Part shown: piece after piece, positions 1 to 64,000 of the stretch | How positions within the stretch are numbered: position 1 is the stretch's first letter | How the letters are laid out: every line of letters begins with the position of its first letter | Assembly: GCA_963575745.1 (NCBI GenBank) | Contig: CAUYUJ010021137.1 | Location: 407,335 to 471,334 of the forward strand | Direction of reading: 5' to 3' | Origin: Prorocentrum cordatum | Taxonomy: Eukaryota; Sar; Dinophyceae; Prorocentrales; Prorocentraceae | DNA: 64,000 nt | Program-made: the position numbers and the translations under genes | The notes under the pieces: generated by a model | Told to the model about the DNA's origin: nothing | Database searches by the model: none | What the model saw: the letters and a program-made list of their open reading frames with translations, nothing else

Positions 1-186
1 GGCCTGCGAGGAGGACCAGCCTCGCGTCGAGGCGCGGGGCCAGGGAGGAGACTGCAGCCCCCCGCCCTTGGAAGCGCGCCGCCGTGCGCGAGAGCGCCCC
101 GCGGCCGCCGCGCGGCGGCGCAGGTGGGCCTCCGCCGCGGGAGAGACAGGCGCCATCGGCGCCCAGGGAAGAGCTGCGGAAAAATA

Positions 187-397
187 GCTCCTCCTCCTCC
201 CCTGCCTCCTCCTCCTCCTCCTCAACCTCCTCACCTCCTCCTCCTCCTCCTCCTCCTCCTCCTCCTCCCTCCTCCTCCTCCTCCTCCTACTCCTCCTCCT
301 CCTCCTCCTCCTCCTCTCCCTCCTCCTCCCTCCTCCTCTTCCTCCTCCTCCTCCTCCTCCTCCTCCTCCTCCTCCTCCTCCTCCTCCTCCTCCCCTC

Positions 398-429
<32 letters not shown>

Positions 430-672
430 GCCTCCTCTTCCTCCTCCCCTCCACCTCCTCCACCACCTCCTCCTCCTCCTTCTCCTCCTCCTCCCGCTCC
501 TCCTCCTCCTCCTCCTCCTCCTCCTCTTCCTTCTCGTCCTCGTCCTCCTCCTCCTTCTCCTCCCTTCCCTCCCCCTCCTCCTCCTCCTCCTCGTCCTCCT
601 CGTCCTCCTCCCTCTCCCCACCTCCTCCTTCCTCCTCCTCCTCCTCCTCCTCCTCCTCCTCCTCCTCCTCCT
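187..672. repeat. (TCC)n microsatellite, 5' side of LINE-A
   Basis: Almost uninterrupted TCC trinucleotides on the plus strand with a few CCC, TTC and TCG variants. All frames stay open across it, so the Ser-, Pro- and Leu-rich ORFs here, and the Gly/Glu-rich ones on the other strand, are artefacts. It ends directly at the first unique sequence of LINE-A. Confidence 0.97.
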
Positions 673-695
673 GGGCAGTGGAGCTTCTGGGGTTC

Positions 696-1082
696 ATGCA
701 GGAGCTGCTGGGCAAGCTGCAGAGCTCGGAGCACTTTGCTGACATGGCGGCGCCAGTCACGGCGTTCTGCGGGGCCCTTGACCAGCAGCGGGCCGCCTTG
801 CAGGCGAAGGCTGCTGCCCAGCAGGCCGAAGCCAAGCGCCAAGCCGAGGAGGCAGCGAAGCAGGCCGGTGGCGGCAATGATGCTGGCGGGGTTCCTTCTA
901 CTGGCCCAGCTGGTAACAATGCTGATGCGGACGACGGGTTCGACTGGGAGGACCCCGACTTGGGCGAGAGGCTCAAGGCAGCAGGCTTCCCCGACCTTGA
1001 TCCATCGAAAATTGAGGACAGAGACAAGCTCAAGCGTTTTCAGGAGGCGCTGCTACCACCCAAGAGGCCGCGCTGTTCCTAA
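696..1082 (+). CDS. LINE-A ORF1 remnant, coiled-coil protein
   Basis: A 128-residue reading frame starting at the first ATG after the TCC tract. Its centre is a heptad-like stretch rich in Ala, Gln, Lys and Glu (about residues 20-55), fitting the coiled coil of LINE ORF1 proteins that form RNA-binding trimers. The C-terminal half is acidic, then basic, ending in a Lys/Arg/Pro tail. It stops at 1082, and the ORF2 frame lies +1 relative to it. The frame continues upstream through the TCC repeat, but that part is simple sequence, so the original N-terminus is probably missing. Identification rests on position before the endonuclease and on composition, not on a diagnostic motif. Confidence 0.55.
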   Translation: MQELLGKLQSSEHFADMAAPVTAFCGALDQQRAALQAKAAAQQAEAKRQAEEAAKQAGGGNDAGGVPSTGPAGNNADADDGFDWEDPDLGERLKAAGFPDLDPSKIEDRDKLKRFQEALLPPKRPRCS

Positions 1083-4000
1083 CGTGCAACAGTGTGGGCT
1101 TCTGCGGGGGGGAACAAACGCATCCGGGACAACATTCGGTATCGCGAGCACGCGGGCTAGGACTTCTACCCACCTACATCAGGTGGGTCTATCTTCCCCA
1201 CTGGCGCCCGATGCAGATCTCGAAAAACGTCGGTCAGGAACAACTGTGCTGGAGGACCTAGACATCGTCACGGCGAATGTTACGGCTTGGTCCAAGGCGC
1301 AAGATTTGTGTGCATGGTATGAGGAATCAGGGTCCGTGGTTACGACTCCAAGTGCATTTCTCTTTCAGGAGCACAGGCTCAAGCTGGACAAGCAGATTCA
1401 GACGGCTGGGCGGTGGGCGTCCAAGAATTTTTCAGGTGGTCAAGCAATGTTTGGCAAAGCGGATAGTACGGGTGCTGGTGTTCTTGAGTCGTCAGGTGGA
1501 GTTGCGATTGCAGCCTTCTTTCCCTTGTTGGCTCGGGAAGTGCCCCCTAACCTTCGGAAGGATTTGCCAGCGAGTCGGTGCAAAGTTGTGGCCATCAACA
1601 CAGGTCTGGCGGTGCCAGTATACCTTGTCTCGGTGTATCTGACAACAAAGATTGGCCTGGCGGAGCCTAACATATCTTTCTTGGGTGGACTGATGCAATT
1701 GGTTTGCTGTCTTCCAGGGCCGTGGATCATCGGAGGCGACTGGAACATGGATCCATCGGACCTTTACGAATGGGCCAAGCGTGCTGGAGGTGTCCAAGCA
1801 TACACAGCGGAGTTCACTTGTGGTAGTAGAACGCTGGACTTTTTCATCTGTTCGAAGGTTCTGGCGAACCTCGGGATGGTAGCGGATGTTGTGCTTGGTA
1901 CTCCAATAGCTACTCACACACCGGTGGTGCTTAAGCTGCGAGGCCTCAATTCCAGAGCTATGGCGACTGTGGCGGACGGGCCAGAGGGGTTTCCCCTACA
2001 GCTGCCACCACCTTCTCGGCCTGCGCCTCGTGAAGTTGATGACGACGAATGGCTCTGGCTCGAGGGTACTCTACCAGCTGATGTTCAGCCTGCAGTGGAG
2101 TGCTGGTTTCGACATGCTGAAGACTATCTCTGTCATCTACATGATGTCTACGAGCGTCGGCGTGGACGAGCTGTGGGCCTTCGTGTCAAGCGTGTGCCGT
2201 TAGCAATCGAGTGGAGCCGTCAATTCAAGGCAAGATCGTCTGTGGAGTTCCGCCGCATGGCGTCGCTGGTGGCGGCAGTGAGGCGGGCAGCGCAGCAGCA
2301 GGCGTACATGGTTGAGCAAGGCTGGGAGCGGTTCTCTTGTCTCAATCGCCAGTTGCACACTATTGAAGGCTTCAGCATTGATGACGGCTGGTGGCCAGTT
2401 ACTGGGACTTTGGTGGGAATGTCTGTAGCAAAAGTGGTCAAAGTGTTGCGCTCTGGCAACCTTTCTGCAACTTCATATATGATGGACGCCTTTGATGAAC
2501 ACTTGGTCATGCTGCGACAACGGGACACCTCAACAAACCAGAGTGAGTGGAAAAGTTGGGCATGCACGGCTGCGCTCGAGAAGGGAGGTCGGGAGGCTTT
2601 TGGTTTCGTGAGAGCATCGCATCAGGTTCAGCCATCTGTCTTTGAAGTGATTGATGAAGAGTCTGAGCAGCACATGCCCCTGGCTGGAGATCAAGCTATG
2701 ACCAAGCTGATGCAGCAGTGGGGTCCACTCTGGAAACACGAGCGGCGACGGGACGAACATCATCCATACATTTGGCGTGGAGTGGAATTTGATGCGGCCA
2801 CGTTGCCAAGGCTCACTTTGACGGACCTGCAGAGGGTTCTTGGCACCTACAGTGATCGAGCGGGGCTTGGATGGGATAACATGCATCCCAGGCAGCTTCG
2901 TTGGCTTCCTCCAAGTTATCAGCTCAAGTTCTTGGACATTTTGCATGCATGGGAGCGGGACCCTGTGGATGTCAGCTTGTTCCTGATGCTGATTTCGTTC
3001 TTGCCCAAACCACCACCTGGTGGAGGAGTTCGCCCCATAGTTCTGAACTGTCTCTGGCTGAGGCTTTGGAGCAGGCTTCGGCAGCCATTGGTCTCCAAGT
3101 GGGAACGGCAATTGGAAGGAGATTTCTACTGGGGAGGCCTGGGCAAAACATGTGACAGAGCAGGGCATGTTCACAACCTGTTGTCAGCATATTGTGTTCA
3201 AGTGGAAGGCATGGCTTCAGGCACTGCAGCCTTGGACCTCAGTAAGTACTATGAACATGTTTCGCATGAAGTATTGCTACGTGAAGCGAGAGCTACGAAA
3301 TTTCCGCTGGGCTTGCTTCGTTCATTGTGCTGTGCATATCGACTGGATCGTAGAGCTCAGTACATGGGCGCATTGTCAATTGTGGTCAATGCAAATGGCA
3401 CGATTGCGGCTGGCTGCAGTTGTGCGCTGGGACTTGCAAAATTGATGGTTCATACACTGTTGATGGAGCAAGTGCGTCGCTATCCCTTGGTGAGGGCGCA
3501 GTCTTTGGTGGACGATCAGATGTTGCAAGCTCTTGGGACACCTCGATTGGTCGGTGTTCAACTCCCAGCGGCTCTGCGATTCCTCGTTGAGGGCCTCGAG
3601 GAGAGGAAGCTGCAGGTCAACTGGGACAAGACGGGCTGGATCACGGGCGACACCGAGCTGGCGATGGTTCTCTCCGAGGCCTGGGACGGCGAGCTCGAGA
3701 GGGCCAGAGGACTTCGCTGCTTGGGAGGCGACGGCTCTCCTGGGGTTCTTCGAAGTGTCGTTGAACAAAACAAACGTCTCCTGAAGGCTCGTAAGTCGGC
3801 CGATAGAGTTCACACCCTAAGAGCTGCGGGCGCTTCGGTTGAGAAGGTCTTTCGGTGCTCTCCGACGGCCACGGCTGTCTGGGGTTCAGCGGTGACAGGA
3901 ATTGCTGATGTGAAACTCCATGGCCTTAGGATTGCTGCGCTGAAATCCGAGGGCAGATTGCCAGCAGGAGCTAGTGTAGGCCTCAGAATTAAGACGATGT

Positions 4001-6102
4001 ATCGAGGGTTCTGGAGGGACCCGCTTCTGATTCACACGGGGGAAGTGGTCAAAGCCTGGACCGCTTGCCTGGAAACTTCGTTGCCGACCGAGGGGGTCCT
4101 GGAGGCTGTGCTCGAGGGGGGTCGTTCGATTCTCAGGCAGAAGTTTCCTTGGCGGAAGTGTGTGAATCCAGCACAGGCCCTTCACCTGGCCCTAGCGAGA
4201 GTAGGAGGAGGCATGGCCTCAGCCTCCAAGATGGTCGGACCTGGGTTTGAGCTCGACCTGAAGTTTTTCTCTCCTGGGCGTGCTGTTGAAGTTGCCAAAA
4301 GGATGGCTTCCACGGCGTCTGACATCATGGCGATGCGCAAACTTGGCGTCTGGGTTTCGGAAATCCACTGGGGCCCTCTGGACAAGGTCTTGCACGGCAG
4401 GGCCAGCAGGGAGATGTCTCAGCACGAGCGAAATGCTGTTCGGTCTCTGGTCTCGGGCACCCACTGGCCTCAGGCTAGGCTAGCTGCGCATAATAAGTCG
4501 GGGACCGACAAATGCTTGCTGTGTGGTAGTCGAGGCACGCTGTTTCATCGATGCTTTGATTGTCCCAGTGCTGCCGAGTTCAGACGGACAGACCTTCCCC
4601 CTAGCCTCCGAGAAGCTGCCTGGAGGGTTGCTCGTCGAGGAGAGGAGGAGGCGGAGCTTTTTTCCAGGTGTTTGTTTCCCTCCCCTGAGCGCTGCTTCGG
4701 GACGCCCGAGGCGGACGAGGAAAACTGGGTCCGATTCGTCGGGGCGGTGCCTGGCTGGCGCTGGGGAGGGCCGATCTTTGTGGATGGATCAGCCTTCCAT
4801 ACGAAATTCGGAGCCTGCCGCCGAGCAGGCTGGGCGGCTGTGATGGTCGACATGGCGGGTAATTTTGTCGCCTGCATGTATGGGGTGGTTCCTCGGGGGT
4901 GGGCCCCCGACCAGTGGGCTCGGGACGGGGAGGACTACGCGTTCCACATGCTTGCTAGGTTCTGTGAGCCACCGTGTGACGGGGACTCGGGAGTCCCGCT
5001 GGAAGTATTCAGTGATTGCGCTGGCTCCGTGGCGTGTGCCACCTCCTCGTCCACCGCCCTCGGGCCCGAAAATACGAGGCGTCACATGTGGCAGCTGTGG
5101 TGGTCGAAGATAGGTGATTCGGCCTCGGTGTGTAAAGTTAAGGCACACAGGGCCTTGGCTGACGCTACCTCGTTCGAGGACCTCTGGAAATTGAAAGGCA
5201 ATAGGCTTGCCGACACTTGGGCCCGCAAGGGCGCGGCTCTGTGGAATATGCCCGAGGAGCAGGAATTGTTTGTCGAGGGCTGCGAGCGACGCGTGTTGCA
5301 GAACGCGCAGTGGCTCGGTCGGCTCCAGAAATGGCGTCATGATCGGGGGTTCGTGGACTCGAGTGGGGTGGGCGGGACGGCGGACGTTGTGCTGGATATC
5401 CCAGGCGACCTGGGGGTTTCCCAGGCTCTGGAGGAGGAGCTTGATTCGCAGTTGGAGCTGCGGCAGCGGGAGAGCCTCCACGAGGCCCTGCCCGCCCGTC
5501 TCTTTGCTGCTGGTGGCTTGCCTCACGCGTCCTCTTCCTCGTCCTCTCCGCCTGCTCCTGTGCCCTTGATCCCAGGTCTCCAGGAGGTAAGTTGCCAGAC
5601 CTGGAAGTTTTCACGACATAATGTCGTGCAGGCCCCCGTCCTTGGGGACACCGAGGGGGCGATGATTCTGTTCTGCATCTCGTGCGGCGCGAGTGTCTCG
5701 CAGTGCCATAGGCCTGGGAAGGGCCTCGCGGGGCCCTGTCACGGGCCTGCACACCCGGGTCTGGCGACCCAGCGGTCGAGGCTTCGGAGAGGCCTCCACC
5801 CGAATTCGACGGCCTCTCCTCCTCCGAAGCTCGGGGACTGTGCTGAGCCGTCGGTGGAACTCCGAGCTTTGTGGGAGGACAGGTTGATTCCGTCGAGCGC
5901 CTCGGAGCGGAAGGCTGACCCTGAGGTCTCCTTGTATGGGTTGGATATCCCCGAGGCGCTCGATATGTATCGAGTGGCGCAGTTGCATGGCTTTGTGGAC
6001 CCGCGTGAGGCGGTCGAGTTTTGTCGTGCCGAGAGGTGCCGTGAGCGAGAGGCTCGACTCCTCGAAAGGGGGAGTGACGAGCCCGAGAGGTCTGACTGCT
6101 AA
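877..6102 (+). CDS. LINE-A ORF2: endonuclease, reverse transcriptase, CCHC finger, RNase H
   Basis: Nicks target DNA and copies the element RNA at the nick. Codon positions: endonuclease about 1249-1935, with Glu at 1369 in LFQEHRL, GGDWN around 1738, LDFF around 1837 and the final His at 1915. RT: the LPKP...RPI block at 3001, the motif A Asp at 3235 in LDLSKYY, and the active-site LVDD at 3505-3516 (usual form F/YxDD, here Leu first). Zinc finger CX2CX7HX4C at 4513-4563. RNase H: acidic residues at 4783 (VDGS), 4930, 5014 (FSDC) and 5212 (NRLAD). The frame is unbroken to 6102, so the catalytic part looks intact. The start is uncertain: no ATG lies between the ORF1 stop and the endonuclease, and the 877 ATG overlaps ORF1, so +1 frameshifting or reinitiation is possible. 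Confidence 0.88.
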   Translation: MMLAGFLLLAQLVTMLMRTTGSTGRTPTWARGSRQQASPTLIHRKLRTETSSSVFRRRCYHPRGRAVPNVQQCGLLRGGTNASGTTFGIASTRARTSTHLHQVGLSSPLAPDADLEKRRSGTTVLEDLDIVTANVTAWSKAQDLCAWYEESGSVVTTPSAFLFQEHRLKLDKQIQTAGRWASKNFSGGQAMFGKADSTGAGVLESSGGVAIAAFFPLLAREVPPNLRKDLPASRCKVVAINTGLAVPVYLVSVYLTTKIGLAEPNISFLGGLMQLVCCLPGPWIIGGDWNMDPSDLYEWAKRAGGVQAYTAEFTCGSRTLDFFICSKVLANLGMVADVVLGTPIATHTPVVLKLRGLNSRAMATVADGPEGFPLQLPPPSRPAPREVDDDEWLWLEGTLPADVQPAVECWFRHAEDYLCHLHDVYERRRGRAVGLRVKRVPLAIEWSRQFKARSSVEFRRMASLVAAVRRAAQQQAYMVEQGWERFSCLNRQLHTIEGFSIDDGWWPVTGTLVGMSVAKVVKVLRSGNLSATSYMMDAFDEHLVMLRQRDTSTNQSEWKSWACTAALEKGGREAFGFVRASHQVQPSVFEVIDEESEQHMPLAGDQAMTKLMQQWGPLWKHERRRDEHHPYIWRGVEFDAATLPRLTLTDLQRVLGTYSDRAGLGWDNMHPRQLRWLPPSYQLKFLDILHAWERDPVDVSLFLMLISFLPKPPPGGGVRPIVLNCLWLRLWSRLRQPLVSKWERQLEGDFYWGGLGKTCDRAGHVHNLLSAYCVQVEGMASGTAALDLSKYYEHVSHEVLLREARATKFPLGLLRSLCCAYRLDRRAQYMGALSIVVNANGTIAAGCSCALGLAKLMVHTLLMEQVRRYPLVRAQSLVDDQMLQALGTPRLVGVQLPAALRFLVEGLEERKLQVNWDKTGWITGDTELAMVLSEAWDGELERARGLRCLGGDGSPGVLRSVVEQNKRLLKARKSADRVHTLRAAGASVEKVFRCSPTATAVWGSAVTGIADVKLHGLRIAALKSEGRLPAGASVGLRIKTMYRGFWRDPLLIHTGEVVKAWTACLETSLPTEGVLEAVLEGGRSILRQKFPWRKCVNPAQALHLALARVGGGMASASKMVGPGFELDLKFFSPGRAVEVAKRMASTASDIMAMRKLGVWVSEIHWGPLDKVLHGRASREMSQHERNAVRSLVSGTHWPQARLAAHNKSGTDKCLLCGSRGTLFHRCFDCPSAAEFRRTDLPPSLREAAWRVARRGEEEAELFSRCLFPSPERCFGTPEADEENWVRFVGAVPGWRWGGPIFVDGSAFHTKFGACRRAGWAAVMVDMAGNFVACMYGVVPRGWAPDQWARDGEDYAFHMLARFCEPPCDGDSGVPLEVFSDCAGSVACATSSSTALGPENTRRHMWQLWWSKIGDSASVCKVKAHRALADATSFEDLWKLKGNRLADTWARKGAALWNMPEEQELFVEGCERRVLQNAQWLGRLQKWRHDRGFVDSSGVGGTADVVLDIPGDLGVSQALEEELDSQLELRQRESLHEALPARLFAAGGLPHASSSSSSPPAPVPLIPGLQEVSCQTWKFSRHNVVQAPVLGDTEGAMILFCISCGASVSQCHRPGKGLAGPCHGPAHPGLATQRSRLRRGLHPNSTASPPPKLGDCAEPSVELRALWEDRLIPSSASERKADPEVSLYGLDIPEALDMYRVAQLHGFVDPREAVEFCRAERCREREARLLERGSDEPERSDC

Positions 6103-6160
6103 GCAGTCAGGCTCGCTGGATGCGAGGGATTTCATTCCAAGAGCCCAATAGCCCAATAGC

Positions 6161-6492
6161 TCCTCCTCCTCCTCCTCCTCCTCCTCCTCCTCCTCCTCCT
6201 CCTCCTCCTCCTCCTCCTCCTCCTCCTCCTCCTCCTCCTCCTCCTCCTCCTCCTCCTCCTCCTCCTCCTCCTCCTCCTCCTCCTCCTCCTCCCTTTCTCT
6301 TTCTCACCCCCTTCTCCTCCTCCTCCTCCTCCCCTCCTCCTCCTCCTCCTCCTCCTCCTCCTACTCTCCTACTCCTACTCCTCTCCTCCTCCTCCTCCTC
6401 CTCCTCCTTCTCCTCCTCCTCCTCCTCCTCTCCTCCTCCCCCTCCCCTTCCTCCTTCTCCTCCTCCTCCTCCTCCTTCCTCCCCCCCCTCCT
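6161..6492. repeat. (TCC)n microsatellite, 3' side of LINE-A
   Basis: Pure TCC for about 130 bp, then TCC with T- and C-rich interruptions. It abuts the LINE-A 3' end, has the same strand polarity as the 5' tract, and may be one original tract split by the insertion or a tail made at insertion. Confidence 0.95.
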
Positions 6493-7189
6493 CTCTCTGC
6501 CCCATGTGGACGTTTCCTCGCGGCGCCGCGGGCCACCCCGGGCCCGAGACGCGCGCGCCCCAGGGGCCCTGGACAGGCCCGGCTCGTGTCGGTGTCGGGC
6601 GCGCGGTCGGCGTGGTGCGCGGGCAGTGGGTGGGAGCGGAAGGGGGGGTGGGGAAGGGGGCGGACGGCGAGGGGAGGGGAGGCGACGGCAAGGGGGGAGG
6701 GAGGGAGGGAAGGAATGAGCGAAGGGAGGGAGGAGGGAAGGGGATGGGGTGGGGCGGAGGGGGGGGCGGAGGCGGGGAAGAGGAGGGAGGGGGGGCGGGG
6801 GGCCCGGCCGAACGCGCGCGCACACGTCCTGCCCCCTTCTCAGGACTGGGGCGAGCGGGGTGCTCCCGCGCGCGCTCGCGCTGGCTGAACGTCGCGCCGA
6901 CTGGGCCCCCGCCCTCCGCGTTCGCCTAACGCGTTTCATTACCCGCAAAGTGCCTACTCGCAAACGTCCAACAACAACATGTCTCCCTCTACAGAATAGA
7001 TCGTAAATCCCCCGCGGCGGATCCAAGCCATTTGCGGGTAGTTACTCTACGAGTAGTGGAGCGCGCTCGTCTACACACGTCCGTCTCACCCGCGCCCGGT
7101 TGGGAGCCCCCCTCCTCGCCTCTCCACCCCCGCGCGGCCCCCTTCAAATGGGGAAGGCGTCATGCGTCGCGTGGGCGGGGGTGTTTCAT
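6493..7189. other. Gene-poor, strongly GC-skewed sequence
   Basis: G-rich purine runs at 6630-6790 followed by ordinary GC-rich sequence. Long ORFs occur on both strands because stop codons are rare at this composition; none has a recognisable domain. The plus strand at 6630-6790 has many GGG and GGGG runs and could form G-quadruplexes. Confidence 0.6.
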
Positions 7190-7345
7190 TTTATCCTCCT
7201 CATCCTCCTCCTCCTCCTCCTCCTCCTTCTCGTCCTCGTCCTCGTCGTCCTCGTTGTCGTCCTCGTCCTCCTCCTCCTCCTCCTCCTCCTCCACCTCTTC
7301 CTCCTCCTCCTCCTCCTCCTCCTCCTCCTTCTCCTCCTCCTCTTG
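7190..7345. repeat. (TCC/TCG)n microsatellite
   Basis: TCC trinucleotides with TCG and TTC variants on the plus strand; no coding signal. Confidence 0.93.
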
Positions 7346-7540
7346 CTCGTCTGGGCCTGTGCGCGGGCGGCGGCGTCGCGCGGGGATGGCGCGTCGCTTC
7401 GAGGGGGTTTCGCGCCGCGGCGGGTTGCGCTTCGGGCGCAGAGCAGGTGCGGAAGCCGGGACCGGGGCCAGGGCCGGGGCCAGGACCCCCTGGTTCGATG
7501 CTCGTTTTGGGGACCTTTCTGGGGCCCTCATAATGGATCT

Positions 7541-7660
7541 GTTCGACTCAGGTTCGACGCAAGTTCGACTCAGGTTCGACTCCGGTTCGACTCAGATTCG
7601 ACTCAGGTTCGATTCATGTTCGATTCAGAATCGACGCAGCTTCGACGCAGCTTCGACGCA
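7541..7660. repeat. 11-bp minisatellite
   Basis: About eleven units of the form GTTCGACTCAG with single-base variants (CGACGC, CGATTC), ending at 7660. The unit contains the palindromic word TTCGA. Confidence 0.92.
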
Positions 7661-8579
7661 CGGCTCCAGGAAGGTCCCCAGAATGAGCATCTAACCCTGG
7701 GGAAGTCTCGCCCTGATGTCTCGGGAGACGCCCGTGGGAATCCTATCCTCAGCGGGGTTTCGTCGTTGCCGAGGAAGCGACGTGGGGATCCTCTGACATT
7801 CGAGTGCAACCTCAGTGCTTCCTGAGGGGGGGCATTTCGGATCCCATAGGAGGTCCATGAAAGTCTTCTGGAAGTCACAGGGGCATCTAGGATTTTCTCA
7901 TGAAATCCGCAGGACACCCGAGCAAACACATGAATTCCAGCGGAACTCCACAGGAGTCCGTATGACATTCTTAGGGTCCATAAGTCAAGCAGTGGCGAAG
8001 CCTATAGGCTTACCAAACAATGTTATAAGAACCTCTTGTGGTTTCCACGAAATGTGCTTAGAGCATTTCTGACTGGAGCTGTCTTGTTTTAACACATCGG
8101 ACTTATGTTCTAAGAACACTGCTTTTGATCTTCGAACATACTTGGGTTCTGAGAACATGTCGTGGTATGACTATAGGAATGCCGGGACGGTCGGTCCTTG
8201 CTCAAACATAGGAATATTAAGCATTCTTCAGGTTCTCGTTGTGAACCATCGGATTTTCTCAGGACTCCTGGGGACACCGCGCGGATGTCCTAGGAAGTCC
8301 TCTGGCCCACTCAGGAACGCATCAGACTCGGATCAGGCCTGCATGCTTCTGTGCCGAGCTTTTGGCGCCTTTTTCAGACCGCGCCCCAGGGCCGCGCGGA
8401 GGCGCTACAGGAGTTCGCCCAATCTGTGCTACTCGGGCCGGACGAAAGGGGGGGATTGGGAAAGGGACGGAATCTGCTGCATGCAGATGGTCTCGGCCCC
8501 ACCGAGGGGCCCATTCCTCGATACATGGCCGCCTCCGGCGCCGAGAGGCGCCAAGAAAATGTGCTGCGTGAGCTGATCT
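7661..8579. other. Unique sequence without a recognisable gene
   Basis: About 0.9 kb of mixed composition. Short ORFs occur on both strands and none carries a motif I recognise. No terminal repeat or duplication was found. Confidence 0.5.
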
Positions 8580-8638
8580 TAACCCCCCCCCCCCCCCCTT
8601 TGCTATCCCCCCCTTTCGCCAGACCCGAGCTACGCACA

Positions 8639-9340
8639 GGAGGAGGAGGGGGAGGAGGAGGAGGAGGAGGAGGAGGAGGAGGAGGAGGAGGAAGGAGGCG
8701 GAGGAGGAGGGAGGAGGAGGAGGAGGAGGAGGAGGAGGAGGAGGAGGAGGAGGGAGGGGGAGGAGGAGGAGGAGGAGGAGGAGGAGGAGAGAGGAGGAGG
8801 AGAGGAGGAGGAGGAGGAGGAGGGCGGAGGAGGGGAGGAGGAGGGGAGGAGGAGGAGGAGGAGGAGGAGGCGGAGGCCGGAGGAGGAGGAGGAGGAGGAG
8901 GAGGAGGAGTGAGGAGGAGGAGGAGGAAGGCGGAGGAAGGAGGAGGAGGAGGAGGAGGAGGAGGGGGAGGGGGAGGGGGAGGGGGATGGGGAGGGGGAGG
9001 GGAGGGGGAGGGGAGGGGCGGGGGAGGGGGAGGGGGAGGGGGAGGGGGAGGGGCGTAGGGGGGAGGGGGGGGAGGAGGAGGAGGAGGAGTGGGGGAGGAG
9101 GAGGGGGAGGGAGGGGGAGGAGGGTAGAGGGCAGGAGGGCAGGAGGAGAGGAGGAGGAGGAGGAGGAGGAGGAGGAGGAGGAGGAGGAGGGAGGAGGAGG
9201 GAGGAGGAGGAGGGGGAGGAGGGGAGGAGGGGGAGGAGGGGGAGGAAGGGGGAGGAGGGGGAGGAGGGGGAGGAGGGGGAGGAGGGAGGAGGAGGAGGAG
9301 GAGGAGGAGGAGGAGGAGGAGGAGGAGAGGAGGAGGAGGG
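8639..9340. repeat. (GGA)n and (GGGGGA)n purine tract
   Basis: About 700 bp of polypurine on the plus strand. The middle part (about 8960-9055) and 9210-9285 are runs of four or five G separated by A, a sequence type prone to G-quadruplex or triplex formation. It is preceded at 8583 by a run of C. The Gly/Glu ORFs on the plus strand and Pro/Ser/Leu ORFs on the minus strand are artefacts of the repeat. Confidence 0.95.
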
Positions 9341-9474
9341 CGAGGGCGCAGCCCGCGTCCCTTGCCCCGCGGGGGGGTCGGCGCGCCCGGCCTCGCCCGC
9401 CGCCGCCGCCGCCCGCCTGGCCCTCGGCCGGCGGGTCCGGCCGGCAGCGGCCCGCGCGCCTTTGGGCGCCGCGT

Positions 9475-9626
9475 AATGGGGGGGTCATAAAATGGGGGGG
9501 TGGCAAGCGTGGTCCGAAAAGGTACCCAAACGGTACCTAAACGAGCCCCCTGGGGCTCTGGAGGGGCCCGAAAAGGGGCACGAAAGGGGACCTTTTCTGA
9601 CCCCCCCATTTGTGACCCCCCCATTT
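9475..9626. mobile_element. Foldback (MITE-like) element, 152 bp
   Basis: Left arm: two AATGGGGGGGT blocks (9475 and 9491) followed by a GTCCGAAAAGGTACC block near 9512. Right arm: the inverted counterparts (GGGGACCTTTTC near 9587, then two ACCCCCCCATT blocks ending at 9626). The arms pair imperfectly around a spacer of about 50 bp. No clear target duplication is seen. Confidence 0.6.
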
Positions 9627-9934
9627 AAGCCACGCCCAACGCCTGGTGTTGCAGTCGGAGTGGACGGTGAGGACGGGCAGCCTGCCCCAAGGGGTTGTGA
9701 TGTTCCAGCCCACTTTGGCCTTGATCACCAGGAAGAATCTCGAGTGCCCCCCAAACGTGCCGAAACGCACGTGTTTTCACGCGTCGGGCCCTGGGAGACA
9801 CTCGTCCGACACCGTTTCGACACTTTTTCGACACTCTTTCGACACTTTTCCGGGTGCTCGAAATTATTTCTGGGCTGTGGTCCTCGAGTGCGATCGGAGC
9901 AACATGACCCAAGGATACTTTTCGGGTATAGCTA

Positions 9935-10187
9935 AGCCTCCCAGATGGGGTCGGAGTAGATGGGGTGGGAGGATCGCGCCGCATCGCCGATGCATCTCCG
10001 ATGCGGCTCGATGCGGAGCCCGATTTGCTTCACGGCGACGTCGGCGATGCACCGCCGACGTCGACGATGCGTCCCTGGTGCATCGCCGATGCATCGCCGA
10101 TGCATCACCGATGCATCGCTGATGTATCGGCGATGCGGCACGATCCTCCGACCCCACCTACCCCGACCCCATCCAGGAGGCCTCTAG
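9935..10187. mobile_element. MITE-like inverted-repeat element with 8-bp target duplication
   Basis: The first and last 60-odd bases are inverted copies: 9935-9996 against 10121-10187, with five mismatches in the inner 50 positions. Both ends are directly flanked by TATAGCTA (9927-9934 and 10188-10195), an 8-bp direct repeat as made by hAT-type transposases. The interior is a series of CGATGC/GCATCG palindromes. There is no coding capacity, so it would be non-autonomous. Confidence 0.75.
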
Positions 10188-10405
10188 TATAGCTAGGACC
10201 CCAGGTAAGGGGACCCGGTTAGTAGTAGGGCCCAGGAGCCCCTAAATGGGCCAGAATCACTAAACCAGGCCTGCAGCAGCTGGTGTTTTTTCGGGTGACG
10301 GCAGTTCCGGTTCGTGGAACGGGCGGGGGGGTGGGCGTCCCCCAGTACGCATCACTAAGCCAGGTCCCACGAAACCCAGTTCTGCCTACGCCCGAACTTT
10401 GGTAT

Positions 10406-10550
10406 CAGGGCTGGACCTAAACGGTGTTTTTGGTGATTTCGTGGGCCGTCTTCGTTTCGATTTCGCTTTGCGGTAAAGGCTGATTGAAGACAAAACGAGG
10501 GAAAACGAGAACAAAACGAACACGCAAAACACCGTTTAGGTTCAGCCCTG
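10406..10550. mobile_element. hAT-like MITE, 145 bp
   Basis: The terminal inverted repeats begin CAGGGCTG and extend about 25 bp with one mismatch (10406-10430 against 10526-10550). Flanks are TTTGGTAT (10398-10405) and CTTGGCAT (10551-10558), matching at 6 of 8 positions. The CAGGG terminus and an 8-bp flank are typical of hAT elements (family knowledge). There is no internal gene. Confidence 0.72.
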
Positions 10551-10770
10551 CTTGGCATGCTTGCCTCCTCGGTCCATCCCTGACCGCTTCCGATGGCCAG
10601 CCCTGCTCGACAAGCCTCGGCACGGGCGTCCACTGGGGCCCGCGGCCTTCTCTCGCGCAGCCCTGCCAGCAGTTGGGGACTATTTTTTGAGTATTTATGG
10701 GGTATCTTTTTGGGGTATTTATTGAATATTTTAATCCAGCTTTATCCAGCTTTGGGTAACCCAGGTCCGA

Positions 10771-10850
10771 AATCCGGCTTGATCCCGCTGAATCCGGCTT
10801 AATCCGCTTAATCCCGCTTAATGCGGCTTAATCCTGCTTGGTCCGATGCC
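10771..10850. repeat. 10-bp tandem repeat
   Basis: Successive units of AATCCGGCTT with single-base changes (AATCCCGCTT, AATGCGGCTT, AATCCTGCTT). Confidence 0.8.
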
Positions 10851-11325
10851 CACTCTGGCGTCACAGCTTCCAAATGGGGCTCAATCCTCCTTAATCCTTC
10901 CGGCGGAAACCTCCCAGGAGTTGCCTCCTAAAAGAGGGGGGGGGGGACGGAGGATGGTTGAGAGGGCGAGGGAGACGGGAAACGAGGACTGGAGGAGGGG
11001 TTCGGAAAGAGGGGCGGGAAGATGTGGAGAATGGGGCAGGGTGGAGATGGGGAGGGGGAGGCGGGGTAGGACTGTGGCGGGTGGGGCCCGGCTGTGTGGG
11101 GTGGATGGGGGTGGTGGGCGCAGGTCCGCTTCGGCAACCTCTTCCCGAGCAAGCGGAACTTCCACTTCGTCAGCTGGGGGACCCCCGTGGTGTGCAGGTC
11201 CCCGGGCCAGGCCTCCTATCCCATTCTCATCGTCTTCCTCTCTCCTCATCCTCCTCTCTCCTCGTCCTCTTTTCTCCTCATCCTCCCATGCCATTCTCCC
11301 CCTCATTTTCCTCATCCTCCTCCGC

Positions 11326-11347
11326 TCCGTAGCCAACTTGGCTCATC
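11326..11347 (+). other. Degenerate relict spliced leader
   Basis: Matches the dinoflagellate 22-nt spliced leader at 18 of 22 positions, keeping CCGTAGCCA and TTGGCTCA. It is preceded by TCCGC, as is the better copy at 13353. Downstream (to about 11690) is GC-rich sequence with short open frames but no recognised product and no visible poly(A), so the retrocopy it may mark is not delimited. Confidence 0.5.
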
Positions 11348-11717
11348 CCGTCCAATAAGTAGCGGACGAAAATCCGTTTTGCTCGAGCTGGCTTGCCCAT
11401 GTGCCTCTGGACTAGTGCTGGGGGGGAAGATGTTGCAGTGGATCTTGAGAATGGCGCGCGATCGGGCGGCAGCACGCGCTGCTCTGCGCGGTGCAGATGG
11501 CGCTCGGGCTTTTGCGGGCCGCTTGGTCTCCAAGCTTCAGGTGAAGCTGGAGGAGACCGACAGCATGGGGATGCGGAGGTGACGGAGAAGGCTTGCGTGC
11601 ATCCTCCCAGCACTCAGTTCGCTCCTCTTGGGTGATCGCCCTGAGGCTCTGGACATCCTCAGGCGCAACGTGACAATGTCTTAGGGGACCAGACAATGAG
11701 ATAAACATAACAACTCG

Positions 11718-11844
11718 GAGGTCCGCGCGGATTTCTCGGATCGGCGCTGGGGCCCCCTGGCGGCGCCTCCGGCGCCGCCCCTGGCGCGCTCCGCGCGCCA
11801 GGAGGGGGGGTCCAGCGCGGATCCGAGAAATCCGCGCGGACCTC
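11718..11844. mobile_element. Foldback element, family F1 (full copy)
   Basis: Arms of about 33 bp pair almost perfectly: GAGGTCCGCGCGGATTTCTC at 11718 and its complement ending at 11844, one mismatch in the arm. The centre (11756-11810) is itself made of GGCGCC/GCGCGC palindromes. Related copies lie at 32687 and 33529, so this is a dispersed family. Confidence 0.75.
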
Positions 11845-11944
11845 AGTGTTTTTCCCCATATCCTAAGATGGGGTTCTTGTTATTACTTGGACGCCTCCTA
11901 CTCCTCCTCTCCTCCTCCTCTTTTCTCCTCCCCTCCTGTCGGAC

Positions 11945-12215
11945 TTACTCATACTCACACTTGCTCATACACAGACTTACTCATACTACTCACACCCAGA
12001 CGTACTCATACACAGACTCACTCATACCCAGACTTACTCATACACAGTATTAGTCATACTCAGACTTACTCATACCCAGACGTACACATACACAGACTTT
12101 CTCATACACAGACCTACTCATACCCAGACTTACTCATACACAGACTTACTCATACACAGACTTACTCATACTCAGGCATACTCATACTCAGACCTACTCA
12201 TACTCAGACTTACTC
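11945..12215. repeat. 16-bp minisatellite
   Basis: About 17 units of ACTTACTCATACACAG with CCCAG or CTCAG variants. Confidence 0.93.
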
Positions 12216-12227
12216 AACACACATCAG

Positions 12228-12855
12228 ATTTGGAGGATGTCTCAAGCGGGGCGCTGGTTTCAGCACCCCTAAGGGGGCCGCCAGGGGTGGTTGCACGGGC
12301 TCGTTCGCGGCCATTTTGTGGGGATGTCTCAGGCGGTTTGCTTGTTTCTGGGCCCAACATCCTTCGTTTGGAGAGCAGATTGTGAGGATGTCTCAGGCGG
12401 GGCGCTGGTTTCAGCACCCCTAAGGGGAGCCGCCAGGGGTGGTTGCACGGGCTCGTTCGCGGCCATTTTGTGGGGATGTCTCAGGCGGTTTGCTTGTTTC
12501 TGGGCCCAACATCCTTCGCTTTCGGAGCAGATTTGGAGGATGTCTCGAGCGAGGCGCTCATTTTCACCCCCCAGGTGGGCCAGATTTTGAGGATGTCTCG
12601 ATCGGTTTGCTTGTTTTGGTGGCCAGGCTCGTGGCCCTAAGGGGAGCCGCCAGGGGTGGTTGCACGGGCTCGTTCGCGGCCATTTTGTGGGGATGTCTCA
12701 GGCGGTTTGCTTGTTTCTGGGCTCAACATCCTTCGCTTTCGGAGCAGATTTGGAGGATGTCTCGAGCGAGGCGCTCATTTCACCCCCCAGGTGGGCCAGA
12801 TTTTGAGGATGTCTCGATCGGTTTGCTTGTTTTGGTGGCCAGGCTCGTGGGCGCA
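12228..12855. repeat. Interleaved long direct repeats (about 100-150 bp)
   Basis: A block starting CCTAAGGGG and running through GGTTGCACGGGCTCGTTCGC to the words CAACATCCTTCG occurs three times, starting near 12269, 12419 and 12636. A second block (TTCGGAGCAGATTTGGAGGA to GGCCAGGCTCGTGG) occurs twice, near 12518 and 12737. All blocks share the core GGATGTCTC. Open frames here follow the repeat and have no recognised domain. Confidence 0.88.
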
Positions 12856-12862
12856 GATTCTT

Positions 12863-13128
12863 CTCAGGATGCCACAGGAGGCTCCAACAGGCTCCAGGAG
12901 GCCCCAGGAGACCACATGAGGTCCCAGGAGGCATCAGGAGGCCACAGAAAGACTCAAGAGGCCACAGGATGTCCCAAGAGGCTCCAGGAGGCCCCAGGAA
13001 GCTAAAGAAGGCTTCAGGAAACCACAGGAGGCCCCAGGAGGCAACAGGAAGCGCCAGGAGGCCTCGGAAGGCAACAGGAGGCCCCGAGAGGCCCCAGGAG
13101 CAGGAGGCCTCAGAAGGCAACAGGAGTG
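12863..13128. repeat. Degenerate 9-12 bp (CAGGAGGCC)n repeat
   Basis: Irregular tandem CAGGAGGCC, CAGGAGGCAA and similar words. The same repeat type returns at 14711-14803, on the far side of the retrocopy. Confidence 0.88.
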
Positions 13129-13352
13129 GCTCCAATCCCATGTGTTTTACGTATGCTCCTATCGATTGGGCCTCACCTGGAGCACGATTCTTTGATGGTC
13201 TACGTATGTTTCTATAGATGGTCTTTCTCCTGTGTACACAATCCTGAATGTTTTACTCATGTTCCTATGTATTGGGCCTCTCCTGGGGCACGAGTCCTTG
13301 GTGTTTTACGCGTGTTCCTATAGATTGCCCTTCTCCTGTGGCTCTAATCCGC
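13129..13352. repeat. Minisatellite of about 105 bp that received the retrocopy
   Basis: Repeated words: GTGTTTTACGTATG-type, CCTATAGATTG-type, GGGCCTCTCCTGGGGCACGA-type and GTGGCTCTAATCCG-type. The array resumes right after the retrocopy at 14641-14710, showing that the cDNA went into an existing unit. Confidence 0.8.
13338..13352. repeat. Target-site duplication, left, of the retrocopy
   Basis: GTGGCTCTAATCCGC, identical to 14641-14655. It ends exactly one base before the spliced-leader sequence. Confidence 0.85.
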
Positions 13353-13374
13353 TCCGTAGCCATTTTGGCTCATG
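13353..13374 (+). other. Relict spliced leader
   Basis: Contains CCGTAGCCATTTTGGCTCA followed by TG instead of AG. In dinoflagellates this leader is added in trans to nuclear mRNAs, so its presence in genomic DNA marks a cDNA origin. Confidence 0.9.
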
Positions 13375-13447
13375 CCTGGCGCGCGCTGGTTCAAGGGTGG
13401 CCCTCTGGCGAAAGCCTATCGGGCGCCCTTCGCTTCGCGCGCTCCGC

Positions 13448-14566
13448 ATGATGGCTCGGGGGGCGGCTGCAGGAAGCTGCCCGTGGCGTTCTTCGCGGGA
13501 CCGCAGGCTGGCTCGGCGCCGTGCCCGCGATGCCTGCGAGCGCGGGCTCTGGAGAGCCCTGCGCGGCCGCGGAGACCCGCCCTGTCGCGGCACCGCGCTC
13601 GTGTCCCTGGCGGAGGATGTCGACAGGCGCGAGAGGTTGTCGCGGGGGGTGCTCGTCTCTAGGATCCTTGGTTCGCGAACTGCTCATGGCGACGTGCTCA
13701 TCAGGAACTGCTCCCAGCACGCACGGGACCTTCCCGCGGACGGGGCTGGGGCGGCGCAGTGGCGGGCAGCCGCGCGCGGTCCACGGCTCGGCGCTGGAAG
13801 CTCTCCTGCTGCTGGTGTTCCTGAATTTCTTCCTAGTGCTGGGCGCTGGGAAGCACTGCGTGATGATCGCCTTCCGGTACCGGTGGCGCAGGTCAGCTGC
13901 GCGTTCGAGGACGTCGTCGACAGCACCTTCCCCGTCCAGGAGGAGGTGCTGGGTCCCGTCGATGCCTCGGAGCGTGGCTCGACTCATGCTGGCTGTGCTC
14001 TGGGCGGCTCCGTGTCCGCCGCCGCGCCTTCGGCGTTGCGGGCCGACGCTCCAGAGTTCTCGCCCGTCGTCCAGGAGCAGATTCCGTGTTTCGAGGAGGC
14101 CAACTACACTCTGGCAGAGCGCTCGGCGTATCCCGTGGTGGACTCTCCCTTCCCGAGGTGCACCTGCGGCGCCACGGTGTTCTCGGGCATCCCTGCTGCT
14201 GCGCTGCCGCCGTTCGTCAGTCGCTGTGTGGAGGGGTGGCCGCGCCATGGTCGCGACGGGATCGCTGGCGGCCCAGGCTCACCAAGTGTAGGCGCCACAT
14301 CCAGCAGCGTGCACGGCGACTCGTCGATGTGCTGCTCGTCGTCTTCCTCGTCGTTGACGACCGTGCAGAGTGGTGAACGCTTCTCGGACGTCCTCCTGCT
14401 CGAGCTCTGCTACCGTGGGCGCAAGGCGGCACCCTGGTGGATTGCTCGTATGGTGGTCTTCGAAGCTTGGCTCGACCCTCTGCTTTATCCTCCTGAGCAG
14501 GCCCTCACCCCAGCGCTCGAGGTTAGTGAATCGGCCGACGATTTCTCTGACTTGACGTGGCGGTAG
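13448..14566 (+). CDS. Hypothetical protein encoded by the retrocopy
   Basis: A 372-residue frame on the strand fixed by the leader and the poly(A). It stops at 14566, leaving a 3' untranslated stretch of about 67 nt before the A tract, a natural layout for an mRNA. The frame is open upstream of 13448 into the leader; 13448 is the first in-frame ATG inside the insert. An ATG created at the leader junction (13372) opens a different, 96-residue frame, so a frameshift after retroposition is possible. The N-terminal third is Arg/Ala-rich, the centre holds CTC and CSSSSSS stretches, and the C-terminus is acidic. I recognise no domain, signal peptide or membrane segment. GC content alone could keep such a frame open, hence the modest confidence. 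Confidence 0.38.
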   Translation: MMARGAAAGSCPWRSSRDRRLARRRARDACERGLWRALRGRGDPPCRGTALVSLAEDVDRRERLSRGVLVSRILGSRTAHGDVLIRNCSQHARDLPADGAGAAQWRAAARGPRLGAGSSPAAGVPEFLPSAGRWEALRDDRLPVPVAQVSCAFEDVVDSTFPVQEEVLGPVDASERGSTHAGCALGGSVSAAAPSALRADAPEFSPVVQEQIPCFEEANYTLAERSAYPVVDSPFPRCTCGATVFSGIPAAALPPFVSRCVEGWPRHGRDGIAGGPGSPSVGATSSSVHGDSSMCCSSSSSSLTTVQSGERFSDVLLLELCYRGRKAAPWWIARMVVFEAWLDPLLYPPEQALTPALEVSESADDFSDLTWR

Positions 14567-14640
14567 GCCGTAAGTCTCCCTCGCCTTCGTGGCGGCAGGA
14601 TCGGTTCGTGCTGCACGGGCTGCCTTTGTGTACAAAAAAA

Positions 14641-14655
14641 GTGGCTCTAATCCGC
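14641..14655. repeat. Target-site duplication, right, of the retrocopy
   Basis: GTGGCTCTAATCCGC directly after the A7 tract, identical to 13338-13352. Confidence 0.85.
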
Positions 14656-14803
14656 AATGTTTTATGTACGTCTGTTGCTATAGATTGCGCCTCTCCTGGG
14701 GTACGAAACCTTCCTAGGAGGTCCCAGGAGGTCCCAAGAGGCTCCTGGAGACCCCAGGAAGCCCCAGTAGGTTTCAGGAGGCCCCAGGAGGCCCCAGGCT
14801 CAT
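14656..14803. repeat. Minisatellite continuation and (CAGGAGGCC)n repeat
   Basis: The 105-bp repeat unit resumes (TTTTATGTACG, CTATAGATTG, CTCTCCTGGGG words), followed from 14711 by the same GAGGCCCCAG repeat found before the retrocopy. Confidence 0.8.
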
Positions 14804-14810
14804 GCACAGA

Positions 14811-15880
14811 GACGCGCTCGTACTACTGAGGTTCATTCACACTCCAATTCATTCGCAGTTAGATTGATGTCCAGACCGTCACAACTGAAGCCCGTTAATA
14901 TTCGAAAGCTCTTGCGCCTAAACATTCACGGCGGACAGGTCCATGCGAGTAGATGCACATATGGGGAGCTCCACGCAGTGAATAATTATGTTTATGTCAC
15001 TTTTCATTCCCCTCTCTCCACTCCGACGGCCCCCCTGGCGCGCCCTTGATCGCTGCGGGCATTGCCGTGTTCCGGAAGGCCCAGAAGCATGTGTGGAGGC
15101 GGGGCGGTTGGGGCAAGCACGTCGACGGCGTCGTGGAGCTTGGCCTGGCGGAGTGCGCTGCCAGGCCATCTCCCTTGCGTGCTGGTCGATGGGGGGCCCT
15201 CCCTGTCGCGGACCGATCGGATGCGAGTTGCGGAGGTGCCCCCGCCTGGATCCTTGCGCGCATGTGGTGCAGCTGTTTCTTGCGAGCCGTGAGCGGGTGT
15301 GCCCGGGAGTGTCTGAGAGGCGCCGCAGCTCGCCAGAGGCCACCGAGGCTGCGGCCGTGTCGAGGCTGCGGCCGTGGCGGGTGCCGCGGCGGACTTCGAG
15401 GTTGCGGCTGCCCAGCATCCAGCCGCGAGGACCGCCCCCCCCCCCCCCCTCGGCTGACGGCTCTGCGGGAGGGGGAGTTTTGGTACCGGCGGAGTTCGGT
15501 ACGAAGTTACCCATGTGTAGTGCGGTGCTGTTGTGCCCACGGCTCGCAGCGGCCTCCCAGCCTGCATGGAACATGATTTCCGTCCTCCTCGGCTTCAGTC
15601 GTGTGCCCGCTGCGTTTTGGCCTGCTGCCCACGGTTTGCCTCTCCCACCGATTCGGACAGTGATAGCGATCTGCACGGCGGAACTATTTGTTGCCTGGGG
15701 ACGTGACTATCTTTGAGTCGGGCGCGTCCCTCTACAGGAGGACAATTCAAAACTAGTCAAACATAGTCTGGGCACTTTTTTTGTTGTTGTTTATTGTTAC
15801 CTAACAGCTTGTTCTGATAGGTTTCTAGTGGTGTCAAAAGAGAGCAGCAGATGACTCCACAGGGGGGTCTGGGCGGGTGC
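14811..15880. other. GC-rich sequence, no supported gene
   Basis: Overlapping ORFs of 180-250 residues occur on both strands between 14918 and 15716 with no recognisable motif, so composition explains them. A C14 run is at 15429. At 15713-15738 there is a single arm (GAGTCGGGCGCGTCCCTCTA) matching the ends of the foldback element at 33951. Confidence 0.5.
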
Positions 15881-15922
15881 CGGACAGGGTGCCGCAGAAG
15901 TCGTTTTAAGCCAACAGTCGCA

Positions 15923-16196
15923 CACTTCGTGCTCTTCGACCTCCCAGAACTCCATTCCCGGGCCACATTCTGAATGCCCGGAGCCAACTGTAGGCCACTT
16001 CGTGCTCTTCGAGTTCCCAGAACTCCATTCCCGGGCCACATTTTGAATGCCCGGAGCCAACTGTAGGCCACTTCGTGGTCTTCGACTTCCCAGAACTCCA
16101 TTCCTGGGCATGATTTTGAATGCCCGGAGCCAACTGTAGGCCACTTCGTGTTCTTCGAGTTCCCAGAACTCCATTCCCGGGCCACATTTTGAATGC
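15923..16196. repeat. 73-bp tandem repeat, four copies
   Basis: Units start CACTTCGTG at 15923, 15996, 16069 and 16142, exactly 73 bp apart; the last is cut short at about 55 bp and runs into the next repeat. Confidence 0.95.
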
Positions 16197-16512
16197 TGAG
16201 GCAGGCTGATGCTGAGGCTGAGGCAGGCTGAGGCTGAGGCAGGACTGAGGCCGAGGCTGAAGGCAGACTGAGGCTGAGGCTGAAGCAGGCTGAGGCTGAG
16301 GTTGAGGCAGGCTGAGGCTGAGGCTGAGGCAGGCTGATGCTGAGGCAGGCTGAGGCTGAGGCTGATGCAGGCTGAGGCTGAGGCAGGCTGAGGCTGAGGC
16401 CGAGGCTGAAGGCAGACTGAGGCTGAGGCTGAAGCAGGCTGAGGCTGAGGCTGAGGCAGGCTGAGGCTGAGGCAGGCTGAGGCTGAGGCTGAGGCAGGCT
16501 GAGGCTGAGGCT
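16197..16512. repeat. (GAGGCT/GCAGGCT)n minisatellite
   Basis: Tandem GCTGAGGCTGAGGCAG words with small insertions. The minus strand reads as Ser-Leu-Pro-Gln repeats, an artefact. Confidence 0.93.
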
Positions 16513-16687
16513 GTGACTGCGACTGCCGTTGCCACTGCGACTGTCATCGCGAATGCGACTACGACTGCGAGAACAGCAGAATTCTACAACTGGATTCTCA
16601 TCTGAATCTTAAGGGGAATGCTTCCAAATATGCTCCTACACATCGCTGTTAGGTTGCTTTGCCGGGATATTGTTGTTGTTTTTGTGT

Positions 16688-16688
<1 letters not shown>

Positions 16689-16735
<47 letters not shown>
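16689..16735. repeat. (TA)n microsatellite
   Basis: About 22 TA dinucleotides followed by the palindrome CGTACGTACG-like end. Confidence 0.97.
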
Positions 16736-16736
<1 letters not shown>

Positions 16737-16980
16737 GTACGTGATGTTTGAAATATGTTTGAACTTCTTCATCAAAATCCCCCTGTGGGGGGACCTGCCT
16801 GATCTAAGGCTATCCTTGTTGTGTGAATGCTGGTGCGTTCTGGATTGCCGTTTGGGTTTGTCGCTCTGGCACCTTCGGCTGGGAACCTGCACTTCCCAGC
16901 CCGAGGCGCCACGCCCTGCCACTGCCGTGGACTGCGTGGGGCCCCGTGGCCACATAGGCGGGTGGCTCTAGTGGCAAAGT

Positions 16981-17102
16981 CCGCCGCCGCCGCCGCCGCC
17001 CCCGCCCCCGCCCCCGCCCCCGCCGCCGCCGCCGCCGCCGCCGCAGCCGCCGCAGCCGCCGCCGCCGCCGCCGCAGCCGCCGCAGCCGCCGCCGCCGCCG
17101 CC
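16981..17102. repeat. (GCC)n / (GCCGCAGCC)n microsatellite
   Basis: GCC trinucleotides interrupted by GCA and CCC. Confidence 0.96.
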
Positions 17103-17190
17103 AACTGTACTCTGTATTGTTTTTTGAAAGGGATGGTGGGGGGGGGCCGCATTGGGTTGGCTGCGCATGTTCCGAATTTGGAGGCAGAGT

Positions 17191-17216
17191 GTTTTTTTTT
17201 TTTTTTTTTTTTTTTT
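17191..17216. repeat. Poly(T) tract
   Basis: About 26 T. It could be the poly(A) tail of a minus-strand insertion, but I found no flanking duplication. Confidence 0.85.
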
Positions 17217-17399
17217 GGAAAAACAAGGGATGGTGAGGGGGTGTCCGCATGGACCCTGGTTGGCCCCCAGTCGCCTGGGGGAGGGGGTGTTTATTAATAG
17301 GGAACGGTGATAAACCCCTCCCCGAAAGGGGAAGAAAGGGGGTTGGAAGAGGGGTGGAAGAGGAAACTCCCTAAACCACCTACGCCCAGAGGGCTGGTG

Positions 17400-18950
17400 G
17401 GATTACTGGTTTTGGCCTCTGGAGGTACTCTTGGGGGTCGTTGTTGGGCCCTCTTGGGACGTCCTAGGAGTTTCTTGGGTCCTTTGGGGGCCATCATGGA
17501 CCGTCTTGGAGCCGTCTTGGCCCGTCTTGAAGCCATGTGGAGCCGTTTTGAGGCCCTATTGGGCCTCCCAGAGGGCCCAAAGTCCCGAATCATCGATTTA
17601 CATGGTTTTGGTACGCTTTTGAGCCCCCAATTGGGGTCTCCATCTTGGGTCCACGAATGTGGCGTAGCCCCTGGGGGGGGTTGGGGGGGACATAATAATA
17701 CAACGCAATACAATATGTGGCCATTATGCAACAATTGGATACACTGGGTTCGTTGCATTATCGCCTCCGCAGAAAACACTGCCGCTCAGCACGTCACCTC
17801 CGGACGTGGATTCCTCTCGCTTCGCGGGGTGCACGTCCGGACCACGTACAGTCACGTCGTCGCGGGGCCTCTTGGGAGCCTCCTGGGGGCCCCCTGGGGG
17901 CCTCCTGGAGGCCTCTTGGGAGCTTTTTGGGGCCTCTCGGGGGCTTCTTTGGGGCCTCTCCCCCCCTCCTTTTCATACTCCCTCCCCATCTTCCCTTCCA
18001 GCGCCGGCTCTAATCATGGGCGCCGCCGTGACCAACTTCCACCTGGCTGGCGCTGCGCCGTCGTTCGCCCAGGGGGGGGAATAACATTACGCTCCACTCG
18101 TTGTGTGGCCTTGTGGGGGCTTTTCTGAGGCCTCTTGGAGGCTTCTTGGGGATTTCTTGGAGGCCTCTAGGTTTTTGTTTGGGGAGTTCCTTGGGGGCCT
18201 CTTGGGGGCCTCTCGGGGCCTCTTGGGAACATCTTGGGCCGTCTTGGGGCGTTTTTGCGACGTCCCGCCCCTTCGGAGGCCGTCTTGGGGGCCTCTCGCG
18301 GCCGCCTTGGGGTTCTCTTGGGGTCTTTATGGGCCGTCTTGGGTTTTTTTTTTGACCGCCTTGGGGGCCTCTTTGAGCCGTCTTGGGGCTCTCCTGGGCC
18401 GTTTGGGGCCCTCTTTGGAGCCTCTGGGGGCTTTTTGGGGACGTCTTGGAGCCGCCGTCTTTGGGCGCTCTTGCGCCGTCTGGCCACTTCGGAGGCCACT
18501 TTGGAAGCCTCTCGCGGCCGCCTTGGGGCTCTCTTGGGGTCCTCTGGGGCCGTCTTGGGGGTTTCTTGGGCCGTCTTGGAGGTTTTTTTGGCCGTCTCGG
18601 GGCCCTCTTCGGCCTTCTTGGGGCCCCTTGGAGGCCTCTTGGGCCGTTTGGGGGCCTTTTTGGAGGCTGCTTGGGCCGTCATGGCCTTCCGAGAGCCGAA
18701 AAAGGCGAGAACGTTGAAATTGTTCCAGAGCTAAAGGAAAATCAAAGATTTTGGCCTCCGGAGGCGCTCTCGGGAGTCTTCTTGGGGGCCTCTTGGACTT
18801 TTTGGGGGGCCTCATGGGCCCTCTTGGGGCCATCTTGGGCCGTCTTGAGGCCGGTTTGGGCTGTCTTGGGGCCATTTTGGGCCGTCTTGAAACTTTCTTG
18901 GAACCCCAAGAGGCCCAAGAGGCCTAAGAGGCCGAATTTGTTGATTTCCT
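17400..18950. repeat. Degenerate (GCCGTCTTGGGGCCTCTTGG)n array with an embedded long module
   Basis: Dense irregular tandem words GCCGTCTTGG and GGCCTCTTGGG over about 1.5 kb, leaving long Trp/Gly/Leu- or Pro/Arg-rich open frames on both strands that should not be taken as genes. At 17580-17830 the array holds a more AT-rich module (pair of CCCC/GGGG words, CAATACAATATG, ATTGGATACA, GTTGCATTA, CACGTCAC, GGACGTGGATT). Confidence 0.85.
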
Positions 18951-19195
18951 ATAGGTTTTTGTAGGTTTTTGGGCCCCACAAGGGGCCCTCCACCTTTGGG
19001 TCGACGGAAGTGGCGCGACTCCGGGGGGGGTTAGGGGGGAGAGATAACAATGTAACACCATGCAATATGTAACATGTAGCAATTACGCAATCATTGGATA
19101 CATCGGATACGTTGCATTAGGGCTTCCGCTCCGCTCCGCGACCTGCCTCCAGCAACACGTCATTTCCGGACGTGGATTTTGAAGGTTCACGCCAC
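18935..19195. repeat. Second copy of the long module
   Basis: Same order of words as 17580-17830 (GGGCCC-type hairpin, GGGGGGG run, AATGTAACACCATGCAATATG, ATTGGATACA, GTTGCATTA, ACACGTCATTTCCGGACGTGGATT), about 1.35 kb downstream. The pair implies a large, old tandem duplication of array plus module. Confidence 0.75.
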
Positions 19196-20340
19196 AGAGC
19201 GGGAGTTCCCGCAGGGCTGCTAGGGCATTTCGGAGACATCTGGGGACTCTTCGGCCGTCCAGTGTGCTCGCAAAGCCGGGAAGGCCAGAATGCTCAAGTC
19301 ATGTAAAAACTTATTTGGGCGTTTCGGAGCCGCCATCGAGTCTTGGAGGCTTGATGGCCTGTTGTTCTGTCCGTCTTGGACGCTTCGAAGACCCAGAAAG
19401 CAGAGATGCTGATTCTTTACGTCCCCCGAAGGGGTTGGGACGATGTTGGCTTCTCGCGGTCCTCTTGGCAGTACTCTTGGGGCTCTCTTGAGCCGTCTCG
19501 GGGCCAGGTTGTGCAGTGTTGAAGTCATTGTTGGCGGCTTGGACGCATCTTGAGCCATCTTGGCGGCCTTGGTGGCCGTCCTTGGCCGTCTTGGTGGCCT
19601 TGGGGACCCCTGGGAGGCGAGGGGGGGGAGGGGAGGCGGAAGAACACGAGTATGGTCATAACGCGGTGAGGCAGGAGGAGGAAGAGGAGCGTGAAGAGAA
19701 GGAGGAGGACCAGAGGGAGTAGAAGGAGGAGGAGCAGGAGGAGGAGGAGAAGGAGGCCGAGGAGGAGGAGGAGGAAGAGAAGAAGCAGGTCGCAGGAGGA
19801 GGAGGAGGAGGAGGAGAAGAAAGAGAAAGAGGAGGATGGAAAGGGACAGGGGAAGAGGAGGAGGTTAAGGAGGTGAAGGCTGAGGAGGAGATGAGCCGGG
19901 CGGGAGGGGGCGTTGCCTTTTCGGAGACTCTTGGAGCATCGTGGCGACCACTCTTGCACACTTTGGGGGGCCTCTTGGGGGCAAGTTTGGGGCTCTGTGC
20001 GCCATCTTTGGGGATCGTGTTCTCTCTGCAGGGTTCTCTCTTAGATCCTGCTTGCAGCGCTCTTGGGGCAGCTTGGGGTTATTTGAGGAATTTGTCTTGG
20101 CCGTCTTGGGGCCCCAGCGTGTGGTTTTAGAAGCCTCTTGGGGGGCTCTGGAATTGTTTTGAGGCGAGTTGGGGGGTCTCTTGCACCATCTTGATACAGC
20201 TTGAAGCCCAAAAGTAGAAAATGCCCAAATTTGCAAGGCTGCGTTCCTGGCGAAAGACCCGACAAGATGCTTGTGAGTACATCCGTCGCAATTTTGACTC
20301 GAGCGGTTCTGGTGACGAAACCGGCGGCTGGATTTAAGCA
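19196..20340. repeat. Further GTCTTGG-type repeats and a purine tract
   Basis: More degenerate CTCTTGGGGC and GCCGTCTTGG words (19320-19620 and 19920-20200) on either side of a GGA-rich purine tract at 19670-19880. No gene supported. Confidence 0.7.
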
Positions 20341-20853
20341 GCTCATTTCCTAGTTCCTTTTTTTAGCTGATTTTTTAGTGCATCTCTCCACCCAACGCGC
20401 GCAGCCACGGCCTCGGGCGCAGCCGACGCACCCGCGCCTGCGCGCCATGCCGCCTGACGGCCGCGCGGCCAGAGCGCGGTGTGGCCCGCAGCCGCCGCCC
20501 GACCCGGCGGCCGAGGGCCGGCGCGGCCCGGAGCCGCCGCCCGGCCGGTGGCAGCACGGCCGCGCGCCGCCCGAGCGGGGCAGCCGCGCGGAGCCCCCAG
20601 GCCCGGCGGGCTCCGCCGCGGGCACGGAGGCCGCGGCGCCCGGAGGAGGCGGCGCCCGAGGCGGCCGCCCGAGGGCCTCCGCGGCCGCGCCGCCGCGGCC
20701 TCCCCTGCGCGGGCCTCGCCGCCGTCGGCCTCGGCCCGCCCCGGCCTCGGCCCGCCCCGGCCGGAGCGGGGCGGCGCGCCCGGGCACGCCGCGCTCGGCG
20801 GCTCCTGCCGTGCGCTCCGCGGCCCTGCAGCGGAGCCGCGCCCCGACGAGCCC

Positions 20854-21588
20854 ATGTACGTCGCCCTGCCGCCGGGCCCGCAGGCCTGCGGCGCCGGCGC
20901 GCCGGCCGGGTGGCCAGCCGCGGGGCTCGTGCACGAGCGCTGGGCGCTCCCGGGGGGCCGGTCGCTCTGCTGCGAGCTGCCCGGGAGCGGCTGGGCCTCC
21001 ACGGGCTCCACGCGCGCGTCCTGCGACGAGGCGCCAAGCTCCGACGCCAGCGCGGACCGCCCAGAGCCCGCGCGCAGGCAGCCGGCGCTGGAGTTCGACT
21101 CCATCGGGGCTCAGCTCAAGATGCTCGAGGAGGAGGAGGACCCCGGGCGCGTGCTGGTTGCTAGGCGGTGCCACGCCTTGGGCTTCGAGTCGGAGCAGCT
21201 CCTTGTCGATCACTGCTCGCAGTTCGGGCGGGTCAGCAGGGTGCTGGTCATGCACTCGAGGGTGAAGCAGAAGCACAAGCCGACGGGCCCTGTGCGGCTC
21301 CGCCCCGGGAGCATCGGCTTCATCGTCATGGCGGAGGCCGAGGGCGCCGAGCGCGTTCTCCAGGCGGGCGCTGAGCAGACCGTGGCCGGCAGGCGCCTCG
21401 AGGTCTGGCCGTTCTGGCGCCCCTCGCCTCAACAGCGAGCCGCCGGGCACCGCTCCACAGAACGGCGACAGTGGTACGCCGACAGTTCTGTGTTCGGGGT
21501 GTCTCCAGCCGGCCACACATCTGCTCACTTTCCCCGGGAGGCCTGCGGTTTCCCGCGGCGCCTTGCACCCACAATTCTACGCGTTTAG
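20854..21588 (+). CDS. RRM-like RNA-binding protein
   Basis: A 244-residue frame. Residues about 100-190 (21151-21420) read as an RNA-recognition-motif fold: a beta strand RVLVARR, a helix with SEQLLVDHCSQFG, the strand VSRVLVMHSRVK, a loop with KHKPTGPVRLRPG, the strand SIGFIVMAEAEGAERVL, and ending GRRLEVWPFW. The helix pattern followed by xFGxVxxVxV, and the GFIVMxxxExAxRVL block, are what identify it. This resembles a large dinoflagellate family of RRM-like proteins known to me from general experience. The frame is open back to an ATG at 20479, but 20479-20850 is extremely GC-rich with every frame open, so I start at the ATG before the first non-repetitive residues. TTTTTTAG at 20365 could be a splice acceptor. 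No spliced-leader relic or poly(A) is visible. Confidence 0.6.
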   Translation: MYVALPPGPQACGAGAPAGWPAAGLVHERWALPGGRSLCCELPGSGWASTGSTRASCDEAPSSDASADRPEPARRQPALEFDSIGAQLKMLEEEEDPGRVLVARRCHALGFESEQLLVDHCSQFGRVSRVLVMHSRVKQKHKPTGPVRLRPGSIGFIVMAEAEGAERVLQAGAEQTVAGRRLEVWPFWRPSPQQRAAGHRSTERRQWYADSSVFGVSPAGHTSAHFPREACGFPRRLAPTILRV

Positions 21589-22640
21589 CCTGGGCGCTGG
21601 ACGCTTCCTGGCCTCGAGGGTGGAGGTGAGGATCCCCCCTGGCGCACGACGAAACTCATCCGTCTGCCACGCCAGCAGTGGCGCCGGACCTGATGAAACG
21701 ACAGGGGTCGCGGCCTCTCGGAGTCCACGACCCCCAATTTTATGTAGTAGGGAAAGGGGGGCCACGGCCCGTCCACGCCCCCCGCCTGGAACCAGGGGGG
21801 GTCCCCTTTGGTTGTCCTCCCTCCTCCTGCCTCCTCGTCCTCCTGCTCGTCCTCCTCCCCACCCCCCACCCTCTGGCGCGCCTCTGACAGCCAGATGGCT
21901 TGAGCCAGGAAGGCGGAAGCGGCTGGGCAGCCGGGTGGTTCCGACTGCAGTGCCGCCAGGCACGGCGGGCTTGTGGCGTGGTGTGTCACAACTCCACGGC
22001 GCTGCCGGGTACCACTGCGCGGGGGCGACTGGGCCAGATGGGCTGCGGCCATGGCAGCGTCGGGTCTGCGGCGCGCTGGTGGGGCGGGAGCAGGATACGA
22101 TCCAAAGAGGGGCAAGAGGAGGAATTTGGAAAGAGTAGACGCCCGATTCACAGCTTGAATGGAGTTCGGGCATCGGTGTCGCCTGGCCTCCCGCAGCCGA
22201 CGGCTGCCTTGTGCCTCCCGCAGCCTGTCTGCTGCACTCTAAACGCGAGACACATGCATCGCACAGATTTCACCTCTCACGTGTTTTGCGCATATTGAAT
22301 AATTTTGTAATTGCTCATACACATGCCAAGTCCTGGCGGCGGGGTGACGCGTATGTTCTGTACGGAAGCCCAGCTGATTTGCCGAGCGCCGTGTGGCATC
22401 AATGGCATTCGGAGTGAGCGTTGCTTGGCTGATTTCAATTCGTTATGCTACGTGATGTGTGCGCATCGTTCAGCTGCAAGCGCCTTCTCCAACTTGAATT
22501 CGCACATCGCATCGTCAAGACAATACTTGAGATGCGGCCACGTTTTTGGTTGCCACATTACGCGCAAGAACTTCGCATAAGTTTTTGGTTGCCTCTTCCT
22601 TCTTGACAATGAGTGCTGTTTGTGTGCAGAGGCCACATGA
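21589..22640. other. No supported gene
   Basis: GC-rich to 22200, then more AT-rich. ORFs of about 190 residues overlap on both strands at 21577-22173 without recognisable motifs. Confidence 0.5.
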
Positions 22641-22644
22641 GCCC

Positions 22645-23192
22645 CTCCTTCGGTGGAGCTCCCTGTGGGGCCACGAAGCGTGTGAGGGGTGTGCCGAAAT
22701 GGGTGCGGTGGCGCCATGCGAACCCTGCCAGTGGGGCCGTCGGTGGAGCTCCTTATGGGGCCGCGAAACGTGTGAGGGGTGTGCCGAAATGGGTGCGGTG
22801 GCACCATTGGAACCCTGCCACTGGGGCCGTCGGTGGAGCTCCTTGTGGGGTCACGGAACGTGTGAGGGGTGCGCCGAAATGAGGCGGTGGCGCCATGCGA
22901 ATTTTACCATTGCGGCCTTCGGTGGAGCTCCCTATGTGGCCACGAAACGTGTGGCAGGTGTGCCGAAATGGGGCGGGGCCGCCATGCGAACTCTGCAACT
23001 GGGGCCGTCGGAGGAGCTCCCTTAGGGCCACGAGAGGGGTGCGTCGAAATGGGGCGGGGCCGCCATGCGAACTTTGCCACTGGGGCCTTCGGTAGAGCTC
23101 CCATGGGGCCATGAAGCGTGTGAGAGGTGCGCCGAAATGAGGCGGGGCCGCCATGCGAACTTTGCCACTAGAGCCTTCGGTGGAGCTCCCTG
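22645..23192. repeat. 90-bp minisatellite, six copies
   Basis: GGTGGAGCTCC-type starts at 22652, 22742, 22832, 22921, 23010, 23091 and 23179, so units are 90, 90, 89, 89, 81 and 88 bp. Each unit contains GTGCCGAAATGGG and CGCCATGCGAA. Multiples of three keep a Trp/Gly/Cys-rich frame open through several units; I read this as repeat, not gene. Confidence 0.93.
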
Positions 23193-24776
23193 TGGCGCTG
23201 CTCTACAGGTCCCTCGGGTGCCTCGTCTTCCTGCCCGTGCACCAGATGGTCCTCCTGAGTGTGGCCTAGCCGGCGTCGTGGTGAAGACAGGTCCTCCGCC
23301 TCCTCCTCCTTCCTCCTCCTCCTCTTCCGTCTCATCCCTCCCTTGTCAGGCTCACATCCCTCGTCGTCCTCCCCTTCTTCTATCTCCTCCTCCTCCTCTT
23401 TCTTCTCCTCCTTCTCCCTCCTCCCCCGTTCTGCCTTCCTCCGCCTTCACCCTTTCCTGTGTTTTCTCCCCCCCTCCTCCGCCCCCCCGCCCTCTTCCCT
23501 CCTCTGTCCTCCTGCACCTCCTTTTTAGCCGCCGCGGAGCCGGAGTGTAGTGTCCCACGATACAGCCCGTCGCCGTTCATAGTGCCTTGAGGTCTACTTA
23601 AAAGGACATCGCTTTATAGACCCACTTGTCCCAGGGCATCTTGACACTGGTTCTGTTCCAGATGCGCTTGCACTGTCGCGATGCAGTGCTGTTCGCACTT
23701 TCCTTGCACTTACCTTGCACTGGATGATGGGGGTGTAATCGAGGATGGTGGTTGGGGTGTGGCGGAGGAGCCGCCGCGTATTCCCTAGCAGACACCGCAA
23801 TACCAATACTATCGCCCTGGCGGGCTTTTCCACTTCTCTGGTGGAAGTCGATTAAATGGAGAGAAAGCATGCTGCTAAATCAATTCCAGATGTCTAAAAT
23901 ATGTTTCAAACATGTTTTTAACTATGTTTGAACATGGTTGAAACGTTTTTTTCTAACATTTTCTATACATTTAATCACATCTTTTATTCAATGATATAAT
24001 TGTTAGAGTGTCCATTGCCATGGCATCCACAACACTTTTCTGTCTTTCTTGGCACCTCCTAGGCCGTTCAGCCTGCATTAGTGCCACAAGAGTTCGAGTT
24101 CGACCTTGCTCGCGCGTTCTGCTTTCCTACCAGATCGCCGTGGGAAGGCGAGACGGCCCACCCCAGACTGCGTTTTGCGGCCAGCCTGCGGAGGAGGTGA
24201 GAGGGGGTGGGCCTGCTCAGAATTCTCGGAAGGCCTCCAGCCTTCTGAGGAGTTTCCTAAGCCTTCCCCGAAGACAAATAACCTCCTCAGAATTGGCCGG
24301 AGGGCTTCTGAGAAGCCCCGCGCCTTCTGAGAACGCCACCTCCTCCTCACTCCCCCTCCTCGACGCCCCGCCGAGTTTGGTTCTCCGATCATTCGCGGGT
24401 CTCCGGCGCCCATCTGGGTCGTTCCGGGCATCTCCAGAACGCTCTCGGCGCGGCGCAGCTGCCAGCAAGCACCCCGAGGCCTGAAGACCGTCGAGAACAG
24501 AGGTAAACGTGCGAAGACCTCGTACCTTGAACCTGGAACCTCCCCCCCCGAAACAAAAAATATGAACCCGGAACCTCCCCCGCCTCGCTCGCCGCCGATA
24601 CGTTGGTGCAGCAGCAGGGAGAGCGGCTCCGCGCAGAGCCTCGTGGGGGCCAGACCCCTCCGCGCGCCAGGCCGGCGAGGCCGAGGCCCGCGACAAGGAG
24701 AAGATGCAGGAGGCCCGCGGGGTCGCGCGCGGGAGTGCCTCCTCCAGGATATGGGGAGAGAGGAAGGAAAGAGGGG
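23193..24776. other. Low-complexity and AT-richer spacer, no supported gene
   Basis: TCC/TTC-rich DNA at 23295-23525, then an AT-richer stretch (23600-24010) with the palindromic words AAACATGTTTTTAACTATG. From 24080 to 24770 minus-strand frames stay open, but this lies beyond the LINE-B TCC boundary and shows no motif. Confidence 0.5.
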
Positions 24777-24824
24777 AGGAGGAGGAGGAGGAGGAGGAGG
24801 AGGAGGAGGAGGAGGAGGAGGAGG
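24777..24824. repeat. (GGA)n tract at the 3' side of LINE-B
   Basis: GGA repeats running into the assembly gap. On the minus (LINE-B sense) strand this is (TCC)n. Confidence 0.93.
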
Positions 24825-24924
24825 NNNNNNNNNNNNNNNNNNNNNNNNNNNNNNNNNNNNNNNNNNNNNNNNNNNNNNNNNNNNNNNNNNNNNNNNNNNN
24901 NNNNNNNNNNNNNNNNNNNNNNNN
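24825..24924. other. Assembly gap of 100 N
   Basis: Exactly 100 N inside a GGA tract, so the true length is unknown. ORFs drawn across it are not meaningful. Confidence 0.99.
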
Positions 24925-25539
24925 TCTCGCCAATGCGCGCGCACTGAGCGGGGCCATGGTGCGATAATCGATCTTGTCGCTTAGATCCGTGACCGCGATG
25001 AAGGCTGAGACGGGTCTCCGTCCGATGTCTCGCAGGGCTAGCAACGTGGCGCCTGTGGTCCCTGACGCTTGTTCCCAGGGCCTGGGCGCACGAAGGACGC
25101 GGAATGCTTGCCTCTGCCGAGCCTTCTGCAACGCGTCGCGAGCGGCACAGCAATCCTGAACCAAGAGGGCCATTGGAATCTCGGCTGCGTCCTGCAGAAA
25201 GCCCTGGGGGTCATCTCCCGTGGACCCCTGGATGCATGACGAGACCCATGCTGTTGGAATCGCCCCTGGAGTGTACCCTGTGCCTGTCATGGCGACTCGC
25301 GCCTGCTGGGCAGCTGCAGGGGGTGCCCTGCGCACTCCCGACCCCTGCTGCGTCGCCGACGGCAGGGCCTGCCACGAGAATCGAGAGACCAGGGCACCAG
25401 CTTTCTTAATGGCTGAATGCCTGGACATGCGCAGGCGTGTCCTAGCGATGCGCGGCCGAAGGCGTCCACATTTTAACCTCCTGCCCGCCGCCACTTCTAT
25501 CCCCGAGGCCTCCAACGCAGAGGCATATCGATAACCTAG

Positions 25540-26780
25540 ATATTTGACTTGGCGGGCGACTTGCCTGCCAATCTGGGGAGACGAAGGTGCGACAGTCATT
25601 TTGTCTTTCGCTGCGGCAAGGTCCATGCTCCTCAACGTGTCGGCGAGGGGCGACAACGTAGCGACAGCGGAAGCAACGATGCGACTAGCAGGATCCATCA
25701 TAGCTGTGGTGATATCATATCGTCCACGCAGAAGTCTACAGTGCGCATGATGCGCCGTGTGTTGGTATACATGGTATCGAAAGGGGGCAGGCATAGCGCA
25801 TATGAGACAGAACATCGCCATCGGACATCCAGGCAAGACACCTCGCGTGGCCCAAATCTCGTCGGAGAAGGACGAGCCCCACGCTATCCTGCGCGGCGGC
25901 ATATACATCTGCAGCGCCAGCGCCAGCAAGCGAGCTGGAAATTGGCGCCGAGCAGCTGCCGCCGCGGGGAGTCGCTATGGGATGTGATCGAAACACTTGT
26001 CGATATCGACAATGGCCTGCGCTGCCGCGTGTCCGCCAGCCCCCATGTCCGCGGCTTCCGCTTGAACATGTAACCTTGCAGCGGCATCCGCTGTCGATTT
26101 TTGGGCTCCGACCGCCAGGTATAATCTTCCTAGACGCCGGTGCCAAGCTGCGGACCCAATCCAGACGCGCCTTGCCCCTAAGCCGATGAACCGAGCTCAA
26201 CGGCGCCATCGGTCTATAACCTCGAGATGGTTTCGCTCGCAGGATGACGTGTACCCTCCGAAATTGCACTGGCCATGACCCCCCATATTCACACATGTGA
26301 AGGATGTAGCTGGGGAGGGAGAGCGCGCCGTTCGAGGCGATGGCCCAGTGCGTGGGTCGAAACCTATCAGCGCCAACCTGCAGTTATCGGGGGGCTTCCT
26401 CGGGAAGGCCGCGCAATGCGAGGGGCGCCGCCTCGCTGGGCCGCGAGCCGCGTCTTTTCGATGTGGATCCGCACCCCGCTGACCACCGAGCCTGGCGCCG
26501 TGCACAGGTGGACCAAACCCAAGGGGCGGCCGCTTTCAACCGTTGAAACTCAGCATGGCGGTTCGAGCTTTCCAAAAGATATTGATTCCTCCCAGAGGGC
26601 CTCCTGGGGTCAAATCTGGGATGGCCTCGACGAGGCTCCGCTGGGCTATGAATGTGGGCTCGCTCCTCCAGGACACCGATGACGACCTCCTCGGGGACTT
26701 GAGTGACCTGCTTCGGAATGGCCCCCTAGTGCCCCCCTCTGAAGATCCCCGGCCTCCGCGAAGCCTCAACCAGGTTCCCA
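25540..26780 (-). pseudogene. LINE-B reverse transcriptase, frameshifted
   Basis: RT blocks occur in different minus frames. Motif A reads VDIDKCFDHIP (25999-26015) and meets a TAG about four codons later. The motif B-like RGVLPGCPMA sits in the frame starting at 25929. The active site CVDDM (25716-25727) is in yet another frame. An upstream block reading RPFGLVHLC in one frame lies near 26530. Each motif is well kept, but at least two frameshifts and one stop separate them, so no functional RT can be made from this copy. Family knowledge: VDD preceded by an aromatic or Cys residue is the polymerase active site of LINE RTs. Confidence 0.75.
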
Positions 26781-26949
26781 TCTAGCACGCAGCGGGTCAC
26801 GCTGTGCTGGTTGCGCAGCCATGCATGTGAGCATGTGAGCAATGTCCTGGACCATGCGCGCATCCCATCTAGCACGCAGCGGGTCACGCTGTGCTGGTTG
26901 CGCAGCCATGCATGTGAGCATGTGAGCAATGTCCTGGACCATGCGCGCA
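26776..26949. repeat. Perfect 87-bp tandem duplication inside LINE-B
   Basis: 26776-26862 and 26863-26949 are identical as far as I can compare. The unit begins TCCCATCTAGCACGCAGCGG. It falls between the endonuclease and RT parts and keeps frame (29 codons). Identity implies a recent event or an assembly artefact. Confidence 0.93.
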
Positions 26950-27128
26950 TCAATGCGCGGCCGCAATCACCCATCACGGCCATGCCCCCCCATGAAGTTG
27001 ATTAGGGGAGACCAGGCGCACGTGCGCGCGTGGGTTATTCGTATGATGCGGAACTCGCAAATCGTGCGCGTGGGATTGCAAAATACGAAGTGCGCGTGAT
27101 TGCTGCGTTCCCGCTGGTGGCTGCCGCG

Positions 27129-28538
27129 CTAATGCTCCTCCCGCGGCGGCATGCTCACATCGCAGCCCTCGCGCCCCCCCCCCCGCAACATGTCTGCAGG
27201 CCTGGCGCCGAGCTCAAGAAGAGGAACGAATTCTCCCGCTGCACCGCGATAGAGAGTAGATGCCAAGGCGCGAAGGCGCTCTGCGCGTCTACTGGCGACA
27301 CCGAAGCCTGACTCGGAGTCCGAGCGCATGGTCTCGACCCAGTCGCGTGGGGGGGGCGCCCCGCTGCTAAGGGTTCGGTTCGCCATCGCAGTCATCAGCC
27401 TCAAGAGCAACTGAACTAGGCGTGGCTGGAAGCACGCGAGGCTTGACGAGACGGCAGAGCTTCCGGCTGCGAGGCCCGGGCCCGATCTCAACGCGCATCG
27501 GGTAGCGCCGACGAGGAGGAAAACCGACAACTCGCCACAGCGCAGGCATCGCCGTCGCAAGAATGTCCGACACAGTCCAGCAACCTTCTCAGGTTGGACG
27601 TCGCAGGGTCCTTGCATGCGCCTTGCTTCGAAGCACTCAGAGTTCTGCGCGACGGCGGGGGGCAGGTTCCAGTCCCCGCCGAAAGCAAACGGCGCCGCCG
27701 AGTAGAAGCTGAGACATTCTCCTATCCGGGCAAGCCGTTCAACGCTGGCCCCGCTGAGGCGACGCCCCTGTTCCAGGTGCGTCGATCCAACGAATCCTCC
27801 GCCTCTAAAGCCAGATTGGCCCATGACTGCCACGCAGTGCCTTGGAACCAAAGCATGTGTCGCAGCAAAGTCAGCAAGTGGGGCCGCATGGATATGCTTC
27901 CGAACGAATGGGCCTACCCCTCCCATGGGTTGACCAGTGCCGCTGGCCCCCGCGTCGCTGGCGAAGGCTTGCCACCCCTGCTTCTGGCGCCGCTCCTCGG
28001 CGAGAAGGCGTCGGTGCCCGTGCGAACGGAGCCCCTGCCCTGCAATCTCCGACGCGCGCTTCATCTGCTCGAGGAAATCTTCCATCTGCGGCCAGCCCGA
28101 ACTGTTGGAAGAGGCCATCTGCATGGGCTCCTCACGCCGACCCGCTCGATGCCGCGGTGGCTTCGGTGGGGGGCCAGAGCCAGCTGAGCGCGCAGCGACG
28201 TGGACCGCCTGTTTGGCCTTTTCAGGGGGTGGGGCGGCGGGCCCCCGTTGACAGATTGCATCCGCGTTCGAGCTGCACGGCGCCCCCGCCGACTCCAACG
28301 TCAAGTCGACGAACGGCGGTGCCGATCCTGCGGGGCCGCAACGAGGAAGTGGCGCATCATGCTGGGCATCGTCCCTCTGACACGCGCATGGGTCCAGACC
28401 TCGTAATTGGCGCCGCCTGGAATGACGCAGGCTGCGCTGGCAACAGGTAGGAAATGATCGCGCGCTCCATGCCGCCGCCCCCCAGCCCGCTGCACCTCGC
28501 AGCGCCGTCGTCACCAGGCCGGGGGGCGTCGACCGCAT
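27129..28538 (-). pseudogene. LINE-B endonuclease region
   Basis: A 469-residue minus frame. The AP-like endonuclease section holds a Gln-Gly-Trp block near 28010-27990, GGVGPFVRKH near 27900, a basic/hydrophobic block and the diagnostic FGGDWNLPP at 27665-27690. The first 170 residues are Pro/Arg/Ala-rich without motif. The conserved Asp and His expected after GDWN are not clear in this frame, consistent with a frameshift after about 27600. The segment follows ORF1 and precedes RT, as in LINE ORF2. The ATG at 28538 is merely the first in the frame. Confidence 0.68.
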
Positions 28539-29075
28539 CCTCGTCAGAAATCCCTGACCTGGTCAGTGCACACGAGGGGGAGTTATCACCTCGCGCACCT
28601 CGAACACAAATGGTGGGGGTGGGCTTGCCCGCGGGCGATCTCGCGCGCACGGACGATCCTAGAGCGACGCGCAGCGAACTTGGGCAAGCAGCCGAAGCCG
28701 CCGAGTGAATACCAGAGCGCCCCAAGAGATTAGCATCATACGCGCGACAAAACTGCGCAGGGCCATGGCCGCCAGAAGGCTGAATGCACTCATTGTGCGC
28801 ACCGCCATCTGTCGTGATTGCCGGCCCTGCTGTAGAACCTTCCACTTCCGCGTGAGAAGGGCGACCGTGGCCGCCACCGCGCTGTCGAGGACCAAAACTG
28901 TCGTCACCGGTGTGGCGTCGCCCGGCAGCTCGCAAGTCATGTGGGTTAAGTATCCAGCCTTGGCGTCGCCGCCTCTGCATATCTGTCAGGGGCCGCACTT
29001 GCGTGAAAATGACCAGGCCCGTGCGGATCCACCAATGATGAGGCTTACTGTTGTGCTGACCGTGGTGGGACTCTT

Positions 29076-29978
29076 TCAGCTGGCACGATATCGCGATCTC
29101 CTGAAGGCATCTGCGAGTCCCAGGGAGTCGGAGCCCCTGTAGCAGGAGTGCCTGTCGTGCCCGCTGTGGCCACTGGTGCTGCCGATCGCGGCGCCGCCCG
29201 CTGCTTCGTGACGGCGGCGGGAACCTCCTGATATTGCCGCGCCAGCGAGCGGAGGTAGGCGGGCAGACGGAACCGCATTGATGACGCGCCCAAGCCGCTC
29301 CAGCGACTCATCCAGCTCGAGGTCTGTTGGAGTCCGAGAGCCACCTGTTGGCGCAGTGGCAAGCACCGCGGCCCTGGCGACCTGGACCTTCGAGTTGGTG
29401 GCAGAGACTTCGGCCTCCGCCTGCTGGAGCTCAGCCTGCCTGGCTTCGTCGCTCTTCTGAAATTCGGCCACCACATCGCGAAGCTGAGTGACCTCCTGAG
29501 TATTCTGCTGCTGCCTGTCGAGGGAGTGTCGAAGTTGGTCGTCGGGCGCCCGCGTGGCCCGCTCGGCCTCCTCGGCCCCCTGCAGCTCTCGACGTGCCGC
29601 AGCGAGCAGGCTGCTTCCGTCGTCGAGGCCCAGGCGGCGCAAGGCGGCGACTGCCTTCCTGGCCTCGGCCACCGCGTCGGAGACGGTGAGCGGCTTGTCG
29701 GCGGGCCCCCCCTCAGCTCCTGGTCGTTCGCCACGAGCGCTGCCTTGTCTGGGCCTGCTCGGTCGACGAGGCGCAGGGGGGCAAGCAGGGCGCCTGTCGG
29801 GTGGACCTGCTGGGTCTGGCTTGCCAGCTCTGTCCCTTCTGCTCACGTAGCACCTCTCGTTGCTCGCGAAGTTCCTGGTGTAGCCACAATGGCGGCTAGC
29901 AGCGCAAGCCCAGCGCGGATCCACTTTGATGCCATCCTTGGCCCTCGTTGACCGACTCGCCATGAGAGACTGAAGCAC
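29076..29978 (-). CDS. LINE-B ORF1: zinc-finger-like and coiled-coil protein
   Basis: A 300-residue minus frame. Residues 22-48 look like a RanBP2-type finger: Trp-x-Cys-x5-Cys-x4-Asn-x6-Cys-x2-Ser, where the last zinc ligand is Ser instead of Cys. This is followed by a Pro/Arg stretch and then a coiled coil (about residues 95-220) rich in Glu, Gln, Ala and Leu (DAVAEARKAVAAL, QEVTQLRDVVAEFQKS). Such proteins package LINE RNA. The frame is unbroken, but the lost ligand and the dead downstream RT suggest it is no longer selected. Assignment is from position and architecture. Confidence 0.6.
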   Translation of the reverse strand: MLQSLMASRSTRAKDGIKVDPRWACAASRHCGYTRNFASNERCYVSRRDRAGKPDPAGPPDRRPACPPAPRRPSRPRQGSARGERPGAEGGPADKPLTVSDAVAEARKAVAALRRLGLDDGSSLLAAARRELQGAEEAERATRAPDDQLRHSLDRQQQNTQEVTQLRDVVAEFQKSDEARQAELQQAEAEVSATNSKVQVARAAVLATAPTGGSRTPTDLELDESLERLGRVINAVPSARLPPLAGAAISGGSRRRHEAAGGAAIGSTSGHSGHDRHSCYRGSDSLGLADAFRRSRYRAS

Positions 29979-30252
29979 CTGGGGCCCAGGGTGATCCGCA
30001 AGTAATTCTCGGGCGGCTTCGACGTACAGAAGGTGCCTCGCTGTCCCCTCTGGCCCTTCTCAAGCGTCGATGCCACGACGGGGATGGCGCGCGCCGCCTC
30101 CCAGTGGACGTTGCCACCGCGCAGCGCCACTCGCCAGGAGCAACCCAAGGCGCAGGCGACCAGGCGGCGACGCGGCGCCGAGCAGCGCAGGGGCTAATCG
30201 CGCGCGCGCGCGGCGCAGGCGCCCTGCTGGGGGCGGGGGGGCCGTCGACTCC

Positions 30253-30472
30253 TAGGAGGAGGAGGAGGAGGAGGAGGAGGAGGAGGAGGAGGAGGAGGAG
30301 GAGAAGGAGGTGAGGAGGAGGGAGGCGGAGGAGGAGGAGGAGGGGAGGAGGAGGAGGAGGAGGAGGGGAGGAGGAGGAGGAGGAGGAGGAGGAGAGGGCG
30401 AGGAGGAGGAAGATGAGGCGGAGGAGGAGGAGGAGGACGAGGAGGAGGAGGAGGAGGAGGAGGAGTTCCTAA
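30253..30472. repeat. (GGA)n tract at the 5' side of LINE-B
   Basis: GGA repeats with few variants; (TCC)n on the LINE-B sense strand. Confidence 0.95.
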
Positions 30473-31020
30473 GGAGTGCGATTGCAACAAAAGCATGCCC
30501 ACAGAAAAAAAAAAAACAGAGAAGCGGCCGAACGGGCAACGTTGGCCCTCGGCGGCTGCGGGTTCCCCAGTGCCCGCGCGCGCGCTCTCCTCTCGCGCGC
30601 CAGCCTGGCGCTCGCTCAACGCGGGCTTTGCCGCAGCGAGTTCCATCCCTAAGCACAACCCGGAACAATTTGTCGAACCGCGCCTGCCTTGTAGGGCTGA
30701 GATAACGACACACCCAATGCCGCCCCAAGACAACCGAGGAGCGTCACTCCCCCGGCCGACTCCTACCCCCACGCAAGCACCGGGCGGGGCACCCGGGCCG
30801 TGGGAAAAACAGGTGGGGATCCCCCGATGCGCCGCCCATAGGCGACCGGCGTCCCCGCCCGAGCCAGGTGGGCCACCGCAAGGGGGACGCAACGTGGCAA
30901 CGAGAATGTTTTTCTCCCCGTGGCCCGCTACAGGCAAACAGGGGTGACGAATGGGCTGCTAGGCGCTTGTTTTTTCTGGGGCGCACGAGGGCACCCAATG
31001 GCACAGGTGCCAGACTGAGG
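30473..31020. other. No supported gene
   Basis: Unique GC-rich sequence with an A-run at 30508; only compositional ORFs. Confidence 0.5.
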
Positions 31021-31023
31021 AAG

Positions 31024-31025
<2 letters not shown>

Positions 31026-31072
<47 letters not shown>

Positions 31073-31093
31073 CGACGATGGTGATGGTGATGG

Positions 31094-31134
<41 letters not shown>

Positions 31135-31328
31135 CCGATGCATATGATGATGCGGATGCTGATGATGAAGATGATGCTGATGCTGATGCTGATGATGCTG
31201 ATGCTGATGCTGATGCTGATGATGAGGAGGAGGAGGAAGAGGAGGAGGAGGAGGAGGAGGAGGAGGAGGAAGAGAAGGATGAGGAGGAGGAGGAGGAGGA
31301 GGAGGAGGAGGAGGAGGAGGAGGAGGAG
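31026..31328. repeat. (GAT)n then (GAG)n microsatellite
   Basis: GAT/GGT/GCT trinucleotides to about 31222, then GAG to 31328. The Met-, His- and Ile-rich frames across it are artefacts. Confidence 0.95.
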
Positions 31329-31566
31329 TGGCAGAGGGAGCAGGGCGGAGGGGCGGCCAGGGACTCGGACCGCGGCCGGGGAAAACGCGAGGGGGGACGC
31401 CGCCGTCGAAGCTGGAGCCGAGGCCCCGGGCCGCGCGCAGCCGACGCCTTGCCGCGGGGCGCTCTGCGCTTGGAGCCCGGCGCCCGCAGCGGGGGGCGGG
31501 CACAGCGCAGACACAAGCCCTGCTTGGGACACATGTGCCCACCATTGGGAGGTCGCTTCGTCCTCA

Positions 31567-31720
31567 ACCAGCCTCGAACTTATCCCTATCCCTGAGATTG
31601 ACACGCCAAAAGGCGATGACAATCTTAGGGGTGCACCCTCAGAAACTGAGGGAATCCCTAAGATCGCCATCGTGACGAGGCGATGTCCAACATAGGGATA
31701 GGGATAGGTTTCAGGCTGGT
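31567..31720. mobile_element. Foldback element F2, 154 bp
   Basis: Ends ACCAGCCTCGAACTTATCCC (31567) and its near-complement ending AGGCTGGT (31720). Pairing continues inward through the TATCCCTATCCCT, CGATGACAATCTTAGGG and CCCTCAG/CTGAGGG blocks, so almost the whole element folds on itself. GTCCTC occurs just outside both ends (31560 and 31723) and may be a target duplication. Confidence 0.65.
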
Positions 31721-32073
31721 AAGTCCTCGAGTCGTTTGCAGAGGCCCTCCGCCAGATGTGGTGAAGCACGTGGCGTTTTCCAACGGTCGGCAGCTTCTGC
31801 CTGGCGCGTGTCGCGGCGGCGGCCCCGGTGACGCGCTATGCCCTGCGAGCGGACAGTGTGTCGTTCCGCTCCGCGGGGCGGGAGGCTGGAAACAGCTCGG
31901 GGTGTGGACGCTCGGGGACTGGGACGTGGATGGCGTGTCGCGCCGAAACGTGGCGGGCCAGAGCCTCGAGCCGGCGGCGCGACACGCTCAGCCGGCGTTC
32001 CCCACCGTGCGCGCCAGAAGTAGCGAAGGGCGTGAGATTGAACACCCCCCTCCCCAGCGCGCCTCAAGTTTGG

Positions 32074-32273
32074 AGGCCTGGAAATTGGCACCAACACCAA
32101 CACAAGGGGGGGTGCCTCCACAGGGGGAAGATGATCCTAGATTTCGGCGTTGGTGGTAAGATGTTTCGGCCACCCTGGAAGCCAGAAGACTACCACCGTC
32201 ACCGGGATCGGGGTCTTCTTCCCTCGGTGGAGGCACACCGCCGATATTGGTGTTGGTGTCCACCTCTAGGCCT
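32074..32273. mobile_element. Foldback element F3, 200 bp
   Basis: Starts and ends with AGGCCT; the arms (about 55 bp) share ACCAACACCAA and GTGCCTCCAC blocks in inverted order, with short insertions. No clear target duplication. Confidence 0.6.
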
Positions 32274-32686
32274 GCGATCAAATGCCAGGGAGAGGCGCGG
32301 GGGACCCGGCTCAGCGCCGACGGAACTCGGCCGCCTCCAACATGTCCCGAGCCTGTTCGTGCCCCTGGCTCTTACCGCGGGCTCGGCCGATATACTTCCG
32401 GCCGGGCCGCGGGCGGCGCTGGAGGAGTCACCTGCTGTAGCCGCCCAGCCGTAGTGGGAATTGGCCGCGGCAGGGCCTCTCACACACATGCCCTACGGGC
32501 ATGCCTGCGGTCGGGGAACACTGAAGGGGCCCAAGGACACACAAATCCCAGGATTCCCAATATTTCCATATATTTTCTAGGCTTTAGGCTTCCCCCCACT
32601 TCCCGTATTTTCCCATATTTTCCAATATTTTCCGGGGGATCGACGATTCATTGTGTCTGTGTTTTTCCCCTCCTGAAACAGGTCAT

Positions 32687-32786
32687 GGCTGGAACCCCCT
32701 CCCTGACGCGCGGAGCGCGCTAGGGGCGGCGCTGGAGGCGCCGCCGGGGGGGTCCAGCGCCGATCCGAGAAATCCGCGCGGACCTC
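32687..32786. mobile_element. Foldback family F1, copy lacking most of one arm
   Basis: Matches the F1 copy at 11718: GCGCGG palindromic centre and complete right arm (GATCCGAGAAATCCGCGCGG to 32786). The left arm is present only as its innermost few bases. Confidence 0.7.
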
Positions 32787-33528
32787 CTCCAAACAATCAC
32801 ATTTAAGTCATTGTTTGTTCCCCGATGTGTGCCCTCTGTGCTAGCACTGAAGCTAACCACCACGACCGCCGCGACTGCTGTCGGTATAGTTTCCATTTAC
32901 GATACGATACGACCACCGCTGCGGACATCCTTCGGGCCTAGCTAAGACCAGGTGGGCAAGGCCTTAGCATCAGGAGTCTGGCGCGTCTGGACAACACGCA
33001 ATGTGAGCGATACACATCTAAAACAAGTTATGAGGGGAGGGAGGGGGGGAGGAAGGTTCTGGAGGTCCTGTACTTATCCAGCTGGGGGGGGGGGGCAAAG
33101 GGGAACCAGTGGAAGCCTAGGTCGTCAAACTTCGCGCCCCAGGACCCGCGGCGCGCGTGATCTCGGCGCCATCGCGCCGCCCCCATTGAACACGAAGGGC
33201 GGCAGCTCGACGCCCAGAGACCAGGACGCGCGAAGCGCGACTGCCTCCGCGCCCCGGCGGGCGACCCGGGGAGACCAGTGCAACTCTCACCCAGCAGCCC
33301 GAGGAACCCCGCCGAACGGGGAAGGCACTCTCAGATGCGAGCGCCGCTCCGGGGAAGAGAAGGTGCAGCTCTCGTGCCACCATCGTCTCCTCTGCTCCTG
33401 CTGTCATCCTCCTGGCTAGGCCCAGGTCTGGGAGGGGAGGCGCCTCTATACTCACACCAGCGTGGCCCCATCTTCCGCCCACGCAGCATCGAATGGTATG
33501 TACAGAAAAAGAAGAAAGGGCACAAACA
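32787..33528. other. Spacer between foldback elements, no supported gene
   Basis: GC-rich with a G10 run at 33088. Short ORFs on both strands have no motif. Confidence 0.5.
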
Positions 33529-33674
33529 CAAACTCTTGGCGCTCCGCGCGGATTTCTCGGGTCTGCGCTGGACCCCCCTCCCTGGCGCGCGGAGCGCGCC
33601 AGGGGCGGCGCCAGAGGCGCCGCTGGGGGGGGGGGGGGGGGGGGACAGCGCGTCCGTGCGGAGCGCCAGAAGTT
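33529..33674. mobile_element. Foldback family F1, third copy
   Basis: Left arm from AAACTCTTGGCGCTCCGCG (33529) and right arm ending GGAGCGCCAGAAGTTT (33674). Same centre as the other copies, with a G15-like run before the right arm. Confidence 0.7.
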
Positions 33675-33686
33675 TATGTTTATGTA

Positions 33687-33862
33687 AGGGCTCCCAACTT
33701 CGCGCTTCGCGCTGCGCGAAGCGCGAAGCGCGAATAACTTCGCGCTCTCGCGCCGCCCTCCCAAAGGGAGAATAGGAGGACGAGGAGGAGGGGGGAGAAG
33801 GAACGAGGACCGCGAAGCGCGAAGCGCGAATAACTTCGCGCCCTCGAGGGAGCCCTTGTTTA
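33687..33862. mobile_element. Foldback element F4
   Basis: AAGGGCTCCC at 33687 and GGGAGCCCTT ending about 33862. Inside, CGCGAAGCGCGAAGCGCGAA occurs twice (33715 and 33811) followed each time by TAACTTCGCGC, making nested palindromes of GCGCGAA/TTCGCGC. Confidence 0.55.
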
Positions 33863-33950
33863 TGGCGCTGTTTCTTCTTCGAGAACGTACAGAGAGATGT
33901 GGTTGCACCGCTTCTCTGCGCGAGGGATGAGCGGGCCAACAACGCCTACA

Positions 33951-34114
33951 CTTAAGTCGGGCGTGTCCCCCTAGAGAAGGATTTTGGACGAAAAGTGGGA
34001 AAAATGCCCAACAAATGCCCCAAAGATGCTCAAACCTACTTTAAAAAATAGTCCCCAGACTATTTCTTGACTATTTCTGAATATTCCCCCTGTAGAGGGA
34101 CAGGCCCGACTTCA
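33951..34114. mobile_element. MITE-like element F5 with 7-bp target duplication
   Basis: Inverted ends AAGTCGGGCGTGTCCCCCTA (33954) and the complement ending at 34112, about 23 bp with three mismatches. The flanks are direct repeats GCCTACA (33944-33950 and 34115-34121). The interior is AT-rich with the word CTATTTCTTGACTATTTC. A single arm of the same family is at 15713. Confidence 0.68.
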
Positions 34115-34215
34115 GCCTACAGCCAGTACGGCCGTGGCCCGGAACTTGTCCCCTCGGCTGGTGTGCCGAGGCTTCGCTTGGTGGCAGGCCGGGGGCGCTT
34201 CGTTTTGGACGCCCG

Positions 34216-34392
34216 AAACAATGCCCAACAACAAATGCCCAACAAATGGGCACGGAACAATGCCCAACAATGGCCAACAAACAAATGCCCAACAACAATG
34301 CCCAACAACAACTGCCCAACAACAATGCCCAACAATGCCCAACAAAAAATGCCCAACAACAAATGCCCAGCAACAAATGCCCAACAATGCCG
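34216..34392. repeat. (AATGCCCAACAAC)n minisatellite
   Basis: Irregular tandem words AATGCCCAACAA with ACA insertions, units of 10-15 bp. Confidence 0.93.
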
Positions 34393-34653
34393 GTACGGAA
34401 AGAATGGGCACAATGCCCAACAGCAGAAGTTGCCCGAAACCAACCGCGGCCGCTGTTGGGCGGGCGGCCGTCTGTCTCGAATGGACGCAGGCCGGCGCGG
34501 ACAGCGAGTCCTGCTCAGAATGCAAAGGAGCTGCTGCTGAGCATCGTACTCATTCTCTCCGTGCCCACTTCGTTCGTGCCGGTTCGTGGGCGCCCCCCCC
34601 CCCCGCGCGCCGAGGGTTTCCCCCGGGGGCCCGCCCGGGTGCGCGCCCCGCGC

Positions 34654-34866
34654 TGTGTGTGTGTGTGCCCAGAGATCCCACGTAGCGAAAAAATCAAGAC
34701 GGAGGTTTTTCGCAATTTTCGGCCTCGAGGGGCCCTCGCCGGGCCCCGGGGACCGTCGACAAAACGACCCAGGGCGAAAAACCGGTCCTGAGGAATGGGT
34801 CGAGACCTGCAGGGGCCCCGCACTGAAAAAATCACGACGTCGGATCTCTGGGTGTGTGTGTGTGTG

Positions 34867-34898
<32 letters not shown>

Positions 34899-34926
34899 GG
34901 TGTGTGTGTGTGTGTGCGTGTGTGTG
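34654..34926. repeat. (TG)n microsatellite interrupted by a foldback element
   Basis: TG repeats at 34654-34667 and 34853-34926. Between them, 34668-34852 begins CCCAGAGATCCCACGT and ends with its inverted copy (15 of 16). The layout suggests insertion of a 185-bp element in a TG tract. Flanking copies of CCGAGGCTTCGCYTGGTG lie at 34165 and 34928. Confidence 0.7.
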
Positions 34927-34970
34927 CCGAGGCTTCGCCTGGTGCACGCCTGTGGGCGCCTCGTGGGCGT

Positions 34971-35059
34971 CACGATAGCTTGCATCGCGTAGATTGCGCT
35001 GCGTGGCTTGCTCGACACAGCCCAGATTGTGCCACGATAGCTTGCATTGCGTAGATTGC
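34971..35059. repeat. Direct repeat CACGATAGCTTGCATYGCG
   Basis: Two copies about 64 bp apart (34971 and 35033), related to the array at 36376. Confidence 0.7.
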
Positions 35060-35279
35060 ACGCAGATTCTCCTTTCTAAAAAGAGAATAGACTCTACCCC
35101 CCCCCCCCGGACTTATCCCTTCCCCTTTCGGGTGTGTAAGTCATATCTGATTCTGACCACTCGTCCATCCTAAGTATGAAATCATATCATCCCAGGCAGG
35201 CCGGGTCCCCCCCCTGAGGTTCCCTTGTAAAAAACACTATGCAGTGACATTTGTTGTTCTAACATAGCACTTTATCACA

Positions 35280-35740
35280 AATCCCCTGCAAAAAAAATGG
35301 GATGAAGTGCGCACGCGCGCGTCGTCGCGCGCGCATGCCGAAATCCTTCAAAAACCTTCGGTGCTGGAAGGATTTCGCAATCGAGTTTCCAGACAACATA
35401 CAAAAACACAGGGTTTCGCAACACTGATGTGCTAAAAAAGCTTCCGCGCGAGATCTTGCGAAATCTTAAGAAAACCATCGGTTTGTCAAGATTTCATAAA
35501 ATGCTACCAAACGGGCTTCGCGCGCGCGCATGTCGAAATCTGTCGAACGCCCTTGCGCGTGTGCCGTCGCGAGAATCCTCTGCAAAAAACGGGACGAAGT
35601 GCAGACGCGCGCGCCGTCGCGGGCGTATGCCGAAAACCTTCAAAACCCATTGGTTTGGGAAGGATGTTAAAATCGTGCGTCCAAAAAAACATACAAAAAC
35701 CTAAGGTTTCGCAACACGGATTTTCAACAAAAGCGTGCGC
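35280..35740. repeat. Tandem duplication of about 290 bp
   Basis: 35280-35440 and 35572-35735 share, in order, CTGCAAAAAA, GGGAYGAAGTGC, GCGCGCGYCGTCGCG, TGCCGAAA-CCTTCAAAA, GGAAGGAT, ACATACAAAAAC and GGTTTCGCAACAC. Copies are about 80% alike by eye. Confidence 0.75.
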
Positions 35741-35751
35741 GCGCGCTCTTG

Positions 35752-35754
<3 letters not shown>

Positions 35755-35782
<28 letters not shown>

Positions 35783-36240
35783 CTCCCTCCTCCCGCGTCG
35801 TCGTCGTCGTCGTCGCCTACGTCGTCCTCTGTCTTTTCTCGTGTTCGTCGTCGTCGTCCTCTTTGGCGTCGTGGTCGTTTCCGTCGTCGTTGTCGCCGTG
35901 GTCGTCCGTCCTCCTCCTCCTCCCACGTCGTCGTCGTCGTCCGTCGTCGGCGTCTCGTCGTCGGTTCTATTTCGTCACCGTCGTCGTCGTCGTTGTCGTC
36001 GTCGTCTTCCCTCCTCCCTCGTCGTTGTCGTCGTCGGCGTCGCCGTCCTTCCTCCTTCGTCGTCGTTCGCGTCGTCGCCGTCCTCCCTCCTCCCTCGTCG
36101 TTGTCGTCGTTGTCGTCGTTGTCGCCGTCGTCGTCCTTCCTCCTCCCTCGTCGTCGCCTTCGTTGGCGTCGTCGTCGTCTTCGTCGTCGTCGGCGTCGGC
36201 GTCGTTGTCGTCGTCGAAGTCGTCGGAGACGTCGTCGGTG

Positions 36241-36272
<32 letters not shown>

Positions 36273-36290
36273 GGTGTCGTCGTAGTCGGT
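35755..36290. repeat. (GTC)n microsatellite
   Basis: Degenerate GTC/CTC trinucleotides over about 535 bp; the Val-, Ser- and Arg-rich frames are artefacts. Confidence 0.95.
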
Positions 36291-36375
36291 CTTAAGAGGT
36301 TTTGCAACCCAAGTTGCGGGTGGGAGGGTGGGATGTTTGCGCGAGCAGTGGAGAGGACAGCTTCAAGTTGAGCAA

Positions 36376-36700
36376 GTGATTGATTGCACCACATAGCTTG
36401 CGCCACGCAGACCGCGCCACGCAGACTGCACCACACAGCCGGCATCACACGGCTTCCACCACATAGCTTGCACCACACAGCCTGCACCACGTCGACTGCA
36501 CCACGTTGATTGCACCTCCAGACTGCGCCACGTAGACTGCACCACGTAGACTGCACCACGCAGACTGCACCACACAACCTGCACCACACAACTGGTAGCA
36601 CGTCGAATGCACCACAGAACTGACACCATATACCGTGCACCACACATAGCTTGCACCACACAGCCTGCGCCACGCACATTGCACCGCGTACATTGCATCA
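36376..36700. repeat. (TTGCACCACGCAGAC)n minisatellite
   Basis: About twenty units of 14-15 bp with variants; minus-strand frames read as Cys/Ala/Trp repeats. Confidence 0.92.
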
Positions 36701-36984
36701 AAAAGCTTGCACATCCACAGCGCATTCACTTACCGTTTGGGAACCACGCTGGCTCGCATGGTATGGAAACGTCAGATGGTTCGAACGTGATTCCAGAGTG
36801 CTTCAATAATACTACAAAAATGCTCAAACGCGGCAACAACATGGACAACAAACAACATGCTCTGTGCAACTGTGAGACCAGCGCATCTCTCACACGTGCG
36901 CACTCTCGTACTACAACTGTGACCCGATGGGGAATTCGCCCATCACTCGCCCAGCTGTTGGTGCCCAAACCCTGGCCTTGCCAC

Positions 36985-37215
36985 ATCCTCCTCCTCCTCC
37001 TCCTCCTCCTCCTCCCTCTCCTCCTTCTTCTCCTCCCTCTCCTCCTCCTCTCATCCGCGCTCCGCGCCTCTCTCTCGCTCGCGGCTTCTCTATTCCTTCG
37101 TCGCTCCCTCCCTCCCTTCGTGCCCCCTCGCTCTCGCTCCCATCGCTGCCCCCACCCTCCTCCTTTCCTCCTCTTCCTCCTCCTCCTCCTCCTCCTCCTC
37201 CTCCTACTCCTCCCT
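36985..37215. repeat. (TCC)n-rich tract
   Basis: Two TCC blocks (36988-37050 and 37155-37212) separated by mixed CT-rich sequence. Confidence 0.85.
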
Positions 37216-37534
37216 TCTCTTCGCTGTCAGTTCACAAAGGGTAGCAGCAGGAGAGGAATGGGGGAATGAGGGCAGTTACGCAGGGGAGAACGATGAAGGG
37301 GACGAGGATGAAAAGGCACCCCGGGATGCGGCAGGTCTTCCGCCACGCGTAGTTCAGCTTCCCGCCTAAGCGTCTCTGGCAGCGAGGCTCTGCGATCGGG
37401 TGCACCGAAAAAGGGTGGCCGGGACGGGAGGCCAACGCACCATGGCCCAAGGCACGTGCGCGGACCAGGGGGAGTTGGAAGAGAGACGAGGCCACGACAA
37501 CCGGAGGATGTCACAGCCCCGGCCATGATATATA

Positions 37535-37579
<45 letters not shown>

Positions 37580-38690
37580 CGCCCCGCCCCCCCCTGGGCC
37601 CTCACTTCGCCGCCGCCGTCACCAGGCTGGCTGGAAGCACTGAGCATGTCCCACCTCTTGGGGGGGTCAATGATGGGGGGGGACCTGGCTCAGCGGGGAA
37701 ACGTCAACTTTGAATCGACGATACGTCGCAGACAGATCGGAGATGGGCTGTCAACGGATTCCTTTCCAAGGGGGCTTCTGCGGGGTCGTTGGGCTCCGCT
37801 CGTCTGATCGGTCGTACCCTCGCACGTTTTGCTGGATTGAGCTCGCGCGCAGGCGCCCCGTTCCAGCAGTCGGGGTCTAACCGCCCCCGCGCTGCCGCCG
37901 GCTTCCGTCGGTGCACCTGTTTCGACGGTTATTTCGCCTGTCAGCGTTCCTGGCTGTTCCACTTTCTGTTGCCAGCTACTCGTCGACGCACCTGGTCGAG
38001 TCGGCGCCCATGTCGTGTCAGCGGTCCTAGCTGTTCCACTCGCTGCCACGCGCCACTACTGACGAGGCAACGGTCAACGGTCCTGGCTGCACCGCGTCAC
38101 GCCTCACACCTCGAGCTCCATCGGGCGTGTCCGTTGCAACCGGGTCGGCGGATCCTGCTGTGCCAGGAGGATCGTGTCCTGTTACTTCGCTGCCGCCGCT
38201 CCTCTTTCGAACCGCCCGTCCGTCCGAGGCGGCTTGTCAGCGGTCCTGGCTGCACCGCGACTTGCCCTGCCACGGGGCCTTGGCCCATGCCCGCCCTTCG
38301 CACGCCCGGTGGCCACCTGAGTCGAAAGTGAGCCTGATAACTCAAATAGCATCCGATTCCATGATAGACATCGGATGGCAAATAGCGTCCATCGCTCTGC
38401 TGTGATAGTTCAGTATGAGGAATGGGCGGGTAAGATAGGATAAGATCGATGTATCGGTCTTTCCAGCACATAGCGAACACTCGCGGTGTCCGGGCAAATA
38501 GGGCGCGCGTGCCTTGAGCCAAAGGCAACGGCGCGCGAGCTATGCCCCCGATACTATAACATCTCCCAAAGAGCTACCCTTAAAGTCGGGAGGGGAGGAG
38601 ACGGAGAGCATAGTCGCACGCAAAGGTCGCGCGCACGACTGTTTGCAAAAAGGAAAACAGTGCGTACAGTCTGGCCTAACACCAGACTGT
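37216..38690. other. Spacer before the E1 retroelement; no supported gene
   Basis: (TA)n at 37526-37576. From 37930 to 38260 the phrase GTCAGCGGTCCTGGCTG recurs four or five times as a degenerate repeat. The 3' LTR of E1 should lie somewhere between about 38400 and 39000, but its partner would be beyond the window, so its ends cannot be set. Confidence 0.5.
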
Positions 38691-39165
38691 AAGGCGAGTT
38701 TCCTCGCAAAGCATTTCACGCAAATACAAGATAGCCCCTTTGAACGACGAAGGGCTATCGGCTCAGTTAGAGGTAAGCCAAACAGGCCATACCTCACCAA
38801 GCAAATGTGTATTAAGGCAAAGAGCCTGAGTTGTACAAAGCCGGCTCGTTGCCAGGCGTGAAATATATGGCTCGTTTCCGAGCAACTAGAAGGGCGCCTT
38901 TGTAGTAGGCGCCTGTGCTGGCAAATTGGACCGCGAGGGCAACAAGGACATACTAAAATTGATTAGACTTGGGTGTGTCTCTGTCCTCGGGACCCCGAAA
39001 GGGAACAAACTGCTTAACGTCATACTTGAATGACTGGGTGCCTGACATCACTTCCAGAAGCAGCTCCCGATCGATGCTTCCCTTTGTATGCCCGTCTGCG
39101 GTCATATCCCTAGTATCACACCACTGAACGTTATGTACTATACCTGTATCCAGAAGCTCACGTAT

Positions 39166-40788
39166 CTAACTGATATGTCCAAGCAGGGTCCGTTCTGTCG
39201 GTATCTTAAGATCCTTGCTTGATAATGATTTATAAACGGACTCAGCGTCTATGGTAAGAGATACTTTGATGGCTAGGCCTCCAACTTCACGCATATCTCG
39301 TAGTTGTCGTGGAGTCAAAGCTCCTGCCTTGAGCTCGTGGAGAGTGATGAGCGTAGGGTAACACTCATCGAGGTTATGCGCCGCTGCGAGTGCCTCCGCA
39401 GCATAGCTGGACCTCACCTGCAGTCGGTGTGATTTGCATAGTCCGTCACAGAGGTGAACAACGGACTTGCCTTGAGGCGAGTTTCCTCGCCGTAGTACAT
39501 TCGCCCCGCGTATGCCGTAGCCCTTGGTCTCATCATCCCCCTCCCCGGTAAGCTTCCGATACCCCGAATCGCTGTGGATGTCAACTTCACTCGTCGGCTT
39601 CATCCGAGGGAAGGTGATGCGTTTCGGGCAGCTGATCAGCTTTCGCGCCACAGCATTCAGGCGTCTGACTTGCAGATTGGTGGGCTCTTGGATTTTCTGG
39701 AGAGAGACCACGTATACCATGAGCCAGATTTGAGTAAGGAGGGCATAGGCGAGGGCTCCTCGCAAGCTGACGAACATGTCGGTAATGAGTTTCGTGGCTT
39801 TGGCATCGGCCGCCGCTCCTGTAAGTTCTGGGTGTGTGATAGGACGTAGTTGTTTGATATACTCGTCCTGATCCATAATCGCATCCCCTTGATCATTCTT
39901 AGTGTAGCGAACGGCGCAGTTCGTATATGTGTGTTTGTTTAGCTTGCATTTGCCAAACACCTTTTCGACACGCTGGACGTAGTCGTCTATATTTTTCTCT
40001 AGACCAGTCATGTTAGTATCATCGACATGTTTTGCCGTTAGCAGATCTTGGCTGAATTCAAACTCAGGGTCATAACTGGTCGGTGTAAGACCCATAGCTC
40101 GTGTGGTCGTACGAAGTTTGAGAGAGAACGCTCTTGGGGCATCCTTTGTACCCGTTCCTGGTTTGAGGCATCTGAGGCAGTGTCGGCTTTCGTCATAGGA
40201 TGAGAAGCCGGGTAGTGTACGAAGTACCTGGGCACTTCCCGGTGGAAGAGTGAAGCAGACCATGCGAGTTTCCTCGCCTGTGGCATGGGCAAGTTCCTCA
40301 TAGGTCAAACCCTTGAGGAACGCCTTGTCGATATCCATGGATGCTAAGATCCATTCTGGATGGCATGCCGCCTCACTTGCCAGGAGTCTTTGGGACTGCC
40401 TTCGGGCGGTTCCAGAGAATGTTTCCACATCGAAAGCCTCAGTATCCATAAATCCGCGAAGGACAAGTCTGAGACGAATGGTTTTAACGTTCTCGGTGCC
40501 CACCTTTACAAACTTCCACTTGTATACATACCTGGATGTCACGATGTTGGAAGCTTTGGATAGATCATACATCTCAAAGCATCGGTTGTCAATCCAGATT
40601 TGGAGCTCAGTATACAAAGCTTCACTAACCTTCTTTGGGTGTGCTGCTATGTCGGCTTTGGTCAGTAGATCATCTTCTTTAACGACCACAGCACGTTTAG
40701 CAGCAGTGGATGCATATACTCTCATCGTTGCGACCATATCGGTGTCGAGCTGTGCAAGTTGAGTCTGATCTAACACTATGTTTGACAT
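39166..40788 (-). pseudogene. E1 reverse transcriptase-RNase H
   Basis: A 540-residue minus frame. Copia-type RT (RVT_2): SRYVYKWKFVK and RLRLVLRGF near the start of the domain, MDIDKAFLKG with the first catalytic Asp (about 40335), and HVDD at 40018-40029 as polymerase site (YVDD in most Copia; HVDD is also usual in dinoflagellate relatives as I recall). RNase H: DIHSDSGYRKL, RSSYAAEALAA and LTIDAESVYKSL. The frame stops at 39166 in TAG, yet the next codons still read as the conserved RNase H tail (WCDTRDMTADGHTKG) to about 39000. The stop is therefore premature and this copy is inactive. Confidence 0.85.
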
Positions 40789-40852
40789 TTCTGATGTAAA
40801 ACATAACTCAACGCAAGGACCATATTCATCATTGTCAAGAGAGTAGCTCTCG

Positions 40853-41464
40853 TCAGGTGTGGTTGAGCAGAGAGAGAGAGACTATACAGGACTCTCGTGG
40901 TTCAGGCTCGTCTCCGAGCGTGACCGATGATATGGTATCTTCTTCGTCCATGGATGCTGAAGCCAAAACACATTGGTCAAGCAGCATGGTTGTTGGGACG
41001 CAGTAAAGATAATCGTCGGTAGTCGTCGTAGGATGAAGGTCCATACGTAGTTCGTCGTACCACTCTTCCAGCATCATAGCTTCGATATTGTTCCTCACTT
41101 TCCTCATAGATTGTCGACAGACGGCCTTCGCTCGGCGATGAAGCACCCGGGGTGTCTGGAGGAGGCCTGTTTCCAGGCGAATCGTGTTCTCCAGACGTGT
41201 TGCTTGAGTGCTGATATTTAGCCAGGTCGTCGTGAAATCCTAAGGAAGGGACGCGTGAAGTCAAGCATTGAATGAGTCTGGAATGAGTGCTACCAGTGAT
41301 CTGAGAAATGTTTAGGCCGGTGCCCACACACTCGTAGTAGTGGAAAGCCGGGCTGATATCGTTGTCATAGTGGATCAGCGTAGACCCGGTGGCGTACTTT
41401 ACTGCAGGTAGGATTGACACACTTTTGGCCAATCTAACTGCTACTACATGTGCTACTACATGTT
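40853..41464 (-). pseudogene. E1 linker between integrase and RT, frameshifted
   Basis: The integrase frame closes at 41465 in a run of TAG codons produced by a 12-bp direct repeat (ACATGTAGTAGC). After that, two overlapping minus frames (40977-41432 and 40853-41146) continue with polar residues (DDLAKYQHSSNT, EEWYDELRMD, MDEEDTISS). No domain is recognised; in Copia elements this position is a variable linker. Confidence 0.6.
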
Positions 41465-43450
41465 CTACTGTAACGCTAAATGTACGCGCGGGTGAAACTT
41501 GCTGTCGTCTGAAAGATTAAGGTTTCCCTTGTAATCGGGGATATAGCCGAAAATTTTGGCAGGTTTCCCTGCGCCGAGGTGTGCCACATATGTAAGGACG
41601 GTTTGCATGGCCATATTATCCATGCCAAGTTCCCGTGTGAGGAGGCATTCAATGTATAGTGTGTGACGAGCATCAGGATACATCACAATTACCTCACGAG
41701 ATCCTGCCTTGACAACAATATGTCCTCTTTCAGGCACATTACGGATCACCGGGAAGGGGCCATTCCAGCCTCCATGGTCGTCCTTAGTGGCAGTGGGTCG
41801 GTGGTAATCGACCAAATCCCCTGCAGAACAAAGGCGAGCACCATCAGGAGTCGTTTTAGCCCTGAGAGCCCGATTTGTCTTGGCCACAGCAGTGGCCTGA
41901 GTTATAGCTTCTAGTCTGATTTCCCGTACACGACGTTCTCGTTCGTGTCCTGAAGTCTCGGGTCCCTTGGGAAAGTCAAGGGTATCGAGATCGGGAAGGA
42001 AGGAGGGCTGACGTCCTGTGTGTGCTTGGTATGGCGATACTCCGTTATAAAACGTAAAGGCATTAGTAACGGAGATGCCTTCCGCCAGTACTCTAGTGAA
42101 TACAACAGGGATGTGTCTATTCAGTTCTTCCTCAATCATATGGAGGACGCCTCTGAGGATGCCGTTCCGTGACTCAATTGAAGTCGCGCGTTGGCCAGGT
42201 ACTCGGATACGAAGTTCCGTGCCCTTGGCCATCATGGTTTTAGCGGCATCGTTATTCAGGGCGCCTTCTCCGTCTGAGTATAACAATTTGAAGGGTCCAT
42301 GATAGGCAATCCAGCAGTAGTGGTAGGCGTCAATGATAGTGTCACGTTCTCTGTCGGAAATTTCTAGGCCCGCTGCCAGGCGTATACAGCGATCCATAAT
42401 ATGAAATATGGTCCGCTTTTTGTAGAACATGAGGTCCATTTCACCTTCGTCAAGCCTGTTACCAGGAAGGCTCACCAAGGGTAGTGTTGAGTTTCCTGGA
42501 CGTTCCCATGCTCTGCGTTCCCGACAGGTATCGCAAACTTCCTTGATCATGTTCAGTCGAACGTTATCAAGCCCCACTTTGTCAAGGATTAGCCTCATCT
42601 TTGGTTCCTTCGCATGATACCATCGCAGATGTAGTTTTCGGAGTTCCTTTTTCACGACGTGAGGTTCGTGACTACGGAGACTCTGTAGACTGTGTTGGAT
42701 GTCGAATCTAGTCCAGTCGGGTAGTCGAGGAGCCCCAGAGCCGGTGGAGGCAAGAGGGTTCCTTGTAGCTCTCCGTAGTTGGTCCCCTGTGTTGACTGCA
42801 TCTGGAGGTGGTGGTACGCCTTGTAGGCGGCCCCGACGGGCCGCTACCTGTGGCGTTTCGCTAGAGGACGCAGAGGGCGTGTTTCCACGCTCGGGGGCGT
42901 CTTGTAGCATGTCGTAGCTGCTGGCACCAGATGTCGGATCGACGTTACCGAAGGATCGTGGTCGTGGTGGCCTGGCGTGTGCGCCTTGGCGGCCACCTGA
43001 AGCTGAAGCTTGGCACTCACCCGGTTTAGGTAAGGGTTTCCACCAAGCTGGCACGGTTTTACCTTCGGGGTCGTGATCGTCTGGAAGTTTAAATGGTTCA
43101 GCAAAACGACATTTACCAGGTTCGGTATCGAGGTGGTTCTTAACACCCTTGCTTCTCGTAAGATCCCTCTGGCATGCCGGACATGGCCAGTATACAGAGA
43201 TGGAATCATGATATTTACACTGTGTAGGGTCTCTGTTATGGCTAGGACTGTCCTTTCGGACGTTGTCGATGCATGCCGGGCAAGTGGCCACCTTTGGGAT
43301 GATACGATCACCGATGCGTCTCATACCTTCGCCTGGTTCAGCTTGATCGGGAAGGTCTGCAGGGTAAGCATGTGCGGTACTTATAGGCGCGTTTCCGCGC
43401 GAAGTGTCAATGGCTTTCGCCAGATAGACGGCTTCCACGAAGGCAGACTG
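41465..43450 (-). pseudogene. E1 zinc-finger region and integrase
   Basis: The minus frame enters from the E2 junction at 43450; codons upstream of that belong to the E2 LTR. Near the start are two Cys/His clusters (CPACIDNV...CKYH and CPACQRDL...H...C, 43300-43100). The integrase follows: HHCC-like HLRWYHA...CDTCRERRAW (42640-42520), then catalytic Asp at 42436 (GEMDLMF), Asp at 42274 (LYSDGEGA) and Glu at 42175 (SIESRNG). The Asp-Glu spacing of 32 residues is close to the usual D,D-35-E. A Copia-type C-terminal part (DLVDYHR...GGWNGPFPVI) continues to 41500. The catalytic triad is kept although the element is broken elsewhere. Confidence 0.85.
43446..43450. repeat. Target-site duplication of E2, left
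   Basis: GACTG directly before the LTR, identical to 61428-61432. Confidence 0.9.
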
Positions 43451-43646
43451 TGTGTATGGGGTTGAAGTACAAGAGTACAGAACCCCTGATCCGTTGGTAG
43501 AGAGATGGAGGGATAGATGGATATCTTTCCCTCCCAAGCGATCAAGGTACGATCGCTCCAACTCAGTACCTGAGCCCAAACGGCCAGGTGCGGGAGAGGT
43601 AAGGATAAGGAGTATATATGAAGGTATTACACGGGTTCCATACACA
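43451..43646 (-). repeat. E2 3' LTR
   Basis: 196 bp; begins and ends with the inverted 9-mer TGTGTATGG/CCATACACA. Same TATA-like AGTATATATG as the 5' LTR. Confidence 0.96.
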
Positions 43647-43658
43647 CCCCCCGTCCCG
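43647..43658 (-). other. E2 polypurine tract
   Basis: On the sense strand GGGACGGGGGG directly precedes the 3' LTR, the expected place of the plus-strand primer. Confidence 0.75.
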
Positions 43659-44395
43659 AATCCCGCCCGTGAAGGCAGGACTCGGGATCCGCAGGATGGA
43701 ATCCGTAACCTCTGAACTCCTTTACCTTAAGTCTAAAAGGCAGCTGGGCTAAAAGTCAGCGGAGCCCAGTTGCAAGTTGAGGTAAGAAGAGATACCTTGG
43801 GTCTCTTTTTCTTCTCCAGGCGTACTTTGCCGCCCCCCTCGGTGCGCCCCCCAAAACGCTTCGGCGCTCGAGGGAGGAGAAGAATGAGACAAAGGTAGGC
43901 GGAGAAAGAAGATCTGAGCACCAAGGCAACATGTAAACCGCCTCGCAAGATTTGCGAGGCAGGTGTTGCCACCAGCTAGCAGATTATTCTCGACGCAATA
44001 TTGTTAAATTGTTAAAATATACATGCTAAGATCGTGTTGACGAACACAATCTTGAAATCAAACACAAGTCTGCCTAAAAGCAAATGTATGCCAAGATCGT
44101 GTTGACGATCACGATCCTGAAAGACATGCAAATCTGTGTTAAAGCAAGTACCTGGCCAGGAGAAAAAAATGTCGTGTTGATGAACACGAAAATGATGTAT
44201 AAAAATATGTGGCGACTCCCGTTGGCGTTGCTCCTTAGGAGGCTGCCTCGGTGATCGCAAAAGATATCTATATGTGTGTATGGCCACTTGTGTGAAAGAT
44301 TGAAGCGGCCTGAAAGAATGCATTAGCCACCGCTCAAGGCGAACTTTGATGAATGGAAGTTCTGCTCTTGAGCAGTGGGCCTTGCGGCCGACTCA
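43659..44395 (-). other. E2 3' untranslated region with hairpins
   Basis: No ORF of note. Holds a GGTG-TTGC-CACC mini-palindrome (43972), an adjacent CCTCGCAA/TTGCGAGG hairpin (43941-43959) and three successive GTGTTGA-NNA-CAC-type hairpins (about 44030, 44096 and 44170), the first two about 65 bp apart. Confidence 0.65.
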
Positions 44396-44821
44396 CTACG
44401 CGTCGCCGTCCTTGTAGAACCTGCGGTCCCACACCCTCTGGCCGTTGTACGTCACGTAGCTTGTCGTAAACGTTTCCCAAGTTGTCCTCGGGATCCAGTT
44501 GCGGAACCAATCGTTGTACGTGATATCCTGGATGTACACATACTCGTCGTTGTTGATCGCAATGTAGATCCAACATTTGATGTAGTAACTCCAGTATCGA
44601 AGACCCCAATCGCTGTCCTCGAGATTGTGGCGCCAGTAAGCAGCGTAATCAGATGTACGTGCTCTCTTGGCGCGCGGCATCGCGGGCATGTAGTCCTCCG
44701 CGCCTGAGGCGCTGGATGCAGCGGCGTCGCCAGGAGCAGGGCGCGGCGGCGGGCGCGGCGGCGGCCGCGGCTCCATGGCGTCATCGGACTGTTGGGAGTG
44801 TGTATCTGGATCGGTTCTCAT
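44396..44821 (-). CDS. E2 ORF3, small aromatic-rich protein
   Basis: 141 residues, starting 50 nt after the ORF2 stop and in another frame. The N-terminal third is Pro/Arg/Ala/Ser-rich, followed by a basic patch (PRAKRARTS) that could act as a nuclear signal. The C-terminal half (residues 57-138) is dense in Trp, Tyr and Asp with a hydrophobic centre (YWSYYIKCWIYIAINN). No family recognised. The codon phase is clean to the stop and it lies within the LTR-bounded element, so it is probably a real element gene, expressed perhaps by reinitiation or a spliced RNA. The ATG chosen is the first in frame; a second at residue 16 is possible. Confidence 0.6.
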   Translation of the reverse strand: MRTDPDTHSQQSDDAMEPRPPPRPPPRPAPGDAAASSASGAEDYMPAMPRAKRARTSDYAAYWRHNLEDSDWGLRYWSYYIKCWIYIAINNDEYVYIQDITYNDWFRNWIPRTTWETFTTSYVTYNGQRVWDRRFYKDGDA

Positions 44822-44871
44822 CCCTGTACTACCCCCCCTCTGGTCAGTGTGTGACGGATCGAGGGAGCCTA

Positions 44872-46626
44872 TCAGCTCGTTGGCAATCGCGGCAAGCTTG
44901 CGCTGGGTGAACTGTTCACGGGTTCCGTCCCTCGAGGGAGAGAAACCGTAATCAGTCCGCGCGCCTGCCGCGTCTGCCTGTCAATGCGTCCCTCGTTCAG
45001 CCACCACTTTCTCCGACCAGCCTGTCCTGTCCTAATACTGACGTCAAGGATGTCCCACGCGTCGCGCATGTCCTCGACGCTCCAGGGCTTCTTGCCGACA
45101 TTCACGCGGGCTCCTGTCATCTGATGATGGAATCTGAGGTCGTTGAGAAAGCGTTGTATGAGATTGGCGAATGGGTAGTACAGAGGTCGGTCGTCCTCGG
45201 ATTCGCCCATTAATCTGCATTCGTGTGCAGGCGGGCTACCGGCTTCGACCCACTTCTGATACCTCTTTTTGAACGTATTGGCCAATCTCCGCAACTGATC
45301 TTTCTCTGTGCCTATGGGGGATCGCGCACCCGTCATAATGACATGTGCGCCATCCTTCATGTATCTCGCGACCTGGTCCTCGGACAACGTCGCCTTGATC
45401 CAGTTCGTCAACTTCTGGAGGTACGCGAGGTCACTCTGTGTGGCGGTGCTCTTACCTGCGGCGCCTACGGCCACAGTGTATTGCCAACATATATCACAGA
45501 GTGTGCCGTCACCTGTGACGATCCCGAGGGACAGATCTCGACCGCAATTGTTACAGAGCGGTATGGGATGCAAGATCGTCTCGGGGGCCCCTGCCGAAGT
45601 CAGGTGATCGCGGGATCCCCAGCGGGTGTCCTGACCGCGAGCGAGGCTCTGACCGATCTGATTGATCGCCTCACGATTGATCTCGGTGTTTGGTCTGGAA
45701 GCGATCGATCTGCTTAAACCCTCGATCTCGATCCGAGACAACCTTTCCCCTGGCAGTCCTTTGTGCTCTATCTTGACGTTGTCGGTATCCTCAGTACCGC
45801 CATGGCATACGTTCTCCTCACGAAGACGGCGAGCCTGCCTCTGCAAGGTAGCCTCGTTGTCGCCCTCCTCGCGCTTGAGTCCCGTCTGCTCGGCTATGAT
45901 ACGTACCATAGTCTCCTGATCGGGAGCTGCAGACGCAACACTGCCTGGGTCCTGGGGAATATCCTGCTCAGCGCCTTCTCGAGGCGCAGCAGGTGTTTCC
46001 ACCAGCTCTTCCCACACAGGAAACTCTGGATCACCGTATGTTGCAGTACAATTTTTGTATAGGTCACGCAATGCCTGAAGTGCAGGATGGTTGTCATGGA
46101 TGACTTCCTTGGCGAAATCTGGTAGCTCCACAATACTATATTTCAAGATGTTCTGGTATACTTTGGAAATCCATTGAAAGATGCCAGTGGTCGACTCCTC
46201 GATAGTCTCTGGGTCGAGGTAGTGTACCAACTTTTTGAAGAAATGATCTGCACCACAATTGGGTAAGTCACGTGCCCACTTGTGGGTATGATTGTAGTTC
46301 AATTGATATGACTCCGCATTCCATGCTTTCGATCCAAATCGAATTTCAAATTGTAAATGTGACTGAATTTTGTCCATTACGATTCTGTCTGCGCCACTGT
46401 GTATCTCGATGATCTGCCTCATCTTGATCATAGGCGAATCCACCAATAACGCCGATGTCCAACAATACACGCGGCAATCCTCAGACTGTCTAATCCATCT
46501 TGGATCCTCGTCGGGGTCGTGATCTGGATGGTCAAGGAAATTCGATGGCGGATCAATGATGTTATCGAGGATGCTTGCCTCGATCTGCTCTTCTGCTTGG
46601 ATGTCTGCCGAGAGGTCTGCCCTCAT
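44872..46626 (-). CDS. E2 ORF2, unknown protein with a CxxC...CxxC zinc motif
   Basis: 584 residues. It lies in the same frame as the polyprotein, 14 codons after its TAA, and those 14 codons read as coding sequence (VLTADEKAAND), so it may be made by stop-codon read-through as a C-terminal extension. Features: acidic start; a helix-rich section with Trp and Tyr; a charged coiled-coil-like region (ATLQRQARRLREEN); a zinc-ribbon-like CNNC...CDIC at about residues 353-373; a basic C-terminal third (KKRYQKWVEAG, GRRKWW) ending in a Ser/Pro tail. One mini-palindrome (45992) encodes part of ELVETPAA. No family recognised. Gag-, movement- or nucleic-acid-binding roles are all guesses. Confidence 0.65.
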   Translation of the reverse strand: MRADLSADIQAEEQIEASILDNIIDPPSNFLDHPDHDPDEDPRWIRQSEDCRVYCWTSALLVDSPMIKMRQIIEIHSGADRIVMDKIQSHLQFEIRFGSKAWNAESYQLNYNHTHKWARDLPNCGADHFFKKLVHYLDPETIEESTTGIFQWISKVYQNILKYSIVELPDFAKEVIHDNHPALQALRDLYKNCTATYGDPEFPVWEELVETPAAPREGAEQDIPQDPGSVASAAPDQETMVRIIAEQTGLKREEGDNEATLQRQARRLREENVCHGGTEDTDNVKIEHKGLPGERLSRIEIEGLSRSIASRPNTEINREAINQIGQSLARGQDTRWGSRDHLTSAGAPETILHPIPLCNNCGRDLSLGIVTGDGTLCDICWQYTVAVGAAGKSTATQSDLAYLQKLTNWIKATLSEDQVARYMKDGAHVIMTGARSPIGTEKDQLRRLANTFKKRYQKWVEAGSPPAHECRLMGESEDDRPLYYPFANLIQRFLNDLRFHHQMTGARVNVGKKPWSVEDMRDAWDILDVSIRTGQAGRRKWWLNEGRIDRQTRQARGLITVSLPRGTEPVNSSPSASLPRLPTS

Positions 46627-46668
46627 GTTGTCGTTCGCAGCTTTCTCATCTGCAGTAAGAACGATATT

Positions 46669-49600
46669 TTATATGTCCACGATTACGGTGATCAGTGGAT
46701 CATGCGATGATGCTGTACCCTGTCGAGGAATGTCGCCCGTCTGAGCGTTGTCCTCGGCAGGTGTGGCCACCAGCTCGTCTGGATCAGGTGTCCGTGGAGC
46801 GGGCCTTCTTGGTGGTGTGCGCGGAATACGTGGTCTATGGATGCTAGGCATTCCAAGGTATGGTAAGCTGCCGCTAACCTTGTGCTGCAGTATCTCCTCG
46901 CTGCATGATGTCGGGCCTTTCAGGACAGTCTCCATCCATGTTGGATCGATGGCGTGTTCTTCGATACGAATCGGTGATGCTAATACGACGCCCTTGAGGG
47001 GCATGCTTTTGTCATTATACCAGATATTTACCCATCGTAAACCGTAGTTGAGAATAGGTATTTGTACCGCAAAGAACTTGTCGAAGATGCCGAAATGGAT
47101 GATTGGACCATATATGTGTCCCTTGGACAAGGCAATCTTCGTATTGTGATTGCCTTTGGGCCAGTGGTTGTCGTAGTGGAAGCATTTGGTAGAACCCCAA
47201 TTCTTAATGACAATGAAGTCGCCCATTCGCACATCGTTAAATGCAGGACGACGATCCCAATCTTTTTGCATGATCTTTGATGTGATTGGCCGAAGAGCTT
47301 CACGACAATGTGATAATGCAATTAACCATTCTTTATCATCTGCTTTGTGATTGGTCTCCTGGATCATAGCGCGTACTATTTGCTCATCCAAGGCGTCCTC
47401 TGCGGATGTACGGCCAGCAGGGGTTTCCCCCGGCCTGGCCGAGGGTGCTGATGCTGGCGTCGTCCTTGGAGGCTCCATGTCGTGGTCGGGGTCGATAGGT
47501 GCCAATCCAGGCGGGTCGTCAATAAGTTCTCCAGGGAGGCAGGCGCAAATCTCGTACTTGCTCAATGGCTCTCTGGCTGCCAATGGCGGGTAGTCCCATG
47601 GGTCGCCATCTGGCCACAACTGCTGGCCATGCATGTGGTGTGGTTTGAGGCGGCGAATTGCAATAATTGCCGCAGCGGGTACCACGTCCTCAGTCATGAT
47701 AGCGCCCTGAGCACCCAACCAAAATCTGCAACCTGCTTTTGTGGCGATTTCCATGTTAATCACCAGCTCGACTTCGTTCTTGTAGCTGTTGAACTTGTAC
47801 GATTCCACTGAAGTATGTGGGTTCTTTTGAACATTGTTCAAATATGTGCTAGAACTGAAGAATGCCTCAGATCGCTGCGATGGTTTGTAATTTCTGTCTC
47901 TCTGAGAATGTGGTTCAACACATCCAGGAATGATCCCTGTCACCAATATGTTCTTCCAGGCGCGGGATGCTGTTCCATGATGGAGATACTTGATATCTGT
48001 CCACTGTAAGCTCTCCCATCCCATGTTCCATGGCTTTGAAGATGGGTTGACACAACTGTGACCACCAACGCACCGAATAGCAATGACGCTGTTCCAGTCA
48101 AAAGTACTGGGGTCACCTCCTTCAGGGATCGGCTTGGCATATATCTCGATTCTGTTTTTCTGCGGGTCAATATGCTTCTGGAACGCACGAATAATGAATA
48201 TCGGATAGTAGTCGTTCCAATCGGTGTATCCATCATTTTCACCGTCTTTCTTGAAATGTGCCACTGCCGCTTCCATGGATGGTCCATTGTGTCTTTCTTT
48301 GCTATCTCGGAATTTCCATTCAACCATTTCTTTAAATGATTTCCAATTGCTTGAAATCTTCCAATCATTCTTTGTTGTTTTGTCCCAGATATTAATACGT
48401 CTGTCATGCAATTGGTTGATCCAAAATTTTTTGTAGTGAACCTCGTGGCGTAACATAGTCGTGATGTCTTTACTCATGTATTTGTTTGTTCCCAGCCATT
48501 CTTCATCAATTAGCTCAGGACCATAACGTACATCGTCGTAATGTGGCAATGGTATCCATTTCCACTCTGGGAAACAACCAGATTGTGCGATGTCAGGCGC
48601 ATGAGCAATTACACTATCATCATGCAGTAGCTGCTCGTACCACTCCTGGTCTTCGATGCAGGCAAATCCATTGGTCGCTTTCGTGCCCCGCAACATTGGG
48701 CACATGTATGGATGGTCATCTTTGACTCCTGCTTGTAGCTTCCATTCGCGAATAGTGCATGAGTTGTCGAAGATCCCGAGCTTGCTGGTATCCTCGTGCA
48801 TGGAACGCTCACAGCTGTCCTGCCATGACAATATATTCATCTCATGTGGAGAAGGCTCCTCCTCAGCAGGAGTTGCCTCCAGCTCCATTGCCTCAAGGTC
48901 GGTGCCGTCATCAGGGATCGGTACCGCCTCAGCTTTTGCGAGCTGATCTGCTGGTTGTTGTTCTGCTTTAGGCTCTGGAGTCGATGGTTGCGACGCTTTT
49001 ATCGATTGCGGTCCAGGTTGCAGTGGATCAGGCAGTGGGCCTGGTGGGGCTGGCTGTGCTATGTCGTCAGCTGCCTTCCATACGGATGTAGGAACATTAG
49101 GGTCATGACCCAAAGCAACTCGATCCAGTGCATTCTGTTTGAAGAATGTTTTGCATGCCTCAATGTTCTTCTCGTTCTCGGCAGCTGGGCCGATGCGGTG
49201 AGAAGACAATCTGTTTTCTTCTGCAATGAGTCTTGATTTGGTCGCATTATCGTCTCCATCCAAGTCTTTGATCTGATGTAAGAATTGCTCGAATACAACC
49301 CAAGTAACTGCATGTGCATCTTCAACAGTTTTGACGATCTTGGGTTCTAGAAGTTCATCTTTTTCGAGAGAATGCCAAGATGCCCAAGCCCCAGGGTATT
49401 CTTTGATCAACAGCATAAGGTACTGGAATAAGTCGTTGTATGCCATAACCCATGGATCATTATCAGGCAGAGTTTGGTCAGGATCGCCAGGGTCAGGTGC
49501 TGGCGTACGTGTCGACCTTCCAGGAGTCGGCTCAGTCGTGTCGCCTGTCTCGGCAGGCAGTGATGCCGGCAATGTGCCCTCGGCACATGACGCCATCCAC

Positions 49601-52600
49601 GCACAATGAGCCATCTCGTTTGCCGTCTGTGTCATCAACGTTGTGAGGCTGAGGTCTCTTTTCCATTCGTTTGTCAACTTTTCTCTGAAGTCGAGGGCTG
49701 CCATGATTTCTTTGGCCTGTGTGTAGGCCTGTTTGTCCGTGACAGCAGTCAGCAATGGCGGCCTGAATGGATATGGCTGAGAAGGAAGAGACTGTATCAA
49801 GGCGCAAAAATTGCGATAGCATACTGCGTCGCAATATTGCGTTGTGAACATTGCCATGTCATGGTTGTTCTGTTTGGCGTGCCAAGCCTGTGGGGTAACC
49901 CTGTCGTGCGTATCCACCCAATGGTCGGATGGAAGAACAGTGATACCACGGTTCTGCATGATAGTGATCAAGTCGCTCGTGTGGTGATCAAAGTTCGGGT
50001 GTACGCCCCATTGCGCTGCTTTTCCAAGTCCCATGACCGTGGGGCAGCGAAAATACTGCATCACATCGACAAAACGTGAGACGTCCACGAGCACGTGCAC
50101 GGGCATGAGCGTCGGGACGCCGCCCTCACATTCCATCTTTTGGAGCTCGTGTACGTTGGTAGGAGCACGACTGTGATGTCGGCGCATGTCGATGGTGTTC
50201 TGTCCAGGATTGGCACATGCGATGTCGTTCGCACTCCATACTACCATGGCATTGAGTCCCCTGTGATAGTGTCTTTGTTTTATGGATGATGGGAAATCAT
50301 TGGCCCAGTATTCCCAGATGGTCTCGTTCAACTCGCGCCACTTCTTGATGGAAGCGTTGTCGCTTTGAAACATGAGGCCTCTGGCTTCGCGGATCTTCCT
50401 GATCATATTGCGCTGCTCGAGAGTGTTCTCAAACTGATTGTTGAGAAGAGCGTTGATACGGCTTTCCTCTTTCTCGAAACGTTGCTTGCGTAGTTCCTCC
50501 ATTCCGTATCGTACGCCTTCATAACCAGCTTCAGGCAAGAGAACGCAATCTTGACCCATCGGCGTATCATTCTGTCTGAACCATTCCCTGTAATTGCCAA
50601 AAGAGAATGCCCACATCATGATGTCGTCGCGGATCATGGTCGGCAGGTGCTCAAGAGTAGCGCCACCCATGTATTCCGCGCGGTTAAGGCACGGCATGAA
50701 TAGCGGTACGAGAGCAGTATTTGATGCTTTGGCGAGGTCGATTCTCTTCTGGGCAGCGTTGAGCTCGTCGATACCGAAGGTGGGGTACTTCTTGTGTTTT
50801 GCACCCTTAGCCCCTTTCTTCGGATGCATGATCCATGTTGAGTCCGTGTATAAGTTGGTCCATTTGTACGCATGACCCGATGGCCCAAATGCATGATGCA
50901 ATAGTAATCCCAAGTCCTCTTGTATGAGGGAGTGCCACCCATTGTCTGATAATAGGGTAGAAACCAAGCGACCACCACAGAAAGCACTGTATTTTGCGTG
51001 GTCCAGCTCAAATGGGTCAACATCATTGCCAGGAGTCATGCCAGGGTCATTCGAACCCATGTGGTCAGCAGCGTCGCCGAAGAAATCGTTGCCCTCGTTG
51101 TATGGTGTCCAACGATAGGTACGCTCTGTATCTTGTGGATCACCCAATATCGCCACCCAACCATTCGGATGGTCGGATGGTGTTGCCACCGTCTTGGGGT
51201 TTGATCCGATACTTCCAAAGCCTCCGCGCGCAGTCAACCATGTAGTAAACTTGCGGCGGAACTTCTTTGTTTGGGTAAGGTCGGAAAAAGCTCTCGTGTT
51301 GGTGACCAAGTTATCCTCGACGATATGACCGATGTGTCCAGATGTATCCGATGTCCTGGCGATGCCAGGTGGACGAGTAGGTAGCTTGGCCATTGCACGA
51401 TCAATTTTAGGAGCATAGCATGGCGTTACCAATCCATTCTGGTATACATCGGATGGTGCACTCAGACCATTGTTGTAATAGTTTTGCGTATCCGTAACGC
51501 TGTCCTCGGTGTATTGTCCCAGAACTGCACTGCCAATTTTGGACCAATCGTTGTGAATCATCATCCACTCCGTCTTCAGTATCATTGTAGTAAAGTTTGA
51601 TGGTGGACATTTGCGGTCTGATCCTGGGATCGTCGCATTCAAATGATCATGTAGTCCACGAACACTGTCTTGTACTGAAGGATTACGATTGAAAAGGCTG
51701 GAAATCATACACATAGCACGCATGAATGATAGCCACGGCGTAGCTGTGAACGTGTTGTACTCATAGTTGGCGTTGCCGCCGACGGATCCACTCTCGGTGC
51801 TGGCCCATTTCTTAGCCTCGACGGACGCGAAGCGGGCAAGTTCACGGATAGAAGACTCGTCGGGTACGCGGAGATCAAATTCTCCGCTCCGGTCGGCACG
51901 CCGTTGATGTATGCATATGTAACCATCTTCGGGATCACGAGGACGACCAGTTTGAGCGTGGTACGCGAAGCCCACGCGGTCATCGTCCCTGGCGTTCGGG
52001 TCGTACTCCTTGTCGTAGCCGATGGGCCAGCCGACGAGGTTGAGCGGCTGTGCCTGATCCATCTCGTGGATGGAGGGGTCGGGATTAGAACCGATCTCAC
52101 TTATTTTTGCCTCGCAAGCGGCAAACAGGATGCTTGTAAGCTTTGTAGCTCGAGTCGTAAAATTGCTGCGGTGTGAACGAATAATCAATGTCCTAGTTCT
52201 CTCTGCATCTCGTGGAGGTGAGGGAGGATGGCGGGGATGTCTACCGTGCGGTGAACGTGCGCGTGAACGAGGTGTGCGCGACGCAGTATCTGCGGCTGGT
52301 ACGCCAATGTGGTACATGCATGCACATAGTCCCTCGTGGTTGGCTTGCCCAACACACTGAAATCCGCATTCTGATCCTACATCGCCCCATCTTTCTTTTT
52401 CCGTCAGCAATATCTTGCATATTTCTGGGCATCCATTCAATTTAGGAGGTTCCGCTTCATGAGGTAAACCGTCGGGCCTCCGAGGCCCTCGTATCGGCGG
52501 ACATTGTATCGGAGTAACAGGAAAAATAAGCGAGTGTTCCAAGAGGTCCTTCCAAAGGTCTGCTTTCTTGGTCTCGAAATGTTTGGTCATCATATCTGCG

Positions 52601-55600
52601 ATCTGCTCTTTTGTTCCTACATATTTAAGCTCGATATGTTCAATTTGGCATGTTTCGCATATCCAATCCAGATTGATACGATGAGTACGATGAAGATGAC
52701 GAAGTGCTGGTGTACGTCCCTTTTGGACAATTTTGATAACGGCCTGGTTATCCTCCAGGACGATAAGTCGTACTTTCGGTGCACTGATCTCTGGAGCTGG
52801 CTCTGGATCCACGTGTAGTACGGTACCTTCATGGGATATTGTACGTCTCTTTGGAGTCGTAGGTAAATCCGTATTTAGCGGTAGTTGCCTACGGCTAGGA
52901 GAAGATCCCCGAGTAGGGGGTGCCTTGCGAGGCGATGGTTTACGCTTCTTTTTGGCTGCCAATGTAGGACACATCGCCGGGTCAACGTGTCGATGGCAAC
53001 TCAGGCATGTATTCTTCTCTTTGCATGTTTTGGCAACTCCCACCACGGCTTCCCAGAATGATAGTAGTGGTAACCCTTCCAGTCGTAGTGCGGAATCGAG
53101 AGCAACAATCTCCGATTCAGTAGATGAATGTGAAACAACCGTTTGTTTCTTACATACAGCGTTGACTGGAAAGAACGTATTGGGTCCAACAAGCGCAGCA
53201 AAAACACCGGTAGTGGATTTGGATGATGTAATGCAATCAGCGAACGAGGCGTCAGTGAAGAGCATGATGGATAACTTGTCTGACGAATCGCCTATCCATC
53301 CGTGTAAGCAATGTGTACGCGTCGTTTTGATGTAGCATATCAACCGATGTAGACGTTTGTCACATGTAGTATTCCATTTGGTAATTTCTCTGGCCAACAT
53401 ACATACCGGATGTAGAAGATCGAAACGACAGCAACGTGCCAAGTACAGGATCTTCATTAGTACACTTGCCGCGTCCTGGCCGAGAACGCCCTCGTCTGAA
53501 TAGTCGGACTCAGTGAAGGAGGTGTCCTCGATGCCAGGGGTCTCTGCGTCGGGTAGATCATGGTATGTGGCGGGTATGGTATTGGTAGAAGTTGTGTCGA
53601 CCGATTTTGCTGGGCTGGATGATCTTGGCCGTGCGTTGAGCACACTAGTAGGTCTGGCGACCGACCCGGAGGAGGATGGCGATTTGGATCGCGAAGCCCT
53701 CGGCGAGTCGGATCGTTTCCGACGTGACCCTGTTCCCTGGGCGCGCTTGGAGGCGCATTCCAGGTACCGCTCAATGCACTGATCTGTAAAACCAAGCATG
53801 TCATGTCGAATGCCACGAACGTGTTTTGCCGTATTGTAATCTTTCTCATTGTGTGCAGGTAGCATAGGGCGTATTGTGGACATTCTTTTGTCGAAGATGC
53901 TCTGCGGTACATCATATGCTTGTTGTCCACAACCCAAATATTGTGAGTATGGAGTAGGTGGATCCAAATCGATACCGCTTTTACGAATATAATCCCAGCC
54001 AGTCTGTAGATTATGAGCTGGGCCGGCCAATTTAAAATCGTCCACATATACTGAAAGTATCAGTCCCAGTTTGTTGTGTCTCCATACGCATTCCCATCCT
54101 GAAATAGGCTCGAAACCGACGCTTTCCAAGCATGTACGGCATTTTCGTTCCCAAAAGACACCTGCAAGAGGGTGTCCGTATAGTGCCAATCGCAATCGGC
54201 ACACTGGGTTATTGTATTTTGACCATGATGTCGGTTGTCGCCATTTTGGTATAGCAATCCAAGTATCAACTGGATCAATTCGTCCGTCGCCGTATAATAG
54301 TGCCTGCGTGTAAGCTCCAGGTGCGTCACTCTGCTCTCCCGCATATTGCGGTAATAACGCAGTAGCATCACAAAGTTTGGAAGCCTCTATATGCGAAGCA
54401 CTGGAAGCGGCGTCGGCGAATATGGCGGCCAAACCAGTTTCATCTTTGCCTGTATTGCCCTGAACCACCACTCTGCCCTTGAATTCACGTAGATCAGGAG
54501 GAAGTTCCTCATGTTTGACTGAAGATAACTCCAAGATATTGAAGAAATGCACCTTTGTTCCATTGCGAATAGCTTGTGACTCAATATTAGCTTTTTCTGC
54601 AACGGTCTCCAACATCCATGTTTGTTTCTTTTCCAATCTCTCGTATTCTCTTCGTAGGGCTTCTTGTGCACGTGGTTCTGCGGCAACTTCTTTCTTACTC
54701 AGGTTTCTGGTAACTAATGCTGGGCGTGACCATGTCGAATCTGGTATTTTATCTTTGTGTGCCGGCATGTAGTTGGTCTCACGTGGCATGGTTGGTATTA
54801 CTACCGACTGGGTGAACTTGCGTATGAGCGGGTTCAAAGTCCCAAAGTCGGTTCCTTCATTATCCACAAATACCAAAGCACGTTCTTCTCCATCGTGCTG
54901 TTGTGGTAGTTGACGGTAGTATAGTACCGTGGTAATGTCACGTGGCCCACCAGGTAATTTGGCATACAGTATTTCTTTGTTTGTCACGCCTTTGACATTC
55001 TCGTCGCGGATGACGTCGCCATTGTCAGTGTCGTATGTAATCCGTCGTTCCACAGTATTCCATGTGGGTCCGCCTGATGTAGTAGTACGGAAATTGTTGA
55101 CCTGTTTATCCTGTCTTGTCCACACTCTCAATGCAGCACGATCACGAATCTCACGGGCTCGTTTAACGTCGTTGGCGTAATCGATCTCTTTCTTTTGCTG
55201 TCCACGGGAAAGTGTTTTCCAATGCTCGGGAAGAACATGATCAGGACGTGTAGTAGTCTGCACACGTGTCTCGCGTCCACGAACCACTATTTTGCCGTCT
55301 GGCGTCATTTTTGGAAGCTCATAGAACTGTATCGTGCCTGTCCATGGCTCGCTCAATTCCCTGTGGTCGTTGGCGCTAACACCATCCCAAACATCTCGGA
55401 AGTTACTTTCGCCTTCGAAAGTAGAAGTCGTTTTGAAATCTCGTGTCACGTCGAGTTGGTCAACAGGTACCGGTATATTCATGACGTCGTCCGTCGGGAT
55501 GAACAGTTTCTTTCTTGGGGTACGAATGTGTCTGATGACGCAATATCCACGCTGTTCCCAGTAGTCTGGCTCCGGCGCTGGTGCAACAACTTCAGAAGCC

Positions 55601-58600
55601 GATGTCTGGATATCAACAGCGTTATCTTCCGTTGTCATCGTAGACGGATCATCCCATTCTTTAGGATAAGAAAGTGGAGGATCAGGCATTGGCGTGTCGC
55701 CCAAGGGGCGAGAAGTAGAGGCCTTCACCTCGTCGTGCGCCTCCGGGTTGTGATGTCGAAGGGTACCTTCTTTCACGGGGTAGGTGAACTTGCCGTCAGG
55801 GATGATGATGTCTTTGACTCTGTGCACATGACACAGTTCACCATCAGGATTCTTGGCGTATGTAGCCGTGTCCAAAACAAGGTAGTCACCTGACCATCGT
55901 CCACCAGAGTGTAAGTGGTATCCCATGAATAACCCTTCCCGAGTGTTTTCTTTAAACTTTGCAGTCTCGTTGTTAATCTCGGGGTTGAGGCATTTCCAAA
56001 ATATCCGAGCACCGAATGGTATGCAGTGCCCAGGAAAGCTTTCGCCAAATCTTATTTCATGAGCTGTCTTTTCTGCATGCTCCTCGTTGAGGGCAGCGAC
56101 GCCCGTGGATGTATGCACAAAGTTGTGTCCACAGCAAAAGGCTTGCATGGCCTCTTTCCACCATTCGTGTCCCAGACCAGACATATGTAACACAGCTCTG
56201 GTACCAAGAATGACAATTTTGACAACGCGCTCAATCAGTCCATTTGTCTGTGGACGATGTGGCGTACTCGTGTCGTGTCTCCATCCCAGTTGGCGGCAAG
56301 CTTTCTGAAGCTCTCCAGAGTTGTCTGTGTAGATATGCTTCACTTCATCGTTCGCGGCGATGAACTGTTGAAAGGATGCCTTTGTAGTAGCTGCGTCTTT
56401 GTGTAGCGCTGGGTAGGCCATGAAGATGCCAGTATATCTGTCAAGGACAACAAGTGCATATTTGTCGCCATGTTTGTCCGCGGCATCGTCTTTGGCCAGT
56501 ACGACATGGTCGGCAGTTAGAGCTTCACCGAACTTCTTCGGGACAAAAGCTTGGTAGGCGTTGTCCTCTTCGGTGGGGTCTGCCGGTGGATGTGGTTTGC
56601 GCTGTCGTCTACACGGGGCATTCTGTGCCATCGTACGAGAACAGATCTCACAGTCAGGATGTTTTGGGCTGTGAGTCATGTAATGCATCGGATCGATCGG
56701 TTTCTTTTGTCTGTTGGGTAGAACTCGATCATTGTCTGGATGCGTTCGCGTGGGTGTCTCTGTCGGTATGTCGTTGTCTGCTTGAGCTATATCGAACCCC
56801 CCGCATTGTGGAGGAGAACACTGCATCTGAGACGTAGGCGAGTCGGTGGTTGTGTCCACGTTGGGCTCGTCTGTTCTTGTGTCGGGAGGTTCTTCGACCG
56901 TGATGGTCCGTGCTCCTCCTCCCTCTCCGACATGTGGTCTCTTGGGGCAGGTCCCTATGTGGGGTCGTAGCTCGTCTGCAGTGGTTGGTTGCTCTGTAGT
57001 TTTGCAGCGCCAACAAGCGTCGTTACAGCGGGCGGATGAACGCTTTCGCTGACGACGGCGGGGCGCTGACGAAGTGCATAAACGTGGTGGTGGTATCCGT
57101 GTTAAGTCGTCGAGTCGTAACTCTGGCACTCGATTGTTGACTGGAATATTATACCATTGGCCCCCCGGATCCTGAAGCATGTAGCCCAGCTCAGGATCCC
57201 AAAGCTGTCGAAAGCCATCAACCTCAATCAATTTTCCAACTGATAGTAATGATGGGCAGTCTGGTAAAGCAAGGGCTGAACTATGCAGTCCAACTTCGGG
57301 TAGCCGTATGTCGTAGTGCTCGTTGACGGTACGATCACCATTTGCAGTTTCCAGAATATGCTCTTCGCGAATAGATATGCGATCCGACTCGGTCTGCGTA
57401 AGTTCATGTTTTCCCTGAATATGATGGGCAGAGCCACTATCAAGAACCCAAGACCTTGTCAATGCTGCAGTCGAACGTGGAGTGTCGACTTGCTTTGTCG
57501 TTGTTGTCGTCTGGGCAGTCTTTGATGACTGCTTGACAGTGTCGTCATGCTTTCGGATCGCAGTTGGTGTGGCCACCGACTCTTTGTTGTGTCGGTAGTC
57601 GTACAGTTCGTCGTACCATAGTTGTGCCTCTTTTTGACATTCTCGTAAGGCCTCTGCACTATCATCCCACCATTTTTGTGGTAATGGATCTGGTACTTTG
57701 ACGATGTCACCCTCATTCGGCAGCTCTTTCCATCTGTCCAGTCTGGCTCTGCCAGATATAGTATGGAAGTAGTAGTCCACGTTGCGTTCGTCGAAGCGTA
57801 TCCGACGACGTGTCTTGGTAGATGCCGCTGTGGCCTTAGTGTTGGCCATGAGGGTCTTGTCACGGATGACGTAACTGCGGTCTGATCGGCGTGAACGTCT
57901 AAAGTTGGCAGGAGAACGTGCTCTGGTGTTGGATGAACCACGGGACGATCCGCGGCTTGGATACCGCTTGCCACGTCCTTTGTCACTGCCATATGATCTA
58001 TCACGGCCGCGTGGACTGCCGCGTCCGCCGCCACGATTGTCTCGTCCTCGGGAGGTAGATCTCGAAGATCTGTCGTAACGACTTCTCGATTGGCTGCGAG
58101 AGTCTTGGGACCTCCTGGATGTCGAACGGGATCGGTCGTATTGGCGTCGGTTGTCACGTCCCTGTCGTGAATCGCTTGCGTAGCGAAACCCCCCGCGTTG
58201 TGAAGACCGTTGGCTTCCTGATCCGCGGGATGGCGATCGGCCACGGCTGTCCTGGCTGGAAGTCCGTGGTCGACTCGGGCTTCGTTCAGGAGTCTTTGCA
58301 CCAGGTGCGAGATGAGCGTATTTGCATTTGTCGCCTGTTGTGCACTTGTTCTGTGCGAAATCCTTGCACTGCGCGACGTGCGGGTAGTTACACTTATCAC
58401 CTCTGGTACATGTGTTGCGCTTGGCAAAATCGAAGCTGAATGGCCTTGATGCTGGCTTCTTGTGATTCGCAGGTGTGGACATGCTACGGCGGGGGTTGCC
58501 ACCAGCCGCTGATGTTCTGGAAGATTTGTTGTTCTTCCAATCCCTGGAATATGTATGTAAAGCCTTGCGCCGTTCGCCATTGCGACAATTGCCTTTCTTC

Positions 58601-61167
58601 CATGCAGCGCACAGGTTGACCTGAGATCGTGTTTCGTGTTCGTACCGTAGCTTGTTTTGATTCTTCTCCAATTGTTTAATCTCCAGTATGTCCAGGACAC
58701 GCTGTCGAAGCCAACCGTAGGTACGATTCGGGTCGCTCATCTTCATGCGCTGGTACTCGTACATGTCTTGTTTCATCCATGCATGTCTACGAATCTGTGT
58801 GCGGAATAGCGATTCCAATATCTTTGGATCGGGTACTTCTCGGCATTCCAAGAGTAAGGCGTCCCAATCGGTAATGAAACGTTGCAAATATTCGTCTCTC
58901 ATCCTCAGTTCTTTAAGGCGCTCGAAATCGTGCAGGTCGTCGTCGACGTCTGTCACTTTGTAGGACTGTAGGATATGCCAGTATATCTGGCGTCCTTTGA
59001 GCATGCGTCCTGCTTTGTGCTCTCTGGTCTCGATGAGCCTGATTTGGTAGCGTAAGTCTGAGGATAAGATGCCGCTCAGAGCGGTTGCGAGTTTGCAATC
59101 GATGCTCTCAAAGTCTCCACTGTCTTGTAAATCCTCGAATGTACATTCGGGTTGTTCTGCCACGCATAGGAAGGCGTATGCTTTGGATGGCCGCCCTGAT
59201 GCGGCCCCGAAGTTATTTCGCACTCTTTGCTGCCACTCCAGCAGCTGCGTGATCTTAGGCAAGACAGGTACTCGGACGGTGTCTGACTCCTTGATAGGAG
59301 TCGTTGTATGGACCGACACCGCAGACACTGGTTGTGAGGGCATCGGTGCACCGTCGATGGTTGGTTCTGTGCGCACAGGCGACACATGACGTGTCTGTGC
59401 AGAAGCTGCCGCTGAGGCTGCTCCTGGAGATGTACGTCGTTGTTGCCCTGCTGAAGCTTGTGGTGCTTCGGCGGACGCTGCCGTCCGCCTGTGCAGGTCG
59501 GCTGCAGGTCGAAGGTGAATGTTGGTGTCGTTAGTGTGGTCGATCAGCTGATTGGTCCAGCTCGTCATGTCTTCTTGTATTTGACCCACCTTTTGGCGTG
59601 TATACTCATCAGTATCCCGAGACCGTTGGGAATACCGATCAAGTCGATGCTCGCATGCTCGGAGACGGGCGCTTTGTGCCTCCACCTCGCTTTCCAGACG
59701 TGCGAGATAACTCTCAACACGTACCTTCTCAGTATCTCTTTCATGAATAACCTGGGAGAGCTCTAACTGCGTGTGGTCCGCCGCCTTCTCAACCTCCTGC
59801 AACCTGTCAGTGAGGCGGGCGAAATCGTAAACCGTGGGAGGAGAATCCAGCTGGCCAGTCTGGGCTCGTCCGACACGCAACTCTGCCAGGGCGTCCTGTA
59901 CACCAGGAAAACGCTGCTCTATGTCAGAGATCTGGTTAGCGAGTGGCTGCACGACAGCGTTGGTCGCATCAAGCCTTTGAGTGATGACTCTCTCAGTACG
60001 CTGCAACATGTCGATCAGGTTCGACGAGTTTGTGTGTGCTTCGGTACGAAGCGTCGCCGTAGTGTGGTCTAGGTAAGATCGAAGATCATTGATCTGAGAC
60101 TGAACGTCGCCGAGGTCTGTGGCCTCGGTTGGAGTTGGTCGGTTACGGAGCTGGTCGTGGATCTCATCATGTAAAATCCTGACCGCAGAAATGCCTGTGT
60201 CGCGTACGATCACAAGTTGTTGCTCCATCTGCGCGAGATAGTTGCGCAGGTTCTCGACCATCGCCGTTCGTTCACCTGAGTGTGACACCTCACGATCAAC
60301 CTGGTACTGCAGTTCTCCTATGATGCGTCGATCTTCGGCGATCCTGGAATCGATGATCCCTAAGGCGCCGTCAAGATCGCGGCGTATGGCTGCAGTATCG
60401 GTGGCGTTCGTCTGAACGCTCTGTAGTAGTCCAGAGTATTGGCTGGACACGAAGGTTTCAACCTGGTCTCTGAGCTCAGCTATGTCACCTGCGGCGGACG
60501 TCTCCGCCAGCTGGTCGTCTGAGATGGAGAGGTGGGGAGCGTCAGCTTCCCTGTGTCCCCTGTCGCGGGGAGTGCATGGCCTCTGAGAGGCAGTGCGCGG
60601 GCTCGACCTGCTTTCGCCGCATGGGCCTGGGGCTCCACGGCGGTTGCGCGCGGACGAGCTGCGACTCGGACCATGTGTGTGTGATGTCTCATCCGATGAT
60701 ACCTTGGGGTACCGCGTCTGTGGCTGTGCCGACACTGGTCTACTGAGTTCCTCGAAGGTAGCTACGTGCTCCGCTACAGGGACGGTCGCAGGGCTGGGGG
60801 TCCCAGCACCTGAGGTCCATCGGCGGTTAGCGCGAAAGCGCCCTGGAGTATCGAGACCGGCAAGGCTTTCGCCTGACGCGGTTGGGATTGCTCCCGACGG
60901 GGAAGGGGAGGGAGGATCGAAGGTCGGCGTGTGAAACTCCTTCCTTCCTGTTCCTACTCCTTCTCCTGTCCCCCCGCGGGCGGCGCTGCGGCGAAGTTCA
61001 GCAGCTAGACGCGCCTCGGGTCCTCGGGAGCTGGGGGGGGTATCGGGGACACCAACACAGTCCGCATTAATGCTCTCCAACTCGTCACCGAGCCGTCGCA
61101 CCGTGGGAGAGCTTGGACGCGAAGCCCCAATGGAACCCTTACGGCGCATGCGCCGAAGCGGCTCCAT
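46669..61167 (-). CDS. E2 Gag-Pol polyprotein with a Tpt1/KptA-like domain
   Basis: 4,832 residues from the first ATG after the 5' LTR; the frame is open into the LTR. In order: coiled coils (residues 236-537); gag core (632-825); CCCH fingers, clearest CX7CX5CX3H near 930 (58318-58372); an Arg/Ser-rich stretch; protease DSG at 1243; integrase Asp1553, Asp1615, Glu1646 after an H/C cluster; RT with SDAPGAYTQALL and YVDD at 2374-2377; RNase H with Asp2639, SSTESE and TKEQIADMMTK near 2860. All catalytic residues are intact. Residues about 2880-4832 are extra: a Cys-rich knot, an RS-rich stretch, about 1,450 unrecognised residues and, at about 4382-4507, a domain like the ADP-ribosyl-transferase lobe of RNA 2'-phosphotransferase. 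No stop or frameshift interrupts it. Confidence 0.93.
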   Translation of the reverse strand: MEPLRRMRRKGSIGASRPSSPTVRRLGDELESINADCVGVPDTPPSSRGPEARLAAELRRSAARGGTGEGVGTGRKEFHTPTFDPPSPSPSGAIPTASGESLAGLDTPGRFRANRRWTSGAGTPSPATVPVAEHVATFEELSRPVSAQPQTRYPKVSSDETSHTHGPSRSSSARNRRGAPGPCGESRSSPRTASQRPCTPRDRGHREADAPHLSISDDQLAETSAAGDIAELRDQVETFVSSQYSGLLQSVQTNATDTAAIRRDLDGALGIIDSRIAEDRRIIGELQYQVDREVSHSGERTAMVENLRNYLAQMEQQLVIVRDTGISAVRILHDEIHDQLRNRPTPTEATDLGDVQSQINDLRSYLDHTTATLRTEAHTNSSNLIDMLQRTERVITQRLDATNAVVQPLANQISDIEQRFPGVQDALAELRVGRAQTGQLDSPPTVYDFARLTDRLQEVEKAADHTQLELSQVIHERDTEKVRVESYLARLESEVEAQSARLRACEHRLDRYSQRSRDTDEYTRQKVGQIQEDMTSWTNQLIDHTNDTNIHLRPAADLHRRTAASAEAPQASAGQQRRTSPGAASAAASAQTRHVSPVRTEPTIDGAPMPSQPVSAVSVHTTTPIKESDTVRVPVLPKITQLLEWQQRVRNNFGAASGRPSKAYAFLCVAEQPECTFEDLQDSGDFESIDCKLATALSGILSSDLRYQIRLIETREHKAGRMLKGRQIYWHILQSYKVTDVDDDLHDFERLKELRMRDEYLQRFITDWDALLLECREVPDPKILESLFRTQIRRHAWMKQDMYEYQRMKMSDPNRTYGWLRQRVLDILEIKQLEKNQNKLRYEHETRSQVNLCAAWKKGNCRNGERRKALHTYSRDWKNNKSSRTSAAGGNPRRSMSTPANHKKPASRPFSFDFAKRNTCTRGDKCNYPHVAQCKDFAQNKCTTGDKCKYAHLAPGAKTPERSPSRPRTSSQDSRGRSPSRGSGSQRSSQRGGFRYASDSRQGRDNRRQYDRSRSTSRRSQDSRSQSRSRYDRSSRSTSRGRDNRGGGRGSPRGRDRSYGSDKGRGKRYPSRGSSRGSSNTRARSPANFRRSRRSDRSYVIRDKTLMANTKATAASTKTRRRIRFDERNVDYYFHTISGRARLDRWKELPNEGDIVKVPDPLPQKWWDDSAEALRECQKEAQLWYDELYDYRHNKESVATPTAIRKHDDTVKQSSKTAQTTTTTKQVDTPRSTAALTRSWVLDSGSAHHIQGKHELTQTESDRISIREEHILETANGDRTVNEHYDIRLPEVGLHSSALALPDCPSLLSVGKLIEVDGFRQLWDPELGYMLQDPGGQWYNIPVNNRVPELRLDDLTRIPPPRLCTSSAPRRRQRKRSSARCNDACWRCKTTEQPTTADELRPHIGTCPKRPHVGEGGGARTITVEEPPDTRTDEPNVDTTTDSPTSQMQCSPPQCGGFDIAQADNDIPTETPTRTHPDNDRVLPNRQKKPIDPMHYMTHSPKHPDCEICSRTMAQNAPCRRQRKPHPPADPTEEDNAYQAFVPKKFGEALTADHVVLAKDDAADKHGDKYALVVLDRYTGIFMAYPALHKDAATTKASFQQFIAANDEVKHIYTDNSGELQKACRQLGWRHDTSTPHRPQTNGLIERVVKIVILGTRAVLHMSGLGHEWWKEAMQAFCCGHNFVHTSTGVAALNEEHAEKTAHEIRFGESFPGHCIPFGARIFWKCLNPEINNETAKFKENTREGLFMGYHLHSGGRWSGDYLVLDTATYAKNPDGELCHVHRVKDIIIPDGKFTYPVKEGTLRHHNPEAHDEVKASTSRPLGDTPMPDPPLSYPKEWDDPSTMTTEDNAVDIQTSASEVVAPAPEPDYWEQRGYCVIRHIRTPRKKLFIPTDDVMNIPVPVDQLDVTRDFKTTSTFEGESNFRDVWDGVSANDHRELSEPWTGTIQFYELPKMTPDGKIVVRGRETRVQTTTRPDHVLPEHWKTLSRGQQKKEIDYANDVKRAREIRDRAALRVWTRQDKQVNNFRTTTSGGPTWNTVERRITYDTDNGDVIRDENVKGVTNKEILYAKLPGGPRDITTVLYYRQLPQQHDGEERALVFVDNEGTDFGTLNPLIRKFTQSVVIPTMPRETNYMPAHKDKIPDSTWSRPALVTRNLSKKEVAAEPRAQEALRREYERLEKKQTWMLETVAEKANIESQAIRNGTKVHFFNILELSSVKHEELPPDLREFKGRVVVQGNTGKDETGLAAIFADAASSASHIEASKLCDATALLPQYAGEQSDAPGAYTQALLYGDGRIDPVDTWIAIPKWRQPTSWSKYNNPVCRLRLALYGHPLAGVFWERKCRTCLESVGFEPISGWECVWRHNKLGLILSVYVDDFKLAGPAHNLQTGWDYIRKSGIDLDPPTPYSQYLGCGQQAYDVPQSIFDKRMSTIRPMLPAHNEKDYNTAKHVRGIRHDMLGFTDQCIERYLECASKRAQGTGSRRKRSDSPRASRSKSPSSSGSVARPTSVLNARPRSSSPAKSVDTTSTNTIPATYHDLPDAETPGIEDTSFTESDYSDEGVLGQDAASVLMKILYLARCCRFDLLHPVCMLAREITKWNTTCDKRLHRLICYIKTTRTHCLHGWIGDSSDKLSIMLFTDASFADCITSSKSTTGVFAALVGPNTFFPVNAVCKKQTVVSHSSTESEIVALDSALRLEGLPLLSFWEAVVGVAKTCKEKNTCLSCHRHVDPAMCPTLAAKKKRKPSPRKAPPTRGSSPSRRQLPLNTDLPTTPKRRTISHEGTVLHVDPEPAPEISAPKVRLIVLEDNQAVIKIVQKGRTPALRHLHRTHRINLDWICETCQIEHIELKYVGTKEQIADMMTKHFETKKADLWKDLLEHSLIFPVTPIQCPPIRGPRRPDGLPHEAEPPKLNGCPEICKILLTEKERWGDVGSECGFQCVGQANHEGLCACMYHIGVPAADTASRTPRSRARSPHGRHPRHPPSPPRDAERTRTLIIRSHRSNFTTRATKLTSILFAACEAKISEIGSNPDPSIHEMDQAQPLNLVGWPIGYDKEYDPNARDDDRVGFAYHAQTGRPRDPEDGYICIHQRRADRSGEFDLRVPDESSIRELARFASVEAKKWASTESGSVGGNANYEYNTFTATPWLSFMRAMCMISSLFNRNPSVQDSVRGLHDHLNATIPGSDRKCPPSNFTTMILKTEWMMIHNDWSKIGSAVLGQYTEDSVTDTQNYYNNGLSAPSDVYQNGLVTPCYAPKIDRAMAKLPTRPPGIARTSDTSGHIGHIVEDNLVTNTRAFSDLTQTKKFRRKFTTWLTARGGFGSIGSNPKTVATPSDHPNGWVAILGDPQDTERTYRWTPYNEGNDFFGDAADHMGSNDPGMTPGNDVDPFELDHAKYSAFCGGRLVSTLLSDNGWHSLIQEDLGLLLHHAFGPSGHAYKWTNLYTDSTWIMHPKKGAKGAKHKKYPTFGIDELNAAQKRIDLAKASNTALVPLFMPCLNRAEYMGGATLEHLPTMIRDDIMMWAFSFGNYREWFRQNDTPMGQDCVLLPEAGYEGVRYGMEELRKQRFEKEESRINALLNNQFENTLEQRNMIRKIREARGLMFQSDNASIKKWRELNETIWEYWANDFPSSIKQRHYHRGLNAMVVWSANDIACANPGQNTIDMRRHHSRAPTNVHELQKMECEGGVPTLMPVHVLVDVSRFVDVMQYFRCPTVMGLGKAAQWGVHPNFDHHTSDLITIMQNRGITVLPSDHWVDTHDRVTPQAWHAKQNNHDMAMFTTQYCDAVCYRNFCALIQSLPSQPYPFRPPLLTAVTDKQAYTQAKEIMAALDFREKLTNEWKRDLSLTTLMTQTANEMAHCAWMASCAEGTLPASLPAETGDTTEPTPGRSTRTPAPDPGDPDQTLPDNDPWVMAYNDLFQYLMLLIKEYPGAWASWHSLEKDELLEPKIVKTVEDAHAVTWVVFEQFLHQIKDLDGDDNATKSRLIAEENRLSSHRIGPAAENEKNIEACKTFFKQNALDRVALGHDPNVPTSVWKAADDIAQPAPPGPLPDPLQPGPQSIKASQPSTPEPKAEQQPADQLAKAEAVPIPDDGTDLEAMELEATPAEEEPSPHEMNILSWQDSCERSMHEDTSKLGIFDNSCTIREWKLQAGVKDDHPYMCPMLRGTKATNGFACIEDQEWYEQLLHDDSVIAHAPDIAQSGCFPEWKWIPLPHYDDVRYGPELIDEEWLGTNKYMSKDITTMLRHEVHYKKFWINQLHDRRINIWDKTTKNDWKISSNWKSFKEMVEWKFRDSKERHNGPSMEAAVAHFKKDGENDGYTDWNDYYPIFIIRAFQKHIDPQKNRIEIYAKPIPEGGDPSTFDWNSVIAIRCVGGHSCVNPSSKPWNMGWESLQWTDIKYLHHGTASRAWKNILVTGIIPGCVEPHSQRDRNYKPSQRSEAFFSSSTYLNNVQKNPHTSVESYKFNSYKNEVELVINMEIATKAGCRFWLGAQGAIMTEDVVPAAAIIAIRRLKPHHMHGQQLWPDGDPWDYPPLAAREPLSKYEICACLPGELIDDPPGLAPIDPDHDMEPPRTTPASAPSARPGETPAGRTSAEDALDEQIVRAMIQETNHKADDKEWLIALSHCREALRPITSKIMQKDWDRRPAFNDVRMGDFIVIKNWGSTKCFHYDNHWPKGNHNTKIALSKGHIYGPIIHFGIFDKFFAVQIPILNYGLRWVNIWYNDKSMPLKGVVLASPIRIEEHAIDPTWMETVLKGPTSCSEEILQHKVSGSLPYLGMPSIHRPRIPRTPPRRPAPRTPDPDELVATPAEDNAQTGDIPRQGTASSHDPLITVIVDI
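47655..48020 (-). other. Tpt1/KptA-like domain within the E2 polyprotein
   Basis: Reads YLHHGTASRAW (His codon at 47979), then GIIPG, an Arg-rich loop, SEAFFSSS, and VELVINMEIATKAGCRFWLG followed by QGAIMTEDVVPAAAI. Known family pattern: KptA/Tpt1 has HGT, a later loop with Arg, then a strand, a helix with A/xxxG(I)xF, and a NGVWLTxxVPxxxI end. The order and spacing agree; the canonical NGVWL is QGAIM here. The family moves a splice-junction 2'-phosphate to NAD+. Whether this copy is active cannot be judged from the sequence. Confidence 0.68.
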
Positions 61168-61219
61168 TAGGCTCGCATGCAAGGTCACCGCGGGCGAGTC
61201 GGTGAAGGTGAGCGTTAAA

Positions 61220-61231
61220 GGGCTGATAACC
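61220..61231 (-). other. Candidate E2 primer-binding site
   Basis: Sense strand directly after the 5' LTR reads GGTTATCAGCCC, close to the initiator-tRNA-Met type site common in Copia elements (TGGTATCAGAGC) but with an extra T and other changes. Position is right; the match is weak. Confidence 0.4.
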
Positions 61232-61427
61232 TGTGTATGGGGTTGAAGTACAAGAGTACAGAACCCCTGATCCGTTGGTAGAGAGATGGAGGGATAGATG
61301 GATATCTTTCCCTCCCAAGCGATCAAGGTACGATCGCTCCAACTCAGTACCTGAGCCCAAACGGCCAGGTGCGGGAGAGGTAAGGATAAGGAGTATATAT
61401 GAGGGTATCACACGGGTTCCATACACA
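61232..61427 (-). repeat. E2 5' LTR
   Basis: 196 bp, TGTGTATGG...CCATACACA, two differences from the other LTR. Confidence 0.96.
61392..61401 (-). promoter_or_regulatory. TATA-like element in the E2 5' LTR
   Basis: Sense strand CATATATACT, about 27-36 bp into the LTR, the only TATA-like word in it and repeated in the 3' LTR. Dinoflagellate host genes mostly lack TATA boxes, so this is a candidate only. Confidence 0.45.
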
Positions 61428-61432
61428 GACTG
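61428..61432. repeat. Target-site duplication of E2, right
   Basis: GACTG directly after the 5' LTR, identical to 43446-43450. Confidence 0.9.
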
Positions 61433-62479
61433 CAGTCGTCGAGTATATTTTTGTGCCAGTGAAAGCTCTTTATTGCACGGTTGTGCGTGCACATGCTGAC
61501 CGTTGCACTTGAGTCGCTTAAAGGGTTTAAGAATTGTCTCGTCGTTGCTGGTGATGTTTGTCGGCTTCTTAATATAGTCACCAGCTGTATCTTTGAGTCC
61601 CGTAGCACATTGGTCAATGCGTACGGTTGTGATGTGCGGTCGGTTGGCAAGTTTCTTCCACGGGGAAATATCATCCACCCATGTTCCTGTAGGTTGTTCG
61701 CGTATAAACCACCTCCGGGCGTCATCCTGGGTTACAGCAATTTTACCACAATAAGTTATGTGTGGTAAATCTTCTCTGTGGTGCTGTTCCCAAGTGTTGT
61801 AGTTGACTTTGTAGTTGTAGTAGGATGGTGGTCCTGCGGTGCGGCAACTGGGTTGTAGTATGGCAACTCGTACGTAGCATATAGCGAAGTAATGATCTAT
61901 AACCCGCTGCACCGAGGGGTCTCCCAGATCGACATATGTAGTCTTGTCTAGGTTGCCTCCTGAGGAGAGCCCCCTTGAGAAGGCAAGCTCTGAGATACCA
62001 CCCTCACCGCCACAAAGCTCCAACATATCCACGCAGTTGTTATGACCATAGCATAGTGTAGCAACTATGCTGTATATGTTAGCGTGTGTGTCGGGCATAG
62101 ATGTGGGGAGGGTAAGGAACAGGTCATCGTCCTCATCGGAGCTTATCAGCTCAATAGGGACGTCAGTACTCCAGGTTGCCATAAGATCCTGTCCGAGTCC
62201 TGATAAATCGTCGCCGCAATCATCGTTTCCGTCTTCAACGTGCTTTTTAATGCGGCGAGGCTTGATGCCTGCTTCCTTTTCGGCTTTGAGCCTTTCCTTC
62301 TGCTTGATACGCGATTCTGCGGGTAGAACTTGCTCATCTTGTTCGCCGGTCTGTGTGCCCATTGTCGTGGTTGAGTGGGTACATGCGTCAATCGCCAGAG
62401 TCGGGAGGGGGAGAGAACAGTCATCTATGATGACGCGTCGAGGTTTCTGTGGTGATTGAATAGGCTCGTTTCCGAGCAA
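61428..62479 (-). pseudogene. E1 methyltransferase-like domain
   Basis: About 350 residues of element sequence; the frame continues into E2 only by chance. N-terminal third: charged, Lys/Glu-rich, then acidic. From about 62040: CVDMLELCGGEGGISELAFSRG, a glycine-rich loop typical of SAM binding, then a DLGDPSVQ strand, VAILQPSCRTAGPPS (61862, the place where methyltransferases carry a PC or PP motif), FIREQPTGTW, DQCATGL and IKKPTNITSND. The order matches DNA (C5) methyltransferase-like domains carried by some dinoflagellate retroelements; the strict PCQ catalytic motif is not present (PSC instead). The domain is intact but ends at the E2 insertion. It could equally be a related class I methyltransferase with no DNA activity. 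Confidence 0.65.
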
Positions 62480-63884
62480 GACCGGTTCTTCGGGTTGCCA
62501 ATACAGCCGAGTACTGATGTTGGCAACCCCTGCAGGTAGTGGTGCATGCCAATCATACCCTGTTGGTTGATCGGTAACTGAGATATCCTGAATAACCGCA
62601 TTGGTGTCCAGGTTAATTGTTACACGTCGGATAACTTCAGACCATTTCGGTCCTCCCTTTATTGGTCGTCACGTAGTGACGGATGTTGTGGTCTGTACGG
62701 GTATAGGTGTTTAAATATATAGGCACGTTTCCGTGCGTGGTGGTGCTCCCCAGGATGTTGTCGTTCAGATGACGGATGAGTGTAGTACGTGTCTGAGCTC
62801 GCCATTCAGCATGCCGTACTGTATGGCCGTACCAATCCAATGCATGTTGTGGTATAGCCTGTTTGCATGTACATGCCCACAGCTTCGAGCTAATCGGTAT
62901 TGATGACGCTACCTGCATATAAGTACCACTCAGTGTACTGTCTTGCAGATTGAACCGAATACCGAAATGACACAAACGCATCCGTATTACTGACAACTTA
63001 AGATCTTCCAAGGTATCACGTACTGGAGATAATTTCCAAACATATCCTGGGGGACCAAATATTATGATTTCCATACGGAGTTTCTTAGCTTTTATCAACA
63101 GGTTCTGGATACGTCACCAATGTGGGGCCACTCTCTTTCCTGGAGTGCGTACATACCAGTCACCTGGGGTACTAATCCATATGAGAGTATAATCTCCACT
63201 GATCACCGCACCCAGGTAATCTGTGCCCACGCTTGTCATAAGCTCATTGTGGGAAATACGATCACAGATATAACCTCGGGTGCGGAGGTCGGCGCAAGCC
63301 TCTCTCGTATCCTCAATGACACAAGCCCTCTTACTAAGGCAGGTTACCCCGCTGTCCTTGTTACCCCCCGGCTTTTCGGCCATCAGGCAAGACGACGAGG
63401 GGGCGACGTCGCCCTGCCATCTTCAAGATAAAGAAGATGTGCCTGCAATGTCTGCCAGCATCTGGGCTTCCCTCAGATGCTGGAGCTCAGCACTGCAGCG
63501 CGCCGTGGCCTCAGAGGCGGATTGCTCCGCAAATGCTGTCAGCATGGATGGATTATCCATCAGCTGTTTCAGCGCGCCTTTGGACCTAGCGTCGCTGACA
63601 GTCTGCAGCTCACGGTTAGTGTATCCCATCACTATCTTCCAGCGGGGCTGTACAGCGTCCATGGGTACACTTCCACCATGCTGGGCCAGTGTCCTGGCAA
63701 CAAAGCAATCGAACGTCTCAAGATCGTCGATGCTGTCGCCTCGCATAGTGGCCTTGGCGAGCGTCTCCGTCAACCCCTGAGGCAGGTTTCCCTGCAATTG
63801 CTCGCGCTCCTGCGCCGGGGTCGGCTCGCCCGTCATCGCTGTCTGAAATGACGTGCTGCTTGAGCTCGAGGCGGGTTGCCCCGC
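62464..63884 (-). repeat. Dispersed GNRA-loop mini-palindromes of E1, right part
   Basis: Same 14-bp pattern as on the left side, at 62464 (GCTCG stem), 62723 (GCACG), 63782 (GCAGG) and 63871 (GCGGG, loop TTGC). One copy with a stem mismatch is at 63339 (loop TTAC). On the sense strand loops are GAAA, GCAA and GTAA. Confidence 0.78.
62637..63383 (-). pseudogene. E1 conserved region of unknown function, one in-frame TGA
   Basis: Two minus frames (63114-63383 and 62637-63098) are in the same phase and separated by a single TGA (63114) after APHW; the codons on both sides read as one protein. Motifs: DYTLIWISTPGDWYV, then KAKKLRMEIIIFGPPGYVW, then a Cys/His-poor, beta-rich section and a C-terminal part with Trp and His (ALDWYGHTVRHAEW). 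The alternating hydrophobic strands ending in TPG or PPG suggest a nucleotide- or SAM-binding fold, but I cannot name it. TGA could have arisen from CGA by a C-to-T change. Confidence 0.6.
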
Positions 63885-63971
63885 AGCTCCAAAACAATCA
63901 CACCTGATCGACAGATGCCCTGACGGCAACTTCGTCGTTGGCATGATTTTGGAGCCCTCAGGGAGCTCCAT
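63423..63971 (-). pseudogene. E1 gag-like N-terminal region (partial)
   Basis: A 182-residue minus frame in the same phase as the 63383 frame and separated from it by one TGA at 63423; it may start beyond the window. Content: Ser-rich stretch, Gln/Glu-rich helices (AQEREQLQGNLPQGLTETL), DLETFDCFVARTLAQHGG, and a helix-rich end (LKQLMDNPSMLTAFAEQSASEA). Position at the 5' end of the element suggests Gag. No zinc knuckle is seen here. Confidence 0.5.
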
Positions 63972-64000
63972 TTTGACCTGCCCCTTACCAGGGAATATCA

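Follow-up and report, generated by a model that had tools for sequence, protein, structure and literature searches.

Dispersed GNRA-Loop Hairpins with Covarying Stems in an LTR Retrotransposon: Putative Packaging Signals in the RNA of a Copia-Type Element

Introduction

Retroviral packaging signals lie mainly near the 5′ end of the RNA, and the psi-type retroviral signals, like those of Ty1 and Ty3, consist of one or few structures in this region, some of them with purine-rich or GNRA-like loops. Dispersed packaging signals are known from ssRNA viruses (MS2, STNV, parechovirus and enterovirus E) and from HBV pregenomic RNA, and they are hard to prove when the motif is loose. The choice of self-RNA by LTR retrotransposons among similar elements is poorly understood. 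Mobile palindromes form another class (Rickettsia palindromic elements, algal organelle palindromes and bacterial REP sequences), with many small copies, some in coding sequence, and the targets of diversity-generating retroelements in phage are marked by a single DNA hairpin or cruciform with a short G..A loop. For RNA viruses, stem-loops dispersed along the genome, with a common recognition motif and variable other stem bases, are described in a published account (PMC6281560).

The present analysis concerns a window of 64,000 nucleotides from Prorocentrum cordatum, in which an earlier note had pointed out at least twelve palindromes in a retroelement (E1).

Results

E1 is an LTR retrotransposon of about 16 kb with a copia-type reverse transcriptase, copies of which were found elsewhere in the same 4.1-Gb genome. 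In the window it is present as two pieces (38320-43450 and 61428-64000) separated by a second element, E2, and it runs beyond the window, with its 5′ LTR near coordinate 72274, in L022.

38320..64000, minus strand, visible part of outer element E1, split by E2 at 43451-61427
38320..38587, minus strand, 3′ LTR of E1, LTR match to the C2 copy; contains no hairpin
43451..61427, minus strand, nested element E2, 18 kb, target-site duplication CAGTC seen in the flanks
43451..43646, minus strand, 3′ LTR of E2
61232..61427, minus strand, 5′ LTR of E2

The C2 copy of E1 (C2:1771227-1787156) has 253-bp LTRs, 97.2% identical, at both ends. Matches to an RVT_2-type reverse transcriptase (PF07727) were obtained in E1 above the Pfam cut-off (E 2.5e-9 in P0001, and 4.4e-9), and ORF1 gave a CCHC zinc knuckle match (PF00098, E 0.0013) of 19.1 bits versus a cut-off of 20.8. 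No Pfam integrase match was found in the E1 ORFs scanned. A match to the Tpt1/KptA RNA 2′-phosphotransferase family was found in E1 (E 2.1e-19) and, weakly and below the cut-off, in E2 (E 6.6e-4). The two LTRs of E2 are 98.98% identical and its P0006 shows rve, CCCH and RVT_2 matches, each below the Pfam cut-offs; E2 is probably a copia-type LTR element.

The E1 part of the window contains 14 perfect GCNNG-(4 nt)-CNNGC hairpins, in agreement with the number and form given in the earlier note. Their plus-strand loops are TTTC in 11 cases and TTGC, TCTC and TGTC in one each. The middle pair, said to vary while staying paired, occurs on the sense strand in nine types (GG, AG, CA, AC, TC, CG, GT, CT and GA) and is complementary in 14/14. 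Three further palindromes in the fixed frame (63339, 42368 and 38844) are imperfect, that at 42368 having one G.U pair and a loop other than GNRA, and that at 38844 one mismatch and one G.U. The span assigned to the array, 38694 to 63884, has E1 hairpins at both ends and also takes in the unrelated nested 18-kb E2 (43451-61427), which is without E1-type hairpins. The peptide readings reported for 41559 and 63782 were correct.

38694..38707, minus strand, E1 hairpin GCGAG-GAAA-CTCGC, outside listed ORFs; identical in 32/33 copies
38870..38883, minus strand, E1 hairpin GCTCG-GAAA-CGAGC, outside listed ORFs; identical in 33/33 copies
39477..39490, minus strand, E1 hairpin GCGAG-GAAA-CTCGC, RT ORF, reads RRGNSP; identical in 33/33 copies
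40264..40277, minus strand, E1 hairpin GCGAG-GAAA-CTCGC, RT ORF, reads GEETR; identical in 32/33 copies
40906..40919, minus strand, E1 hairpin GCTCG-GAGA-CGAGC, identical in 32/33 copies
41165..41178, minus strand, E1 hairpin GCCTG-GAAA-CAGGC, identical in 29/33 copies; 2 more with same stem and loop GAGA
41559..41572, minus strand, E1 hairpin GCAGG-GAAA-CCTGC, reads AGKPA; identical in 33/33 copies
42877..42890, minus strand, E1 hairpin GCGTG-GAAA-CACGC, same in 4/4 copies
43387..43400, minus strand, E1 hairpin GCGCG-GAAA-CGCGC, stem same in 4/4 copies; loop GAGA in two
62464..62477, minus strand, E1 hairpin GCTCG-GAAA-CGAGC, reads LLGNEP; same in the other three copies
62723..62736, minus strand, E1 hairpin GCACG-GAAA-CGTGC, same in the other three copies
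63339..63352, minus strand, E1 near-copy GCGGG-GTAA-CCTGC (plus-strand loop TTAC), with a single G.U pair; the three further copies have GCGGG-GCAA-CCTGC
63685..63698, minus strand, E1 hairpin GCCAG-GACA-CTGGC (GNNA, not GNRA), same in 2/3 other copies; stem broken in C26
63782..63795, minus strand, E1 hairpin GCAGG-GAAA-CCTGC, reads LQGNLP; stem unchanged in three further copies, with loops GAAA, GATA and GGAA
63871..63884, minus strand, E1 hairpin GCGGG-GCAA-CCCGC, same in 4/4 copies

The array is larger than the twelve palindromes first noted: full-span copies of E1 carry 35-37 perfect-stem hairpins each (4/4 copies), at 40 distinct aligned sites. In this four-copy search, for which no loop sequence was set beforehand, all sense-strand loops begin with G and 132 of the 146 are GNRA, as had been claimed; on the antisense strand GNRA was found in 0 of the same 146 palindromes. 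When no stem sequence was imposed on the C2 copy, 35 of the 39 GNNA hairpins of at least 5 bp among those listed were GCNNG. In C2 the GC clamp, the G-C closing pair and the loop G are constant and the last loop base is A in 35/37; the base 3′ of the E1 hairpin is mostly C. Per copy, 3-5 of the 35-40 GNRA-frame sites lack full Watson-Crick pairing (four copies). In the 15930-nt C2 element the array begins at 470 nt and ends at 15556 nt, with a hairpin about every 430 nt; all lie on the sense strand and between the LTRs, within which no E1 hairpin sites were found. Spacing is more even (CV 0.60 in C2) than the 5-95% range for random placement (0.74-1.24).

Comparison with shuffled sequence, set beforehand as a refuting test, gave an expectation of 0.02 E1-design hairpins per element in first-order Markov shuffles, and none was found in the 38-kb host flank (1-38000, made up largely of repeats) or in the nested E2; neither shuffles nor flank refuted the observation. 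GNRA loops on stems of at least 5 bp numbered 5 in the E1 5′ piece versus 0.11 expected and 9 in the 3′ piece versus 0.26 expected (100 Markov shuffles each), and the same scan of host 1-38000 gave 2 and 4 versus 1.34 and 1.80 expected. Local folding was on average no better with native than with shuffled flanks (mean P 0.79 vs 0.78; medians 0.94 vs 0.84).

In 12 copy-to-copy comparisons, in which a site was entered if perfect in at least one copy, biasing somewhat toward pairing, hairpin sites were 2-12 times less different than other sites. Among 33 close copies the difference at 7 sites was 0.0054, versus 0.062 in the flanks and 0.051 in the rest, about 10 times lower. For four distant copy pairs the 5′ block gave 0.037-0.063 differences per base at hairpins versus 0.21-0.23 elsewhere, and 93-95% of stem pairs were unchanged versus 60-64% of control complementary pairs. 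The copy pair closest to the window showed just a 2-fold lower rate in the 5′ block (0.060 vs 0.118). Of the stem pairs that did change in the distant copy pairs, 3/6 to 3/9 were double compensatory versus 5.6-6.7% of changed control pairs; these changes, which bear out the covariation proposed earlier, rest on four aligned sites in all. Hairpin sites are orthologous among E1 copies down to 78% identity, and loops at the same aligned site swap among GAAA, GCAA, GAGA, GTAA and others. The hairpins thus exist at conserved positions, with stem pairing kept, a few compensatory changes and a conserved GNRA loop.

The 36 sites of C2 fall 23, 6 and 3 in the three codon phases, with one in two frames and 3 outside the frames listed for this copy, so that the reported mixture of phases and non-coding sites was recovered. 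In the 33 copies, hairpin sites in phase 2 are no more constant than those in phase 0, in phase 1 or outside ORFs. Hairpin conservation is independent of the reading frame, which agrees with the suggestion of selection at the RNA rather than the protein level, and the hairpins are protected by evolution more than the surrounding protein code. Selection on the sense-strand structure of E1 RNA is well supported by these comparisons. E1 also shows that RNA structure can be under strong selection within coding sequence, a feature missed by the usual annotation of genes or repeats.

The relative L056 (~61% identity) has 7 such hairpins with looser loops (GNRA in 2/7), and the hairpin is kept at 3/8 alignable sites. 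At the place aligned to 39477 it has the re-paired stem GCGTG-GCCA-CACGC, and at 40264 its hairpin is absent. Two relatives, P0007 and P0010, show gap-free alignment at 39477, where P0075 is of equal length by eye; these three read R-G-(N/H)-(T/A), compatible with the re-paired stem, and other relatives have inserts there. At 40264 (GEETR) the relatives that span this position align gap-free, mostly with GE-x-E-R or GE-x-x-R, so the hairpin there arose by substitution. The GNRA array was not found in L001, a distant relative of the same class (40% RT identity, 5.5 kb), and the element class therefore does not require it.

In the whole genome, the GAAA-loop pattern gave 38,124 matches versus 7,419 for the reversed control and the GCAA-loop pattern 36,855 versus 9,441; the scrambled loop AAAG showed almost no excess (16,161 vs 14,611). 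Among the matches listed (100 of 38,124), 47/49 places inside three E1 copies were paired, versus 13/51 outside them, several of which clustered like further copies. GCRGG-GCAA-type clusters were also seen as pattern matches.

E2 has 13 hairpins with a code separate from that of E1: the E1 stem has 5 bp, and that of E2 4 bp, a fixed mismatch (pair 5 from the loop) and 2 bp. Their spacing is uneven (416-3318 nt). The E2 pattern GTCGGNNGNAANNCCAAC gave 1580 genome matches versus 77 reversed.

60881..60898, minus strand, E2 hairpin GTCGGGA-GCAA-TCCCAAC, mismatch at pair 5 from loop
57563..57580, minus strand, E2 hairpin GTCGGTG-GCCA-CACCAAC, kept in relative L054, loop GTCA
54791..54808, minus strand, E2 hairpin GTCGGTA-GTAA-TACCAAC; in L054 two loop-adjoining pairs G.U type, loop GCAG
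53648..53665, minus strand, E2 hairpin GTCGGTC-GCCA-GACCTAC, kept in L054, loop GCGA
52878..52895, minus strand, E2 hairpin GCCGTAG-GCAA-CTACCGC
51766..51783, minus strand, E2 hairpin GTCGGCG-GCAA-CGCCAAC
51176..51193, minus strand, E2 hairpin GACGGTG-GCAA-CACCATC
48866..48883, minus strand, E2 hairpin GCTGGAG-GCAA-CTCCTGC
47417..47434, minus strand, E2 hairpin GCCGGGG-GAAA-CCCCTGC
46757..46774, minus strand, E2 hairpin GCTGGTG-GCCA-CACCTGC
45989..46006, minus strand, E2 hairpin GCTGGTG-GAAA-CACCTGC
44375..44392, minus strand, E2 hairpin GTCGGCC-GCAA-GGCCCAC, outside listed ORFs
43959..43976, minus strand, E2 hairpin GCTGGTG-GCAA-CACCTGC, outside listed ORFs

Discussion

The E1 hairpins may serve as RNA recognition elements that are dispersed and specific to the family, and most likely as putative Gag-binding packaging or assembly signals, a reading given a probability of about 0.5. 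The E1 genomic RNA carries some 37 short hairpins of the form GC-NN-G-(GNRA)-C-N′N′-GC in an array. A protein would recognise the shape that they have in common (a GC clamp, a closing G-C pair, the GNRA loop and a C on the 3′ side), with any middle accepted as long as it pairs. The reader would be the Gag/nucleocapsid of E1 itself, and the short stems would still allow ribosome passage. The array could thus act as many dispersed packaging or assembly signals that mark and compact E1 RNA inside the particle.

A non-packaging RNA role is possible, though less likely: a host or element factor would read the selected structures to promote nuclear export, to shield the RNA from decay or silencing, to control translation, or in RNA processing or repair. 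The structural and conservation evidence fits such a role equally well and the Tpt1/KptA matches, strong in E1 and weak in E2, speak for it, but the distinct stem codes of E1 and E2 are harder to explain by a single host reader, and a single processing site would not be expected to give hairpins along the whole stretch between the LTRs. A DNA-level signal (cruciform, plus-strand cDNA hairpin or palindromic site for a dimeric DNA-binding protein) would account for the palindromic sites, and stability is known for short hairpins of DNA with GNNA-type loops too; it is nevertheless improbable, though a plus-strand cDNA hairpin may be formed, as the loop lacks symmetry and is of GNRA-like form on the sense strand alone, the scrambled loop is almost without genome excess over its reversed control and the sites end at the LTRs in C2. 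Moreover, the free middle positions complement each other, which indicates pairing rather than dimer half-sites. The GNRA loop is the classic tertiary-contact loop, and docking into RNA receptors could let the RNA compact itself without protein; this is very unlikely given that loops interchange at the same site and that known GNRA receptors discriminate between such loops. In E1 only one pair of half-motifs resembling the 11-nt receptor was found at a distance of up to 60 nt.

A recurring peptide, for instance xGNxP, as the target of selection would agree with the 23/36 C2 sites in the phase giving this reading, but it provides no force toward reverse-complement arms, and the sites in the AGKPA and GEETR phases and outside ORFs are equally constant, so that it is hardly tenable. 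The same holds for tiny mobile palindromes jumping into E1 like organelle or bacterial palindromic elements, as the earlier note had allowed. The many near-identical copies in coding and non-coding sequence recall such elements; against them stand the single orientation, the orthology of the sites and their 2-12 fold conservation over background, the few paired places outside element copies among the matches listed, and, at 40264, the one clear site where this could be judged, relatives without the palindrome that align without an indel. The interpretation in the earlier note is upheld for covariation, GNRA loops and RNA-level selection, and packaging or processing is kept as a candidate role, while mobility is not supported.

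Taking the packaging reading further, it is proposed tentatively, at a little under even odds, that retroelement families here carry genome-long hairpin codes (E1, E2 and apparently at least one more, of the GCRGG-GCAA type), each serving its own Gag as a label of self versus non-self, with dozens of weak sites together deciding the match of RNA and particle. Such family-specific stem codes would let each Gag pick its own RNA amid rival elements in the genome. If true, LTR retrotransposons would here possess an identity system based on structure, which co-evolves through compensatory stem changes. The E1 motif is rigid, repeated about 37 times and covarying, with parallel versions in families of one genome, and offers unusually clean testable material.

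Comparison with Known Systems

A hairpin array of this kind is unusual for LTR retrotransposons. Judged from sequence and covariation, E1 resembles the viruses with dispersed packaging signals in having many stem-loops with a common motif along its RNA, conserved at the RNA level independently of codon phase; it differs in the more uniform motif, the ~37 repeats, the covarying middle pairs and its location in an LTR retrotransposon, and coat or Gag binding is here putative. Like the retroviral, Ty1 and Ty3 signals, the hairpins are RNA structures on the sense strand of an element that encodes Gag, but in E1 they form an even array from LTR to LTR. Like mobile palindromes, the E1 hairpins are small, many and partly in coding sequence; unlike them, they show no insertion footprint at the judged site, a fixed orientation and orthologous positions under purifying selection. 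The free stem sequence and fixed loop also recall the hairpin of diversity-generating retroelements, whereas E1 has dozens of hairpins, inside the element and in a eukaryote.

Anatomy of the Two Elements and Sequences Examined

The outer element of the window (E1) was recognized as an LTR retrotransposon with a copia-type reverse transcriptase (RT) matching PF07727. The following features define it:

38320–38587, minus strand, 3′ LTR of E1
near coordinate 72274, outside the window, 5′ LTR of E1
C2:1771227–1787156, E1 copy on contig C2, with 253-bp LTRs

E1 is interrupted by a nested element (E2) of 18 kb, with 196-bp LTRs that are 98.98% identical and a target duplication CAGTC. E2 is read in a single ORF (46669–61326); its 4885 codons make it very long for an element of the copia type, and it contains CCCH and low-complexity regions. 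The GC content of the window is 57.5% by base counts, and the host flank at 1–38000 contains many simple and tandem repeats (GAG/TCC, GAT and TCG; units of 10, 14, 16 and 90 nt).

Copies of E1 are numerous in the genome (G000; 4.13 Gb, 4,128 Mb, 21,875 contigs), the E1 RT protein giving 80 scored places (96–100% identical) out of 12,582 candidates. For E1, the genome sequence examined comprised three copies on contigs C2, C15 and C26, taken over their whole span by homology (the LTR pair being verified in C2 alone), and the remainder of the window's own copy (W). Also used were 30 RT loci (the window's own included), eight 3-kb loci, and stretches of 11 kb from one E2 relative and 5 kb from a third family.

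Hairpin Array of E1

The dozen palindromes GC-NN-G-TTTC-C-N′N′-GC that the earlier note had described in E1 were recovered, the part of E1 within the window holding 14 perfect hairpins with the sense (minus) strand loops GAAA (eleven), GCAA, GAGA and GACA, together with imperfect hairpins at three further positions (63339, 42368 and 38844). Their enrichment over first-order Markov shuffles, the comparison proposed by the earlier note, was beyond doubt. Among palindromes with a 5-bp stem and a 4-nt loop, the GTTTCC core was found in 8 of 20 at 38000–46650 and 3 of 8 at 61330–64000, the former interval including one end of E2. None of the 20 at 46650–61330, or of the 117 across the 38 kb of host sequence, contained it. 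An Rfam search of the window gave no matches at the gathering threshold.

The four E1 copies were scanned with GC..G....C..GC, requiring complementary middle pairs and allowing any loop, and then with the GNRA loop held fixed.

Table. Hairpins in four E1 copies; the copies are related and their counts are not independent.
Copy; hairpins; GNRA loops; stems with GNRA loop fixed, Watson–Crick; unpaired
C2; 37; 32; 32; 3
C15; 35; 31; 31; 5
C26; 37; 35; 35; 5
W; 37; 34; 34; 4

A GNRA loop was thus present in 132 of 146 hairpins in these related copies, and none of the hairpins in the four copies had such a loop on the antisense strand. Conversely, when GCNNG was not required, 35 of the 39 GNNA hairpins listed for the C2 copy (stem 5 bp or longer) carried a GCNNG stem. 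Each copy used 10–11 of the 16 middle-pair types; AA, AT, TA, TT and CC never occurred in the four copies, as expected if stem stability is needed. A C residue followed the stem on its 3′ side in 32 of 37 hairpins. On local folding, native flanks gave no average improvement.

The 36 sites analysed in C2 span positions 470–15556, none of them within an LTR, at a mean spacing of 431 nt and a coefficient of variation of 0.60, lower than in random arrangements (5–95% range 0.74–1.24 in 2000 placements). The codon phases were represented by 23, 6 and 3 sites, one site lay in two frames, and three were outside the frames listed for C2, one of which (window 62464) falls in an open frame in W.

Conservation and Covariation of the Stems

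At seven sites in 33 copies the pairwise difference was 0.0054 in the hairpins, as compared with 0.062 in the 30-nt flanks and 0.051 elsewhere, and the constancy of phase-2 hairpins was matched by those in phase 0, in phase 1 and outside ORFs. Alignment of the four copies gave 41 rows for 40 sites (one being duplicated); perfection in a single copy sufficed for a site to be included, a rule that somewhat favours pairing. Hairpin bases showed 2.0–12 times fewer differences than other bases in 12 pairwise comparisons, the smallest reduction being that between W and C2 in the 5′ block (0.060 at hairpins versus 0.118). For four distant pairs, the difference in this block was 0.037–0.063 at hairpins versus 0.21–0.23 elsewhere, and 93–95% of stem pairs were unchanged versus 60–64% of control complementary pairs.

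Double changes that preserve pairing numbered three per comparison among the few changed stem pairs; in the controls they made up 5.6–6.7% of changes. They stem from four sites (TG/CA versus TC/GA, GA/TC versus GG/CC, AG/CT versus GG/CC, and a closing A–T versus G–C pair), which upholds among E1 copies the covariation that the earlier note had read from the window. Broken stems are also present among the four copies.

Genome-Wide Counts

The pattern GCNNGTTTCCNNGC had at least 38,124 matches in G000 versus at least 7,419 for the reversed pattern, and the GCAA-loop form at least 36,855 versus at least 9,441. A control with the same stem and a scrambled loop (sense AAAG) gave at least 16,161 versus at least 14,611, so that the excess over the scrambled loop itself is about 2.3-fold. 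Within the first 100 listed GCNNGTTTCCNNGC places, 49 were inside the three examined E1 copies, 47 of them paired; 13 of the other 51 were paired, and the unpaired places look like background.

Relatives of E1

L056, which represents another family of the same genome, was examined over 5 kb (60–62% identity to E1 in global alignment). None of the antisense hairpins listed for it was of the E1 type; the sense strand carried seven. Their loops were GCCA, GTCA, GCTA, GAAA and one GAAT (GNRA in two of seven), and one AA middle pair was seen. The hairpin was kept at three of eight alignable E1 sites and absent at five, from which it follows that sites turn over while the stem motif persists; one of the three is re-paired (GCGAG-GAAA-CTCGC in E1, GCGTG-GCCA-CACGC in L056).

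The search of genome contigs gave a sole, distant relative (L001; 40% RT identity), whose record is labelled as a Planctomycetota MAG and is probably a mis-binned eukaryote contig. No GNRA hairpins of 4 bp or more were found in it on either strand; 5-bp hairpins with any loop numbered 10, about 6 being expected. No relatives came from the viral contigs searched.

In metagenome relatives, 47 of 137 X-G-[ND]-Y peptides had a Y codon that is the reverse complement of the X codon versus 26.5 after shuffling. One of nine control dipeptides (X-G-T-Y), however, also lay far above its shuffled value, and the count is inflated by conserved positions, so that the figure serves as a hint only. Readings compatible with a hairpin were HGNVP (P0074), RRGNAP (P0075), ERGNTP (P0014) and HGDMP (P0008), and incompatible ones RGNVP (P0023 and P0079), HGNLP (P0077) and RGDRP (P0040). 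These data give no more than a hint of hairpin footprints in the metagenome proteins.

Hairpins of E2 and a Possible Further Family

The E2 hairpin has seven stem positions, the fifth from the loop being mismatched in all, and was found 13 times on the sense strand and once on the antisense strand (shuffle mean 0.08). Moving the mismatch gave 0–2 hairpins per position, and removing it gave none. The two loop-adjacent pairs vary yet remain complementary, 10 of 13 loops are GNRA and three are GCCA, and the spacing is uneven (416–3318 nt). Two sub-patterns of these hairpins are GCTGGNNGNAANNCCTGC and GTCGGNNGNAANNCCAAC, the latter having 1580 matches in the genome versus 77 reversed. In an E2 relative (L054, 83% identity) all four alignable sites hold pairing when G·U is tolerated, one with a non-GNNA loop.

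The pattern GCAGGTTGCCCCGC (sense GCGGG-GCAA-CCTGC, one G·U pair) was clustered at several genome places:

C2:1086633–1111921, pattern matches
C2:1599294–1609597, pattern matches
C2:1732684–1742809, pattern matches
C3:542964–552907, pattern matches

Judged by pattern matches, the clusters probably represent a separate family of elements bearing a hairpin array specific to it.

Other Domains

The region L010:4504–7173 of the C2 copy matched the Tpt1/KptA RNA 2′-phosphotransferase family (2.1e-19) and a RING-type zinc finger (PF17123, 2.6e-7; PF13639, 3e-6), the latter of which suggests an element-borne ubiquitin ligase. The E2 ORF had a Tpt1/KptA match under the cut-off (6.6e-4). To our knowledge, an RNA-repair enzyme is unusual within LTR retrotransposons. 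The window ORF P0004 (61139–62479) and L001 share a segment LELCGGEGG...PSC resembling, by eye, a SAM-dependent (cytosine-C5-like) methyltransferase; P0004 had no Pfam matches. In 2018, de Mendoza reportedly described methyltransferases in eukaryotic retrotransposons.

Possible Role of the Hairpins

The free stem positions are complementary, which shows that base pairing is under selection. A peptide motif was rejected on account of the mixed codon phases and the sites outside ORFs, and a host-wide palindrome on account of the lack of excess in the host at 1–38000. The tiny mobile palindromes considered by the earlier note were not borne out, one site aligning without an indel and positions being orthologously conserved. 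The GNRA rule is strand-specific, which points to RNA; action of the hairpin in plus-strand cDNA instead is still conceivable. A role in RNA repair stays among the rivals because of the Tpt1/KptA matches in both E1 and E2. Recognition of the hairpins by an element-encoded protein would fit best, given the uniform motif, its spread from LTR to LTR and the family-specific codes.

The listings from the open-access literature searched showed no such array in an LTR retrotransposon; an unseen report in print is possible. Among RNA viruses, assembly mediated by packaging signals offers the closest model (PMC6281560), and by analogy we infer that the E1 hairpins may serve as packaging or assembly signals.
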